Shown: one piece after another, positions 1 to 64,000 of the stretch
How the letters are laid out: every line of letters starts with the position of its first letter
Numbering within the stretch: the first letter of the stretch is position 1
From: Camellia lanceoleosa
Lineage: Eukaryota; Streptophyta; Magnoliopsida; Ericales; Theaceae
Length of the DNA: 64,000 nt
Direction: 5' to 3'
NCBI GenBank assembly: GCA_025200525.1
Contig: CM045761.1
Location: 78,521,551 to 78,585,550 of the forward strand
Notes under the pieces: generated by a model
Told to the model about the DNA's origin: nothing
Seen by the model: only the letters and a program-made list of their open reading frames with translations
The model's database searches: none
Made by a program: the position numbers and the translations under genes

Positions 1-2494
1 TTGAGTTTTGGGACTACCATATTTGATTTTAAAAGTTGGTTTGGGGCTGCCACATGTCTATCTTGTATATGCTTAAGAATCCCTTTGTATGCCTTCTAAA
101 GGAACCCCTTATTTGTGCATGTGTTGGCTATATTTCCATGGTTATTTGGGCATACTTTGGCATGTTTTATTCATTAATTTTTTCTGGTTTGATGAGTGCT
201 CATTTTCTTCATGTACTTTCCATGTAATCCATGTTTGATAGTCAAAATTGCATGCTAATTTAAGCCATCTTTCTAGCAATTTTTGGCCATGATTTGAACT
301 AAGAAAATGCATGTTTTGGGACTGTCTTGACTCTGTCTTTACATTTCACGTTCAAATAATGTATGCTTTGTATAGTTATAAGTCATTCCATGTGCCTAAT
401 TTTGTGTTTCGGGGTCCATCTCATGCATCGGGTGCCATGTTTCCATGTTTCGGTGCTGTTTAGCATCATGTTTTAGTGCTGAAGTTTTCATGTTTGCATA
501 TCATGTTCCACGCCTTACCATGCTTTGGTAGAGTGGCATTCGTGCCTTAGGTTCGGTCCTCGGTTTGCGTGTATGCGTGCATGCGTCTCGAGTGTCTCAT
601 TTTCATCTCATGGCCGCTGATGTGAGTGTGGCTGAGGTGCACTCATTTTGGCGTAAGTCCATCATGCATTGCGTATGCCATTTCGATTCATAGCATTGTG
701 TATGCTAGGTTGCATGTTAGAGCATCGTGTACGCCATGTTACATCGTGTATCGTGTATGTCATCTCGTAGCATTGTGTATGCTAGGTTGTATATTAGTTG
801 CATTCATGCATGTCATGCATATTGCATTGTGTTTGGTATAGGAGTTAGCCCGAGCATGGGAAACGAGGTACGTTTCGTACTCCGAGTGACGGAACGTGTC
901 TCAATTCCCCAGTCACCGACACTCTGGATTATCCATGATGGAGTCTTGGTCTTGTTGTATTTATATGTGTATTCATTTCATATTGAGTTGTGCAATTCGA
1001 CTCCTCGGCCATCATGCATCGAGATGCGTGATTGGTGGCACGAAGATCGAGGCATGCGTATATATGTGAAAATATATTGCCATACCGCTTTCCTGCTCTC
1101 TGTTGCAGCAAATCAAGAATCAGCAGCCTTCCGGAGTTTGGCACGCTTTCCAAGAACAATTGCAAACAAAGGCTAATTGGGACATCGCAGTGGATTTCCG
1201 CGTGAGGCAACCCGAACATACATCATTCATCATCCGGATCAGAGTCGAGGCAGTCCCTGGCTTGCATGCCAACTTATTGCTTTCCTAGTTAAGTTTGTTA
1301 ATTAATTAGGATTTTGTATTTATTCGGACTATACTATTTATTCGGGACTATATTATTTATTTGGACCCTCCATGCGAGGGCAATGTTGTAATAAGTGTGT
1401 GTGCGTGTGATGTATGTCTTCCAACCCCACGTCTTTCTCCCTTTTATTTACCAGCTCATGGTGGTTAGATTAGGGCATGTTTCAAATAGCATATAGTATG
1501 ATAGCATGTTTGCATTCATTTATCTATCTTGCATGCACCGGGCTCGGCGCATCATAACTCACTGCATTGTATTTTAATTTCAAGTTAAATACGTGTTAGC
1601 TGTAGCATTCCATATGCCATGTTTAGAATAGTCGAGCCTGCTATAGTTGCATTTTTGCATGTGTTGCATTAGGCATTTCTGTATAGTTAGGATCATGCAT
1701 GGATTTCTAATTAGCTTCTGTTTTGGCTTGGAGTACTCGGTAAGTTTTACGCTTTAGCATCCTTGCATGAGTGTGAGTGACTGCCATGATAGCATGCTTA
1801 CCATGAGGCTATGTGCTTATGTGATATACCTGCTTGAATGTCTGTGGGTGAAGGTTGGATTATTTGGATTGGGACAAATCATCAACTGTGAGTTTTAAGT
1901 CCACTTGATAGTGGCAAAACCATCTTTTCTAAGCCCAACTGAGGGTGGCAAAATCTGCATTTTAAGCCTACCTGCGAGTAGCAAACTATCTTTCAAAAGC
2001 AAACATGAAATGTTTTTTTCCAATTCAGACGATCCGGTCTATACTTGTATGCTGTGCGCATCACATAGTAAATCTAGGCTAATAACCAGAATAAGAACGT
2101 ACAATGTTTTAAAAACTAGATATCATGGTTAGTAGAGGCCGATCTTTGATCGGGCGAGCGGGGGTGCTCACGAAGTGACCTTCCCCAATCGTACCCAAGT
2201 TCCCGAGCTGAGGTAACTTTGGTGATGACGGACACGTGGCCTTAGGCAAACGAGTCAGGGTTTCCTAAATTTCCCCCCAAAAAAAATAAAATATTTAGGT
2301 GGCGACTTTGTATCTGGCAAAGCAGTCCATGTTTGGCACTTCTTTCAAAAATCTGTTTTCTCAAAATGATTTGCCGGATTTGGACTCTTTTGTTCAGATT
2401 AAGAACCGTGACATTTGAGTCCTGAACTGTAGTAAGCCCAAGACGAACGGAACGGGGGGACCCATCCCTCCCGAGGCATTCGGGGACGTCTACA
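1..2494 (+). mobile_element. Element A 5' LTR, left part outside the window
   Basis: From about position 300 this stretch is collinear with the two LTRs of element B (about 50700-52826 and 61765-63873), including the CCAGTCACCGACACTC block near 910. It therefore belongs to the same LTR subfamily. It ends in CGTCTACA at 2494 and is followed by the primer-binding site. The LTR start is not in the window. Its tail (about 2110-2420) carries the segment common to all seven LTRs here, with GACACGTGGC near 2229 and GGTGGCGACT near 2298. A pyrimidine-rich run ending in TTGCAG at 1108 looks like a splice acceptor. ORFs here are short and not shared between copies, so I call none coding. Confidence 0.92.
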
Positions 2495-2499
2495 GTTTC

Positions 2500-2517
2500 T
2501 GGCGACTCTGCTGGGGA
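2500..2517 (+). other. Primer-binding site of element A (tRNA-Arg)
   Basis: TGGCGACTCTGCTGGGGA lies 5 bases after the LTR end. With one mismatch (T for C at base 10) it is complementary to the 3' end of plant tRNA-Arg(ACG) including CCA. Use of tRNA-Arg is the known habit of Ogre/Tat elements. Element B carries the exact version. Confidence 0.9.
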
Positions 2518-3304
2518 ATTAGAGAACTTGACTCGAACTCATGATATCTGGTTTTGACTACACTTGTGTGTTTCTTTGCATTGCATCTGCATCGGTGCGC
2601 CTAGGACACCGTGTTTGCCATCTGCTATTCCTGAACGGTTTGTCGGAGGCTTGTCTTGTCAAGGCATGACCATAAGGTTGACCGGTTGTGGGCTCTGCAA
2701 GTATGGGAACACAAACCCCGGTTTTACCGGGGCATCCTTTTTGACCATTCAACCTAGTGCACATTCGGATCCATAGTGACCATTCCAAACTAGGACAGGT
2801 TGCTTACCCAATAGGTTGTTTGAAACCGTTGCGTGCATAGTGAAACCCTTGCTCCTGACAAAATAGGACAGGGAAACCCTACCCCAACATAGGGGTGTTT
2901 TGGCTCTCACTTATCTGTTATGTGCTTTTAGAGTGCGTCTCTACAGAGAATGCATACATCAGTTTATGAGTTTGGGAATCAGGCCTGTGGGCATTAGTTA
3001 GTGTTTGAGAATCAGTTATCTGCGGGTATCAGATTCGGTTTTCGGGGACAGTGATTCAGGGATAATGATCAGTGTTTGAGAACAGTGTGTATTCAGCTTA
3101 TCGACCGTGTGATGTTATGCCCAGCCGTGTGTTGTGTATTTATTTTAAGTTGTATGCTGTTCGTTTATCTGGTTGTTTTATTTCCTTATTGCTTTATTTA
3201 TCTTTTTGCTAGGAGGGTTTTAGCACAATTGCTTCAAACCCAGCAGATACCCTCCAAGCACTTTGGACAAGAGGTCATCGGCTCAATCAATCTGAGGATC
3301 GGTT
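2518..3304 (+). other. Untranslated leader of element A with conserved stem-loops
   Basis: This is non-coding leader between PBS and gag. It is collinear with the leaders of C (31427-32100) and B (52850-53700). Two hairpins are conserved: CCCCGGTTTTACCGGGG at 2716-2732 and ACCCCAACATAGGGGT at 2881-2896. The stretch around 2800-2910 is close to identical in all three elements. Conservation in a non-coding leader fits a packaging or dimerisation signal, but that is inference. Several short ORFs here are not preserved between copies. Confidence 0.7.
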
Positions 3305-3886
3305 GTGAGCGGCGATGTTCCATTCTCTACCCCGATTATCGAGAAAAAGGCCGAGAAGGCGTGGTGTGTAATCGGCAGAGGTTACGAACGATGGCCTACC
3401 CTAGCGATGAAGTCGGTCGAGGTCTTAGTTTACGCCATAGAGATACACATACCGGTCGATCAGCAGATCGAAATTTGGCGGGATGGAAGAAATGATGCGG
3501 CAGCTCAAGAGAGCATGAAGCAAATGCAAGAGAACGCTGTCATGGCGGAGTTCGCTAAAGCAATGAGCCACAATCATGGCCCGAAGAAGCGAGCTAATTA
3601 CGGCTCTAGCGACAAGCGGGAAGTCGACCTCACCCAAACCCTTCCCACCAGAGTCCCTACTGCAGAGCAAACACCAATTGTCCAAAATGTCCTGCCAAAC
3701 ATCCAAAACAACTTGCCAAATGTCCAGAACATCCAGGAGGACACGGATATTCCAACGGGGCCAGCTCCGCCCCCCACTTCCGCCTCAACTATCCAAAACC
3801 CATACACCCGCCAACCACCCGGACTCTCCTTTCGAGTTCGAAATAGATCATACAGCACTGAAATTGAGCAAGCTCGAGAAGCTATT
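3305..3886 (+). pseudogene. gag: Element A gag, N-terminal part, interrupted by solo LTR S1
   Basis: This is the N-terminal part of the Gag structural polyprotein, which would assemble the cytoplasmic particle around element RNA. It contains a Gln/Glu-rich probable coiled coil, then a proline-rich linker with EDTDIP (compare DDTDIP in B) and a segment ending in KLEKLF. Reading changes frame near 3775: EDTDIPTGPAPP is in one frame and PFEFE...KLEKLF in another, so the gene has a frameshift. The first in-frame ATG that I see is at 3407; the real start may lie upstream and be mutated. S1 interrupts the codon at 3885-3886, and the frame resumes exactly at 7784. Confidence 0.8.
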
Positions 3887-6800
3887 TGTAGACACCCCAT
3901 TTTTGACCGTCTTCAAGACTTGAACGTCACCGTTGGAACACTCGGTGATTATCCATGTTGGTGTTTGTTTTGAGTTCCGTGGGTCCCATTGCCTTGTGCC
4001 TCGTGACCTCTCAACCGGTTTGTTCTGTGCTTGGTTTTGTACCAAGACTTGTGTGTTTTTGCATCTGAGGGTAGGGGGAGGCTTGTTAGCCATCCCTAAA
4101 GCCCACCGGCTGCCCCACACCTCCACCGGCACCCCCTAGTGGCCACCAGCACTTATTTCTCAAAACCTTTGGCCGGTCGGCACTGTATTATGCCGACCGG
4201 CACTCTTTGTGCCGGTGGATTGTTTTTGGCTGGTCGGTGTGACCCTTTGCACCCCAGGATGGTGCATGCGGTTGTGGTGGAGTGCACCATCACCACTCCC
4301 CATGCCCGGGTTTGCACCCTTTGCACCCTTGAACCCCATAAACCTTCTAGAAGGTTGAACCCTTGGCCAAGCTTCTTGGAGAAGCTTGGCCAGCTGTCTT
4401 AGCTTCCCTTGGAAGCCAAGACCCTCTTGCACCTCTTGAATCCCCCTCTCTTTGCTTAACCACTAAGTTAAGAGCTTTATTTTGCCTATATAAGCTCATC
4501 TCTTCCCCTTGAGTTAGGGGTTAGCCATTTTAGGTCAAAAACCAGAGCTTATATCTATATATCTGTGTGATACACTCTCTCTCTCTCTCTCTCTCTCTAT
4601 ATATTTTCCCTCTCTCTCCTCTTGTGCGTGTGTTTTTGGGCCTAAAAGTGTAGTTTTACCTCATTTTTGCACCATTACACACACCATTACACCTTAGCTC
4701 GAGATTAAGAAACTTAGAGGGTTGTTTGTTGAAGTTTTGGACTGACTTTGATCACTAGAGAGTGGCTGCTCCACCTGTTCTTCAAAGGATCTTCAAGGGT
4801 GAGCTTGTTACTTTAGTTTCCCCATTCTTGCACTAGCTTTCTACCCCTCTTGCTTTGTGTTTTTGGATTTGTGTTTAACATAAAAAAGACTTGTTTTTCC
4901 TTGCTTAAGAATATTCATCAAGGTTGTTTTGTGGTTTGGGTAGAGTCTCACCCTCTTGGGCCTTGTTTTGGCCATTTTGGAGCCTTTTCTTAAGGCCTTG
5001 TTTACTTGGTGTTTTTGATCCTCTCTGCCGAAAACCGGTGGGTTTTGATGGTGAGGAAGGTATTTTCAAGTCTCATATAGGGGAGGGACACCCCTCTCCC
5101 CTTTGTCCCTTACTTGCCTTTGTCTTTGGCTCACAAGGTAGCATGTATGCATACTTGCATTTGGCTTCATTTCAGAGTTTTCTTGGGTGTTTTAGGTCAT
5201 ATCTAACCTTTGTCCAAGGTTGGATTTGTACCCTTTAGCATGCTTCTCATACTTGCTTTGTAATGCTCTCTTATGCTTAGAAGTGTGTCATGCATCTAGG
5301 CCATGTTCTTTGCATGTCTTAGCCTAATTCCATGATGGTTTTAGTATCATTTTTCCATGATTAGAGGCTGTGGGCCACTGATTTAGTCACCTTTGGCATG
5401 CTTGACATGTTTGTTTTGTATGATGGCTTGTTAGTCTTGAGCATATGATCCATGAACATGCATTGGTTAGGCCATTTAAGTGATTTGGAGTCTTTTCATA
5501 TGCTATTTGAGTCCCTATATCATGCCCATATGTTTCCATTTACCATCTTATTCATGCTTTGAAATGTTGCCCTTTTATGCCTAGGAATAGGCCTTATACA
5601 TGCTTGTATGTTTAGAGCATTTTGGGGCTGCCATATCAAGGGATTTGGGTGTATTTTTTTTATGCTAGGACTCTGTTTTCATATGCCTAATATGTGCCAT
5701 GAGTGGTCATGTTGGTAGTGGTGGAATACCCCTTGTTTATACCTTGATCTTAGGCCCATTTGTTTGCATGCTTGCATGAGTAGTGATCTACCATTTTGGG
5801 CACATTTTGCCACTATTTTGGGGAGGTTTGAGGGCTGCTCCATTGTGGTCTAGGCCACCATTACATGCTTGCCTCATGTCTATTGCTTAATTGATTCATT
5901 AAGTGTTGTAGTATGTTGGTTTTATTGCTTGAATTGGTCCATGTTTGCATGACAATTGCATCTTGTACACTCTAGCATTTTGCATGCTTAACATGGTAAT
6001 CGCATGACACTTGGTATGCCTTGCATCTTAGTCGCATTGTTGCATCATTTGAGCTATGTTGCATACATGCATTCCATGGCTTGGCTTGGGGATTGTCAAG
6101 CCAAGCATAGGATTGAGAGGAGTTCACACTTCAAGTGGTGCAACTCGTCTCAATTCTTGGTCACCAAGACCTTTGACTAACACATGACAAGGCCTTGGAT
6201 TTCATTTGTTTGTTTGCATGCATTATCATTAAAATGCAACCTTGGTTCCTTAGGCCATCATGCATCAAGATGTATAATTGATGGCCCAAGAACCAAGAGT
6301 CATGCCTCCTTGAGTCTCCAAGCATGATAGGAGGCAGCGCCATGCTTACATATGCTCAAAATCCATGCCATGCCTTCTTTGGTTTCTTCTTCTTTGTCAA
6401 AGCATCCTCTGCGGGAATTTTTACGCGACGGCGAGAATAATGTGCCGACACACTTTTGCCGATAAACTCTACAAGAAGCCGGTGGCCAATTTAAGCGACG
6501 GTGATCACTTCCTCCATGGTGAGGGTCTGCAGTTCATGTAGAAGGTATTACGGGACTTTGGGAATTTTTGGAGGCGAGGCGGTAAAGCGAAACAGATGTC
6601 ATGACACGGGTTTTCGGCAAGTCGGATCGAGCATGCATCATTCGCACATCCGAGGTGAAGCCCCTTCTTTTTACATATGTTCTTTTAATTTGATAAATAG
6701 AAATTTCTGTAATAATTAATTTATTTATTATTCGGACTGTAATATTTATTCGGTCCCTCCGTGTGAGGGCGTAATTGTAATAAGTGTGGGTGAGTGGTGT

Positions 6801-7778
6801 GTATGTCTCCCAACCCCCATTTCTTTCTCCCTTTTATTTACCTGCTTATGATGGTAAATTAGGGCATTTTTTAAATTAGCATACCTTATGCAATACATGC
6901 GTGCATTCATGTATTTGTTTACATGCATCGGGCTCGGTTCATCATACAAACTGCATCGTACTTTCAATTCCAAATTGAATACGTGCATTGAATAAAGTGC
7001 ATTTCACGTGCCATCTTTAGGGTTAGCCGAGCCTACTCTAGATTACATCTTCGCATGTGTTGCATTAGCCATTTAACATGAACTAGGACATACATGTCTA
7101 CTAACTAGTTTCTTGTTTTGGCGCGGAGTACGATGTAAGTATTTTACGCTTTAGCATACCACATGCGTGTGAATGTTGCCATGACAGTATGCTTACCATG
7201 CGGCTAAGTGCTTATGTGAGATAAACTGCTTGAATGCCTGTGGATGGAGGTTGGATTGCCTGAGTTGGAATAACTCATTGAAATCCGTATTTTAGCCTAC
7301 TAGCGAGTAGCAATTTCAAATTATTTTCCAAACAAACGGATATGCAATGTTTGTTTCCAAATTAGGCAATCTAGTCTATACTTGTTTGTTGCGCGCATAA
7401 CATAGTAATTCTAGGCTAATAATTGGAATAAGAGCATGTAATGTTTTCAAAATCGGATATCACGGTTAGTAGAGGCCGGTCTTGACGGGCGAAAGGGGTG
7501 CTCATAGTGACCTTTCCCGATCGTACCCAAGCTCCCGAGCCAAGACCACTTTGGTGATGACGGACATGTGGCCTTCGGCACCGAGTCAGGGTTTCCTAAA
7601 TTTCCCATTTTAAAATATTTAGGTGGTGACTCTGTAATCTGGCAAAGCAGTCCATGTTTGGCACTACTTTTCAAAATCTGTTTTTCTTCAAAACGATTTA
7701 CCGGATTCGGACTCTTTGGTTCATATTAAGAACCGACACAAATCGAGTCCGAACTGGAAGCCCACGGGGACGTCTACA
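3887..7778 (+). mobile_element. Solo LTR S1 (C-type Tat/Ogre LTR) inside gag of element A
   Basis: This 3892-bp sequence begins TGTAGACACC, ends CGTCTACA, and is flanked by CTATT at 3882-3886 and 7779-7783. No PBS, coding region or second LTR lies between the duplications, so it is a solo LTR left by LTR-LTR recombination. Its start matches the LTRs of element C and S2. It holds a promoter-like TATATAAG at 4487-4494, a GCCGGTCGGCA-type block near 4160-4215, a (CT)12 run at 4575-4598, and a donor-like CTTCAAGG/GTGAGC at 4799. Its 3' end resembles A's LTR end rather than C's. Internal ORFs are not conserved in S2 or C. Confidence 0.96.
4160..4494 (+). promoter_or_regulatory. Predicted LTR promoter of S1
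   Basis: The GCCGGTCGG-rich block (about 4160-4215, with mirrored TGCCGACCGGCA) lies upstream of TATATAAG at 4487-4494. Transcription would start near 4520, just before the CT-rich tract. The order matches the other LTRs in the window. The start site itself is predicted only. Confidence 0.6.
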
Positions 7779-7783
7779 CTATT

Positions 7784-8879
7784 CAAAAAATCCCAAGGGG
7801 TAAAGGCTATTCCGGATATCGAGGACGGATATACCGATGTGGCTGTGACCTTACCGGATAGATTCAAAATGCCGCAGATTGATCGCTTCGACGGATCTGG
7901 TGATCCCATGGTCCACCTTCGACTATTCTCAGATATACTACGACCAATGGGCCTAACCAGACCCTAGAAGCTTTCGCTATTTGGCCGAACCCTGTCAGGA
8001 GTAGCCGCCATCTGGTATATGAAGTTGGAGGATGATGTCAAGCGGAGTTGGGACGAAATGGCCGAGGCCTTTGTTGCGCAATACTCTTACAACACCCAAA
8101 TTGAGATTACCACTCGTGATCTCGAAACAACGAGGCAGGAGCCCAAGGAGAGCTTCTCGGATTTCGTGACCTGATGGAGGACGAAGGCCTCAATGATGAC
8201 TTTAAGACCCACCGATAAAGACCAGATCAGGATGATTGTGTGCAATCTCCAACCAAAACTGATGCAAAAGATGATTGTGCTCCCCTTCCCCACCTTTTCA
8301 GGTCTGCACGAGATGGGGGTACAAATCGAGGATGCAATGAAACAGGGTCTGATTGACCAAGACAGGGAACAACCCCGGAGAACTTTTAACCGAAACAACA
8401 ACGCAGGCCCGAGTGGTGCTGCAGCTGCAAGAACTTCAGAGGTTAGCATGGTCGCCACCATTCCTCCTCCCCTTCCAAGGCCCATGGCAGCCACACCCTT
8501 CTCCGGTGCATCCGGAAGTAGTACCCAAACCACTAAATACCAACCTAGAGGCCAAAGAACCTTTACCCCATTGTACATGCCTTTGTCCAAAGCTTTGGGG
8601 GTCTTAATCAGAAAAGGGCATCTAAAACCCCTGGAGCCGAGGCCATTACCAAATCCACTCCCCTCCACTCACAACCCAGCCAAATGTTGCACATATCACC
8701 AGCAACACGGTCATGACACAGACCAATGCTTCAGATTACATCATGAGATTCAGGATCTCATTGACAAACAGGTGATTTTGCCTCCAGAAAGACCCAACGT
8801 TACAACCAACCCACTCCCTAGCTCCACCTCCCAAAAGAGTCAACTTTATTCAGATTGGGGTCGTATCTTACGATCCTAG
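7784..8879 (+). pseudogene. gag: Element A gag, core domain and zinc knuckle
   Basis: This continues the Gag frame broken by S1. It contains the retrotransposon gag core (PDRFKMPQIDRFDGSGDP, then a segment with PTDKDQIRM and LPFPTF) and a zinc-knuckle variant of C-x2-H-x3-GHDT-x2-C type near 8690-8735, which would bind RNA. It aligns through its length with B's gag (54096-55118). Two in-frame stops break it, at 7965-7967 (TAG) and 8172-8174 (TGA). Both can be explained by a single C-to-T change from residues conserved in the family. The ORF ends at 8879, and a different frame (PPPKRVNF...) carries on, so a frameshift near 8830 is likely. Confidence 0.88.
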
Positions 8880-10050
8880 CATCTATATCACCCCCTTCCA
8901 TCTACCTAAGCCGGAGGTGCTCCTTCCCGACTACACTGACTTTTTGTGCATGTTGGACATCTCTACAACCCAACCTAGGCGAATGGTGGCGGCCGTAGAA
9001 GACAGTGCAAGGGAGATTGGAAAGGAGGATGGAGTTGTTGAGACAGGGTTTGAGTAGTCTGGGAATTTCGCTGGGGGAGCCTACGATCCGAGTGAGTACA
9101 TCTTGTCAGTGGGCCAGTCTGAGCCAAGTATAGAATTGCCAGAGAGAGCAGAATTGTGTGTGATCCGGGGGGACAGATTTGAGCAGGGGACGGATGATCT
9201 GACGGCCGTAGAAGAGGACTTTGCCAACCTACAGTTTTTCAATGACTAGGAATCAGGAGGCGCAGCAGTCAACTGGTTTGATTATGAGGAATCGGCAGAG
9301 GCCACTGGATGGCTGGATGATCAACCAGATGTGGTGGAAGAGTTCCAACCAGAGAGCGGCGGCGAATGTATCGATGATGGCGGAAGGTCGAGAGTCGAAG
9401 CACATTGGGAGGCGCGGTACAAGAATTTCACTTTCGAGCAGGGGCATTGTGGATGCAGGAAAAGCGAACAACAAAGCGCACTAACGGTGGAACAAGAAAG
9501 ATTTGGGATTACGAGAGAATCAAAGCCAAAACCCATGAAGGAATTGAAAGTCTTTGCGGGCACGAGCGAAGATCTTTGTGAACATAAGAGTGAAAGTCTT
9601 TGCAAGTACAATCATGTCGGAGCCAGACAGGTGTCTTTCGAATGCCAATGGAATGTGGTGGGAAGACGATGATTTATGTCTTGCCCATACAGACGATGAT
9701 TGGGGAAGCAATCAACCAGATGACACTTGGTACCTCGATGAGGTTGACCACATGACAAGAAGCGGGCGGTACTTCAAGCCCCCGCACCTAGACCAACCCG
9801 AGGCATCTGGGAAGGACAAGGAAGCTGAGAAGTAGAGGGAGAAGCAAATTGAAGAGGAAGCTGTGCTGAGGCAGTTAAAGAAGATACAAGCAGACATCTC
9901 CATCTGGGGACTGCTTATGGTGTCATGAGTGCACAGGCAGGCTGTCCTATCTGCTATGGACAAGGCTAAACTCTCTATTGATACCACACCAGAGCAGCTA
10001 GTGGGATTGGTCTTTCCGGGATGAGGTTTCCCGACGTTAACCTTTTCAGA
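8880..10050 (+). pseudogene. pol: Degenerate Gag-to-protease linker of element A
   Basis: This low-complexity, acidic linker is decayed. Coding fragments in more than one frame include VVSYDPSIYITPFHLPKPE near 8860-8930 and a segment with LDEVDHMTRSGRYFKPP near 9735-9790. Stops occur at 9055, 9833 and near 9928 and 10021. The motif MTRSGRYFKPP is typical of the stretch preceding the aspartic protease in Tat/Ogre polyproteins. I assign no separate function. Confidence 0.65.
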
Positions 10051-10423
10051 TAAAGAACTGCCGTCTGAGGGCGCAAATCATAACAAACCCCTCTACATCT
10101 CTGTGGAATGTAGAGACAAGTGGGTGCCAGTGGTTCTTGTCGACACAGGATCCGTCATTAATGTGTGCCCATCGAGGACAGCATATGCAATCGGGTTAAA
10201 GCCCGCGGACTTCGTACCGACTACTCAAGTGATCAGAGCCTATGATAACACCAGCAGAGAGGTGATGGGGATTGTCAAAATTCAGATCCAGGTAGGTCCA
10301 GGACAACACAACGTTGAATTCCAGGTCTTGGACATTCCTGCAACCTTTAATTTACTCTTGGGGCGGCCGTGGTTGCACCAGGTAAAAGTAGTCTCTTCTA
10401 CTCTACATCAGATGGTGAAGTAC
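10051..10423 (+). pseudogene. pol: Element A aspartic protease domain, interrupted by S2
   Basis: This is a retropepsin-like protease that would cut the Gag-Pol polyprotein in the particle. The catalytic motif is DTGS (in VLVDTGSVINVCPS, near 10136-10180). It is followed by the flap-region RAYDN and by LLGRPWLHQ near 10355-10385, the usual C-terminal signature. The order and spacing fit Tat/Ogre proteases. The domain is open from about 10024 to the insertion point. S2 is inserted in the codons after LHQMVKY, and coding resumes at 14125-14130. Confidence 0.88.
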
Positions 10424-13400
10424 TGTAGACACCCCATTTTTGACCGTCCTCAAGACTTGGACGTCACCGTTGGAACACTCGGTGATTATCCATGTTTGTG
10501 TTTGTTTGGAGTTCTCGGAGTTCTCGGCTGCGCGCTTTGCCTCAGGACCTCCGAACTTGACTGTTTTGTGTCTGGTTTTGCACCAAACACTTGTGCTTTG
10601 CCTTTGAGGGGCAGGAAATGCTTTGTGAGGCATCCCCACATACCACCGGTTGTGGCTAGAGGCCACCGGCTGGATGGTGTTGCCACCGGCACTATATTGT
10701 GCCGGTCGGCACTCTTTTTGGCAAAATGACCATTTTGCCTGCCATTCCTATCTGATTGTTTTTACGAGATATTTTCGCAACAGTATGCCTGTTGTTTCCC
10801 CTCCATACACGTGTATGGAGGGATGAGCCCTTTGATGCCTTAGCTTGTAAGCTTTGCAAGCTTGGCTTGCCTATAAGAGGACCACTCCTCTTCTTGGCTT
10901 AGGGTTACAAAATTTTAGACATTCTTAGACAGACCAAGCTCTGGTTTTTAGGGTTAGGATAGATACACATCCTATCTCTCTCTTTTCCTTTGTGTTCTAG
11001 GTGTTTTAGTTCACATTATTGCACCTAAACACCTAGTCTTTCACCTTTCCTTGGTGTTCTCAAAGATCAGAGCTTGTTCTTGAGGTTTTTTGACTGGTTT
11101 GGAGCTCAAGGAACCAACAACTTCAACATTTGTGAAGAAAAGCTTCAAGGGTAAGAAACTTACTTTATTTACCCCTTTTTTGCACTCCATTTTTGCCTAG
11201 CTTAAAACAGTTTTTGTGCTTAGTCTATAACACATAAAAGTTCTGTTTTTTAAGCCTCTTTATTGTTTATTAAGAGTGTTTTGTGGTTTGAGCAAGTTTG
11301 ACCACCCTTAGGCCTTGAAAAGGCCTCTTTTTGTGCTATTTTGTGAAGGATCCGAAACTTTGGTGTTAGGATCTCTTCACCACTGAAATCTTGAGGGATT
11401 TCAGTGGTGAAGATGATGCCTTAGAGTCTCAAGAAGGAGAGGACCACCCCCTCTCCTTGATGTCCTTGAAAAGGACAAGTTTTGGCTTCCAAAGGAGCAC
11501 CATGTTTGGTTGTGTGTTGAGCATGTTTGGTTTGTTTTTCATGCTTATATTGCCATGATATAACATATTTCTAAGTTGGTTTTAGTACTCCTTGCATGTT
11601 TTGCATGGTTGCTTTGTAATGCCTCTTTGGTCCCTTAACATGTCTAGGTTTGTATGCCTTCTTTTTAGCATGTTTTAGGCCTAGATCCATGAAGCTTGTA
11701 TGCTTATTTTGCCATGTTTTAGCTCTGTCCATAGTCATTTGGATCAAGCTTAGCATGCCTAATATGGCCCCTTTGCATTGTAGCTTGTATGCTTCAAGTA
11801 GGTGCATGTGTAGTATGCATTGATTCCATCTTTTCAATGATTTGGAACCATTTAGCATGTTATTTCAGACCTTTTGGTATGCTTGTATGCTTGCCTTTTT
11901 TGTCTCTTTAATGCCTCAAAAGCATGTCTTGTATGCTCCCATGTTTTGGCCATTTTGCATGCCTTTGTATTTGAGTCATTTAGATGTCATCTAGGTGGTC
12001 TTTTGGGCTTAGTTTTACGTGTTAAAACTCTGATTTAGTTGCTTAAGTATTGCCATGAGTGGTTGTGCTAGGTGTGGTTCAAAGCCTCATTGGCTTGCCT
12101 TAATGCTTGGACCATTTGCATGCTTTGTTTGGTCTATCTTCGACTTGGTTTGGCACCATGCTTTGCATGATTTTCAGAGCTTTACAATGCATGCTCATTG
12201 TCTTTGTTTGGTATCTTCAAGTGTGCTTGGGAGTTGCCATGTTTATGCCTTGGGTTTGGATCATAACACTTGCATGTGTGTGTGTGTGTGTTTAGTTTCC
12301 ATTTCTAGGCACTTTGGCCGCTGATTTTAGGCCAATTAGGAGTAGCCTAATTCATGCTTTCGTCCACTCCATTGCTTGGCTCGTATGCCTCTTTGCTTAG
12401 GTTGCATACTTAACATGTTTAGCTTGCTTGCATAATCCATGTTGCATGTTAGATAACATGCTTAGAGTTGCATCACATGAGCATGCATGATTGGCCTCTT
12501 GAAGTGAAATGTGATAGAGGTTGGGCACTTTTGTGTGTTTATTTGGTTGCATGCATTTGAAATCAAAGTTGCACACTTTGTTCCTTGGGCCATCACGCAT
12601 GGAAATGCGCGATTGGTGACCCGGGAATCGAGGCACATGCCCTTTTGAGTCAATAACATGATAAAGGGTGTGTATAGTGCATAAATACCTTGAATCACAT
12701 TGCCATGCATGTTGTTGTCCTCTGCTGCTGTGAGTTGCAGGTTCTGCAGGTGTTAAGTGCCGGCCGGCACTATTTAGTGGCGGCCGTGATCAATTTCGGC
12801 CGATAACTTCATCTAGTGCGGTGGCCTCCTTCTTGGGTGGTGCTTTACCCCGGCGGTAGTACTCCCGGTGCCTGAGAGGTGCTCTGGGACTTTGGTAATT
12901 TTTACGAGGAGGAGAAGCGAGAGAAGCGAGGCAAATCATGCATGACAGGCGATTAAAGCGATCCGGCGCGTGCTGCATTTGGCCTCCATCCTGAGGCGGT
13001 TTACTGTTTAATTAGATTAATTATTCTATTTAATTAATTTAGTTGATTTGTAATAATTAATTAGCTTGCGTAGTTAATTAGTTATTCAGTTTTGTATATT
13101 CTTTCGGTCCCTCCGAGCGAAGGCAAAACTGTAATAAGTGTGTGTGAGTGGGTGTATGTCTTCCAAACCCCCATTTCTTTCTATCCCTTTTATTTACCCG
13201 CTTTCGATGGTAGATTAGGGCACGTTTATTTTAGCATACCTTATGCTATGCATGCGTGCATCCATGCATTTGTTTACATGCACCGGGCTCGGTACATCAT
13301 ACAAATTGCATTGCAATTTTCAAACCCAAATTGAATACGTGCTACTCGCGCATTTCACATGCCATGTTTAGGGTTAGCCGAGCCTGTCTAGATTACATCC

Positions 13401-14124
13401 CTGTATGCGATGCATTAGCCACTTAACATGAACTAGGTTACGCATGTTTGCTAACTAGTTTCTTGTTTTGGCACAGAGTACGATGTAAGTATTTACGCTT
13501 TAGCATACCACATGCGTGTGAATGTTGCCATGACAGTATGCTTACCATGCGGCTAAGTGCTTACATGATAAACTATTTGGATGCCTGTGGGTGAAGGTTA
13601 GATTGCCTGAGTTGGAACAACTCATTGAAATCCGTATTTTAGCCTACTGGCGAGTAGCAATTTCAAATCGTTTTCAAAACGAACGGATATGCAATGTTTG
13701 TTTCCAAATTAGGCAATCTAGTCTATACTTGTTTGCTGTGCGCATAACATAGTAATTCTAGGCTAATAACCAGAATAAGAACGCATAAAGTTTTCAAAAA
13801 CGGATATCACGGTTAGTAGAGGCCGGTCTTCGGACCGGGCGAAAGTGCTCATAGTGACCTTCCCGATCATACCCAAGCTCGAGCCAAGACCACTTTGGTG
13901 ATGGCAGACACGTGGCCTTGACCGAGTCGGGGTTTCCTAAATTTCCCATTTTAAAATATTTAGGTGGCGACTCGTGTCCGCAAAGCGATCCATGTTTGGC
14001 ACTACTTTTCAAAAATCTGTTTTCTCAAACGATTTGCCGGATTTGGACTCTTTGGTTTAGATTTAGAACCGACACAAAATCGAGTCCTCGAACTGTTAGA
14101 TGGAAGCCCACGGGCGCGTCTACA
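10424..14124 (+). mobile_element. Solo LTR S2 (C-type Tat/Ogre LTR) inside pol of element A
   Basis: This 3701-bp LTR begins TGTAGACACC, ends GCGTCTACA, and is flanked by AGTAC at 10419-10423 and 14125-14129. It has no internal region, so it is a solo LTR. It carries the GCCGGTCGGCA block (about 10650-10720), a perfect CACGTG palindrome at 10799-10822, TATAAG at 10872-10877, and donor-like CTTCAAGG/GTAAG at 11151. It is close to S1 and C at its 5' half, and its 3' end resembles A. A (TG)n run lies near 12271-12291. ORFs inside are not shared with S1 or C. Confidence 0.96.
10799..10877 (+). promoter_or_regulatory. CACGTG palindrome and TATA box of S2
   Basis: A perfect 24-bp palindrome (core CCATACACGTGTATGG, G-box CACGTG at its centre) spans 10799-10822. 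TATAAG follows at 10872-10877, about 50 bp downstream. The same pair stands in both LTRs of C. The G-box is a known bZIP/bHLH binding core in plants; use here is inferred. Confidence 0.65.
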
Positions 14125-15240
14125 AGTACCCGTATGGAAAGGGAGTAGCCATTGTTTTCAGGAATTCATCGATTTATCCACCTCCGGAGGTATCTACACC
14201 AGTCCTAGAAATTGAGCACGGCATGGAGGACGTGTTTCTGTCAGGTTTTACTTTGGCTGAGGCTCAGGTTGTACAGAATATCATGGCTGTTAATGAGGGA
14301 GTGTACGTCAGTGCTCAATCCGTATATCTCATGAACAAGCTACAACACATCCTCGGGATGGGATTGGGAAGGAGCGGCCGGAAGGGTGTCGCAGCATTGG
14401 CCGAAGTGCCACACAACCCTCATACCTTTGGATTGGGTTATCAGCCCACCAAAGAGGATTGGTTAAGGAAGGGAAAAGAAATGGCTAGAAGAGCCAGAGC
14501 AAAGAAGGCCGGGAAGCCATTTGAGTTGATGCATAGGCCCATTCAGGGCACCCTAAACGGACGCTTTGTCCGGGAGGGGGAAGACTTTCCTTTTTGTGGC
14601 TTCCCGGAGCCATGGCTGAACGCGGAGAAGAAGCCGTACCAGGTTTTGAGATCTTCTTCGACCTACAACTATCCGGGGATGACGTTGCCGAAGAGCAGAC
14701 AGACCCATCAGCTGAGGTTGAGCAGTGCAAGACAATGGACTCCAAGGGCACTGAAGTTGAAATGGGGGTAGCACTGGCGTGTCTACTTTCAGATCCTCCG
14801 ATCGACCATAAGTGCTTGGGGGATAACTTCTCTGTTTCCATTACTGGATATGAAATGGCTGCGAGCCTACCAGCAACTATTTTGGATGCATCTATCGCAC
14901 CCTCTCTCACTTGGCAATACGAGGAGGGATTTTTGTCCAGCAGTACTGGGTCAGGTAGTGAGCTGGAATCTGATTCCACCGAATCTTGTGAGTCGGAATC
15001 AGGTTCTAGCTCGACTGAGTTTGAGTCTGGTAATCTTGGAGATGATAACCCGGATGCCACAGTTTTGTCCAGGTCGTCTTTTTCTTTCTCATTTGAGGCT
15101 GTTGTAACCGAGGAATCGGACGATTTGGATGTGCTTAATGAGAATCAAATAGTTGTGGTTTCTGAGTACTTTTCTGTGCCTTTAATTTATTGCATAAACT
15201 CAGACTTTCAAAATTTTGATGAAAACGACGAGGAAGAAAT
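14125..15240 (+). pseudogene. pol: Element A pol spacer between protease and RT, with glycine-rich motif
   Basis: This segment continues the polyprotein after the S2 excision point (YPYGKGVAIVF). A glycine-patterned stretch (GMGLGRSGRKGV ... TFGLGYQPTKED, about 14355-14460) resembles the G-patch-like segment of Tat/Ogre polyproteins. A basic run (MARRARAKKAGK) follows. The reading frame changes between about 14594 and 14771. The rest is acidic and serine-rich (SESESGSSS-like, about 14940-15030), with no recognised fold. In Ogre an intron has been reported between protease and RT, so part of this may be spliced out. I could not choose splice sites. Confidence 0.7.
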
Positions 15241-16254
15241 TCCTTCAGTTTTGCAACGCTTAATCAAGCAGGAGCAGGAGAGATTTGTTAAACCTCTAAT
15301 GGATGAAATCACTACCGTGAATATTGGTACTGAGGAGGACCCGTGGCTGGTCCAGATCAGGTCCACGTTGTCTTCGGAGGAACGCAAGCGCTTAGTCACT
15401 TTATTAAAAGATTTCAAAGATGTTTTCGCGTGGTCCTACGAAGACATGCCTTGGATTGATCCTGAGATTGTACAACACCGGATCCCTCTTGTCCCCGAGG
15501 CCCGACCTGTCAAGTAGAAGCTCAGGAGGATCCGTCCGAACTGGGCTCTCAAGATTAAGGAAGAGGTCACCAAACAAATCGACGCAGGCTTCCTGCTGGT
15601 ATCCGAATACCCGAAAAGATGGCCAACATCGTTCCAGTACCGAAGAAGGATGGCAGAATCCGAGTATGCGTAGATTTCAGGGATTTGAACAGAGCTAGTC
15701 CGAAGGACGACTTTCCCTTGCCGCATATCGACGAGATAGTGGACTTCACAGCAGGGCATGCTTTGCTCTCATTCATGGATGGCTTCTCAAGATACAATCA
15801 GATAGTGATGGCACCAGAAGACCGGGAAAAGACTGCATTCACCACCTCGTGGGGGACATACTGCTATAGAGTAATGCCGTTTGGGTTGAAGAATGCTGGA
15901 GCTACTTATTAACGGGCCGCGACCACGATATTGCACGATATGATCCACAAAGAGGTTGAGGTGTACGTGGACGACATGATTGTCAAGTCCAAAGAAAGAG
16001 AGGGCCACTACACCGCTTTGTAAAAGTTCTTTCAAAGGATCAGAGAATTCCGGTTGCGGCTGAATCCTCAAAAATGTACGTTTGGTGTTACAGCGGGAAA
16101 AATGCTGGGGTTTCTAATTACACAGAGAGGTATCGAAGTCGACCTTTCCAAAATCAAAGCCATCCTAGAAATGCCCCCACCAACGACTGAAAAGAAGGTG
16201 CGAGGCTTTCTGGGTAAAGTGTAATTCATAAGACGATTTATCTCAAAATTAACC
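15241..16254 (+). pseudogene. pol: Element A reverse transcriptase, decayed
   Basis: This is a Ty3/gypsy reverse transcriptase that would copy element RNA into cDNA. Visible blocks, in order: a conserved lead-in with DPWLVQI and FAWSYEDMPWIDP (15340-15460), VPKKDGRIRVCVDFRDLNRASPKDDFPLPHID in the 15640-15735 stretch, FMDGFS with the first catalytic Asp (15772-15789), MPFGLKNAGATY, and the active-site YVDD at 15964-15975. Breaks: TAG at 15515, a frameshift near 15612, and stops at 15910 (TAA), 16021 (TAA) and 16222 (TAA). It cannot be translated as one protein. The lead-in survives as a relic in B and C, the rest does not. Confidence 0.93.
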
Positions 16255-16674
16255 TTGACTTGTGAACCACTTTTTGGTCTCCTGAAGAAAAGAAAGAAAT
16301 TTCAATGGGACGGCCGATGCCAAGCTGCTTTTGAACAGATCAAGGAATACTTACAGAACTCGCCCGTGTTGTCACCACCAGAACCGGGAAAACCATTGAT
16401 ATTGTATCTATCAGTGACTGAGACTACGATGGGCTATATGCTAGCACAAGAATCAGAGGACAAGGTGGAGAAAGCCATCTACTATCTGAGCAAGAAGATG
16501 CTAGAATATGAGACTCGCTACACACCTTTGGAGAAGGCTTGCCTAGCTTTGGTATGGGCTACCAGGAAACTGCGGCACTACCTGTTAGCTCACTTCGTAA
16601 TGTTGGTTTCATGACTCGACCCCATCAAATATCTTTTCAAGAAACCAGCACTTACGGGTAGGCTAGCTCGTTGG
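16255..16674 (+). pseudogene. pol: Element A first RNase H domain
   Basis: This is the RNase H that follows RT directly in Ty3/gypsy elements and degrades RNA in the RNA-DNA hybrid. Recognisable are WDGRCQAAFEQIK, ILYLSVTETTMGYML, YYLSKKMLEYETRYTPLEK and ALVWATRKLRHYL. In Tat-type elements this copy has lost canonical catalytic residues and acts as a connection-like domain. Here the family's first Asp position reads LYLSVTE. A TGA at 16612-16614 interrupts it. Confidence 0.85.
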
Positions 16675-17322
16675 TTGCTTTTGCTCTCCGAATTCGATCT
16701 GAAGTATGTAACGCGCAAGTCAGTCAAGGGAAGAGCAATAGCAGAATTCTTAGCCGACCATCCAGTGGAAGGGGGTGAAGCAGTCGAGTACTTATTCCCG
16801 GATGAGGCCATTCTGCATATCGACGATGAAACTTGGACGATGTACTTTGACGGAGCGTCAAATCAATATGGGTATGGGATAGGAGTGTTGTTGATAGCAC
16901 CTGACAAGTCCCGTATCCCTCTAGCATTCAAACTCTGGTTCAAAGTATCGAACAACGAAGCAGAATATGAGGCATGCATTGCCGGTCTAGAAGTAGCCCT
17001 AGAACTAGGGGCAAGACGGTTAGACGTCATCGGGGACTCGAACCTGGTTGTGTGTCAAGCAAAAGGAGATTGGAAAGTCAAAGAAGAAAAGATGATGATG
17101 TATCACCAGACCTTGGATCTGTTAATTCCTCGGTTTGAGAAGCTAAACTTTGGTCATCTACTACGAGAGAACAACAGGTTCGCAGATTCTTTAGCAACTC
17201 TATCTTCCATGATAGACATCCCATTCGAAGTCCGGATGCGTCCAGTCATCATTGACCAGAAATTTGTGCCAGCCTATGAGTCGATTGCTGTTATAGATGA
17301 AGTTCAGGACGAAAACCCCTAG
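16675..17322 (+). pseudogene. pol: Element A second (archaeal-type) RNase H domain
   Basis: This is a second RNase H, as described for the Tat/Ogre clade. It opens with WTMYFDGASNQYGYGIGVLL (first Asp, near 16840), then has NNEAEYEACIAGL (Glu), GDSNLVVCQAKGDW (Asp) and RENNRFADSLATL (last Asp near 17180), so the DEDD set is present. The 648-base frame is open and ends at a TAG at 17320-17322, where the polyprotein should continue. This domain looks catalytically intact, but it sits in a broken polyprotein. Confidence 0.9.
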
Positions 17323-18561
17323 TATTATGACATTTGGAATTTCTTGAAGAAGGAAGCATACCCGCCAGGGGTAAATACCAAGGATAAAAGGCAATCAGAA
17401 GAATGACGTTCAGTTCATCATCTGTGGGGGTAAGCTGTATAAGAGAGGCCATCTGGGAATGCATAAGTTGTGTGTCGATACCGAAGAATCAAAGCGTCTA
17501 ATGGAAGCTATCCATGGAGGAGAATGCGATGCGCATATGAATGGAGTAATGCTGGCGCGGAAGATTTTCAGACAGGGTTACTACTGGTCCACCATGGAGG
17601 AGGACTGTATCGGTTTTGTTCGACGATGCCACAAGTGTCAAATTCATGCAAATCGCATGAACATTCCGCCGTCAAAGCTGTACAATATGACTTCGCCATG
17701 GCCATTTTCAGTCTAGGGAATTGATGTGATCGGGGCTGTCACTCCAAAGGGGTCGAATGGGCATGAGTTCATACTGGTTGCGATAGATTATTTCACGAAG
17801 TGGGTTGAGGCCCAATCTTATGTGGTGTTGAAGGCTTTCCATGTTGCAGAGTTTATCAGAAACAACATCATCTGTCGCTACGGAGTCCCAAATGAGATAA
17901 TTTCAGATAACGGTTCCCACTTCAAGAAGGAAGTGATTGACTTGTTGGAAAAATACAACGTGGCTTTTCATAAGTCATCTACCTATCGGCCGCAAACCAA
18001 TGGAGCAATTGAGGTTGCCAACAAGAACATCAAGCACATATTGCAAAAGATGGTGGAAACCTACCAGGACTAGCCAGATAAGCTGTCGTTTGCTCTGTGG
18101 GGCTATCGGACTTCAATCAGAACTTCTACTGGGGCGACTCCGTATTCATTGGTTTATGGGATGGAGGCCGTTCTGCCTATCGAGATTGAGGTCTCGTCAC
18201 TGCGAGTATTGGCTGAGTGCCAAATAGCCGAAGCAGATTGGCAGCAGAGTAGGTTTGAGGAACTCATACTCTTTGATGAAAGAAGACTGAAGGCATTGTA
18301 CATGTTCAAGGTTACTAGTGCAGAATTGCCCGGGCTTTCAACAAAAAAGTTAAGTCCAGGAATCTAAAAGAAGGAGATTTGGTGCTCAAAGACAACCAAG
18401 CTCCCATCCACGACCCAAGGGGTAAGTTCAGACCCAATTGGAGTGGTCCCTACATCATCAAGGCTATCTAGTTAGGTGGGGCTGTGGTTCTGATGGATCT
18501 AGATGGCTTAGAGTTCTCACAACCGATCAATATGGACAAGCTAAAGAAATATTACCCTTGA
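17323..18561 (+). pseudogene. pol: Element A integrase, decayed, and end of pol
   Basis: This integrase would join cDNA ends to chromosomal DNA. The H2C2 zinc finger has its His pair near 17510-17540 (IHGGECDAHMNG) and CHKCQIH near 17630. The catalytic core has Asp in GIDVIG (17720s), Asp in ISDNGSHF (17900s) and Glu in NGAIEVANKN (18000s). A C-terminal SH3-like tail contains GKFRPNWSGPYIIK (18420s), and pol ends at a TGA at 18559-18561. No chromodomain is seen, as expected for Tat. Breaks: frameshift near 17395, TAG at 17714, TAG at 18071, frameshift near 18305, TAG at 18469. Confidence 0.92.
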
Positions 18562-19201
18562 GAGGCTCGCTAGGCCAAAAACTCGAAAGGGCGACCTAGG
18601 CAAAACTCAGAGCACAAAAAATTTGAAACTACAAAAATTGAGCTCGCAAGGTTGAAAACCCGCAAAGAGTGGCCTTGGCAAAAGTTAGAGCGTAAAAGGA
18701 GAGTGAAAATACCCGAGTGAACCCGAGCCTGAACTACGTAAGGCTTGATTCCCATCTTTGGGATACGTAGGCAACTTCATCCTGGAGTTCAACCATAAAC
18801 TTTTCCCCCGATCAACTTTGTCCATTTTGATCATCTCAGTCATCTTTGCCCATCAACATTCATTGAGATCTTCGATGCAGTGCTTTTTAGACTAGGGGCA
18901 ACTTTCCATTGCCATGAAGTGCCGCGGTGCTATTCAGACTAGGGGCAACTTTTCAGTTGCAGGAATCCGGGGATGTGCATCTCAATGACAGATCTCAGGC
19001 GTGTCCAGTTCTGATCCATATCGAAAATGGTTTTGAAAATTTTTAATAAAAGTTGACTTTGTTCAAATTAATCTTTTTACAACTAAGACCATTTTTGGAC
19101 CAAAGTGAAAAATTTTCAGTAACCATAACTTTCAATTTCATTGATTTCAAAACAGAGTTCTCCTGCTCTTACATATGAATTGAAGTTGCTTTTTATTGCA
19201 T
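18562..19201. other. Spacer between convergent sense pol and antisense DUF7745 gene of A
   Basis: This is non-coding. It contains the motif TTGATTCCCATCTTTGGGATACG region near 18745-18770 (inverted TCCCA/TGGGA) and two hairpins, GGCAACTTTCCATTGCC at 18897-18913 and GCAACTTTTCAGTTGC at 18945-18960. The same order recurs in C (34380-34803) and B (56490-56775). It lies where sense and antisense transcripts meet tail to tail, so roles in termination, processing or packaging are possible. None is shown. Confidence 0.7.
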
Positions 19202-19501
19202 TCATAGAGAAAACTTGAAAGTACTGGTAAAACAAGAAATTCGGGGCATAGATAAGTCAGGTGTCCCTGCGCCCCCTCCCAGAGCTGGTCGAAGCCTTTG
19301 ATGCCAAGCTGGGTCCAATCTGCGCCTCTTCGTTGAGCCAATCCAAGCACTCGTCAGACAAAGTGCAGCTGAAAGTGGGAGCGGAGGCCAGGAACTCTCT
19401 AGTTCTTCATACTGTGGCATACCGGGCAAGCTGTGCACCTCAAACCGGGAAGCAGCCGGGTACTCAATCCCCTCTGGTGGGCAAGTCTGATCATGACCGA
19501 A

Positions 19502-20543
19502 CTAGCGTAAGAACCGGAACGGAAAATAGAACACACAGTGGGTTAGACCAATCAACTGAATCCCGATCAGCCGGGACATGCTGTAACTCATTGCCGGGAG
19601 ATTGAGCCAAGGGCAGCGCCAAGCAATGCGATCTACAAACAAATTGCACATCCAGTCGAACCACCACCCCTCATTAGGTGCATCGACTAGGCGTTGTCGA
19701 AAAGAGTAGCCGCGAGCTGAGTAGGTAGGGCAAGAGTCCACAACTTGCAGTTTATCCATCAACCATACCTGGGGAGGGATGAAAAATGAGAGAATAAAGA
19801 ATAGAGAGATGTACGATGAAAGAAAAGTAAGACAAGGGTATTGTGAGAAAAACCGAGCCTGAGGGCCGAGTGACGTGAGCAATACATATGTGAGTTTGGG
19901 TGGGAAATATTACCTGCAGCAGTAGTGGGCTTCCAGCGAATCTGGTCGTCTCCCGGCGATAGAAAGCATCTAAGCCCATCAGTGTCTCGGCCAAAGTCAT
20001 GGCGATGCAGCTCTTTCCTTCCTTCAATCCTTGAGCAACTTCAATCAGACGGATGCTAGATCCACTGAAGCCTGGGGCAAGCAGAAAGTAAGATAGCATG
20101 CACAAGCAAAGGGCGTGTTGCCGAAAACCTTGCCAATGATGGTTGTCGCGGTCACCGGCGTCAGAAAAATGATGAATCAAGCCAAGGATGTCCAGTTCCC
20201 CATTGCAGATCAGAGACCGAGCATCATGCAGGGTGAGTCCACACATCCGCCCTAAAGCTTGGGTGTGACCGAAGCGAAACTGAGGCAAAATTTCTTCATG
20301 GCGGTCGGATTCCATCAAAACTTGAAAATCTTCGAAAGTCGGACATACCTCTTGCCCGCTGAAGCTAAAGACATGTGTTACCGGGTTCCAAAACCTCGCC
20401 GCGGCATGAAGGAAGGGAAGGTGCAGCAGAGTACGGCTCAAGGTGAATAGTGCATTCAAGCCGAAACCCCGGAAGTTCAACTTTTCCGAGCCATCTAGAG
20501 AAGCGATCCAAGCTGTGAGATTTTCGATGAGAAACGGCTCCAT
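19502..20543 (-). CDS. Antisense DUF7745-type gene of element A (two exons)
   Basis: This encodes a protein resembling plant DUF7745 (PMD-like) proteins, which are common in genomes rich in Tat/Ogre elements. The molecular function is unknown. Exon 1 (20543-19914) has FWNPVTHVFSFSGQEVCPTF and GFRQHALCLCMLSYFLL. Exon 2 starts at 19768. The 145-bp intron (19913-19769) has CAG/GTAATA and CCCCAG borders on the minus strand and joins LLLQ to VWLMDKL in phase 0, which is the usual family sequence. The product is 298 aa to the TAG at 19502. The same frame continues open to 19202, so the ancestral protein was probably longer. A promoter-like block lies upstream. Exon 1 has no internal stop. Confidence 0.78.
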
Positions 20544-20590
20544 TTTGGTGCAAAACTGAGGTGAAATGAATCAACCACGAAGCTAGAGCT

Positions 20591-20745
20591 TTTAAAGAGG
20601 ATAAGACACTGTTCGGGGGACACGTGTCAAAAATTTGGTGGTTGCTGGGCTAAGTGGCCGGCCGGCCACCTTTTCTGGCAGGCCGGCCACCCAGCTCCTC
20701 TCCAACACAAAAAACTGGCCGGCCAGTTCCCAAAGGTGGCCGGCC
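20591..20745 (-). promoter_or_regulatory. Predicted promoter of the antisense DUF7745 gene
   Basis: On the minus strand the order is a GGCCGGCC-rich block (20745-20650), the palindrome GACACGTGTC (20628-20619), a TTTAAA box (20596-20591), then ATG at 20543. The GC block is very similar to one upstream of the PMD gene (26041-26110) and resembles the block in the A/B-type LTR. Placement fits a promoter; activity is inferred. Confidence 0.6.
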
Positions 20746-21406
20746 ATGCTCCAATATGTGTCTTTGGTACTGTTTTACCCTCTGGAAGGGAGTTCCTAGC
20801 ATTTCCATGCATCGAAAGTGTCGAAGGCCTCCATTTCCCTCAGTTTCGAATGCGTTCCGTCACCCAGATCGTCCGAAATGCACTGCGTTTATAGAATTGT
20901 CGTTGAGCCTTACTTATCGAGTTGTTGTCTTGCTTATCGAGTTGTTGTTTTGCTTATCGAGTTGTTAAGTTTGTCGAGCTGTCAAGTCTTGTACATTGAG
21001 TTGTTACTTTTTGTTTAAACCGATTGTGTTGTGTTTTTCCTATTTAGTTGTCAACTTTGTTGTGTTTTGCTTATCGAGTTTTAAACTTGCTAAGATTCTG
21101 TTATTGTCTTGGTGAGTTAAGTTGTTTAGTTTGTTGTGTCGGTTCACTACCTGGCTTGGCAAATGCACAATGCACATATCCATTCAATCTCATTTTGGTG
21201 CAAAAAGATGCGATGCGATACGATGCTAAAAACATAAAACACAACACTTTTTCAAAAGCTATTTCATTCCATCATCATCTCTTTGTTACAACATTTTACA
21301 ATAAGGGTGCAAGTTTTACAGAAAATAAAACCGCCTAACAATGTACAATGTGCTATAACTACTAGCAAAATGGTAAATAAAACAGGGAACAGCCGTATCA
21401 ATGCTC
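20746..21406. other. Spacer between antisense genes of A, with T-rich 20-bp repeats
   Basis: No gene is seen. Positions 20895-21080 hold degenerate tandem units around CTTATCGAGTTGTTGT (on plus). Comparable GAGTCAGTCTTGTTGT-type runs occur in C (33215-33310) and B (55235-55340). The part next to 21406 would be the 3' UTR of the PMD gene. Confidence 0.55.
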
Positions 21407-24400
21407 TCAAGAGCAAGAATAAGAGGCCCTCTTCATCCTCTTCTGCGAAGCAGCCTCGGCACCACTGGCACTATCCGAGTCGGAGCTGTCGCCCTCAGGA
21501 TCCTCCTCGGCCCCACCTCCACTCCCGGAACCAGGGTCAGAACCTTCATCCCTGTCAGCAGATGTATCTGACTGATGATCAGCAACCTCCTCTTCCTCAC
21601 TGGCCTCCTCCTGAATGAGGTGCACTCTGCGTCTGTGAGACAGCTCTCCTCTCCCAGCCCCTCGAGAAGGCCTAGATGGCCCAGCTCCTCGAGAAGGCCT
21701 CAATGGCCCAGCTCCTCGGGGAGGCCCGGATGGCCCGGCCTGTGACTGAGCATACACCGGAGGCATCTGAAAATGAAAAATGCAGTTTGAATACGTCAAC
21801 CAAAACATATATATCAGATACATGTGCAAGCAAACTACGCAGAGTGGATGTACACAGGAATGATGCATGAATGTAGTGTGTGTCAGATGTGCTCTACACA
21901 GGCAGCCTATCAATGCAGTAAAATGTTCAAAATCAGCATGTTATTAGAAGCACGATAAATGCCAGAAAGCTAAAGGGTACCTGAAAACCCATGATGGACA
22001 ACTGCGCCTCTCTCCGCAGGACCATCCCCTCAAATGAGGCAACCATCTCGAGCACCTCATCCATGTACTCGACCGGAGGCTGCCGATGCAAAGGCAAGAA
22101 TATCAGTAAAGGAATAAATGTCCAAGTATCTGAACAATGAATCAAAGCTGTAAAGCATACTGGGGGTGAGTCGGGGTCTCTGATGTATCGGTGGCCAGGC
22201 ATCGGAGGCTCTATCGGGATCAGAATCAGAGAGGTAGTCCCATATTGCCACCCCATCAGCTCAGTCGACATATCTGGCCATCCAGGATGAGGATAAGTCG
22301 GAGGAATTGGGGGGACCAATCCACCCCCACCCCTAGATGTATGAGCCCTGCTAGTGAAAGGGGCATCTGCAGTATGAGCCCGGCTCGATGATGGCATACC
22401 AGCAGACCTCATCGTCGGAGTACGAACCCCCGTCAGTGGAGGCATCAGATATGTGTGACGATAAGTCGCGTAATCCCCCTGCTCCAGATAAAGAAGCGCA
22501 TCAGTGCCCAACCTAGCGTCAATCACACCCTAGGTTGGGAGCCTATCGCCGATCGCATAAGTTTGGGGGTTTGAAGGAGGGTCCTGAGAGGCGTAGCCCC
22601 ACACGTGGCGCAAGAAGCGATCACCCAAAAACCAAGCCCTACCAACTGGCCCCTCAAGCAGGATCCTATACCGGGAGATACCCCATCCTCCGGCAAACCG
22701 GAATCGGAGATCTCTACCAAAAGGCGCCCAGGGCTGCCATGTGATCTGCGGGTAATCAATGCATAAGCTGATTAGAGATTGCAAAAATGTAAGATTGGAA
22801 ACATGAAGAACTGAGAGTTCTGAAATACCTCCGATGACCGCACTGTGTCAAAATATTGCCGCAAATAAGGAAGAGACTCTCGAGGTCTCGACCGGTACTG
22901 GCCTTCAAATACGAGCGAATATGGAATCGTGAGGGGCACCTCCACCATAAGCTCTGGGGCTAATACCGGGAAGTATGCGTAGACCCACAACTGTGAGAAA
23001 CAGAGCGGTAGCCATCAGAATACAGGATGCTGAATGCAGAATGTAAATACAATGTGCTGAGAGCAAGGTGCAAAGTACAGAATGTAAAGTGCGTCGTGTG
23101 TGCAATGTACAAATAATGAAAAGTAGAAATGTAAAGGGCAGAAAGTACCTCCCAGGCTCTCCAATAGCCGCCGAGTATGTTCCCCCGTTTGCGGGAAGTC
23201 GCACTCATATAACAGTAGAGAGTGGCCAGGCTGGCACCGCCCCAATCATACCGGCTAACCTGTGAAAGATCCACTAGGCGCTCGTGAAAAAGAGCCCAGT
23301 GTTCCTATCGGCAAGCAGTGGTGCCGAAGAGGAACATCAAGAATCCGCGAGTATACTGTGCCACCTCCTCGGAAGTCTCAGGCTCCATCTCCACCCTCCT
23401 GAAGTGGGAAGAGAACAAGGTGTATCGGACTCTGCCTGAAGATCTATCCACTGGAGGGCGAGCTCCCAATAAATATGTCCAGGCGGCCTCCCACTCGCCC
23501 ATGTCCTCATCATATGGGATGGCCCAACCTCCCACATCGAGGCCTGTCAGTGCGGCAAAGTCGAAAGGGGTCATGGTTATGTCCCCAGTGGCAGAGAAAT
23601 GAAAGGAGTTAGTGGTGTCCCACCATCTCTCTACCAAAGCGCCCATCGCTGTCTCGCGCTAGCGGGAAAAAAGATCCCCAACGCAGAAGGTCAACGGTGT
23701 CTGCTGGGCGGCGCAAGAAGATCCGAAAGGTGTCCCGCCACATCAACCGTCTCGGATAGCCTTGAGAGCTCGGCATACCACTCTCTCGCCATGTGAGCCA
23801 TATCCCATGACAACCGCGGAAGTCACACATTCGGGATAAGCACATGTATTCGATTTGAGAATGAAATGTATAAGGCGTGTGCAAATGAAATGTATGAGCT
23901 GTGCAAAGTTGAATCGAAAATTAGAATCAAGAACAGCGTGAGGAGAATTCAAAACTTCAGTGTGTGTTCAACATCAAAGTTTGGGCTGCGCGTCCTACTC
24001 TCAATCGATTGTGTCTTTGCGTGTTCACCTCAACAATGGTAATTGCGTTGAAAATCGAGTTTGAAGTGCGTGTTACGCTCTCAATCGGTGTGTCTGCGTG
24101 TTCACCTTAACAATGGGTGTGTGTTGAAAAATTAGAGTTTGATCAAGGCGTTCTACTCTCAATCGGTGTGTCTTGCGTGTTCACCTCAACAATGGGCTTT
24201 GTGTTGAGAAAATTAGAGTTTGAAATTTTGTTCTACTCAATCGATGTGTCGCGTGTTCACCTCAACAATGGGCTGTGTGTTCAGAAAATTAGAGTTTGGG
24301 CTGCGTGTTCTACTCTCAATCAGTGTGTGCTACGTGTTCACCTCAACAATGGGCTGTGTGTTCAAAAAATTAGAGTTTGGGCTGCGTGTTCTACTCTCAA

Positions 24401-25652
24401 TCAGTGTGTGTTGCGTGTTCACTTCAACAATGGGCTGTGTGTTCAGAAAATTAGAGTTTGGGCTGCGTGTTCTACTCTCAATCAATGTGTGCTGCGTGTT
24501 CACCTCAACAATGGGATGTGTGTTCAGGAAGATCAGAGTTTGAGTTGCGTGTTCTACTCTCAATCAGTGTGTGCTGCGTGTTCACCTCAACAATGGGCTT
24601 TGTGTTTAGAAAATTAGAGTTTGGGCTGCGTGTTCTACTCTCAATCAGTGTGTGCTGCGTGTTCAAGTTAACAATGGGTTGTGTGTTCAAAAAATTAGAG
24701 TTTGGGCTGCGTGTTCTACTTTCAATCAGTGTGTGCTGCGTGTTCACTTCAACAATGGGCTGTGTGTTCAGAAAATTAGAGTTTGGGCTGCGTGTTCTAC
24801 TCTCAATCAATGTGTGCTGCGTGTTCACCTCAACAATGGGCTGTGTGTTCAGGAAGATCAGAGTTTGAGCTACGTGTTCTACTCTCAATCAGTGTGTGCT
24901 GCGTGTTCACCTCAACAATGGGCTGTGTGTTCAGGAAGATCAGAGTTTGAGCTGCGTGTTCTACTCTCAATCAGTGTGTGCTGCGTGTTCACCTCAACAA
25001 TGGGCTGTGTGTTCAGAAGATGAAAGTTTGAGCTGCGTGTTCTACTCTCAATCTGTGTGTGCTACGTGTTCACCTCAACATTGGGCTGTGTGTTCAAAAA
25101 ATCAAAGTTTGGGTTGCGCGTTCTACTCTCAATCAGTGTGTGCTGCGTGTTCACCTCAACAATGGGCTGTGTGTTCAGAAAATCAAAGTTTAGGCTGCGT
25201 GTTCTACTCTCGATCAGTGTGTGCCGTGTGCTCACAATTAATTTATGGGGTGCGTGTTCATAAATTCAGAGTGATGTGTACAAGATGCAAATAGAATATG
25301 GTGTCATAGACTAAGCATTCTAAACAAGCTGTGTACTCGAATGAGCCGATAAACATAGCGAAAGCGCGAAATGCACTGAAAATGCAGAATGCATTGCAGA
25401 AGGTGTAAAGGCGAAGCAAAATACCTCTCGTGCCTGATAGGAGAGGTGAGACTCCGGCTCTCGTAGAAGTAGATCCTCGGGCGCCCAATCATCAAAATCA
25501 GTAAAATGGTAGAAAATAGCCCACGGAAGGACATGTACCTGAGGGGCGTACCTCTTCGGAATGAACGGTCGAACCCTTGGGGGCAAGGCCATAATATCAG
25601 GATCACCCCCGGCACCTGGAGGACCTCCACCGTGAGGAAGATGACCGGCCAT
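21407..25652 (-). pseudogene. Antisense plant-mobile-domain (PMD) gene of element A, six exons, lightly damaged
   Basis: This is a PMD (aminotransferase-like plant mobile domain) protein. The family includes the host silencing factors MAIN and MAIL1 and many transposon-borne copies. Exons on minus: 25652-25425 (LLREPESHLS), about 23830-23149 (LVERWWDTTNSFHF, RYDWGGASLATLY, YWRAWE), 22990-22829 (LWVYAYFP), 22745-22161 (ITWQPWAP, ILLEGPVGRAW), 22079-21981 and 21766-21407. Most borders are GT-AG, and exons 1, 3 and 5 are 228, 162 and 99 bp, the same as in C. The C-terminus has Gly/Arg/Pro repeats, an acidic Ser/Asp/Glu tract and a basic KRMKR end. Breaks: frameshift near 23650 in exon 2, stops at 23305 and 22530. 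The exon 2 acceptor is unclear. Confidence 0.82.
23950..25260. repeat. 81-bp tandem array in intron 1 of the PMD gene of A
   Basis: About 16 head-to-tail units run across this stretch. Starts of CTGCGTGTTC at 24301, 24382 and 24463 give an exact 81-bp period. Units at the left edge are more diverged and shorter. Each contains TCTACTCTCAATCAGTGTG and CACCTCAACAATGGGC. Because 81 is a multiple of three, long ORFs stay open on both strands; these are repeat artefacts. The array sits wholly in the first intron of the PMD gene. Confidence 0.93.
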
Positions 25653-25984
25653 TTCAAGAAATCTACAAAAACGAGCAAAATGAGCCAAAATTGGAAAAAG
25701 TCAACAAAAGTCAACTCTCGGGAAATGAAAAAGTCAACAAAAGTCAACTCCCGTGAAAATCTTCCAAATGTTGAGACAAACTTACCTCAAGTGGTGAAAA
25801 TGAGAAAAGAAGCTTCGAAATCAAAATTTAATCGGTCCACAGTGATGAAAACTGAAAGATTTCGTGAAAACAACATGCGTGGGGCGTTGGAAAACACGTA
25901 TAGAGCACAGATCTGAGAGAGAAAATGGTTTGGGAGGGTAGAGGAGATGTTTTCGGAGCTGCATTTGTGAGCACAAAGTGTTTG

Positions 25985-26110
25985 GATGAGTATATTTAAA
26001 GGAAAGAGGGTGAAAAGACAAAACTGCCCCGAATCTGGGCTAGGTGGCCGGCCAGCCACCTTTTCTGGCAGGCCGGCCACCCCTCTCCCTCAAAACTGGC
26101 CGGTGGCCTC
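25985..26110 (-). promoter_or_regulatory. Predicted promoter of the antisense PMD gene of A
   Basis: On the minus strand a GGCCGGCC/GGCTGGCCGG block (26110-26041) precedes a TTTAAATATA box (26000-25991), about 340 bp ahead of the ATG at 25652. The block shares CACCTTTTCTGGCAGGCCGG with the one ahead of the DUF7745 gene at 20660-20690. Confidence 0.55.
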
Positions 26111-26959
26111 CCCCTGGGAAGAAAACTATCCGGTGGTGTCCCCCATGTGGCCTCCAAGCTCTCTAAAAATTTTGGTGATGATTAGAGTCCCCGGGACCTG
26201 AAAAAGTACAAGAGAAGTGCACTTTCTGTCGTGAAATCGCTTCGCTGGAACTTCAACTTCAGCTTTCAATGCATGTCTCATCATTTCTCATCAAAATCAA
26301 GGTGTATCCTTTTTGAATATGTTGTGACCCTTCTGAGGGGTGAATCGGAGGTCGCGATGGAGTCGCCCTCGCCGAAACGCGCATTTCTTCGCTCGTTGAT
26401 TCGTGACAAACGTGCATCCTGGTTTACACTTGTTCTGCATTGTTATGCACATCACTCGCATTCTCATGCATATACTTGCATTGTTATGCACGTTTCCTTG
26501 GTATTACCATGCTTCTGTGCTCAACTCACGTTATCACGCGCGTTTCTTCTCGCGTTGTGATGCACTCACCCATCGACACCACGTGTGTCGGCATTTCGAT
26601 ATCACATTGAACATATGTTGCTATAAATGTTGTGCTCGTTGAGTTTCCTTCTTTTACAGGCACGATACTGTATGTACGGTTCATTTGAGGCTGGTGCGGC
26701 CAGATGAATTGCGCAGGTGTTGTGTCTTCTCCGTGTGAGACGTGGCGAGAATTAAATAATTCTCCGCATTCTTAACTACATGAAATGTAGTTATTGATTT
26801 GCATTCTTGCTTAAAACTGTTGTATATATTTGCAAATATTTGCTTCATTATAGCTTGCTGCATTTGCATGATCATTGAGTTACATCCGGCTTTGTGCATA
26901 TCGCTTTGCATTTGCCCCACTCTTGGCATGCTATGAACACGTTTCTTGGTTTATCTTGT
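26111..26959. other. 3' non-coding region of element A up to the B insertion
   Basis: This is non-coding. It has scattered GCATTGTTATGCA-like repeats at 26440-26500. A conserved stretch at 26655-26790 (GGCACGATACTGTATGTACGG, then GTGTGAGACGT) is matched in C at 44742-44860. The end CTTGT (26955-26959) is the left TSD copy of element B. The missing PPT side of A reappears at 63879. Confidence 0.8.
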
Positions 26960-27480
26960 TGTAGACACCCCATTTTTGACCAACCTTAAGACTAAGACGT
27001 CACCGATTGAGCGCTTGGTGATGTTGCATATCGTGCTCATCCAGAGGTTTCAGAGTCTCGGCCGTGAGCCTTGCCTCCTAACTTCTGGGCTTTTCTGTGC
27101 TTTGCCTCGGTTTGCGAACCAGGCTCGGTTTTCTCTGTTTCTCTTTCCAAAGGGAGGGAGAGGTCTCGTAGATCATCTCTCAGTGGTTGTGGGCTACATT
27201 TCGTGGTCGTAGGCCATTTTGCCCATTTCGGAGCCCAGTTCCCGGTTTTCGGAGCAGTCAGGCCGAGTGCCTTTGTTCGGGACCGCCTAACCACCTCCGT
27301 TTGCTTCGGTTTTTGGCATGCATCTTATTCCCTCCCTTTTGAGGGACACTGTGGTCCGAGAGACCAACTTCGTGGTCGAACACCACTCCCGGTGCCTAAC
27401 ACTCAGTTTTCAGGGCCTCGGACTGCGCGTTTCGGCCCCCGAACCTTCATTTTGCATCAGTTTGCATTCATTTTTGGCAG
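26960..27480 (+). mobile_element. Element B 5' LTR, first segment
   Basis: The LTR starts TGTAGACACC at 26960 and matches the B 3' LTR from 59577. It breaks at 27480 after CATTTTTGGCAG, where element C is inserted. It resumes after C with GGACCTCTG at 49031. Confidence 0.95.
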
Positions 27481-30400
27481 TGTAGACACCCCATTTTTGA
27501 CCATCCTCAAGAATGGGATGTCACCGTTTGAACACCCGGTGATCATCCATGTTTGTGTTCGTTTGGAGTTCTCGGAGGTCTCGGCTACGCGCCTTGCCTC
27601 AGGATCTCCGAACTTGACTGTTTAGTGTCTGGTTTTGCACCAAACACTTGTGTTTTGCCTTGGAGGGCAGGGAATGTCTTGTGAGGCATCTCCACACATC
27701 ACCGGCCATGGCTAGAGGCCACCGGCTGGTATTTTGTTGCCATCGGCAATGTATATTGCCGGTCGGCATCCTTTGTTGCCGGTCGGCAGTCCATTTTGTC
27801 AAAATGGCAATTTTGAGCAGCCGATTACTGTTCATCTGCTTTTGCAAATATTTTAAAGCAGCTGGCTTGCATTTTGTTCCCCTCCATACACGTGTATGGA
27901 GGGATAGCCTCCTTGTTAGCTTCCTTGGTAAGCTTTACAAGATTGGCTCCTCTATAAGAGGAGCCCTTCCCTCTTGGCTTTAGGGTTAGAAAATTTTGGT
28001 GAGAGAAGTTGTGAGAGAAGCTCTGGATTAGGTTTAGGGTTTTATATCTATCCTATATCTATATCTCTCATTTTCTTGTGTTTGTGTGTGTTTAGGCTTA
28101 CTATTGCACACAAACACATAGTGTTACACCTTCTCTTAGTTTGTGAAGGGCCAGAGGTTTGTTCTTGAAGCTTTGGAGCTGTTTTGAGCTAAAAGAAGGG
28201 GCTGGTCCACCATTTGTGAAGAGGTTCTTCAAGGGTAACAATCTTACCCCTTTTTACCCCATTCTTGCATTCTATTTTTGCCTATCTTAGAACTGTTTTT
28301 GTGCTTGGTGTATAACATAAAAAAGTTCTATTTTTGGGCCCTCTAAATAGTTTGTTTAGAGTGTTTTGTGGTTTGGAGGTGTTTGACCCCTCTTAAGCCT
28401 TGAGGGGCCTCCATTTTGTGCTATTTTGAGTGAGCTTCGGGACTTTGGTGTTTTGGCCTCCTCGCCACTGAAATCTTGAGGGATTTTAGTGGTAAGGATG
28501 GTGCCTTGAAGTCCCAAGAAGGAGAGGGCCACCCCCTCTCCTTATTGTCCTTGAAAAGGACCATTTTTGGCCTCTTGAGGGAGCACCATGTTTGAGGGTT
28601 TGTTGATCATACCTTGGCTGTTTTTCACGCTTATATTGTCATAATATAACATGGTTTTAAATTGGTTTTGGTACACCATGCATGCTTAGCATACCTACCT
28701 TGTAATGCCATGTTTAGGCCTTAACATGCCTTAGGTTGTAAACTATTGTTCTAGCATGTTTTAGGCCTAGCTTTGTGAAGATTTTGTGCTTATTTTGCCA
28801 TGTTTGAGGCCTTTCCTTAGTCATTTTGGTCGGCCATGACATGCATTATATACCCCCTTTGCATTTTTAGTTTGTCGGCCTTAAGTGTAAGAGTGTATAG
28901 CATGCATTACTTGCTTTATTTTAATGGTTTGGCACCATCTATAGCATCATTTCAGTCCCCTTAGCATGCTTGTATGCTTGCCTTGGATGCCTCTTTAATG
29001 CCTTATGAGCTTGTGTGGTATGCTCCTTGAAAGTGCATTTGTGCATGCTTTTGAATTCAAGCCATTTAGATGCCATCTAGGTGGTCTTTTGGGCTTTGTT
29101 TTATGTGCCAAAACTCTGCTTTTGGTCATGTAAGTCTTGCCATGTGTGGTCATGTCAAGTGTAGTTCAATACTTCATTGGCTTGCCTTGAATCTTGGACC
29201 ATTGTTACATGCTTAGCCTATCTTGTTTGCTTGGTTTGACACCATGTTCTTGCATGATTTTCATAGCTTAATGCATGCCATATGTCCATGATTGTTCCCT
29301 TTTAAGTGTGCTTAAAAGATGTCCTTTGATGCTTAAGTGTTTAGGCCTTGACATGTGCATGTGTGTATGTGTGTTTGGTCCCATCTTCTTAAGCTTTGGC
29401 CACTTGTTTTGGACCTAACTTAGAGCCGTCCAATTAGCGTAAGTCCATCCCTTGTATGCCATTCAAGTGCTATTACATTATCTCATGTTTGCATGCTTTG
29501 GTTGCATGTGTTGCATGCTTGAAATCATTTGCATTTGGCATGCATTCCCTTGGTCAAATTACTAGCATGTTGCATGATTAGATTACATCTTGCATGCTCT
29601 AAGTAGTTTGCATAATTGTGGCATGCTTGTTTGCCTTGTTGCTTAGGTTATGTACCTAATGTGCATTGCATGTTTGCATGCTCCCTTTTATACCATGTTG
29701 CATGTTAGTTAACATGTTTAGGTTGCATTGAACATGCATGCCTTGTCCCTTGATTTAGTGATAGGGATTGGGCCCTTATGTGCGTGCGTGCATTACATTT
29801 GAAATCAAAATGCACGACTTGGCTTCTTGGGCCATCACGCATTAAAATGCGCGATTGATGGTCCGAGAACCAAGGTGCATGTCCCCTTGAGTCACTAACA
29901 TGATAAGGGACATGGTTGGTGCATACATGGCTTGAATCGCATTGCCATGCAAGGCTCTGTCCTCTGCTGCTGTCAAACAGGTTCTGCAGGAACTTCTTGC
30001 CGATCGACTGCACAGAGTGCCGACTGGCAATCAATTGGTAGCCGATGGATTCATCAACAGCCGATGACCACATCCCACTACCGGTGGCAATTCTACTCAG
30101 CTGGTGGTGTCCCCCAATGTCCAGGGAAGCAATTCAGAGACTTTGGCAGTCTTCAGAGGGGCAGAGCAGGGAAAACAGAGGCAGTCTATGCGTGGCAGTG
30201 CGCTTCCGAGCAGGACCCGAGCATGCATTGCATTGGGCTCTCTTCCTGAGGCGGTTTACTGTTTTCCTAGCTTAGTTAGTTTGTTAACTAATTAGGTAAT
30301 TTGTAATAATTAACTAGCCCGTAGTTAGTTAATTTGTATTATTTTTTTGGTCCCCCCCTCCCCGAGTGAGGGCAAATCTGTAATAAGTGTGGGTGCGTGT

Positions 30401-31403
30401 GTGTGCATGTCTTCCAACCCCCACTTCTTTTTTTCCTTTTATTTACCCACTTATGATGGTAGATTAGGGCATGTTTAAATTAGCATACCTTATGCTATGC
30501 ATGCATGCATCCATCCATACATTTGTCTTGCATGCACCGGGCTCGGTACATCATGCTAACTGCACTTGTACTTCAATTCCAAATTGAATACGTGCATCAA
30601 TTGATCGCATTTCACATGCCATGTTTAGGTTAGCCGAGCCTACCCTAATTGCATCCTGTATGTGTTGCATTAGTCAATTTGAAATGAACTAGGACCATGC
30701 ATGTTTGCTAACTAGTTTATTGTTTTGGCACAGAGTACGATGTAAGTATTTTCATGCTTCAACATATCGCATGTGTGTGAATGCTATCATGACAGCATGC
30801 TTACCATGTGGCTAGATGCTTATGTGATAAACTGTTTGATTGCCTGTGGGTGAAGGTTGGATTGTCTGAGTTGGAAAAACTCGTTGAAATCCGTATTTTC
30901 AGCCTACTTGCGAGTAGCAAATTCCAAAGTGTTTTTCATGACAAACGGATATGCAATGTTTATTTCCAAATTAGGCAACCTAGTCTATACTTGTTTGTTG
31001 TGCGCATAACGTAGTAATTCTAGGCTAATAACTAGAATAAGAACACATAATGTTTTCAAAATCGGATATCACGGTTAGTAGAGGCCGGTCTTTGCACCGG
31101 GCGAGAGGGGGTGCTCATAGCTGACCTTCCCCAATCGTACCCAAGCTCCCGAGCCGAGGCAACTTTGGTGATGACGGACACGTGGCCTTTGGCACCGAGT
31201 CAGGGTTTCCTAAATTTCCCCATTTAAAAAATATTTAGGTGGCGACTCTATATTTGGCAAAGCAGTCCATGTTTGGCACTTCTTTCAAAAATCTATTTTC
31301 TCAAAACGATTTGCCGGATTTGGACTCTTTGGTTCAGATTTAGAACCGCAAACAAAATTGAGTCTGAACTACAACCCGTGAGTTCCCTCGCGGGCCTGTT
31401 ACA
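27481..31403 (+). mobile_element. Element C 5' LTR
   Basis: It begins TGTAGACACC and ends GCCTGTTACA. The U3-like part holds a GCCGGTCGGCA block (27719-27815), a CACGTG palindrome (27880-27903) and a TATA box (27953). Donor-like CTTCAAGG/GTAACA occurs at 28235. A 350-bp tail (31060-31370) is shared with every other LTR here. Short ORFs are not conserved in S1 or S2. Confidence 0.95.
27880..27965 (+). promoter_or_regulatory. LTR promoter of C: CACGTG palindrome and TATA in an inverted repeat
   Basis: A perfect 24-bp palindrome centred on CACGTG (27880-27903) is followed by a TATA box whose core lies in the 3-base loop of a perfect inverted repeat, arms GGCTCCTCT and AGAGGAGCC around ATA (27945-27965). 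The 3' LTR has the same arrangement at 45516-45539 and 45581-45601. Confidence 0.7.
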
Positions 31404-31408
31404 GTTTC

Positions 31409-31426
31409 TGGCGACTCCACTGGGGA
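31409..31426 (+). other. Primer-binding site of element C (tRNA-Arg)
   Basis: TGGCGACTCCACTGGGGA lies 5 bases after the LTR end, with one mismatch to the tRNA-Arg(ACG) complement that B carries exactly. Confidence 0.9.
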
Positions 31427-32102
31427 TTTTAGAGAGTTTGACTCGAACTCGTGATATCCTGTTTTGACTACATTTATGTGTTTCTGTGCATTGGTGCGCC
31501 TAGGACACCGTGTTGGCCATCTGCTATTCCTGAGCGGTTTGCCGGAGGCTTGACTTTGTCAAAGCATGCCATAAGGCTGACCGGTTGCGGGCTCTGCCAG
31601 TATGGGAACACAAACCCCGGTCTTACCGGGGCACCCTTTTCGACCATTCGACCTAGTGCATATTCGGAACCCATAGTGACCATTCCAAACTAGGACAGGT
31701 TGCTTACCCGATGTTAGGTTGTTTGAAACCGCTGCGTGCATAGTGAAACCCTAGCTCCTGACAAAATAGGACAGGGAAACCCTACCCCAACATAGGGGTG
31801 TATTGGCTCTCATTTATTTGCTATGTGCTTTTAGAGTGTATCTCTATAGGAACGCACACATCAGTTTGCGAGATTGAATGTCAAGCCTGAGGGCATCAGT
31901 ATTAGTTTGCGAGAATCAGTTGTGTCTGTGGATATCCGATTCAGTGTTTTGTGGGACAGTGATTTCGGGAACGATGATCGAGTAGAGTACGTTGTTCTAC
32001 CGCACTGTGTTTGATCCGTTTAGGCTGAAATGCTGTTTGTTCTTCCTTTCAGTTCAGAGAGTTCCAGAATAGTCAGTATTCCCTCTTGCCGAGGCAAGGC
32101 CT
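31427..32102 (+). other. Untranslated leader of element C
   Basis: Collinear with the leaders of A and B. Hairpins are CCCCGGTCTTACCGGGG at 31615-31631 and ACCCCAACATAGGGGT at 31784-31799. No coding signal was seen. Confidence 0.7.
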
Positions 32103-33110
32103 ATGATGATGCAGAATTCAGAAGAGATCGTGGTTATGACAGCCGCGTTGGGTCAAGGAATCACTCCACAAAGTGAGACCAATATTGATATGCCGTATCC
32201 ACCTAGGTCGCCTGCTGCACACCCGGTTTGGACCCCTCAGCTATATCAGGCTCGCGAGCCTACTACATTTGAACTAATGGAGATGATAGGTGATCTCCAG
32301 AGGTCCGTGGCAGATCTCGCCTATGGAATGTCTGCTTCGCCACCAGCCGCACCATATGCCGGAGGCTTTGTACCCCAGGAGCCCCCGCTGTTGGGACGGA
32401 TCGTGATTGAACTTAGCCAACCGGAGATGGCCTCCAACTATAACAATGACATGTCAACGTCGACCCAAACCCTTGATCAGGCCGAGGCCAGAGGTAAAGA
32501 TAAAATGAAGGCAGATGCCGATCCTATCGAACAACTGCTGTGGGCAGTTGAGGCTTTGAAAGCCGGGAGGATGAACATGCAACAGATATCTGCAGTTGCG
32601 ACAAAAACAGTGGAGGATGCTTTCCCCACTCCACCTGAGAGTAGTTCAAGTCAGTCAGAGAACTGGGACAGGCCCCGTCATGCCAGAACAGTTCCTCCTA
32701 CTCCCAACCCTCCACCTAGGAAGGATAAAAAATCCAAGGCCGCGCCGGCCAACCCATTTGCTAGTGCGTCTAGCAAAAATACTTAGACTTCAAAGTACCT
32801 GCTCCGAGGGTGCAGGGTCTTCCATGCTCTCTACATGCCATTGTCCAAGGCACTTCAGATCCTTGCCGAGAGGGGACACCTTAAACCCTTGGAGCCTCGG
32901 CCCCTCCTGAAGAATCTCCCTGCTACACATGATGCTGCTTTGTACTACGCGTACCACCAAAAAACTGGTCACGCTACCGATAATTGCTTCCGTCTCCGTC
33001 ACGAGGTGCAGGATTTGATTGATAACGAGGTTATCCTCCCGCCCACTTCAGCCAAGTCCGTTACCACCCGGTTATTGGATTTTGAGGACACAGATACTGC
33101 GAGTATGTAA
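32103..33110 (+). pseudogene. gag: Element C gag relic lacking the core domain
   Basis: An open frame (32103-32786, ATG start) has TTFELMEMIGDLQRSVADL, a proline-rich part and PIEQLLWAVEALKAG. After one TAG (32784) the same frame continues into LYMPLSKALQ, GHLKPLEPRPLL and the knuckle region GHATDNC, ending at 33110. Compared with B, the central core (DRFDGSEDP to LPFPTF) is absent. The first Cys of the zinc knuckle is replaced by Tyr (LYYAYH against KYCVFH), so RNA binding by the knuckle is doubtful. The N-terminal part is unlike that of A and B. It looks like a shortened or chimeric Gag. Confidence 0.75.
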
Positions 33111-34145
33111 TTAGAAAGTGAACCGCCTGTGGGCAGTGCCTGGTGCATTATGGATGTGGCGTCTGGCACGCATTTTTAAGCATCTACAAATACTAATTTT
33201 GTAAATTCTGGCTTGGGTGTTGAGTCAGTCTTTTGCTTCATTTTGAGTCTGTCTCATTGTCTTGAGTCAGTCATTTTTCTTACGGGTCTGTCTTGTTGTA
33301 GCGAGTCACCCCCCTTTTTTTTGTATAGAATGTCAGGTGATTCTGGGGTTGTTGCCTCGAACACCGTTTTGTCTTGTAATTACCCGTTTTGGTTTTTGAG
33401 CATGTCTCTGCCGAGGGGCTAGTTATACCAACAAATCTGAATGAAACAGCTGTGGTTATCTCATTTTCATGCTTGCTTTCAGTATGAGTTAGTTGTGCCA
33501 GAGGAGGCGAATGGAACGGCAGTACATTCTACCTACTCTCTTGTGCCTTGAACATCATTGTAATGACCTAAGTTTTTTCAAAACCCCCTTTTTGAGCACT
33601 GCGGTGATAAAAATGAAGAGGAAGGAATTCCTCGGGTTTTGTAAATTTTGATCATTTTGAGAGAAGGAGAGGCATGCTAAGCCTTTTTATGAATGAAATC
33701 ATGCTTGTCAGTATGAGTACTGAGAAGGACCCTGGCTTGATCCAGATTAGTTTCACACTATCTTCAGCACGAGCGATTTGTCGCTTTCTTAAAAACTTTC
33801 AAAAATAAAATGTTTTGCGCGGTCCTGTGAAGACTTGTGTGGAATTGCTCTTGAGATTATGCAGCCTAGGATCGCTCTCAACCTCGAGATTCAACCTATC
33901 TGTTTCGAACCTGGAATCCATTCAAAACATTCAACAATTAATCGCCATGAAAGGCCTGTGCGACCCGATTTGAAGCAACCCTCGAGCAAGAGATACCAAA
34001 TTCAAATCAAGAAGATTAGATCTCACCGACAGAGGCTAGTGAAGCGACCGTGATGGATCCTTCCGCGAATCAGTACGACAGCCATTCTCCTGGACTCAGA
34101 TAACTTCAGGATCTCAAAACCATTTGGCATGGACTATGCTACACT
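33111..34145 (+). pseudogene. pol: Relic of the RT lead-in of element C
   Basis: Mostly non-coding. T-rich GAGTCAGTCTTG-type repeats lie at 33215-33310. From about 33595 to 33860 the DNA aligns with 15213-15480 of A (GAAGAGGAAGGAATTCCTC, then GACCCTGGCTTGATCCAGAT), the stretch that leads into RT. Stops and indels leave no frame. RT proper, RNase H and integrase are absent. The next block jumps to the sequence just after pol (GAGAGGCTCG). Element B has the same junction. Confidence 0.72.
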
Positions 34146-35225
34146 TTTACCCTTTGAGAGGCTCGTTGGGCTGAAAACCCGGAAGGGCGACCCAGGAAAA
34201 AGTTAGAGCAAGAAAAGAAAAGAAAAAAAAAAGAGATGTAAAAAAAAAATTTCAAAAAAAGAAAGAAAGATATATTAAAAAAAGAACAAAGCTCGCAAGG
34301 TCAAAAACCCATATCGGGCGCCTTGGCAAAAGTTAGAGCCTAAAAAAAAAGTGAAGGTTAAAATACCCAAGTGTACCTTAACCGTAACTACGTAAGGCTT
34401 GATTCCCATGTTTGGGATATGTAGGCAACTTCATCTTGAAGTCCAGCCCCCAACGCTTTCACAGCGCCCCAGTCCATGTAATGGTTTTGATCATCCTTGC
34501 TTCCTCTGCATCCGACAATTCGGTTGTAAACAATCGTGAACTACGTAGGCTTGATTCCCATGTTTGGGATACGTAGGCAACTTCACCCTGAAGTCCAGCC
34601 ACCATTGCTCTTACAGTGACTGTGTCCATATATTGGTTCAGACCATCGTCTTGAGTTCGCGTCATCGATAAAAAGCTTTAAAGATCTTTGCGGCACCATC
34701 CAGACAAGAGGCAACTTTCCGTTGCCGCAAGTTATCATCCAAACCAAGGGCAACTTTCCGTTGCCATGCACCCCCTTCAAGCAAGGGGCAATTTTCCATT
34801 GCCTCCGATCCGAGGTTGCGCATCTCGAGGGTAAGCTCCGTGCTCGTCGAGCATTAACTGTTTGCAAAAAATAGTTTTTGAAAATTTTTATTGAAGTTGA
34901 CTATTTTCTCAAAAACTATTTTGTTTTTCCAAAATCGGACCATCTTCTTGGACCCAAAAAAAGGAAAATTTTCATTGCTCACAGCCTGACTTGCATGATT
35001 TTTCAAATCAAAAATCGAACAAGTATGTTAATCCGACTCTCATTTTTGGTCAAAACTGTTTTAGGAAGAAAACAAAAAATGGTCAAAGTAACGAACTAGG
35101 GGCGCAATTGAGTCAGGTCTTCTGTCTTTTCCCCACCGTCAACATACTTGCCAGAAGGGAACTCTATCCACCAGAAGAGATAGCCGTGAGCTAACGGTGT
35201 TGGGCATGAACCCACAATCTCCTAT
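34146..35225. other. Post-pol spacer of C: purine tract, repeated TCCCA/TGGGA motif and three hairpins
   Basis: An almost pure A/G run lies at 34197-34292. The motif TTGATTCCCATGTTTGGGAT occurs twice (34398 and 34552). Three perfect hairpins follow: GGCAACTTTCCGTTGCC at 34710-34726 and 34749-34765, and GGCAATTTTCCATTGCC at 34787-34803. No coding region is seen. Confidence 0.75.
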
Positions 35226-35400
35226 TCATCCATCAATCACCCTGGGGAGGGATGAAAAATGAGAGAATAAAGAATAGAGAGGTGTAAGTGGAGAGAGAAG
35301 TGAGCAAGAGGGTTTTGAGAGAAAAACCGAGCCTGAGGGCCGAGCGATGTGAGAATCACAAATCAAAAAGGGTGGGAACAAAACCCGGGGAAACTGGCTC
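35226..35400 (-). pseudogene. DUF7745 intron relic in element C
   Basis: This 175-bp segment aligns with the intron and the intron-exon edge of the DUF7745 gene of A (about 19755-19912), including CCTGGGGAGGGATGAAAAATG and GAGCCTGAGGGCCGAG. Both exons are otherwise missing. Its antisense reading (RPSGSVFL) is intron translation, not protein. B has the same relic at 57435-57600. Confidence 0.75.
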
Positions 35401-35645
35401 CTCATGATCTGAGGTCTCTCATTCTTGTAAACGCGTCCGTGAGTCATGTCTTTTACTTTGTTTTGTCGCAATTCTTGTCTTGAGTCTTTTCCGAGCGTGT
35501 CTCGTTGTGTCCAGGTCGCGCACCTTCTGTTTGAGTCTTTTTCGCTGTGTTCAGTTGCAGGCTCGATACCCCGGTTGAAAACCCTTCTTTATTTCAAAGT
35601 TAAAATCATTTATGCTCAGAGTGCTGTGCCATTTTCTACATTTTA
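35401..35645. other. Spacer of C before solo LTR S3
   Basis: T-rich spacer with GAGTCTTTTCCGAG-type repeats. It matches B at 57605-57865. No gene is seen. The last five bases, TTTTA, are the left TSD copy of S3. Confidence 0.7.
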
Positions 35646-37741
35646 TGTAATACCCCGACCCTCATATCTGATTCTGCTGTCTTTATAATTCCCTATTCTG
35701 TGTCTTTGAATGTTATTGTGAAAATCTATGTGAAAATATAGTAAAAGAGCATGGAACTTAGAGATATGAGTTTCTATCTGTTGAATTAGAACGTATCTGT
35801 TACACTTGAATTACTTAAAATGGAAATTGAGCATCTTAGAGATTTAATTTGCAGAAATTGATTTGATATTTGGAATCTACATGATTTTTAAGCTATAAGG
35901 GGATTTTCTGTGAAATTTTTATTTCGGCACCCTAAAGCGATTGATTTTCGTCTTTTATGCCCTTATATATATATTGTTATATCTATCTAAGACTTGTGGG
36001 ATTGAGATAAAAAACGTGGCTACTTTGGAAGGAAAGGAAGAGAGAAACGTGAGAGTTGAAGGAGAAGAATTGGGGGAACTAAATTTGACTCACCAAGAAG
36101 CTCAACCATTAGTAGGATTGGGAGTTTGAGGTTAAGGTAACCAATTCCTAGTTTAACTTCTCAAGAATTTCATCTCATGCTTGTGTTGATTCATGGATAA
36201 TCTATGTTTGCTTCATTAGGGTTTCTCATTGATTTGGTGCCTTGACACTTTGGACCTCAATCTTTGTTTCTATAGCATTAATTCATACCAATATGTTACT
36301 ACTATGAGCTATGTTTGTTGAATTTGTAGAACTTAAATATATTTGGGTCATTGGATGGAATTTGTGAAAGTGTTGGCTTGTTGAAGCCTTTAACTTGGTC
36401 TAAATTGGCATGATTAAGCTTTCCTCCATGTTGTGGTGTTGTTAAGTGGAAGTATTGCATGAATTTGACCCTTGATTTCATAGAAATTGAGTTTGAATGA
36501 TGAGTTTTGGCTTGAAAATCGGTGCCACAGATAAGGTCGACGTCCTCGGCGAGTCGAACGCTCGGCGAAAATGCACCTCTGCAGTTTTTAAAATTACCAC
36601 TGTCTCGGCGGAGAACTTTACGCCGGCGTAAAAATCGACCATCCAGTATTTTTGGTAGCACTATTTGTCGCTCGGCGGACAAAGCTACGCCGGCGAATCT
36701 TGTTTCAATGAGAAAACTCTGTTTGCTCGGCTTTTTCATGTTTGACTCTTCGGTGCTATTAGAATGTTTTTCTGATGAGTTTATGATAGTGAAATGACAT
36801 ATGGAATGACTGATAAGGATTTTAAAGGAAAAGAATACTAATTTCTTAGTTATGTTGTGTGTAGGGCACACTCCAGGAGGAACTCATACGCCACCACAAC
36901 ACTGTGAGTAATAGTGCATTACATATACATTTATGTATCTGTTCTGTAAGGCATAATTGTAAATTATGTATTGATCTGGAAATGAAAAGTGATAACCACA
37001 TCCGTATACCTGTAGTGCCGCAAGGCTATCTGTTGTGCCGCAAGGCTACCTGTTGTGCCGAAAGGCTATCTGTTGTGCCGAAAGGCTACCTGTTGTGCCG
37101 CAAGGCTACCTGAGTCGAAAGACTATCTGTGCCGTAAGGCTACCTGTTGTGCCGCAAGGCTACCTGTTGTGCCGCAAGGCTACCTGAGCCGAAAGGCTAT
37201 CACGTCGCATAAGGCTATCACGGGCCAATAGGCCAATCATATCTCAAGATTTGGTTTTGGATATACATACTCACGTATATTGTGATTTTATCATTAGCAC
37301 TACTATTCACCGAGCTTGTCTCATTCTCAGTTTTTTGTTTGATTCGTAGGAACCTTGAGGAGCCGATCTAGCACACTTCATGCATTTTGTCACTTAAAAA
37401 ATTACCAGTAATCGGAGGAAACCCTTGCATATTAGATCAGTTTTCTCTAAATGTAATTTTGGTATCCACATCGCTGGTCAGGGTTATGTATTTATTGTTT
37501 TGTATGCCTAAAACCTGGGCTGGATTGTAAATGTTTATGTAACCTCTTTTTGTGTGCACGCTATGTTATGTCCAATGTTAAGATGGTCCTGGCTTGTTGA
37601 TAGTTGCTCAATGGATATTTCTAGATGTCGTTTTAAATTTAATGCTTCCGTTCAGGCCCCCTATGTATACCATACAGGTTATTCTGTCTGTTTCTGCTTA
37701 AGTCATGCCCAAACTCATAGGGGCTGGGTTGGGTTGTGACA
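35646..37741 (+). mobile_element. Solo LTR S3 of a different LTR-retrotransposon family
   Basis: This 2096-bp sequence begins TGTAATACCCCGACC, ends TTGTGACA, and is flanked by TTTTA at 35641-35645 and 37742-37746. B has the uninterrupted site (around 57865). It lacks the TGTAGACACC start and the Tat-type tail. It has a TATATATAT box near 35965-35975 and a 20-bp tandem array. The TGTAATACCCCG start and GCCGCAAGGCTA-type repeats recall plant chromovirus (Tekay-like) LTRs, but I cannot confirm the family. No internal coding region exists, so it is a solo LTR. Confidence 0.9.
37010..37215. repeat. 20-bp tandem repeat inside S3
   Basis: About ten units of TGTTGTGCCGCAAGGCTACC with variants GCCGAAAGGCTATC. 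The unit contains a short GCC/GGC inverted repeat (GCCGCAAGGC). It makes spurious ORFs. Confidence 0.9.
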
Positions 37742-38272
37742 TTTTATACGAAGCAAAAGACGAAAAGGAAAAATTTGGGGCATCTAAGTGTGTTTCAACT
37801 TCAACCGTTTCAGCTTCAGAGTCGTCTTGCCAGTTAAATGTTTGTTTAGGGTTTGCCGTAATGCGAGTGAGCGAAATCTTGTGTTATGGACTGTATGCAA
37901 ATTAGTCCCCAGTGGAGTAAGGGCTATGTGTTCAGAATCAGGCAGTGGGTTGCTTGGGTTGTTTTGCTGTTGGCTGGTTATTTATCTGATTATTACAGTG
38001 CAAGTGTTCAATTTTCAGACAATAAATCATTTTCATTTACATTGAGGTGTAACGCGATGCAATGCGTGAGATATACAAATGTAAACACTTTTTTCAGACA
38101 AAAAGTTTGTTTCATTTCATAATCTTTTCAAGTACATAAGTTTTGAGGAAAACAAAAATCTGCCTGCGGCAGTACAAAGTACCCTAACTACTAACAAAAA
38201 GGGGAAAGTGCCGAAAAGAAGAAAAACAACAAAAAAAATCTGTATCGAATGTCAAAAATGGCTCCGGGGCTA
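37742..38272. other. Spacer of C between S3 and the PMD gene
   Basis: No gene is seen. The stretch after 37747 is collinear with B at 57960-58030 (GTGTTTCAACTTCAACCG). The last part would be the 3' UTR of the antisense PMD gene. Confidence 0.6.
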
Positions 38273-41200
38273 TCAGTCTATCCTAGTCCTCTTCCTGGAC
38301 AAAGGTCCAAGAGCATCATCAGCATCGTCATCAGAGCCCGAGTCAGTACCGCCTCTGGTCTCCTCCTCAGATGACCCCGCCTCTGCCTCTGCCTCGGACT
38401 CGGACTCGGACTCATCATCATCATCATCAGGGACGGGTGCCCGAGAGCTACTCCTAACATGAGTACGCCCTCCCCTGGTACGGGGACGTGCAGTATCTCC
38501 ACGCCCTCCTCGAGCAGGAATAGAGGGCCCAGCTGGAGCACCACCCATCGGCGGAATCTGGAAAGGAGGCTAAAAAGCACAAAAGGCAAATGCATCAGTA
38601 CTCCGTGAGTAGTATATCAATGCAGAATACAGTGAGAGCAGTGAATCAATGCATGAGTACAGTGTGTGAATGCCGTGAGCAATGTATCAAATGCAGAATG
38701 CAGTGTATAAGTACAGTGTGGGAATACAGTGTATGAATGCTATGAACAGTTTATTAGGGGTTGTGTTGTGTGTCAGATTATGTGAAGCAGTTTACGTATG
38801 GTTTGAGACTGTGGTCAGAAAGAACATACCGGAATACTGTAGAGGGCCAGGAGGTTGAAGGTCCGCTGAAGCATCCCTATCATGGAGGCATTCAGCTCCA
38901 ATGACTGCCGGGTGTACTCGAAGGACACCTGTAAAAATATATCAGATGCATCAGCATTCTGCGGAATATCAAATAAACTGAAATGAAATAACAGTGCAAG
39001 ATGCGAAATGAAGTAATACATACCAAAGGCAAGTCAGGGACATCAACCAACTCGTGATCAGCCGGGGGAGGAGCAAAGGGGATCTGGTAAGTCGTCCCCA
39101 CGCCTCAGCATGACATGAAGTGGGCGAGGCAGGCCCGGCCCCCCGCCCTCTATGAACTCCACCCCTACCACAAACTCGAGCCCTCCTCGACGCTCCCGCT
39201 CCAGCTACCGGCGCTGCTGGCCTCTTTCTCCCAGCTTGGTGATCACCGCCCAAGGGCCGCATGATGTAGGTCTGGACATACTCGACATAGTCGCCCTCGT
39301 CTCTGTGACGCTCCGCGCCCCAGCCAGCGGTATACTCCCTCAGGTGTGCGAGGGAAAGCCTCTCTGTATGCCTCATATGTGAAGGAGGCGGACCCGGAAC
39401 TATCTGCTCCGGTAAGCCCAGGGTCTGACGCAAGAAGCGCTCCCCCAGGTACCAAGCCCGACAGACCGGGCCCTCCAACAGAATCCGGAGACGGGCAATC
39501 TCCTCAGCACTCTCGTAGTGGTCTCTCACCACGGCTGGCAACGGGGCCCAAGGCTGCCAGGTGATCTGCGGGTACAAATGCAGTTTGTTATTTATTTGTT
39601 GTCAAAAATACAGTGCTAAAGCGAAGCTTAAACAAACTCTAAAGTTGAACATACCTCCGCGGTGGTGATGGTGTCGAAGTAGCGACGGAAAAAGATAAAA
39701 GACTCCCGAGGTCTCCGCACACACCGCATGTCAAAGCGATGAAAAAAGGGGACGTCGAGCGGGATCTCCACATCGGGTACTGGGGCAAGCCTGGGAAAGT
39801 AGGCATAGACCCACAATCGAGAAACGATATCGAGATGATTATCGGATAAAGCGATACGAATAAAGCAAAAATGGCGAGAGCCGTGTGTTGTCACGATGTA
39901 TTGTGCAGAGTGTGCGGTGTGTACAATCAATGTAAATGTAAAGCGGTATATGTGTGTGCGTATACGGTATATAGTCAAGAAGAGGCGTATCAGGTGTGTG
40001 CAATGTACAGAATACAGAAAATGTAAAGCAGAAAGAAAAAATGTAAAAGGGGAAGAAGATGTACCTCCCAAGCTCGCCAGTATCTGCCAAGAAGCTGTCC
40101 GCTGAAGCGGGAAGAAGAACTCATGTAACCATACAAAGTGGCCAAGCCTGGACCACCCCAGTCGTAGCGGCGGATCTGCCTGACATCTACTAGTGCGCTC
40201 AACAGGCATAGAGACACGGTGTTCGCCCGGTCGGCGAAAAGGGTCGTCCCAAGTAGAAACATGACGAAGCCCCGCGCATACTGATCCACCTCCTCTGGGG
40301 TCATCTGCGCCTCCTCCTCCAAGGCTCGCTAAATCCGGAACTGACTCTCGAACCACGAGTATCTGACAAACCTTACTCGAACAAAGGGAGGCTGAGTGCC
40401 GAGCAGGTACAGCTGGGCGGCGTTCCACTCACCCATATCAGTGTCGAAGGGAATCGGATCCCCCTTACCCCGATGCCAGTAAGCATCGAGAAGTCATAAG
40501 GGGTCATCGTCATGTCTCCTGCGACGGAGAAGTGGAAGGAGTTAGAGGTATCCCACCACCTCTCCACTAAAGCAGCAAGCAAGTCTGGTAGTAACACAGG
40601 AGAGCCCCTGCGAAGATCTTTGAAACCGCCTCGTCGGCGATCTGGCGAACGCGTCACAGCAACTCCGCGTACCAGTCTCGAGCGACGACATTTCCATACC
40701 CGCGGATGGTATGGGAGTCCCCCTGTAATCAAAAACAACAATTGCGAAGCAATATTCAAGATGCAGTTTTGAGAAGCATACAGATATAGTGTATGTGTGT
40801 GTGTGCGTATTTTCAAATGTAAAGCCGGCATTGGGTGTCAGTGTGCTAGCAGAGAACTACAGCATATGATATGTTAGTGTGTTGAACGGTTCAGTACAGA
40901 TGTGACGTGTGTGCACGTTTTTTAGATTCAAACAGACATCGGGTGCCGGTGTACTAGCAGTAAACTACGGCGTGTGATGTGTCAGCGTGTTTGAGAGGTT
41001 CAGGGCAAATACGGCATGTGTGCGTGTTTTTCAGAAATCAAGCAGATATCGGGTGCCGGTGTGTCCACAGTGAAGTACAGTATGTGTTGCGTCAATGTGT
41101 TTGAGCAATTGAGCTAGTGCGATGCGTGTAATGCGACGATTCAAGCAGTTATCAGTTGCAAGTGTGTTCACAATCAACTACAGTGTACAATGCATCAGTG

Positions 41201-41518
41201 CATTCGAACTAAGCAATTGAAGTACAGAATCAACAATAGCAGTTTAAGTATTCTAAATTGCGAAAAATTGAAACCGGGGGAAGTATGTACCTTGGAGGCG
41301 CCGTGCGACAAGTGTGACTCGGGCTCACGAAGTAGTAACTCAGGTGCTACGCCCCTCTCAAAGCTCCGGAACTGGCGTAGCCCGTCAGGGAGCATCACGT
41401 GAATCGCGGGCCTGTAGGTCTCCGGATCGAACGGCCGGATGCGGAGTGGCAAGGGCTCGGCCTCGGGGTCCATCTCAAGCTCTGGAGGAGCCCCACCCTC
41501 TGGAAGATCATCCGCCAT
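38273..41518 (-). pseudogene. Antisense PMD gene of element C, six exons, decayed
   Basis: This is the homologue of the PMD gene of A with the same exon plan: 41518-41291 (228 bp, MADDLPEGG...LLREPESHLS), about 40722-40065 (LVERWWDTSNSFHF, RYDWGGPGLATLYGYM, RYWRAWE), 39816-39655 (162 bp, LWVYAYFPRLAP), 39565-39024 (ITWQPWAP, ILLEGPVCRAWYL), 38928-38830 (99 bp) and 38557-38273. The C-terminus is Gly/Arg-rich with a strong acidic tract (DDDDDESESESE) and basic end. Damage: frameshifts in exon 2 near 40590 and 40350, stop near 40650, and loss of the CAG acceptor before exon 3 (TCTCGAT where A has TCACAG). The product would be nuclear if PMD-like; function unknown. Confidence 0.8.
40790..41190. 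repeat. Degenerate 108-bp tandem repeat in intron 1 of the PMD gene of C
   Basis: About four units. GTGTGCGTATTTTC, GTGTGCACGTTTTTT, GTGTGCGTGTTTTTC and a weaker copy recur every 105-110 bp, each followed by ATCGGGTGCCGGTGT-like and AACTAC. It occupies the same intron as the 81-bp array of A but has a different unit. Confidence 0.75.
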
Positions 41519-41875
41519 CTCGAAGAGAATGTGAAAATGGCCGGAAGAGGGAAAAATAGGAGAGAATACGAAGAGTCAACAAAAAGTTAACCCCGAGAGG
41601 ATCGAAAATGGCCGGAAAAGCCGAGGTGAGGAAAAGGCACGGATATCGAGAAAAAATCAAGGAAAACAAGCCCCGAGTGGTGGAAATCAAAGACGGGACA
41701 CCGAAACGAAGTTTCGCTCGGTTAGAAATGTCCGAAACGCGAAAGAGATCACGAATCGAACAACGAAATCAAGGCTAGAACGCAAGAAAACGAGGAGATC
41801 GAAGGACAAAAATAGCCTAGAGAGAGAGGGGGGATTTTCGACCAAGCACAAGTGAAGAAAATAGGGTTAGAAACC

Positions 41876-42060
41876 CTATTTTAAAAGACCCACGGCCGAA
41901 ATGTCAAAACTGCCCCGAACAGGAACACTTTGCTGGTCAGCCACATTCTTTGCCGGTCGGCAATATATTCTGCCGATGATATTGTCTGATGGCTGATGGA
42001 CGGCCGGTGATGCATCCTGATGGCCAGTGGACATCCAGTGGTCTCCTACAGTGGGTTTTG
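41876..42060 (-). promoter_or_regulatory. Predicted promoter of the antisense PMD gene of C
   Basis: On the minus strand a block with TGCCGACCGGCA-type inverted repeats (about 42010-41930; plus-strand TTGCCGGTCGGCAATATATT at 41951) precedes a TTTTAAAATA box (41885-41876). The block matches C's own LTR block (27740-27790) better than the GGCCGGCC form of A. Confidence 0.55.
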
Positions 42061-43320
42061 AGCCTCCTACACCTTTTCTTGGGTTATATGAGTGCTTCAG
42101 AGTCTTCATTGCTTAAAACAGTGCAAAACAGTGCATTTCCAAAGCTCAACCGGTTCCCGTTTTGGCCTCGGATCGTGTCTTCTGTGCGTGGCACTCGAAT
42201 TCGTGCAAGGTGTATCCTTCTCGTATCCTTTTGGCTTTTACAAGACTCAAAAGTTGCCCCATGTGCATCGCATTTCAATCGCACTGTCTTGTGCATTGCA
42301 TTTCAATCGCATTGTCTTGTTCGCGGCAGTTTGGCGAGACCTTAAACACGCACGATCTAGGAGACCTAAAATCCTTGGGAGGTGCAAAACCTTCACTCGC
42401 GTTGTCTAAACGCACCGCGCTATTTTGCGCATCTCATGGCATTTGGCATGTATTCCATCGCACTATTTTGCGCATCGCACTGTCTTGTGCACCGCATCTC
42501 AAATTCATGCATTGTCCCAAAGTGGGTCCGGCGGGACCGAAAACACACCACGGTCCGGCGAGACCAAAAACACGTACGGTTTGGCGAGACCGTAAGCCCG
42601 CTCGGTCGCATTGTCATGCATCTAAAGCCGCGCGTCGCCGCGCATCAAATTTTCATGCATTGTCATGCATTTCGAGTAAACTTGCGTTGTCGCGCACTTC
42701 AACATCATGCATCATTTGTATTCAAAAAAAATAAAACATGCATTGTCATTCATACATTTTGCATCCCGGTCTAGGAGACCTTAAATCCTCTAAAGGTGCA
42801 ATTCCTTTGGTTTTTGTCGTGCCCGAACGACTTTCGGTGATCTGGTAAAGCCACCTGCCTGTGTGTGCGGTGAGTTCCTAGAAGACCAACTGGGATGGTG
42901 GAAACTAGAGTTCGAACGGCTTATGCCTTGAACGCAAAGGTTCGGGAGTTCTGAGACTAAAGTCTGGTTTAAATACCCAGGGGTGTATCCTCGGCTTGAA
43001 ATCTGTATGGAAGCCCCATAGGATGAGGCAGCATGTCTGCGCCTCAGTTCTGGATACTGAACCAACCTAGTATATCGCCCTGTTGGTAAGATAGGGAAAG
43101 CTGCAATCATAGCCGTTGCATCATAATGCATTGTCATGCATACATGGTAAATATTGCATTGTCATGCATTGTAGAAAATAAACATGCATTGTCATGCATT
43201 TCCATTGTAGCTTGCATGCATCCATTGCATTTTCCCCAGCAGATTGCATCATACTGCATTGTCATGCATTTTTGTAAATATTCATTCCATTGCATATTTG
43301 TAGATATTGCATTTTAGTTT
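42061..43320. repeat. 3' non-coding region of C with GCATTGTCATGCAT repeats
   Basis: No gene is seen. Scattered copies of GCATTGTCATGCA and CGCATTTCAATCGCA occur at 42265-42320, 42600-42760 and 43125-43265. Three short units around GTCCGGCGAGACCAAAAACAC lie at 42524-42595. Positions 42780-43110 are single-copy-like and unrecognised. Related TGCATTGTTATGCAC repeats occur at the same place in A (26440) and B (58300-58490). Confidence 0.7.
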
Positions 43321-44385
43321 GCATGCATTCATTGCATCACCTTCCATCTATGGCTTGCGCCTTTCCATGTTGAGCTTGGTCTGGTATGTGCCCATACTTT
43401 TCACGTCGAAGCATAGTTCAGTAGACCGTTCTATGTTAGCCGCGGCTTGTTTGTGTACATGCCTTTCCTAGGCAAGATTTGGTTTGGCCCACGTGCCATA
43501 TCCATTATATCCATTTCCATTGCATTGTAGATTGCATGCATTCATTGCATCACCTTCCATCTATGGCTTGCGCCTTTCCAAGTTGAGCTTGGTCTAGTAT
43601 GTGCCCATACTTTTCACATCGAAGCATAGTTCAGTAGACTGTTCTATGTTAGCCGCGGCTTGTTTGTGTACATGTTTTTCTTAGGCAAGATTTGGTTTGG
43701 CCCGCGTGCCATATCCATTGTATCCATTTCCATTGCATTTTAGTTTGCATGCATTCATTGTATCACCTTCCATCTATGGCTTGCGCCTTTCCATGTTGAG
43801 CTTGGTCTGGTATGTGCCCATACTTTTCACGTCGAAGCATAGTTCAGTAGACCGTTCTATGTTAGCCGTGGCTTGTTTGTGTACATGCCTTTCCTAGGCA
43901 AGATTTGGTTTGGCCCGCGTGCCATATCCATTGTATCCATTTCCATTGCATTTTAGTTTGCATGCATTCATTGCATCACCTTCCATCTATGGCTTGCGCC
44001 TTTCCATGTTGAGCTTGGTCTAGTATGTGCCCATACTTTTCACGTCAAAGCATAGTTCAGTAGACCGTTCTATGTTAGCCGCGGCTTGTTTGTGTACATG
44101 CCTTTCCTAGGCAGGATTTGGTTTGGCCCGCGTGCCATATCCATTGTATCCATTTCCATTGCATTGTAGATTGCATGCATTCATTACATCATCTTCCATC
44201 TATGGCTTGCGCCTTTCCATGTTGAGCTTGGTCTGGTATGTGCCTATACTTCTTGTGTCAAAGCATAGTTCAGTAGACCGTTCTATGTTAGACGTGGCTT
44301 GTTTGCGTACATGCCTTTCCTAGGCAAGATTTGGTTTGGCTGCATGCCATATCCATTGTAGATACTACATTTTAGTGTAATTTTT
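43320..44385. repeat. 213-bp tandem array, five units, element C
   Basis: CTTCCAT before CTATGGCTTGCGCC ends at 43347, 43560, 43773, 43986 and 44199, an exact 213-bp period over five units, the last partial. Each unit has GTAGACCG-like TTCAGTAGACCGTTCTATG and TTGGTTTGGCCCGCGTGCC. Units differ by few bases, so the expansion is recent. ORFs inside are repeat artefacts. Confidence 0.95.
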
Positions 44386-45116
44386 GCATCCGGTATTAGG
44401 ATCATTGTCCTTTCTCCAGCGGGTCGTTACCCCACTTATGTCATCCCCCCAATACTCGTTCTTGTGTCCGTCTACATTACTCATAGTTCAGTTGATCGTT
44501 CTATGGTAGACGGACTTGTTACCTCCATCAATCTATTTGACATTTGTGTGGTTTCAAACCGCTCATGATTGGATCATGATTCAATTGCTTTGCATGTAGT
44601 TTGCATTGTTTCAATTGCATTGCATTTTCATTTGCATTATTTATACATTGTTTTGTACATATTGCATATCATTTTGCATTCATTCTTGCATTGTCATGCA
44701 TGTTGCTAACAATATCATACCTGTTAAGTTGTTTTCTTTGCAGGCACGATATTGTATGTACGGTTCAATTGCGACTGGTGGAACCAGACGAACCGGACAG
44801 GTATTGTATCCTCCGAGTGAGACGTATTGAGAATTGCATAATTCTCTTACATCCTTTCTGCATTGAAGTGTAGTTTGGTGTATGCTAGCTTAAAACTGTT
44901 GCATGTGTGTTTCGTTACAGCTTTTTTTTGCATGATCATAAGTTATGCTCGGCTTCGTGCATTGTCTTGCATTTTGCTCCTGCCTTCGGGCGCATACCTT
45001 GTTTGTCTTGCATGTTTGTCTAAGTCTTCGGCCTTGTGAAAAATGGGTCGTCTCTGGGTTTTGACATTCACTCCCGTCATTGTTATGACTTTCGAGTTCT
45101 GTCAAAGAGGGGCAAT
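44386..45116 (+). other. 3' end of element C internal region with polypurine tract
   Basis: Conserved non-coding end: GGCACGATATTGTATGTACGG at 44743, matched in A at 26658. The PPT AAAGAGGGGCAAT (45104-45116) directly abuts the LTR start and would prime plus-strand DNA synthesis. Confidence 0.85.
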
Positions 45117-48100
45117 TGTAGACACCCCATTTTGACCGTCCTCAAGACTGGGACGTCACCGTTTGAACACCCGGTGATCATCCATGTTTGTGCTCGTTTG
45201 GAGTTCCCGGAGGTCTCGGCTACGTGCCTTGCCTCAGGATCTCCGAACTTGACTGTTTAGTGTTTGGTTTTGCACCAAACACTTGTGTTTTGCCTTGGAG
45301 GGGCAGTGAATGTCTTGTGAGGCATCCCCACACATCACCGGCCATGGCTAGAGGCCACCGGTTGGTATTTTGTTGCCATCGGCAATGTATATTGCCAGTC
45401 GGCATCCTTTATTGCTAGTCGGCAGTCCATTTTGTCAAAATGGCAATTTTGAGCAGCCGATTACTGTTCATCTTCTTTTGCAGATATTTTAAAACAGCTG
45501 GCTTGCATTTTGTTCCCCTCCATACACGTGTATGGAGGGATAGCCTCCTTGTTAGCTTCCTTGGTAAGCTTTACAAGATTGGCTCCTCTATAAGAGGAGC
45601 CCTTCCCTTTTGGCTTTAGGGTTAGAAAATTTTGGTGAGAGAAGTTGTGAGAGAAGCTCTGGATTAGGTTTAGGGTTTTATATCTATCCTATATCTATAT
45701 CTTTCATTTTCTTGTGTTTGTGTGTGTTTAGGCTTACTATTGCACACAAACACATAGTGTTACACCTTCTCTTAGTTTGTGAAGGGCCAGAGGTTTGTTC
45801 TTGAAGCTTTGGAGCTGTTTTGAGCTAAAAGAATTTGGTCCACCATTTGTGAAGAGGTTCTTCAAGGGTAACAATCTTACCCCTTTTTACCCCATTCTTG
45901 CATTCTATTTTTTCCTATCTTAGAACTGTTTTTGTGCTTAGTGTATAACATAAAAAAGTTCTATTTTTGGGCCCTCTAAATAGTTTGTTTAGAGTGTTTT
46001 GTGGTTTGGAGGTGTTTGACCCCTCTTAAGCCTTGAGGGGCCTCCATTTTGTGCTATTTTGAGTGAGCTTCGGGACTTTGGTGTTTTGGCCTCCTCGCCA
46101 CTGAAATCTTGAGGGATTTTAGTGGTAAGGATGGTGCCTTGAAGTCCCAAGAAGGAGAGGGCCACCCCCTCTCCTTATTGTCCTTGAAAAGGACCATTTT
46201 TGGCCTCTTGAGGGAGCACCATGTTTGAGGGTTTGTTGATCATACCTTGGCTGTTTTTCACGCTTATATTGTCATAATATAACATGGTTTTAAATTGGTT
46301 TTGGTACACCATGCATGCTTAGCATACCTACCTTGTAATGCCATGTTTAGGCCTTAACATGCCTTAGGTTGTAAACTATTGTTCTAGCATGTTTTAGGCC
46401 TAGCTTTGTGAAGATTTTGTGCTTATTTTGCCATGTTTGAGGCCTTTCCTGAGTCATTTTGGTCGGCCATGACTTGCATTATATACCACCCTTGCATTTT
46501 TAGTTTTCCGGCCTTAACTGCAAGAGTGTATAGCATTCATTACTTGCTTTATTTTAATGGTTTGGCACCATCTATAGCATCATTTCAGTCCCTTAGCATG
46601 CTTGTATGCTTGCCTTGGATGCCTCTTTAATGCCTTATGAGCTTGTGTGGTATGCTCCTTGAAAGTGCATTTGTGCATGCTTTTGAATTCAAGCCATTTA
46701 GATGCCATCTAGGTGGTCTTTTGGGCTTTGTTTTATGTGCCAAAACTCGCTTTTGGTCATGTAAGTCTTGCCATGTGTGGTCATGTCAAGTGTAGTTCAA
46801 TACTTCATTGGCTTGCCTTGAATCTTGGACCATTGTTACATGCTTAGCCTATCTTGTTTGCTTGGTTTGACACCATGTTCTTGCATGATTTTCATAGCTT
46901 AATGCATGCCATATGTCCATGATTGTTCCCTTTTAAGTGTGCTTAAAAGATGTCCTTTGATGCTTAAGTGTTTAGGCCTTGACATGTGCATGTGTGTATG
47001 TGTGTTTGGTCCCATCTTCTTAAGCTTTGGCCACTTGTTTTGGACCTAACTTAGAGTAGTCAATTAGCGTAAGTCCATCCCTTGTATGCCATTCAAGTGC
47101 TATTACATTATCTCATGTTTGCATGCTTTGGTTGCATGTGTTGCATGCTTGAAATCATTTGCATTTGGCATGCATTCCCTTGGTCAAATTACTAGCATGT
47201 TGCATGATTAGATTACATCTTGCATGCTCTAAGTAGTTTGCATAATTGTGGCATGCTTGTTTGCCTTGTTGCTTAGGTTATGTACCTAATGTGCATTGCA
47301 TGTTTGCATGCTCCCTTTTATACCATGTTGCATGTTAGTTAACATGTTTAGGTTGCATTGAACATGCATGCCTTGTCCCTTGATTTAGTGATAGGGATTG
47401 GGCCCTTATGTGCGTGCGTGCATTACATTTGAAATCAAAATGCACGACTTGGCTTCTTGGGCCATCACGCATTAAAATGCGCGATTGATGGTCCGAGAAC
47501 CAAGGAGCATGTCCCCTTGAGTCACTAACATGATAAGGGATATGGTTGGTGCATACATGGCTTGAATCGCATTGCCATGCAAGGCTCTGTCCTCTGCTGC
47601 TGTCAAACAGGTTCTGTAGGAACTTCTTGCCGATCGACTACACAGAGTGCCGACCGGCAATCAATTGGTAGCCGATGGATTCATCAACAACCGATGACCA
47701 CATCCCACTGCCGGTGGCAATTCTACTCAGCCGGTGGTGTCCCCCAATGTCCAGGGAAGCAATTCAGAGACTTTGGCAGTCTTCAGAGGGGCAGAGCAGG
47801 GAAAACAGAGGCAGTCTATGCATGGCAGTGCGCTTCCGAGCAGGACCCGAGCATGCATTGCATTGGGCTCTCTTCCCGAGGCAGTTTACTGTTTTCCTAG
47901 CTTAGTTAGTTTGTTAACTAATTAGGTAATTTGTAATAATTAATTAGCCCGTAGTTAGTTAATTTGTATTATTTTTTTGGCTCCCCCCTCGGCGAGGGCA
48001 AATCAGTAATAAGTGTGGGTGCGTGTGTGTGCATGTCTTCCAACCCCCACTTCTTTCTTCCCTTTTATTTACCCGCTTATGATGGTAGATTAGGGCATGT

Positions 48101-49025
48101 TTAAACTAGCATACCTTATGCTATGCATGCGTGCATCCATACATTTATCTTGCATGCACCGGGCTCGGTACATCATGCTAACTGCACTTGTACTTCAATT
48201 CCAAATTGAATATGTGCATCAATTGATCGCATTTCACATGCCATGTTTAGGTTAGCCGAGCCTACCCTAATTGCATCCTGTATGTGTTGCATTAGTCAAT
48301 TTGAAATGAACTAGGACCATGCATGTTTGCTAACTAGTTTATTGTTTTGGCACGGAGTACGATGTAAGTATTTTCATGCTTCAGCATATCGCATGTGTGT
48401 GAATGCTATCATGATAGGATGCTTACCATGTGGCTAGATGCTTATGTAATAAACTGTTTGATTGCCTATGGGTGAAGGTTGGATTGTTTGAGTTGGAAAA
48501 ACTCGTTGAAATCCGTATTTTCAGCCTACTTGCGAGTAGCAAATTTCAAAGTGTTTTTCAAGACAAATAGATATGCAATGTTTATTTCCAAATTAGGCAA
48601 CCTAGTCTATACTTGTTTGCTGTGCGCATAACGTAGTAATTCTAGGCTAATAACTGGAATAAGAACACATAATGTTTTCAAAATCGGATATCACGGTTAG
48701 TAGTTGCCGGTCTTCGGATCGGGCGAGAGGGGGTGCTCATAGCTAACCTTCCCCAATCGTACCCAAGCTCCCGAGCCGAGGCAACTTTGGTGATGACGGA
48801 CACGTGGCCTTTGGCACCGAGTCAGGGTTTCCTAAATTTTCCCATTTAAAAAATATTTAGGTGGCGACTCTGTATCTGGCAAAGTAGTCCATGTTTGGCA
48901 TTTCTTTCAAAAATCTGTTTTCTCAAAATGAGTTACCGGATTTGGACTCTTTGGTTCAGATTTAGAACCGCAAACAAAATTGAGTCCGAACTGTAACCCG
49001 TGAGTTCCCTCGTGGGCCTGTTATA
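45117..49025 (+). mobile_element. Element C 3' LTR
   Basis: TGTAGACACC start at 45117; the end reads GTTATA at 49025, against GTTACA in the 5' LTR. It carries the same CACGTG palindrome (45516-45539), TATA inverted repeat (45581-45601) and tail. It is followed by the GGCAG duplication. Confidence 0.95.
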
Positions 49026-52000
49026 GGCAGGGACCTCTGTTTCATCACCAGGAAGGTCGTAGAAGGGTGGGAGGCCAGTAATTATTTCAGCCACCAGTTA
49101 TATTCCTTCATCGCCCTCCGTCGCCCGTTTTTCTCACTCGAAAGCCAAGGTTGACCACCCTAAGGCCACTTTTTCCAGCTCTAAACCACATATTTGTGTT
49201 GTACACACCTGGGAGGCCACCAATATCATATGGTCGGCTAGTAATTGTGATTGACCCTTTTGAACCCCTCCTAAAAGTGGCCTTTTCTCTCTCCTGCTTC
49301 ACTGTTTCCAATTTTTGACCACAGGATTGTGTTGAGCACACATGGGAGGCCACCAATTTGTGGTGGTCGGCCACTAATTGCACTTGGCCCTTTTGACCCC
49401 GGGCCGGCCGGCCATGGGGACAGCCAGCCGACCACCTGCGACCTAGATACTTGGCCGGCCTTGATCCTTGCAGTTGGTACATCACAAATCTCTATTTCAT
49501 TTCCCCCCAGATTTTGTATCCGGGGGGCTGCCATTTTTTGGGAGAAACTTGAATTGTTTTCCCTCCCTTTTTTCCCCCTCTTTCTCCCCCTCTTTTGCCT
49601 ATATAACCACCACCCCAACTCTGGTTTTGGGATTGTATGCATATCTCCTCTATCTCTCTCACTTCAACCCTAAAAAACATCCAAGTCCTACGCCCTTTCT
49701 ACACCACCACCTAGCACCACACCACCACCTCCATTCCAGCCACTTGGAGCTGCTTTCCAGAGCTGAGGAACACCATTTCTTGTGCCAAGAAGTTGCTAAA
49801 GATTGGTGAGCTTTCATTTCCCTCTTTTTGAGCTCATTTTTGCATCCTATCTAAGCTATTCTTGCTTACACTTTTGAGCTCCGACCTTAACTAAAAATAG
49901 CATTTTTTTGATCTCTATTTCATGTTTGTTTAAGGGCCTCTCATTGTTTGAGGCCTCCTTGTTGCACTTGCTTCATTACCTCCCTTGTATGCCATTTTCT
50001 TGCATATTGTTTTTGGCCTATGTATCAACTGTTTTGAGGCATGTTGTAAACTGTAAAGTAGCTTATTTTGAGCCCTTATTCAACATTGTTGAAGGGCTCA
50101 TCACTGTTTGAGGTTTCCATTTGTCACTTGCCTTTGTATCCATCTTATGGTCTTATTTTTGCATGATTTGTTAACCCCTTGTGCTTGCATTTTTGGACTT
50201 TGTCCCAAGCTGAAAATGGCCTCATTTTGACCCCCTATTCATGTTTCATTAAGGGTCTTTTGCTGTTTGAAGCATCATTTTTATACTTTGTGTTATAGCT
50301 CTCTTTTTGGCCTTATCTTGCATAGTATTTTGAGCATACTTGTACACTGTTTGGGGTTTGGTCATCAACTGTAAAAGGTCATATTTTGGGCCCACTTCAA
50401 TATTTTTGAAGGGCCCTCATCTGTTTGGAACCGGAAACCATCACTTCCTTCTTTGTCTCTCTTTTGGCCCATTTCTTGCATGAGAGTTTAGCCATACTTG
50501 TGTTTTTTTTTGTGGTTTGTTGTAAACTGTAAAATACCATACTTTGGTCCCCTCTTCAACATTGTAGAAGGGCCCTTCTCTATTTAGGGTCAGCAGCTGT
50601 TACTTGCTTCATTATCTTGCTTTTGGGGCCTTTTTTGCATGCTAGTTTAGCCCCATTTATGTTCGCTATTTGGCCTTGATTAAAACTGTAAATATACTTT
50701 TTTTGGGGCTGTCTTGACTCTATCTTCACACTTCATGTTCAAATAATGCATGCATTGCATAGCCACAGGTCATTCCATGTGCCTAATTTTGGATTTCGGG
50801 TTTCATTTCATGCATCGGGTGCACTTTTGCCATGTTTCGGGGCTGTTTTGCATCAATTTTTGCTACTGAAATTTGCATGCTAGTATGTCATATTCCATGT
50901 CTCGCCATGTGTCTTGTTAGAGTGGCATTCGGTGCCCTAGGTTCGGTCCTTGGTTTGTGCACGCATTTCGAGTGTCTCATTTTCATCTAATGGCCTCTTA
51001 TGTGAGTGTGGTTGAGGTCCACTTGTGTTAGTGTAAGTCCATATTGCATTGTGTATGCCATTTCATTCCATAGCGTTGTGTATGCTAGGTTGTATGTTAG
51101 CGCATTGTGTATACCATGTTACCTCGTGCATTGTGTATGCCATTTCATAGCATGTTGCATGGTAGGATGTATCTTAGTTGCATTTCATGCATGTCATGCA
51201 TATTGCATTGTGTTCGGGATAGGAGTTAGCCCGTGCACGGGAAACGAGGGGCGTTTCGTACTCCGAGTGACAGAACGTGTCTCAATTCCCCAGTCACCGA
51301 CACTCCGGATCATTCATGATGGAGTTAGGTCTTGTTGTGTTTTCCTGTGCATTCATTTCATATTGAGTTGTGCGATTCGACTCCTCGGCCATCATGCATC
51401 GAGATGCGTGATTGGTGGCACGAGGATCGAGGCATCCATACATTTGTGAAAATACATTGCCATGTCCCTTTCTTGCTCTCTGTTGCAGCAAATCAAGAAG
51501 CAGCAGTCTTTCGGGGCTTGGCGCGCTTTCCAAGAATAGTTGTGAGCAGAGGCTAATTGGGGCATCACAGCGGATTTCCGCGCAAGGCAGCCCGAACATA
51601 CATCATTCATCAGAGTTGAGGCAGTTCCTGGCTTGCATGCCAATTTATTGCTTTCCTAGTTAAATTTGTTAATTAATTAGGGTTTTGTACTTATTCGGAC
51701 TGTATTTATTTGGAACTGTATATTATTCTTTTGGACCCTCTGTGCGAGGGCATAATTGTAATAAGTGTGCGTGTGTGTGATGTATGTCTTCCAACCCCAC
51801 GTCTTTCTTCCCTTTTATTTACCTGCTTATGATGGTTAGATTAGGGCATGCTTCAATTAGCATACAGTATGATAACATGTTTGCATTCATTTGTTTTGCA
51901 TGCACCGGGCTTGGCGCATCATACTAACTGCATTTCTATTTCAATTCCAAATTGAATACTTGATAGCTTTTACATCTCATATACCATGTTTAGAACAGCC

Positions 52001-52826
52001 GAGCCTACTATAGTTGCATTTTTGCATGTGTTGCATTAGGCATTTCTGTATACTTAGGATTCATGCATGGATTTCTAATCAGTTTATGTTTTGGCTTGGA
52101 GTACTCGGTGAGTTTTATGCTTTAGCATCCTTGCATGCGTGTGAGTGTTGCCATGAATAGCATGCTTACCATGAGGCTAACTGCTTATGTGATATAACTG
52201 CCTGAATGCCTGTGGATGAAGGTTGGGTTATTTGGATTGGAACAAATCAATGACTGTGGTCTTAAGCCCACTAGATAGTGGCAAAACCATCTTTTTCTAA
52301 GCCCACCTGTGGGTGGCAAAATCTGCATTTTAAGCCTACCTGCGGGTAGCAAACCATCTTTCAAAAACAAACATGGAGTGTTTTGTTCCAATTCAGGTGA
52401 CCCGGTCTATACTTGTATGCTGTGTGCATCACATAGTAAATCTAGGCTAATAACCGGAATAAGGACACATAATGTTTTCAAAACTAGATATCATGGTTAG
52501 TAGAGGCCGATCTTTGATCGAGCGAGCGGGGGTGCTCACGAAGTGACCTTCCCCAATCGTACCCAAGTTCCCGAGCCGAGGCAACTTTGGTGATGACGGA
52601 CACGTGGCCTTAGGCAAACGAGTCAGGGTTTCCTAAATTTTCCAAAAATAAAATATTTAGGTGGCGACTCTGTATCTGGCAAAGCAGTCCATGTTTGGCA
52701 CTTCTTTTCTAAAAATCTGTTTTCTCAAAACGATTTGCCGGATTTGGACTCTTTGGTTCAAGATTAAGAACCGTGACAACAAATCGAGTCCGAGCTGTAG
52801 CGAGGCCCCCCCGCGGGCATGTTACA
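49026..52826 (+). mobile_element. Element B 5' LTR, second segment
   Basis: Starts with the right GGCAG TSD copy of C, then continues the B LTR (GGACCTCTGTTTCATC at 49031, matched at 60089). It ends GTTACA at 52826. Together with 26960-27480 it gives about 4317 bp, against 4297 bp for the 3' LTR. Confidence 0.95.
49372..49807 (+). promoter_or_regulatory. Predicted LTR promoter and first exon of B
   Basis: GGGCCGGCCGGCC block at 49400-49412 and GGCCGGCC at 49453, a pyrimidine tract (49555-49598), TATATAA at 49600-49606, then a C/A-rich 5'-UTR-like stretch ending in the donor-like GATTG/GTGAGC at 49806. The 3' LTR has the same parts (TATATAA at 60645, GT at 60874). A matching acceptor, CTCTGTTGCAG, lies at 51488. 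Confidence 0.6.
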
Positions 52827-52831
52827 ATTTC

Positions 52832-52849
52832 TGGCGACTCCGCTGGGGA
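52832..52849 (+). other. Primer-binding site of element B (tRNA-Arg, exact)
   Basis: TGGCGACTCCGCTGGGGA is an exact complement of the 3' 18 bases of plant tRNA-Arg(ACG) with CCA, 5 bases after the LTR. Confidence 0.93.
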
Positions 52850-53724
52850 TTTAGAGAACTTGACTCAAACTCATGATATCTGGTTTTGACTACACTTGTG
52901 TGTTTCTTTGCATTGCATTTGCATTGGTGCGCCTAGGACACCGTGTTTGCCATATGCTATTCCTGAATGGTTTGCCGGAGGCTTGTCTTGTCAAGGCATG
53001 ACCATAAGGCTGACCGGTTGTGGGCTCTGCTAGTATGGGAACACAAACCCTGGTTTTACCGGGAAACCCCGGTTTTACCGGGAAACCCCGGTTTTACCGG
53101 GGCACCCCTTTTGACCATTCGACCTAGTGCATATTCGGAATCCATAGTGACCATTCCAAGCTAGGACAGGTTGCTTATCCGATTGGTTGTTTGAAACCAC
53201 TGCGTGCGTAGTGAAACCCTAGCTCCTGACAAAATACGACAGGGAAACCCTACCCCAACGTAGGGGTGTTTTAGCTCTCACTTATCTGTTATGTGCTTTA
53301 GAGTGCGTCTCTACAGGAATGCATGTATCAGTTCGCGAGTTTGGACATCGAACTGCAAGGGCACCAATTCAAGATTTTGGGATTGATTTACGAGGGTATC
53401 GGTTATCGGCGGAATTTGGCGAAGTGCAGAGAGCACAGTCATTCAGCTTTGCTCATATGGGTTATCGTGAAATTAGGCTGAGATGTTGTCCATTTTCTCT
53501 TTTGCTTGGTAGTCTTGGAACCATAGCTTCAGAAGGCTCCAATATCCCCCGGGTACATCGAACTTCTGTTGATAGACTTTGTCAGGTCAAAGATTCAAGG
53601 AAAGGAAATCGGTGTTCCTTTACGGTAGGTAGGGTAAAGGTCGATCGGACAGACCACCGATCTGCAGCCTACCAGCTCAATTGTCTTTGAACAGCTAGGT
53701 TGAGATTTCGAGTCTACTGCAGAG
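52850..53724 (+). other. Untranslated leader of element B with triplicated stem-loop
   Basis: Collinear with A and C leaders. The stem-loop CCCCGGTTTTACCGGGG, single in A and C, occurs three times at a 19-bp period (53048, 53067, 53086-53102). ACCCCAACGTAGGGGT is at 53252-53267. A 123-codon frame at 53319-53690 has no counterpart in A or C, so I do not call it. Confidence 0.75.
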
Positions 53725-55118
53725 ATGGATATACTGGTGGTTCAATCAAATCAGGACAGTATGTCAGGCTTAAAAGAGATGGTGCGCCAGCTCCAGGATA
53801 GTATGAAAGCCATGCAGCAAGATGCTGTCCGTCAAGCGGAATTCACCAAGCAACAGGCCGTGGTCATAGCCCAACAAGTAGAGACAATTGCCAGGTTAGA
53901 GCAGCAAACTGGGGTATCTACTTCACACCAGGCTCCTCCCCCACCAAGAGTTCCCGTACTCGAGGAGGCAACCCACGTCCAGGATGATACGGACATTCCA
54001 GGCGGGCCAACTCCGCCCCTGGTTTTACCCCAGCTATCTAAAACACCCACCAACCTACTAGACTCCCCCTTTGAGTTCAAGAGGACCTGACATTGAAAGT
54101 GAGCAAGCTTGAGGAATTGTTCAAAAAGTCTTAGGGGGCCCATTCTATTCCTGATATAGAGGATGGTTATACTGACTCAGTGGTGACATTACCAGATCGG
54201 TTCAAGATGCCACATATCGATCGATTTGATGGCTCTGAAGACCCAATGGTGCACATTCAACTGTTTTCTGATATCTTAAGGTCAATGGGTTTGACCACTG
54301 CCCAGAAATTGTCATTATTCTACCGAACTCGCGGGATAGCCGCGTCTGGTGCAAATTGGAGAGCTCGATTGAAACGGGAGGAGATGGCCGAGGCCTTCGT
54401 CGCACAATATTCATACAATACCCAAATCGAGATTACGACCCGTGATCTTGAGACGACGAGGCAAGAGCCTAAGGAGAGCTTCTCAGAATTTGTGGCCCGC
54501 TGGAGAGCCAAGGCCTCAATGATGACCATTAGGCCAACGGATAAGGATCAAATACGGATGGTTGTGCGCAACCTCCAGCCCAAACTAATGCAGAAAATGA
54601 TCGTGCTCCCCTTCCCTACCTTTTTAGATTTTTATGAGATGGGAGTACAGATCGAGGACGCTATGAAGCAGGGCCTCATTGACCAGGAGAAGGAGCGGCC
54701 AGAGGCGTTTACCCTTGATTCGAATCGACCACCGGTGACGGCCTTGGTAAGATCTTCCGAAGTGGGCATGGTCGCCACCACCACACCAAGAGCAGCCACC
54801 TCCTTTGTTGGTGCATCCACTTCAAAACCACGAACTTCAGACTATCTACCCCGAAGCAAGAGGATTTTCACCCTACTCTTTATGTCTTTGTCTAAAGCCC
54901 TAGGGGTACTACTCCGGAAAGGACATTTGAAACCGTTAGAGCAACGGCCTCTACTCGATCCTCTCCCTCCAAAGCATGACCCGACTAAGTACTGTGTTTT
55001 CCATCAACAAACCGGTCATGACACCGATAGTTGCGTCCATCTTCGCCACGAGATACAAAATTTGATTGACAACGGGGTCATCCCTGCACCAGGTCCTGCA
55101 AAGTCTATTGGCACTTGA
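53725..55118 (+). pseudogene. gag: Element B gag, nearly complete
   Basis: Gag structural protein, ATG at 53725. Order: a coiled-coil-like Gln-rich segment (MVRQLQDSMKAMQQD), proline linker with DDTDIPGGPTPP, then, after a frameshift near 54078 and a TAG at about 54131, KLEELF, the gag core (PDRFKMPHIDRFDGSEDP to LPFPTFLDF), MSLSKALGVLL, GHLKPLEQRPLL and an intact zinc knuckle (YCVFHQQTGHDTDSC, near 54990-55035), ending at a TGA at 55116. Only two lesions were seen, so it was functional until recently. No protease or RT follows. In C and A the gag is more damaged. Confidence 0.88.
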
Positions 55119-56060
55119 TCAGTGAACTTGTGGGGGATAATGTGATGTGATCGAGAGATGAACCACCTGTGTATGGCACGCACTGTTTTGAGCATTTGTG
55201 AATGCTGGTTTTTGTACATTCTGACTTAGGTATTGGGTCAGTCTTATTGTTTTGTTTCGAGCCTGTCTTTTTGTTTTGAGTCAGTCTCTTTTGTTTTGGG
55301 TTTGTCTTGCTGTATCGAGTCAGTCCTGTTGTATAGGAGTTGGGTGATTCCCCGGGGGGGAGGGGAAGGGGTGTTACCTCGGGCGTTACCATTTTGTTTT
55401 TGTGTTTGTCTTTTCATTTTGTTTTGAGTCTATTTCTGCCTTGGAGCCAGTAATGCCAACAGATTTGAATGAACAGCAGTGGTTTTTCATGCTTTTGTGT
55501 TCGCTTCTACCGTGTGCCAGTTGTACCAGAAATTCCAAATGAGATGGCAGTATTTGACTAGAAGCTGTGTCTTTTTTGTGCCTTGAATTCATTGCATCGA
55601 CCTAAGTTTTCCAAAAGCTTTTTGAACACTGCGGTGAAAACGAAGAGGAAGGAATTCCTCGGGTTTTGGAAAATTTTGATCAATTGAGAGAAAGAGAGGC
55701 ATGCTAAGCCCTTAATGAATGAAATCATGCTTGTAAGTGTGAGTACTGGGAAGGATCCTGGCTTGATCCAGATTGGTTCTACACTGTCTTCAGCGCGAGC
55801 GATTTGTCGTTTTCTTAAAAACTTTCAAAAAATGTTTTGTGTGGTCCTGCGAAGACCTGTGTAGAATCACTCTTGAGATTTTACAGCTTAGGATCGCTCT
55901 CAGCCTCGAGACTCGACCCCTTACTTTCAAACCTTGAACTGGGATTCAGAATGTTCAACGGTCAACTACAATGTGAGGCCTGTGTGGCGGTTGAAGCGAC
56001 CCTCGAACAAGAGGCAGAAAGTCGGATCAAGAAGATCGAAGATCGAAGAAGCTTGCAAAG
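55119..56060 (+). pseudogene. pol: RT lead-in relic of element B
   Basis: Repeats of GAGTCAGTCTTGTTGT type lie at 55235-55340. From about 55625 to 55880 the DNA aligns with 15213-15480 of A and with 33595-33860 of C, without an open frame. RT, RNase H and integrase are missing. The junction to the post-pol sequence (GAGAGGCTCGC at 56216) is the same as in C. Confidence 0.72.
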
Positions 56061-57430
56061 CTAGAGCAGTACCCTTGAACTAGGGGCAAAGATGTCAGAT
56101 GTGCTCGAAGAGCCGAAGATGAGTCCTCTTGCAAATCAACAGCCACTCTCCTGGATACGAATGGCCTCAAAACCTTACAACCATTTGGCATGGACCAAGC
56201 TACACTTTTACCCTTTGAGAGGCTCGCTAGGCCGAAAACCCGAAAGGGCAACCCAGGCAAAAGTCAGAGCAAAAAATATATATATAAAAAGCAAAAAAGA
56301 AAAAAGAAGAAAAGAGAATAATGAAAAAAAAGAAATGAAGAAAAAGAAAAAAGAGAAAAAGAAGAAAAGAAATAAAAGAAAAGAAAAACAAAGCTCGCAA
56401 GGTTGAAAACCTGCAACGGGCGCCTTGGCAAAAGTTAGAGCCTAAAAAGGAGAGGTTAAATACCTGAGTGTACCTTAACCCCGAACTACGTACGGCTTGA
56501 TTCCTATCTTTAGGATACGTAGGCAACTTCATTCTGAAGTCCAGCCACAAACACCTCCAAATCAATTGTGTTCATGTAATGGTTTTGATCATCTTTGCCT
56601 TCTCTGTATCCGAGAGTTCAGTTGTAATCATCGCTCCGAGGACTGACTACAATGCGCTGCGGTGCCATTCAAATAAGGGGCAACTTTTCGTTGCCATTCA
56701 ATGCATCGCAGTGCCGTTCAAACAATGGGCAACTTTCCGTTGCCATGCAGCTCTCTTCAAGCAAGAGGCGATTTTCCTTCGGATCTGAGGTTGTGCATCT
56801 CGAGAGTGGGTTCTATGCTTGTTGAGCAGTGGCCGATTGCAAAAATAGTTTTTGAGAATTTTTACTGAGGTTGACTAATTCTCTCGAAAATTATTCCATT
56901 TTTCTAAAACTGGACCACTTTCTTGGACCCAAAAAGGAAAATTTTCAGTGCTCATAACCCAACTTGCATGATCTCAAATCAAAAATCGAACAAGCATGTT
57001 AATCTAACTCTCATTTTGGTCAAAATTGCTTTAGTAGAAAGCAAAAACAAAACATGGTCAACATGATGAACTAGGGGCACAGTTTAGTTAGGTTCTTTGT
57101 CTTTTTCCCTTTATCAACGCACTTGCCAGAAAGGGCACTCTACTTGTCAGAAAAGGGCACAACTAAAGCTAACAACAAAGGGCTGAAAGCTCTCTCACCC
57201 TCCAAGCAACGAGGTATCAAGCCCGCGTCTACGAAGCTGGAATGGGGCAAGATATTCCACTTCCTCATCTGGACATATCGATCACGTCCAAACTCCCGAG
57301 AGCATCGTCAACCGAGGTCACTGCAGTTGCTACACACCCGGTTGTATGACCCTCTGTGGGAGAAACTCACTAGCTGCGCGCAGAAGAAGAAGAATCTAGC
57401 AAAATGCTAGGGGCACAAGCCCACAACTTG
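56061..57430. other. Post-pol spacer of B: purine tract and hairpins
   Basis: A long A/G run lies at 56285-56390. The motif TTGATTCCTATCTTTAGGAT is at 56499. Hairpins GGCAACTTTTCGTTGCC (56679-56695) and GGCAACTTTCCGTTGCC (56728-56744) are perfect; a third, near 56764, is degenerate. Positions 57160-57410 are unlike A or C and carry a 95-codon frame of unknown meaning, which I do not call. Confidence 0.7.
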
Positions 57431-57605
57431 CTGTTTATCCATCAACCACCCAGGGGAGGGATTTAAAATGAGAGATTGAAGAATAGAGAGATGTGCACTG
57501 AGAGAAAAAGTGAGGAAAAAGGCTTTTTTTTTTTAGAAAAACAGAGCTTGAGGGCCGAGTGATATGAGAATCACAAATGAGAAATGGTGGGAAATAAGAC
57601 CCAGA
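57431..57605 (-). pseudogene. DUF7745 intron relic in element B
   Basis: Matches the DUF7745 intron of A (19755-19912) and the C relic (35226-35400): ATCAACCACCCAGGGGAGGG at one end and GAGGGCCGAGTGATATGAG near 57550. Exons are gone. It ends in the same GAAACTGGCTCC junction as in C. Confidence 0.72.
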
Positions 57606-58540
57606 GAAACTGGCTCCTTGTGCACTGAGAGGTCTCTTGTCTTTGTAACACGTCTGTGTGTCGTGTCTTTTGTTTTGTTTTTCTCGATTTTTGCTTTGAG
57701 TCGTTCCGAGTGTGTCTCGGTGTGTTTAGGTTGTTTACCTTTATTTTTTGTTGTTGGGTCGTCTTTGCTGTGTTCAGTTGTAGGCTCAATACCTGGTCGA
57801 GAACTCATTTTCTCAATTTCAAAAATGATTTGTTGTGTACTCAAAGTGCTGTGCCATTCTCCACATTTGTGCAAAAAAGGAATTTGTTCTTTTGAAAACT
57901 GCAGGGTTTAACCCAGGTCATGTGAGAACAGTGAAACAAGAACCTATCTGAAGCTATGTGGGTTCCAAACTGCAAAGCAAAAGAAAAGAGGGAAAATAGA
58001 AACATCTGAGTGTGTTTCACCTTCAGCGAATTCTGAGATTGTATTCTGGATATAACTCTTTAGACCTTGTCAGTGTTCCAAAGAATGAGCGTGCCTCTAT
58101 CCCAAGTGTAAGCCTGCTTCAAGTCAGAATAGCGATTAAAGCAGTAACAGATGTTATCTCTCTCTAATATGAACAGGGTGTGCCCGTTTTTGAGCTGAAT
58201 GTGTTGCAAACCCCTCCGAAAGGTAAATCGGAGGTTGCGTTTTAATCTGGTCTCGTTAAGGCTTGTATCCCCTTATTCGGTATTTTGTTTCAAATATGCG
58301 TTGTCACGCACATTCCACTTGCATTGTTATGCATCCTTCCACCCGTATTGTTATGCACTTCTCATGCTTGCATTGTGATGCCCATTCCAATTGCATTGTT
58401 ATGCACCCACTTCACTAGCATTGTTATTCTCATTCATTGCATTGATTATGCACATCTATCTTGCATTGTTATGCACCTTTTCACTTGCAATTGTCTTTCT
58501 TTCTCCTCGCACGTGCGACGGGTCAGACTTCCTCTGGTTT
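57606..58540. other. Non-coding region of B in place of the PMD gene
   Basis: Collinear with C before and after S3 up to about 58030. The PMD gene is absent. Positions 58300-58490 have repeated GCATTGTTATGCAC units, matching A near 26440 and C near 42650. No gene is seen. Confidence 0.65.
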
Positions 58541-59380
58541 AGAGCATTTGGAATACGTTCCAATGCTTATCCCTTTTCCGAAACACCGGGATACGTCCCT
58601 ACGTTTCTCTCTTCTTTCTGAAACACCGGGATACGTCCCTAAGTTTCTCCCTCTTTTTGAAACACCGGGATACATCCCTATGTTTCTCTTGCCTTTCCAA
58701 AACACCGGGACACGTCCCTATGTTTCACATTCCTTGCGGAACACCGGGATATGTCCCTATGTTTCACATTCCTTGTGGAACACCGGGATACGTCCCTATG
58801 TTTCTCATTCCTTGCGAAACACTGGGATACGTTCCTATGTTTCACATTCCTTGCAGAACACCGAGATACGTCCTTATGTTTCTCCTTCCTCCTGAAACAC
58901 TGGGATACGTCCCTATGTTTCTCCTTCTTTTCTAACCACTGGGATACGTCCCTAATCTTTGGGATACGTCCCTAACCTTTGGGATACGTCCCTAATCTCT
59001 GGGATACGTCCCTAATCTCTGGGATACGTCCCTAATCTTTGGGATACGTCCCTAATCTGTGAGATACGTCCCTAACTTCTAGGATACGTCCCTAACCTCT
59101 TGGATACGTCCCTAATCTTTGAGATACGTCCCTAACTCTGGGATACGTCCCTAAACCTTGGGATACGTCCCTAAACCTTGGGATACGTCCCTAAATCTTG
59201 GGATACGTCCCTAAACCTTGGGATACGTCCCTAAACGCCGGGATACGTCCCTAAACCTTGGCATACGTCCCTAAACAGCGGGATACGTCCCCATGTTTCT
59301 CCATCATTGGTTAAGAGCATCTGGAATACGTTCCAATGCTTATACCTTTCCGAAACACCGGGATACATCCCTATGTTTCT
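58541..59380. repeat. GGGATACGTCCCTA minisatellite of element B
   Basis: A higher-order array. The left part (58555-58935) has about eight units of 50-60 bp, each with CACCGGGATACGTCCCTATG and TTTC. The right part (58935-59295) collapses to about twenty units of 17-19 bp (GGGATACGTCCCTAATCTTT). A last long unit lies at 59300-59380. GGGATACGTCCC is itself nearly palindromic (GGGA-ACGT-TCCC-like). ORFs here are artefacts. Confidence 0.93.
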
Positions 59381-59576
59381 TTGCATGATCATAAGTTATG
59401 TTCGGCTTCTTGCATTATCATTTGCATTTGCCTGCTGCGGGCAAGCTCTTGAGCACATCTTTGTCTATCTTATGCCTTTGTCTAAGTCTTGACCTTGTCA
59501 AAAATGGGTCGTCTCACGGGCTTTGACATTCACTCCGTCATTCTTATGACTTTCGAGTTCTGTCAAGAGGGGCAAC
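59381..59576 (+). other. 3' end of element B internal region with polypurine tract
   Basis: Collinear with C (44930-45116). The PPT TCAAGAGGGGCAAC (59563-59576) abuts the LTR. Confidence 0.85.
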
Positions 59577-62500
59577 CAGACACCCCATTTTGACCGACCT
59601 TAAGACTTAGGCGTCACCGATTGGCGCTTGGTGATGTTGCATATCGTGCTCGTCAGAGGTTTGAGTCTCGTAGTGAGCCTTGCCTCCGGACTTCCGGGCT
59701 TTTCTGTGCTTTGCCTCGGTTTGCGAACCAGGCTCAGTTTTCTATGTTTCTCTTCCCAAAGGGAGGGAGAGGTCTCGTAGATCATCTCTCAGTGGCCGTG
59801 GGCTACATTTTGTGGTCATAGGCCATTTTGCCCATTTCGGAGCCCGGTTCCCGGTTTTCGGAGCCGTCAAGCCGAGTGCCTCGGTTCGGGACCGCCTAAC
59901 CACCTCCGTTTGCTCTGGTTTTTGGCATGCATCTTATTTCCTCCCTTTTGAGGGACACTGTGGTCCGAGAGATCAACTTCGTGGTCGAACACCACTCCCG
60001 ATGCCTAACAGTCAGTTTTCGGGGCCTCGGACTGCGCGTTTCGGCCCCCGAACCTTTATTTTGCATCGGTTTGCGTTCATTTTTGGAAAGGACCTCTGTT
60101 TCATCACCAGGAAGGTCGTAGAAGGGTGGGAAGCCAGTAATTGTTTCAACAACCAGTTATATTCCTTCATCGCCCTCCGTCGCCCGTTTTTCTCACTCGA
60201 AAGCCAATGTTGACCACCCTAAGGCCACTTTTTCCAGCTCTAAACCACATATTTGTGTTGTACACACCTGAGAGGCCACCAATATCATATGGTCGGCTAG
60301 TAATTGTGATTGACCCCTTCGAACCCCTCCTAAAAGTGGCCTTTTCTCTCTCCTGCTTCACTGTTTCCAATTTTTGACCACAGGGTTGTGTTAAGCACAC
60401 ATGGGAGGCCACAAATTTGTGGTGGTCGGCCACTAATTGCACTTGGCCCTTTTGACCCCTGGCCGGCCGGCCATGGGGAGAGCCGGCTGGCCACCTATGA
60501 CCTAGATACTTGGCCGGCTTTGATCCTTGTAGCTGGTAGATCGCAAATCTCTATTTCATTTCCCCCATTTTTGTATCCATTTTTGGGAAACTTGAATTGT
60601 TTTCCCCCCCCCTTTTTTCTCCCTCTTTCTCCCCCTCTTTTGCCTATATAACCACCACCCCAGCTCTGGTTTTGGGGTTGAAAAAAAATGCTTTAGAGCC
60701 TTGTATGCATATCTCCTCTATCTCTCTCACTTCAACCCTCAAAAACATCCAAGTCCTACACCCTTTCTACACCACCACCTAGCACCACACCACCACCTCC
60801 ATTCCAGCCACTTGGAGCTACTTTCCAGAGCTGAGGAACACCATTTCTTGTGCCAAGAAGTTGCTAAAGATTGGTGAGCTTTCATTTCCCTCTTTTTGAG
60901 CTCATTTTTGCATCCTATCTAAGCTATTCTTGATTATACTTTTGAGCTCCGACCTTAACTGAAAATAGCATTTTTTTGAGCTCTATTTCATGTTTGTTTA
61001 AGGGCCTCTCACTGTTTGAGGCCTCCTTGTTGCACTTGCTTCATTACCTCCCTTGTATGCCATTTTCTTGCATATTGTTTTTGGCCTATGTATCAACTGT
61101 TTTGAGGGTAAACTGTAAAGTAGCTTATTTTGAGTCCTTATTCAACATTGTTGAAGGGCTCATCACTGTTTGAGGTTTCCATTTGTCACTTGCCTTCATA
61201 TCCATCTTATGGTCCTATTTTTGCATGATTTGTTAACCCCTTGTGCTTGCATTTTTGGACTTTTGTCCGAGCTGAAAATGGCCTCATTTTGACACCCTAT
61301 TCATGTTTCATTAAGGGTCTTTTGCTGTTTGAAGCATCCTTTTTATACTTTGTGTTATAGCTCTCTTTTTGGCCTTATCTTGCATAGTATTTTGAGCATA
61401 CTTGTACACTGTTTGGGGTTTGGTCATCAACTATAAAAGGTCATATTTTGGGCCCCTATTCAACATTTTTGAAGGGCCCTCATCTGTTTGGAGACGGCAG
61501 CCATCACTTCCTTCTTTGTCTCTCTTTTGGCCCATTTCTTGCATGAGAGTTTATCCATACTTGTGTTTGTTTTTGTGGTTTGTTGTAAACTATAAAATAC
61601 CATACTTTGGGCCCCTCTTCAACATTGTAGAAGGGCCCTTCTCTTTTTAGGGTCAGCAGCTGTTAGTTGCTTCATTATCTTGCTTTTGGGGCCTTTTTTG
61701 CATGCTAGTTTAGCCCCATTTATGTTCGCTGTTTGGCCTTGCTTAAAACTATAAATATGCTTGTTTTGGGGCTTTCTTGACTCTGTCTTCACAATTCATG
61801 TTCAAATAATGCATGCATTGCATAGCCACAGGTCATTCCATGTGCCTAATTTTGGATTTCGGGTTTCATTTCATGCATCGGGTGCACTTTTGCCATGTTT
61901 CGGGGCTGTTTTGCATCAATTTTTGCTACTCAAATTTGCATGCTAGTGTGTCATATTCCATGTCTCGCCATGTGTCTTGTTAGAGTGGCATTCGGTGCCC
62001 TAGGTTCGGTCCTCGATTTGCGTGCACGCGTGCACAATGGCCTCTTATGTGAGTGTGGCTGAGGTCCACTTGTGTTAGTGTAAGTTCATATTGCATTGTG
62101 TATGCCATTTCATTCCATAGCGTTGTGTATGCTAGGTTGTATGTTAGCGCATTGTGTATGCCATGTTACCTCGTGCATTGTGTATGCCATTTCATAGCAT
62201 GTTGCATGGTAGGATGTATCTTAGTTGCATTTCATGCATGTCATGCATATTGCATTGTATTCCGGATAGGAGTTAGACCGAGCACGGGAAACGAGGGACG
62301 TTTCGCACTCCGAGTGACGGAACGTGTCTCAATTCCCCAGTCATCGACACTCCGAATCATTCATGATGGAGTTAGGTCTTGTTGTGTTTTCCTGTGCATT
62401 CATTTCATATTGAGTTGTGCGATTCGACTCCTCGGCCATCATGCATCGAGATGCGTGATTGGTGACACGAGGATCGAGGCATGCATACATTTGTGAAAGT

Positions 62501-63873
62501 ACATTGCCATGCCCCTTTCCTGCTCTTTGTTGCAGCAAATTAAGAATCAGCAGCCTTCCGGGGCTTGGCGCGCTTTCCAAGAACAGTTGCGAGCAGAGGC
62601 TAATTGGGGCATCACAGTGGATTTCCGCACAAGGCAGCCCGAACATACATCATTCATCAGAGTTGAGGCAGTCCCTGGCTTGCATGCCAATTTATTGCTT
62701 TCCTAGTTAAATTTGTTAATTAATTAGGGTTTTGTACTTATTCGGACTGTATTTATTTGGGACTGTATATTATTCTTTTGGACCCTCTCTGCGAGGGCAT
62801 ACTTATAATAAGTGTGCGTGTGTGTGATGTATGTCTTCCAACCCCACGTCTTTCTTCCCTTTTATTTACCTGCTTATGATGGTTAGATTAGGGCATGTTT
62901 CAATTAGCATACAGTATGATAGCATGTTTGCATTCATCTGTTTTGTTTGCACCGGGCTTGGCGCATCATACTAACTACATTTGTATTTCAATTCCAAATT
63001 AAATACTTGATAGCTGTTACATCTCATATACCATGTTTAGAATAGCCGAGCCTGCTATAGTTTCATTTTTGCATGTGTTGCATTAGGCATTTCTGTATAC
63101 TTAGGATTCATGCATGGATTTCTAATCAGTTTCTGTTTTGGCTTGGAGTACTCGGTGAGTTTTATGCTTTAGCATCCTTGCATGCGTGTGAGTGTTGCCA
63201 TGAATAGCATGCTTACCATGAGGCTAACTGCTTATGTGATATAACTGCCTGAATGCCTATGGGTGAAGGTTGGGTTATTTGGATTGGAACAAATCAATGA
63301 CTGTGGTCTTAAGCCCACTAGATAGTGGAAAAACCATCTTTTTCTAAGCCCACCTGAGGGTGGCAAAATCTGCATTTTAAGCCTACCTGCGGGTAGCAAA
63401 CCATCTTTCAAAAACAAACATGAACTGTTTTGTTCCAATTCAGGCGACCCGGTCTATACTTGTATGTTGTGCGCATCACATAGTAAATCTAGGCTAATAA
63501 CCGGAATAAGGACGCATAATGTTTTCAAAACTAGATATCATGGTTAGTAGAGGCCCATCTTTGATCGGGCGAGCGGGGGTGCTCACGAAGTGACCTTCCC
63601 TAATCGTACCCAAGTTCCCGAGCCGAGGTAACTTTGGTGATGACGGACACGTGGCCTTAGGAAAACGAGTCAGGGTTTCCTAAATTTCTCAAAAATAAAA
63701 TATTTAGGTGGCGACTCTGTAACTGGCAAAGCAGTCCATGTTTGACACTTCTTTTCTAAAAATCTGTTTTCTCAAAACTATTTGCCGGATTTGGACTCTT
63801 TGGTTCAAGATTAAGAACCATGACAACAAATCGAGTCCGAGCTGTAGCGAGGCCCCCTCGCGGGCTTGTTACA
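59577..63873 (+). mobile_element. Element B 3' LTR
   Basis: It starts CAGACACCCC, a damaged form of TGTAGACACCCC, and ends GCTTGTTACA at 63873. It pairs with the split 5' LTR at about 97% identity in the stretch I compared (49031-49285 against 60089-60343). It contains the TATA box at 60645, acceptor-like TTGCAG at 62535 and the shared tail with GACACGTGGC near 63645. It is followed by the CTTGT duplication. Confidence 0.95.
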
Positions 63874-63981
63874 CTTGTATGTTTGTCTAAGTCTTCGGCC
63901 TTGTCAAAAATGGGTCGTCTCTGGGCTTTGACATTCACTCCTGTCACTTGTGACTTCCGAGTTCTGTCAAAGAGGGGCAAC
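63874..63981 (+). other. Element A internal 3' end with polypurine tract, beyond the B insertion
   Basis: After CTTGT (63874-63878) the sequence ATGTTTGTCTAAGTCTTCGG matches C at 45015 and runs to the PPT AAAGAGGGGCAAC (63969-63981). It is the missing end of element A: 26959 and 63879 were adjacent before B arrived. Confidence 0.93.
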
Positions 63982-64000
63982 TGTAGACACCCCATTTTTG
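63982..64000 (+). mobile_element. Start of element A 3' LTR
   Basis: TGTAGACACCCCATTTTTG directly after the PPT. The rest lies outside the window. Confidence 0.88.

Follow-up and report, generated by a model that had tools for sequence, protein, structure and literature searches.

A candidate promoter module of paired GC-rich sites in the LTRs and antisense genes of giant Ty3/gypsy-type elements of Camellia lanceoleosa

Analysis of a 64,000-nucleotide stretch of Camellia lanceoleosa DNA (the window) revealed similar GC-rich sites upstream of TATA-like boxes in the LTRs of giant retrotransposons and, on the opposite strand, upstream of their antisense accessory genes. The sites share spacing and position, their type matches by lineage, and they are abundant across the genome. 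On balance, we favour as the probable explanation a single cis-module common to LTR and antisense promoters, probably copied between them, that would serve one dimeric factor. The site pair, common to the LTR and the antisense genes and present in more than 20,000 exact copies in this one genome, is a defined probe for the controlling protein and lets co-regulation of the sense and antisense units be tested; it also opens the question of whether plant retrotransposons have regulators of their own, as some DNA transposons do.

Nested elements and their antisense genes

Self-comparison and reading of the junctions revealed a nest in which element C lies inside the 5' LTR of element B, and B inside element A; two solo LTRs, S1 and S2, are also inserted in A. 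The elements and genes are as follows.

1..2440, plus strand: A's 5' LTR, 3' part only; the GC block falls outside the window, on its left side (L029)
3887..7778, plus strand: solo LTR S1, in A; TSD CTATT
10424..14124, plus strand: solo LTR S2, in A; TSD AGTAC
16615-17319, plus strand: RVT_3 (RNase H) of A, from the Pfam scan
17717-18070, plus strand: rve (integrase) of A, slightly below the Pfam cut-off
19752..20543, minus strand: DUF7745-like antisense ORF of A, 263 aa; E 0.0028, under the Pfam cut-off
23308..23658, minus strand: plant mobile domain (PMD) ORF of A; PF10536, E 8.2e-11
26960..63873, plus strand: element B, in A; TSD CTTGT
27481..49025, plus strand: element C, full length; 5' LTR 27481-~31404, 3' LTR 45116-49025
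39993..40837, minus strand: PMD ORF pieces of C; PF10536, both under cut-off (E 4.6e-7 for 40376-40837, E 3.1e-6 for 39993-40328)

The two LTRs of C are 97.3% identical, and its TSD, GGCAG, is found at 27476-27480 and 49026-49030 in the host site, the 5' LTR of B. That LTR is consequently split by C into 26960-27480 and 49031-~52826; the 3' LTR of B spans ~59575-63873. The 3' LTR of A starts at ~63982, with its GC block to the right of the window (L030).

The boundaries and TSDs of C, B, S1 and S2 are those of Ty3/gypsy LTR elements, with TG..CA ends and 5-bp TSDs. In both B and C, TGGCGACTCC[AG]CTGGGG follows the 5' LTR (PBS) and AGAGGGGCAA lies ahead of the 3' LTR (PPT); the exceptions to TG..CA are a TA end in the 3' LTR of C and a CC start in that of B. 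On the sense strand of A, RNase H precedes integrase, which is the Ty3/gypsy order. Antisense accessory ORFs lie between pol and the 3' LTR, a trait of the Tat clade that also occurs outside it. PMD genes correspond between A and C, and DUF7745-like genes between A and the S1-family copies. The PMD ORF of A lies ~2.3 kb downstream of its antisense block with a repeat array in between, and we infer that the two are linked. The N-terminus of A's DUF7745-like ORF resembles that of the S1-family antisense proteins.

Plant Ty3/gypsy elements repeatedly carry accessory genes in antisense, among them Grande (maize, gene23), Retand and RIRE2, and in Retand tandem arrays lie near the antisense ORF; the functions of such genes are described as unknown (excerpts of PMC7264820 and PMC11963269). 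The antisense genes here differ from these in being PMD and DUF7745-like: no TRP28 (PF04195) was found in the scanned minus-strand ORFs of the A, B and C internal regions, where genes are broken and pieces could escape. Neither the TRP28 antisense ORF, in the ORFs scanned, nor the LTR length given for the Retand lineage in the available part of PMC11963269 was found, the LTRs of S1, S2, B and C measuring 3.7-4.3 kb compared with 315-1,194 bp in Retand (its Table 1). DUF1985, whose presence would point to a VANC-related protein, was likewise not listed in Pfam scans of a subset of the window ORFs, in which the proteins are broken.

Paired sites upstream of TATA-like boxes

A GC block followed by TATA or TTTAAA is present in all six stretches for which the earlier note had described one. 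Its core consists of paired near-palindromes of ~10 bp, which are GGCCGGCC-like in A/B and GCCGRYCGGC in C/S1/S2.

4172..4494, plus strand: S1 LTR block; GCCGGTCGGC at 4172, GCCGACCGGC at 4192 (20 bp), TATATAAG at 4487
10650..10877, plus strand: S2 LTR block; CACCGGCAC..TGCCGGTCGGCAC, CACGTG palindrome, TATAAG
20591..20745, minus strand: DUF7745-like gene of A, antisense block; GGCCGGCC five times (one overlapping pair), CACGTG, TTTAAA 56 bp past the last site
25991..26110, minus strand: PMD unit of A, antisense block; GGCCGGCC sites with a GGGGCAGTTTTG core, and TTTAAATATA 42 bp past the last site
27719..27965, plus strand: C 5' LTR block; GCCGGTCGGC at 27758 and 27778 (20 bp), CACGTG palindrome, TATAAG 165 bp past the last site
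29916..30065, minus strand: second, inverted cluster of like sites in the C 5' LTR, with copies at 47565-47714 (C 3' LTR) and 12655-12804 (S2)
41876..42010, minus strand: PMD unit of C, antisense block; GCCGACCGGC followed at 20 bp by a second, decayed site, with a GGGGCAGTTTTG core and TTTTAAAA 45 bp past the last site
49400..49606, plus strand: block of B's 5' LTR; GGCCGGCC three times (one overlapping pair), then TATATAA 137 bp past the last
60461..60651, plus strand: B 3' LTR block; two overlapping GGCCGGCC, then TATATAA at 170 bp

The sites are far more frequent than expected. GGCCGGCC occurs 12 times in 64 kb, compared with 0.41 expected and a maximum of 3 in 100 shuffles, in four clusters: upstream of DUF7745 (5 sites), upstream of the PMD of A (2), and in the 5' (3) and 3' (2) LTRs of B. 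It is also present in the flanking LTRs of A, fetched from outside the window. GCCGRYCGGC is found at 11 sites (0.07 expected; its count was reached in 0 of 100 shuffles), nine of them in LTR U3 or antisense blocks and the remaining two (12759 and 47649) in the second intra-LTR cluster. In a density scan with related 6-mers, the top 12 peaks of 150 bp all fall in LTRs or antisense blocks, three being the second LTR cluster, and 10 of the 12 exceed 19, the highest value in 30 simulations. Exact sites are absent from 5 of 18 PMD blocks of A copies, from the LTR of L042, and from the copy of the block in the 3' LTR of C (~45352-45600).

The step within a pair is typically 20 or 21 bp. Among exact GCCGRYCGGC pairs counted genome-wide at 14-40 bp, 20,247 of 23,695 are spaced at exactly 20 bp and 2,640 at 21 bp; the reversed-pattern control gave 0-2. 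A 20-bp step of GCCGRYCGGC-like sites is found in the C and S1 LTRs and in the C, S1 and S2 antisense blocks, and 21 bp is the commonest such step in the LTR, DUF7745 and PMD blocks of A. With the GGCCGGCC pattern, 21 bp leads in the DUF7745 (35) and PMD (8) blocks of A copies; in the A LTRs steps of 31, 132, 17 and 41 bp predominate, with 21 bp accounting for just 4 of those listed, so that the step in A's LTR is the weaker one. A CC/CC pattern matches 892 places and is uninformative on pairing.

Antisense promoters have 42-59 bp between the last site and the TATA-like box, and LTRs 137-285 bp. This distance measures 42 (A), 45 (C) and 45 bp (S2) at PMD promoters, and 56 (A) and 58-59 bp (S1) at DUF7745 promoters; the antisense gap is thus nearly constant despite the switch in site type.

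CACGTG had been put forward as a part of the module. It does occur in some blocks, but in no family on both sides. The LTR blocks read contain it in C (5/6) and S2 (2/2) but not in A (0/20), B (0/2) or S1 (0/5), and among antisense blocks it is found in 17 of 19 DUF7745 blocks of A and in 0 of 33 of all other types. As its count in the window is near chance (16 seen, 9.9 expected; at least 16 in 6 of 100 shuffles) and its occurrence one-sided in every family, we reject it as a common component.

Matching between LTRs and antisense promoters

The earlier proposal of a module common to sense LTRs and antisense promoters is supported. Its second part, that an antisense block resembles the LTR of its own subfamily, holds between the A/B and C/S1/S2 lineages but not at a finer level. 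Site sequence differs between A/B and C/S alike at LTR, DUF7745 and PMD promoters. The similarity of antisense blocks to LTRs of their own lineage is well above shuffles, compared with cross-lineage medians at or near the shuffle level. In all 28 of the 28 elements for which both sides were read, LTR and antisense site types are the same, a concordance that amounts to one phylogenetic split among copies picked by similarity to the window blocks.

For A, the comparison within the window rested on the LTR of B; the match was upheld once A's own LTR had been fetched. In a scan of the window plus A's flanks, the two antisense blocks of A match each other best (96). The LTR blocks of A itself come next, at 44/44 and 40/38, and the PMD block also matches that of C (38) through a shared core promoter. 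The C antisense block is best matched by the S1 LTR and the A PMD block (38 each), then by the C LTR (31). Among the remaining places listed, no score exceeds 33 for the A and 27 for the C antisense blocks.

The covariation that the earlier note had proposed to check across elements was not supported, at the level either of single elements or of families: the LTR copy of the same element is no better a match than other copies. Own and other scores are 38.1 and 38.1 for DUF7745 blocks of A, 32.8 and 33.0 for PMD blocks of A, 35.2 and 37.8 for PMD blocks of C, and 36.7 and 38.2 for DUF7745 blocks of S1. The S2 PMD block scores higher against the S1 LTR (68) than against the S2 LTR (52); the S1 DUF7745 block scores 39 against the S2 and 38 against the S1 LTR, and the C PMD block 38 against both S1 and C LTRs. 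These comparisons omit 2 of 20 A-family loci (L021 and L023, own 3' LTR not in the stretch), the PMD block of L012, an outlier taken as wrong, and 6 of 10 C-family loci: L031, L033, L035, L038 and L039, with no usable LTR start, and L040. The last, with a C-type antisense block and an S2-type LTR, was considered as a mismatch and rejected, since the start of its LTR falls within internal DNA of C type, ~170 bp short of the internal end, and the LTR is read as a nested insertion. The antisense peak is absent from one of four S1 loci (L044).

In Mantel comparisons of 16 A copies, run without L020 (odd LTR), LTR-block distances track PMD-block distances, with a partial r under three controls of 0.68 for all sites and 0.73 for transversions (p 0.001); the values for DUF7745 are 0.15 (p 0.19) and 0.45 (p 0.008). 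When the controls are dropped, the internal end (0.74) and the PMD ORF (0.71) are tracked by the LTR block as well, and the signal may reflect sub-family structure.

Of the exchange or co-evolution that had been suggested, sequence exchange is plausible. Approximately 90 bp can be aligned, in the same transcriptional orientation, between the fetched A LTR of L012 and the promoter of DUF7745 in the window, at a score of 50 (top of 200 shuffles, 29). Exchange element by element was not seen among the copies compared. The best orientation relative to transcription is the same in the DUF7745 blocks of A, in S1 and in S2, opposite in C, and even in the PMD blocks of A. Because orientation differs among blocks, wholesale copying of a single promoter is not a sufficient explanation for the full set.

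Slower CpG decay, which might indicate protection of the sites, was looked for in copies that had been chosen by their DUF block. In DUF blocks CG is retained in 0.89 at the sites, compared with 0.71 in the remainder of the block, and in 0.75 in the gene piece; the corresponding values are 0.90 and 0.57 for PMD blocks (90 comparisons only). In LTRs the sites are hardly set apart, with 0.62, compared with 0.58 next to them and 0.65 where the LTR begins.

Candidate factors and related systems

The G+C-rich blocks are short, and GC- or CpG-rich stretches might look alike by chance; the shuffles, and the sharp genome-wide 20-bp step set against a near-empty control, make this highly improbable. 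Neutral copying is unlikely in our view. Here, pieces of LTR U3 would have passed into antisense promoters, or back, by reverse transcription or recombination, leaving a lineage history without shared regulation. The alignment to the L012 LTR argues for it, as do the near-identity of the two antisense promoters of A over ~46 bp (score 96) and a 77-bp colinear alignment of the S2 PMD block with the S2 LTR. Between lineages and contexts, however, it is the sites, step and TATA distance that are shared rather than the flanks: the 20- or 21-bp step recurs amid unlike surroundings, orientation varies between blocks, and the TATA distance is nearly equal in corresponding antisense promoters of different site type.

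We favour a common module, which the elements would reuse at several promoters. Its core is a pair (an array in A) of GC-rich near-palindromes of ~10 bp, with a typical separation of two helical turns. This core precedes a TATA-like box in the LTR, where it would drive gag-pol, and recurs on the opposite strand ahead of the DUF7745-like and PMD genes. Promoter activity, a binding protein, joint control and copying between promoters are predictions from sequence. A dimeric or tetrameric DNA-binding protein could dock on one face of the helix; the geometry fits such a protein, and sense and antisense transcription would therefore switch together, both units answering to one factor, as had been suggested. 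Short promoter pieces were probably copied between LTR and antisense promoters and then maintained because the same factor must read them all.

The factor might come from the host or from the element; these are two forms of the favoured explanation, and their probabilities overlap with its own. That a host transcription factor alone reads all site types, the elements merely sharing a host enhancer, is possible if doubtful. GCCGACCGGC contains GCCGAC, which we take to be the DRE/CRT core, and several of the 23 GCCGAC in the window lie in LTR and antisense blocks; others lie outside blocks, however, and the A/B-type GGCCGGCC lacks it. Control by an element-encoded protein, whether PMD, DUF7745 or another, that would bind the paired sites of the LTR as well as those of its own promoter and co-evolve with site type by lineage, seems to us rather unlikely. 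Two site types coexist in one genome, with LTR, DUF7745 and PMD promoters differing together, a joint difference less easily explained by one host factor of fixed specificity; VANC, for which short motifs in dense arrays are described as diverging from family to family, offers a precedent (excerpts of PMC5735166). Against this, both site types are built on CCGRYCGG and are close, and one host protein might read both; DNA binding by the PMD and DUF7745 proteins is conjectural. Equally tentative is the specific version in which a PMD or DUF7745 regulator would read the 20/21-bp pair in its own promoter and the LTR, lineages splitting by changing regulator and all sites together, as a two-way-switch retrotransposon counterpart of VANC.

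VANDALs are another transposon class. Like Arabidopsis VANDALs with their anti-silencing VANC, the elements here carry dense short noncoding motifs, specific to two lineages rather than to each family as they diverge there; the VANDAL motifs form single-orientation arrays with binding shown (PMC5735166, in excerpt), and those here, as candidate binding sites, are near-palindromes, often in 20/21-bp pairs. A search of open-licence PMC texts by title or abstract found no report of a shared sense/antisense motif. The tandem BII enhancer boxes of the Tnt1 LTR are, like the sites here, repeated activator sites upstream of TATA in a plant element; we know of no report of such boxes at antisense internal promoters. 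Excerpts of PMC7264820 and PMC11963269 contain no mention of a common sense/antisense promoter module for Grande, Retand or RIRE2. HTLV, AtRE1 and Mdoryco1-1 likewise combine sense and antisense transcription of one element, which is predicted here; the antisense promoter of HTLV lies inside the 3' LTR (PMC7264820, in excerpt), whereas here separate internal blocks repeat the LTR sites.

GC-rich sites in the nested elements

Self-comparison and junction reading in the 64-kb window, which covers 78521551–78585550 of its contig in a 3.0-Gb genome, resolved three nested giant Ty3/gypsy-type elements, A, B and C, and two solo LTRs, S1 and S2.

A, LTRs: 5′ LTR exceeding the left window edge, 3′ LTR from about 63982
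3887–7778: S1 solo LTR, inside A, TSD CTATT
10424–14124: S2 solo LTR, inside A, TSD AGTAC
26960–63873: element B, inside the internal region of A, TSD CTTGT
27481–49025: element C, inside the 5′ LTR of B, TSD GGCAG, LTR–LTR identity 97.3%

The LTR block of A therefore lies outside the window; its 5′ and 3′ copies, fetched from the flanks, carry GGCCGGCC, the near-palindromic site of the A/B lineage. With an internal region (52827–59575) of only some 6.7 kb, and no GC-site peak there in the density scan of the window, B appears to be a relative of A that has been shortened. Tandem arrays are found between the plant mobile domain (PMD) block and PMD ORF of A (81-bp units, 23978–25235), about 1.3 kb upstream of the PMD block of C (213-bp units, 43306–44360) and ahead of the 3′ LTR of B (39- and 20-bp units, 58579–59291).

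In a domain scan, one antisense ORF of A matched PMD (E 8.2e-11); the C antisense PMD gave two pieces (E 4.6e-7 and 3.1e-6) and the DUF7745-like ORF of A a match (E 0.0028), these three under the cut-off. DUF7745 matches, likewise under the cut-off, were returned for four of the six antisense ORFs scanned (three S1-family copies; E 1.7e-4 to 5.3e-3). Because of these matches and a protein start, MExFLxxNLxxWIxxLDGSE, common to the A ORF and two of the three S1-family copies, the antisense genes of A and S1 are taken as corresponding. Plant Ty3/gypsy elements are well known to carry antisense accessory ORFs, and gene23 of Grande is reported to be transcribed from a promoter of its own (PMC7264820; PMC11963269).

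The earlier note had proposed a promoter module common to LTRs and antisense genes, sometimes including CACGTG. The GC sites are indeed common to both types of block: GGCCGGCC occurs 12 times in 64 kb against 0.41 expected, always in four clusters, upstream of the DUF7745-like and PMD genes of A and in the 5′ and 3′ LTRs of B, and GCCGRYCGGC, the C/S1/S2-type site, 11 times against 0.07. When the window was scanned for the density of related 6-mers, the 12 top peaks all fell within LTRs or antisense blocks, 10 of them exceeding 19, the maximum across 30 first-order simulations. CACGTG cannot be retained as a common part, being unenriched in the window (16 versus 9.9 expected, with 16 reached in 6 of 100 shuffles) and present in both LTR and antisense blocks of no family. 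Among LTR blocks it occurs in C (5/6) and S2 (2/2) and is missing from A (0/20), B (0/2) and S1 (0/5); among antisense blocks it occurs upstream of the DUF7745-like gene of A (17/19) and is missing from the PMD blocks of A (0/18), C (0/11) and S2 (0/1) and the DUF7745 blocks of S1 (0/3).

In the window, the LTRs of C (27881–27902, 45517–45538) and S2 (10800–10821) have, between GC block and TATA, an approximately 22-bp palindrome with CACGTG at its centre; the A, B and S1 blocks lack it. A second, inverted cluster of like sites sits within the LTRs of C, S2 and S1, 2.2–2.5 kb from the LTR start (29916–30065, 47565–47714 and 12655–12804; weaker near 6390); in C it is followed, on the minus strand, by sequence resembling that after the sites in the PMD promoter of C. 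This cluster is possibly a third, antisense promoter.

Spacing of the sites

With decayed sites included, the distance between the last site and the TATA-like box is 42 (A), 45 (C) and 45 (S2) in PMD promoters and 56 (A) and 58–59 (S1 family) in DUF7745 promoters; in LTRs it is 151–156 (A), 137–170 (B), 165–185 (C), 161 (S2) and 285 (S1). The near-constant values argue that the place of the module is kept in corresponding antisense promoters, its sequence type differing jointly with that of the LTR. TTTAAA is supported as a TATA variant, since TTATAAAA in the S2 PMD promoter stands at the place of TTTTAAAA in C.

Fixed-step pairs are frequent among the GC sites. When up to one mismatch to GCCGRYCGGC is allowed, the step between adjacent sites is 20 bp in the C LTRs (5/5) and in the antisense blocks of C (10/10), S1 (3/3) and S2 (1/1); the S1 LTRs have five steps at 20 bp and five at 71 bp. 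In the A LTR, 21 bp is commonest (9), beside 37 bp (7) and at least 41 bp (8), and it accounts for 6 of 11 steps in the DUF7745 and 10 of 10 in the PMD blocks of A. With GGCCGGCC as the pattern, 21 bp leads in the DUF7745 (35) and PMD (8) blocks of A and is weak in its LTRs, where it is seen only 4 times and trails 31 (12), 132 (11), 17 (10) and 41 bp (9), so that the step is only partly kept there.

Genome-wide, GCCGRYCGGC-N{4,30}-GCCGRYCGGC was found at 23,695 places, compared with 2 for the reversed pattern. Exact 20-bp and 21-bp pairs number 20,247 and 2,640 (reversed-pattern control 0 for each), and the remaining 25 steps about 800, a rough figure since starts with two partners may count once. 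Taken in genome order, the first 50 of these places comprise 40 pairs at 20 bp and eight at 21 bp, with a single pair each at 22 and 40 bp. Being copies of few ancestors, these pairs do not count as independent events; what does count as independent is the step kept in several LTR, DUF7745 and PMD blocks with unlike surroundings.

Likeness of LTR and antisense blocks

Across the window and the fetched flanks of A, the two antisense blocks of A are each other's first match (score 96), followed by its LTRs (44 and 44 for the DUF7745 block; 40 and 38 for the PMD block). The PMD block of A also matches that of C (38), with the core promoter in common; the C antisense block matches S1 (38), the A PMD block (38) and the LTR of C (31). 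The remaining listed places score at most 33 for the A blocks and 27 for the C block. The LTR of one fetched copy, L012, aligns over about 90 bp with the DUF7745 promoter of A in the same transcriptional orientation, scoring 50 against a maximum of 29 in 200 shuffles.

The fetched stretches comprised 20 A-family, 10 C-family and 4 S1-family copies; two further pieces, located between or within two S2-type LTR matches 18.7 kb apart on the same strand, are taken as a single S2-family element. An antisense block and the element's own LTR block could both be read in 18/20 A, 4/10 C, 3/4 S1 and 1/1 S2; with A and C of the window, 28 elements were compared.

Median local-alignment scores of antisense blocks by LTR family (60 mononucleotide shuffles per cell: 95th percentile 21–23, largest 22–30)
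Antisense block: A, B, C, S1, S2
A DUF7745: 38, 27, 20, 20, 24
A PMD: 31, 26, 21, 20, 24
C PMD: 22, 20, 38, 38, 31
S1 DUF7745: 24, 21, 29, 38, 39
S2 PMD: 20, 21, 38, 68, 52

Judged against the shuffles, these medians show matching by lineage, A/B or C/S1/S2, and to this extent the likeness suggested previously holds; the own family is not favoured within C/S1/S2. Nor did likeness run element by element, as had been supposed: scores for own and other copies were 38.1 and 38.1 (A DUF7745), 32.8 and 33.0 (A PMD), 35.2 and 37.8 (C PMD) and 36.7 and 38.2 (S1 DUF7745).

Agreement of site type and its possible causes

At the two-lineage level, site type is concordant between LTR and antisense blocks in all 28 elements. 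GGCCGGCC is present in the LTR and DUF7745 block of 19/19 A elements and absent from LTR and antisense blocks alike in 9/9 C/S elements. The exact GGCCGGCC is absent from 5 of 18 A PMD blocks, the 3′ LTR of C in the window and the L042 LTR are without an exact C/S-type site, and GT/AC-centred sites are additionally present in the L018 PMD block and the L026 LTR, both of A. The whole lineage match is one evolutionary split, visible at three promoters.

The difference of type between lineages can arise by copying between promoters, and one tolerant host factor can account for it. Co-evolution of the sites with an element-encoded factor can, by analogy, do so too; VANC, as presented in PMC5735166, is a precedent to which this may be likened. 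A joint difference of type at three promoters, between lineages within one genome, may be due to copying together with a shared factor, the combination that agrees with most of the results. Near-palindromes spaced by two helical turns and placed upstream of TATA would be apt for a protein that docks on one helix face as a dimer or tetramer, and with sites at both the LTR and the antisense genes one such factor could switch both units. A search of open-licence PMC texts found no report of a site pair common to LTR and antisense promoters.

Among 16 A copies, with three regions controlled, distances between PMD blocks correlate with those between LTR blocks (r 0.68; transversions 0.73; p 0.001); the corresponding values for DUF7745 blocks are weak (0.15, p 0.19) and moderate (0.45, p 0.008). 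Lineage structure that the controls did not fully remove may account for this, since without them the LTR block also tracks the internal end (0.74) as well as the PMD ORF (0.71), and two sub-groups are seen among the A copies. L017, L022, L023, L026 and L027, the second sub-group, are 80.6–84.1% identical to the internal end of A, and the other 14 copies with a match 86.9–94.4%; in L017, L026 and L027 the LTR and PMD blocks are also more divergent than in most A copies. L020, an A copy with a divergent LTR, has a doubled LTR start (5941–6102; two TGTAGACACC, 161 bp apart).
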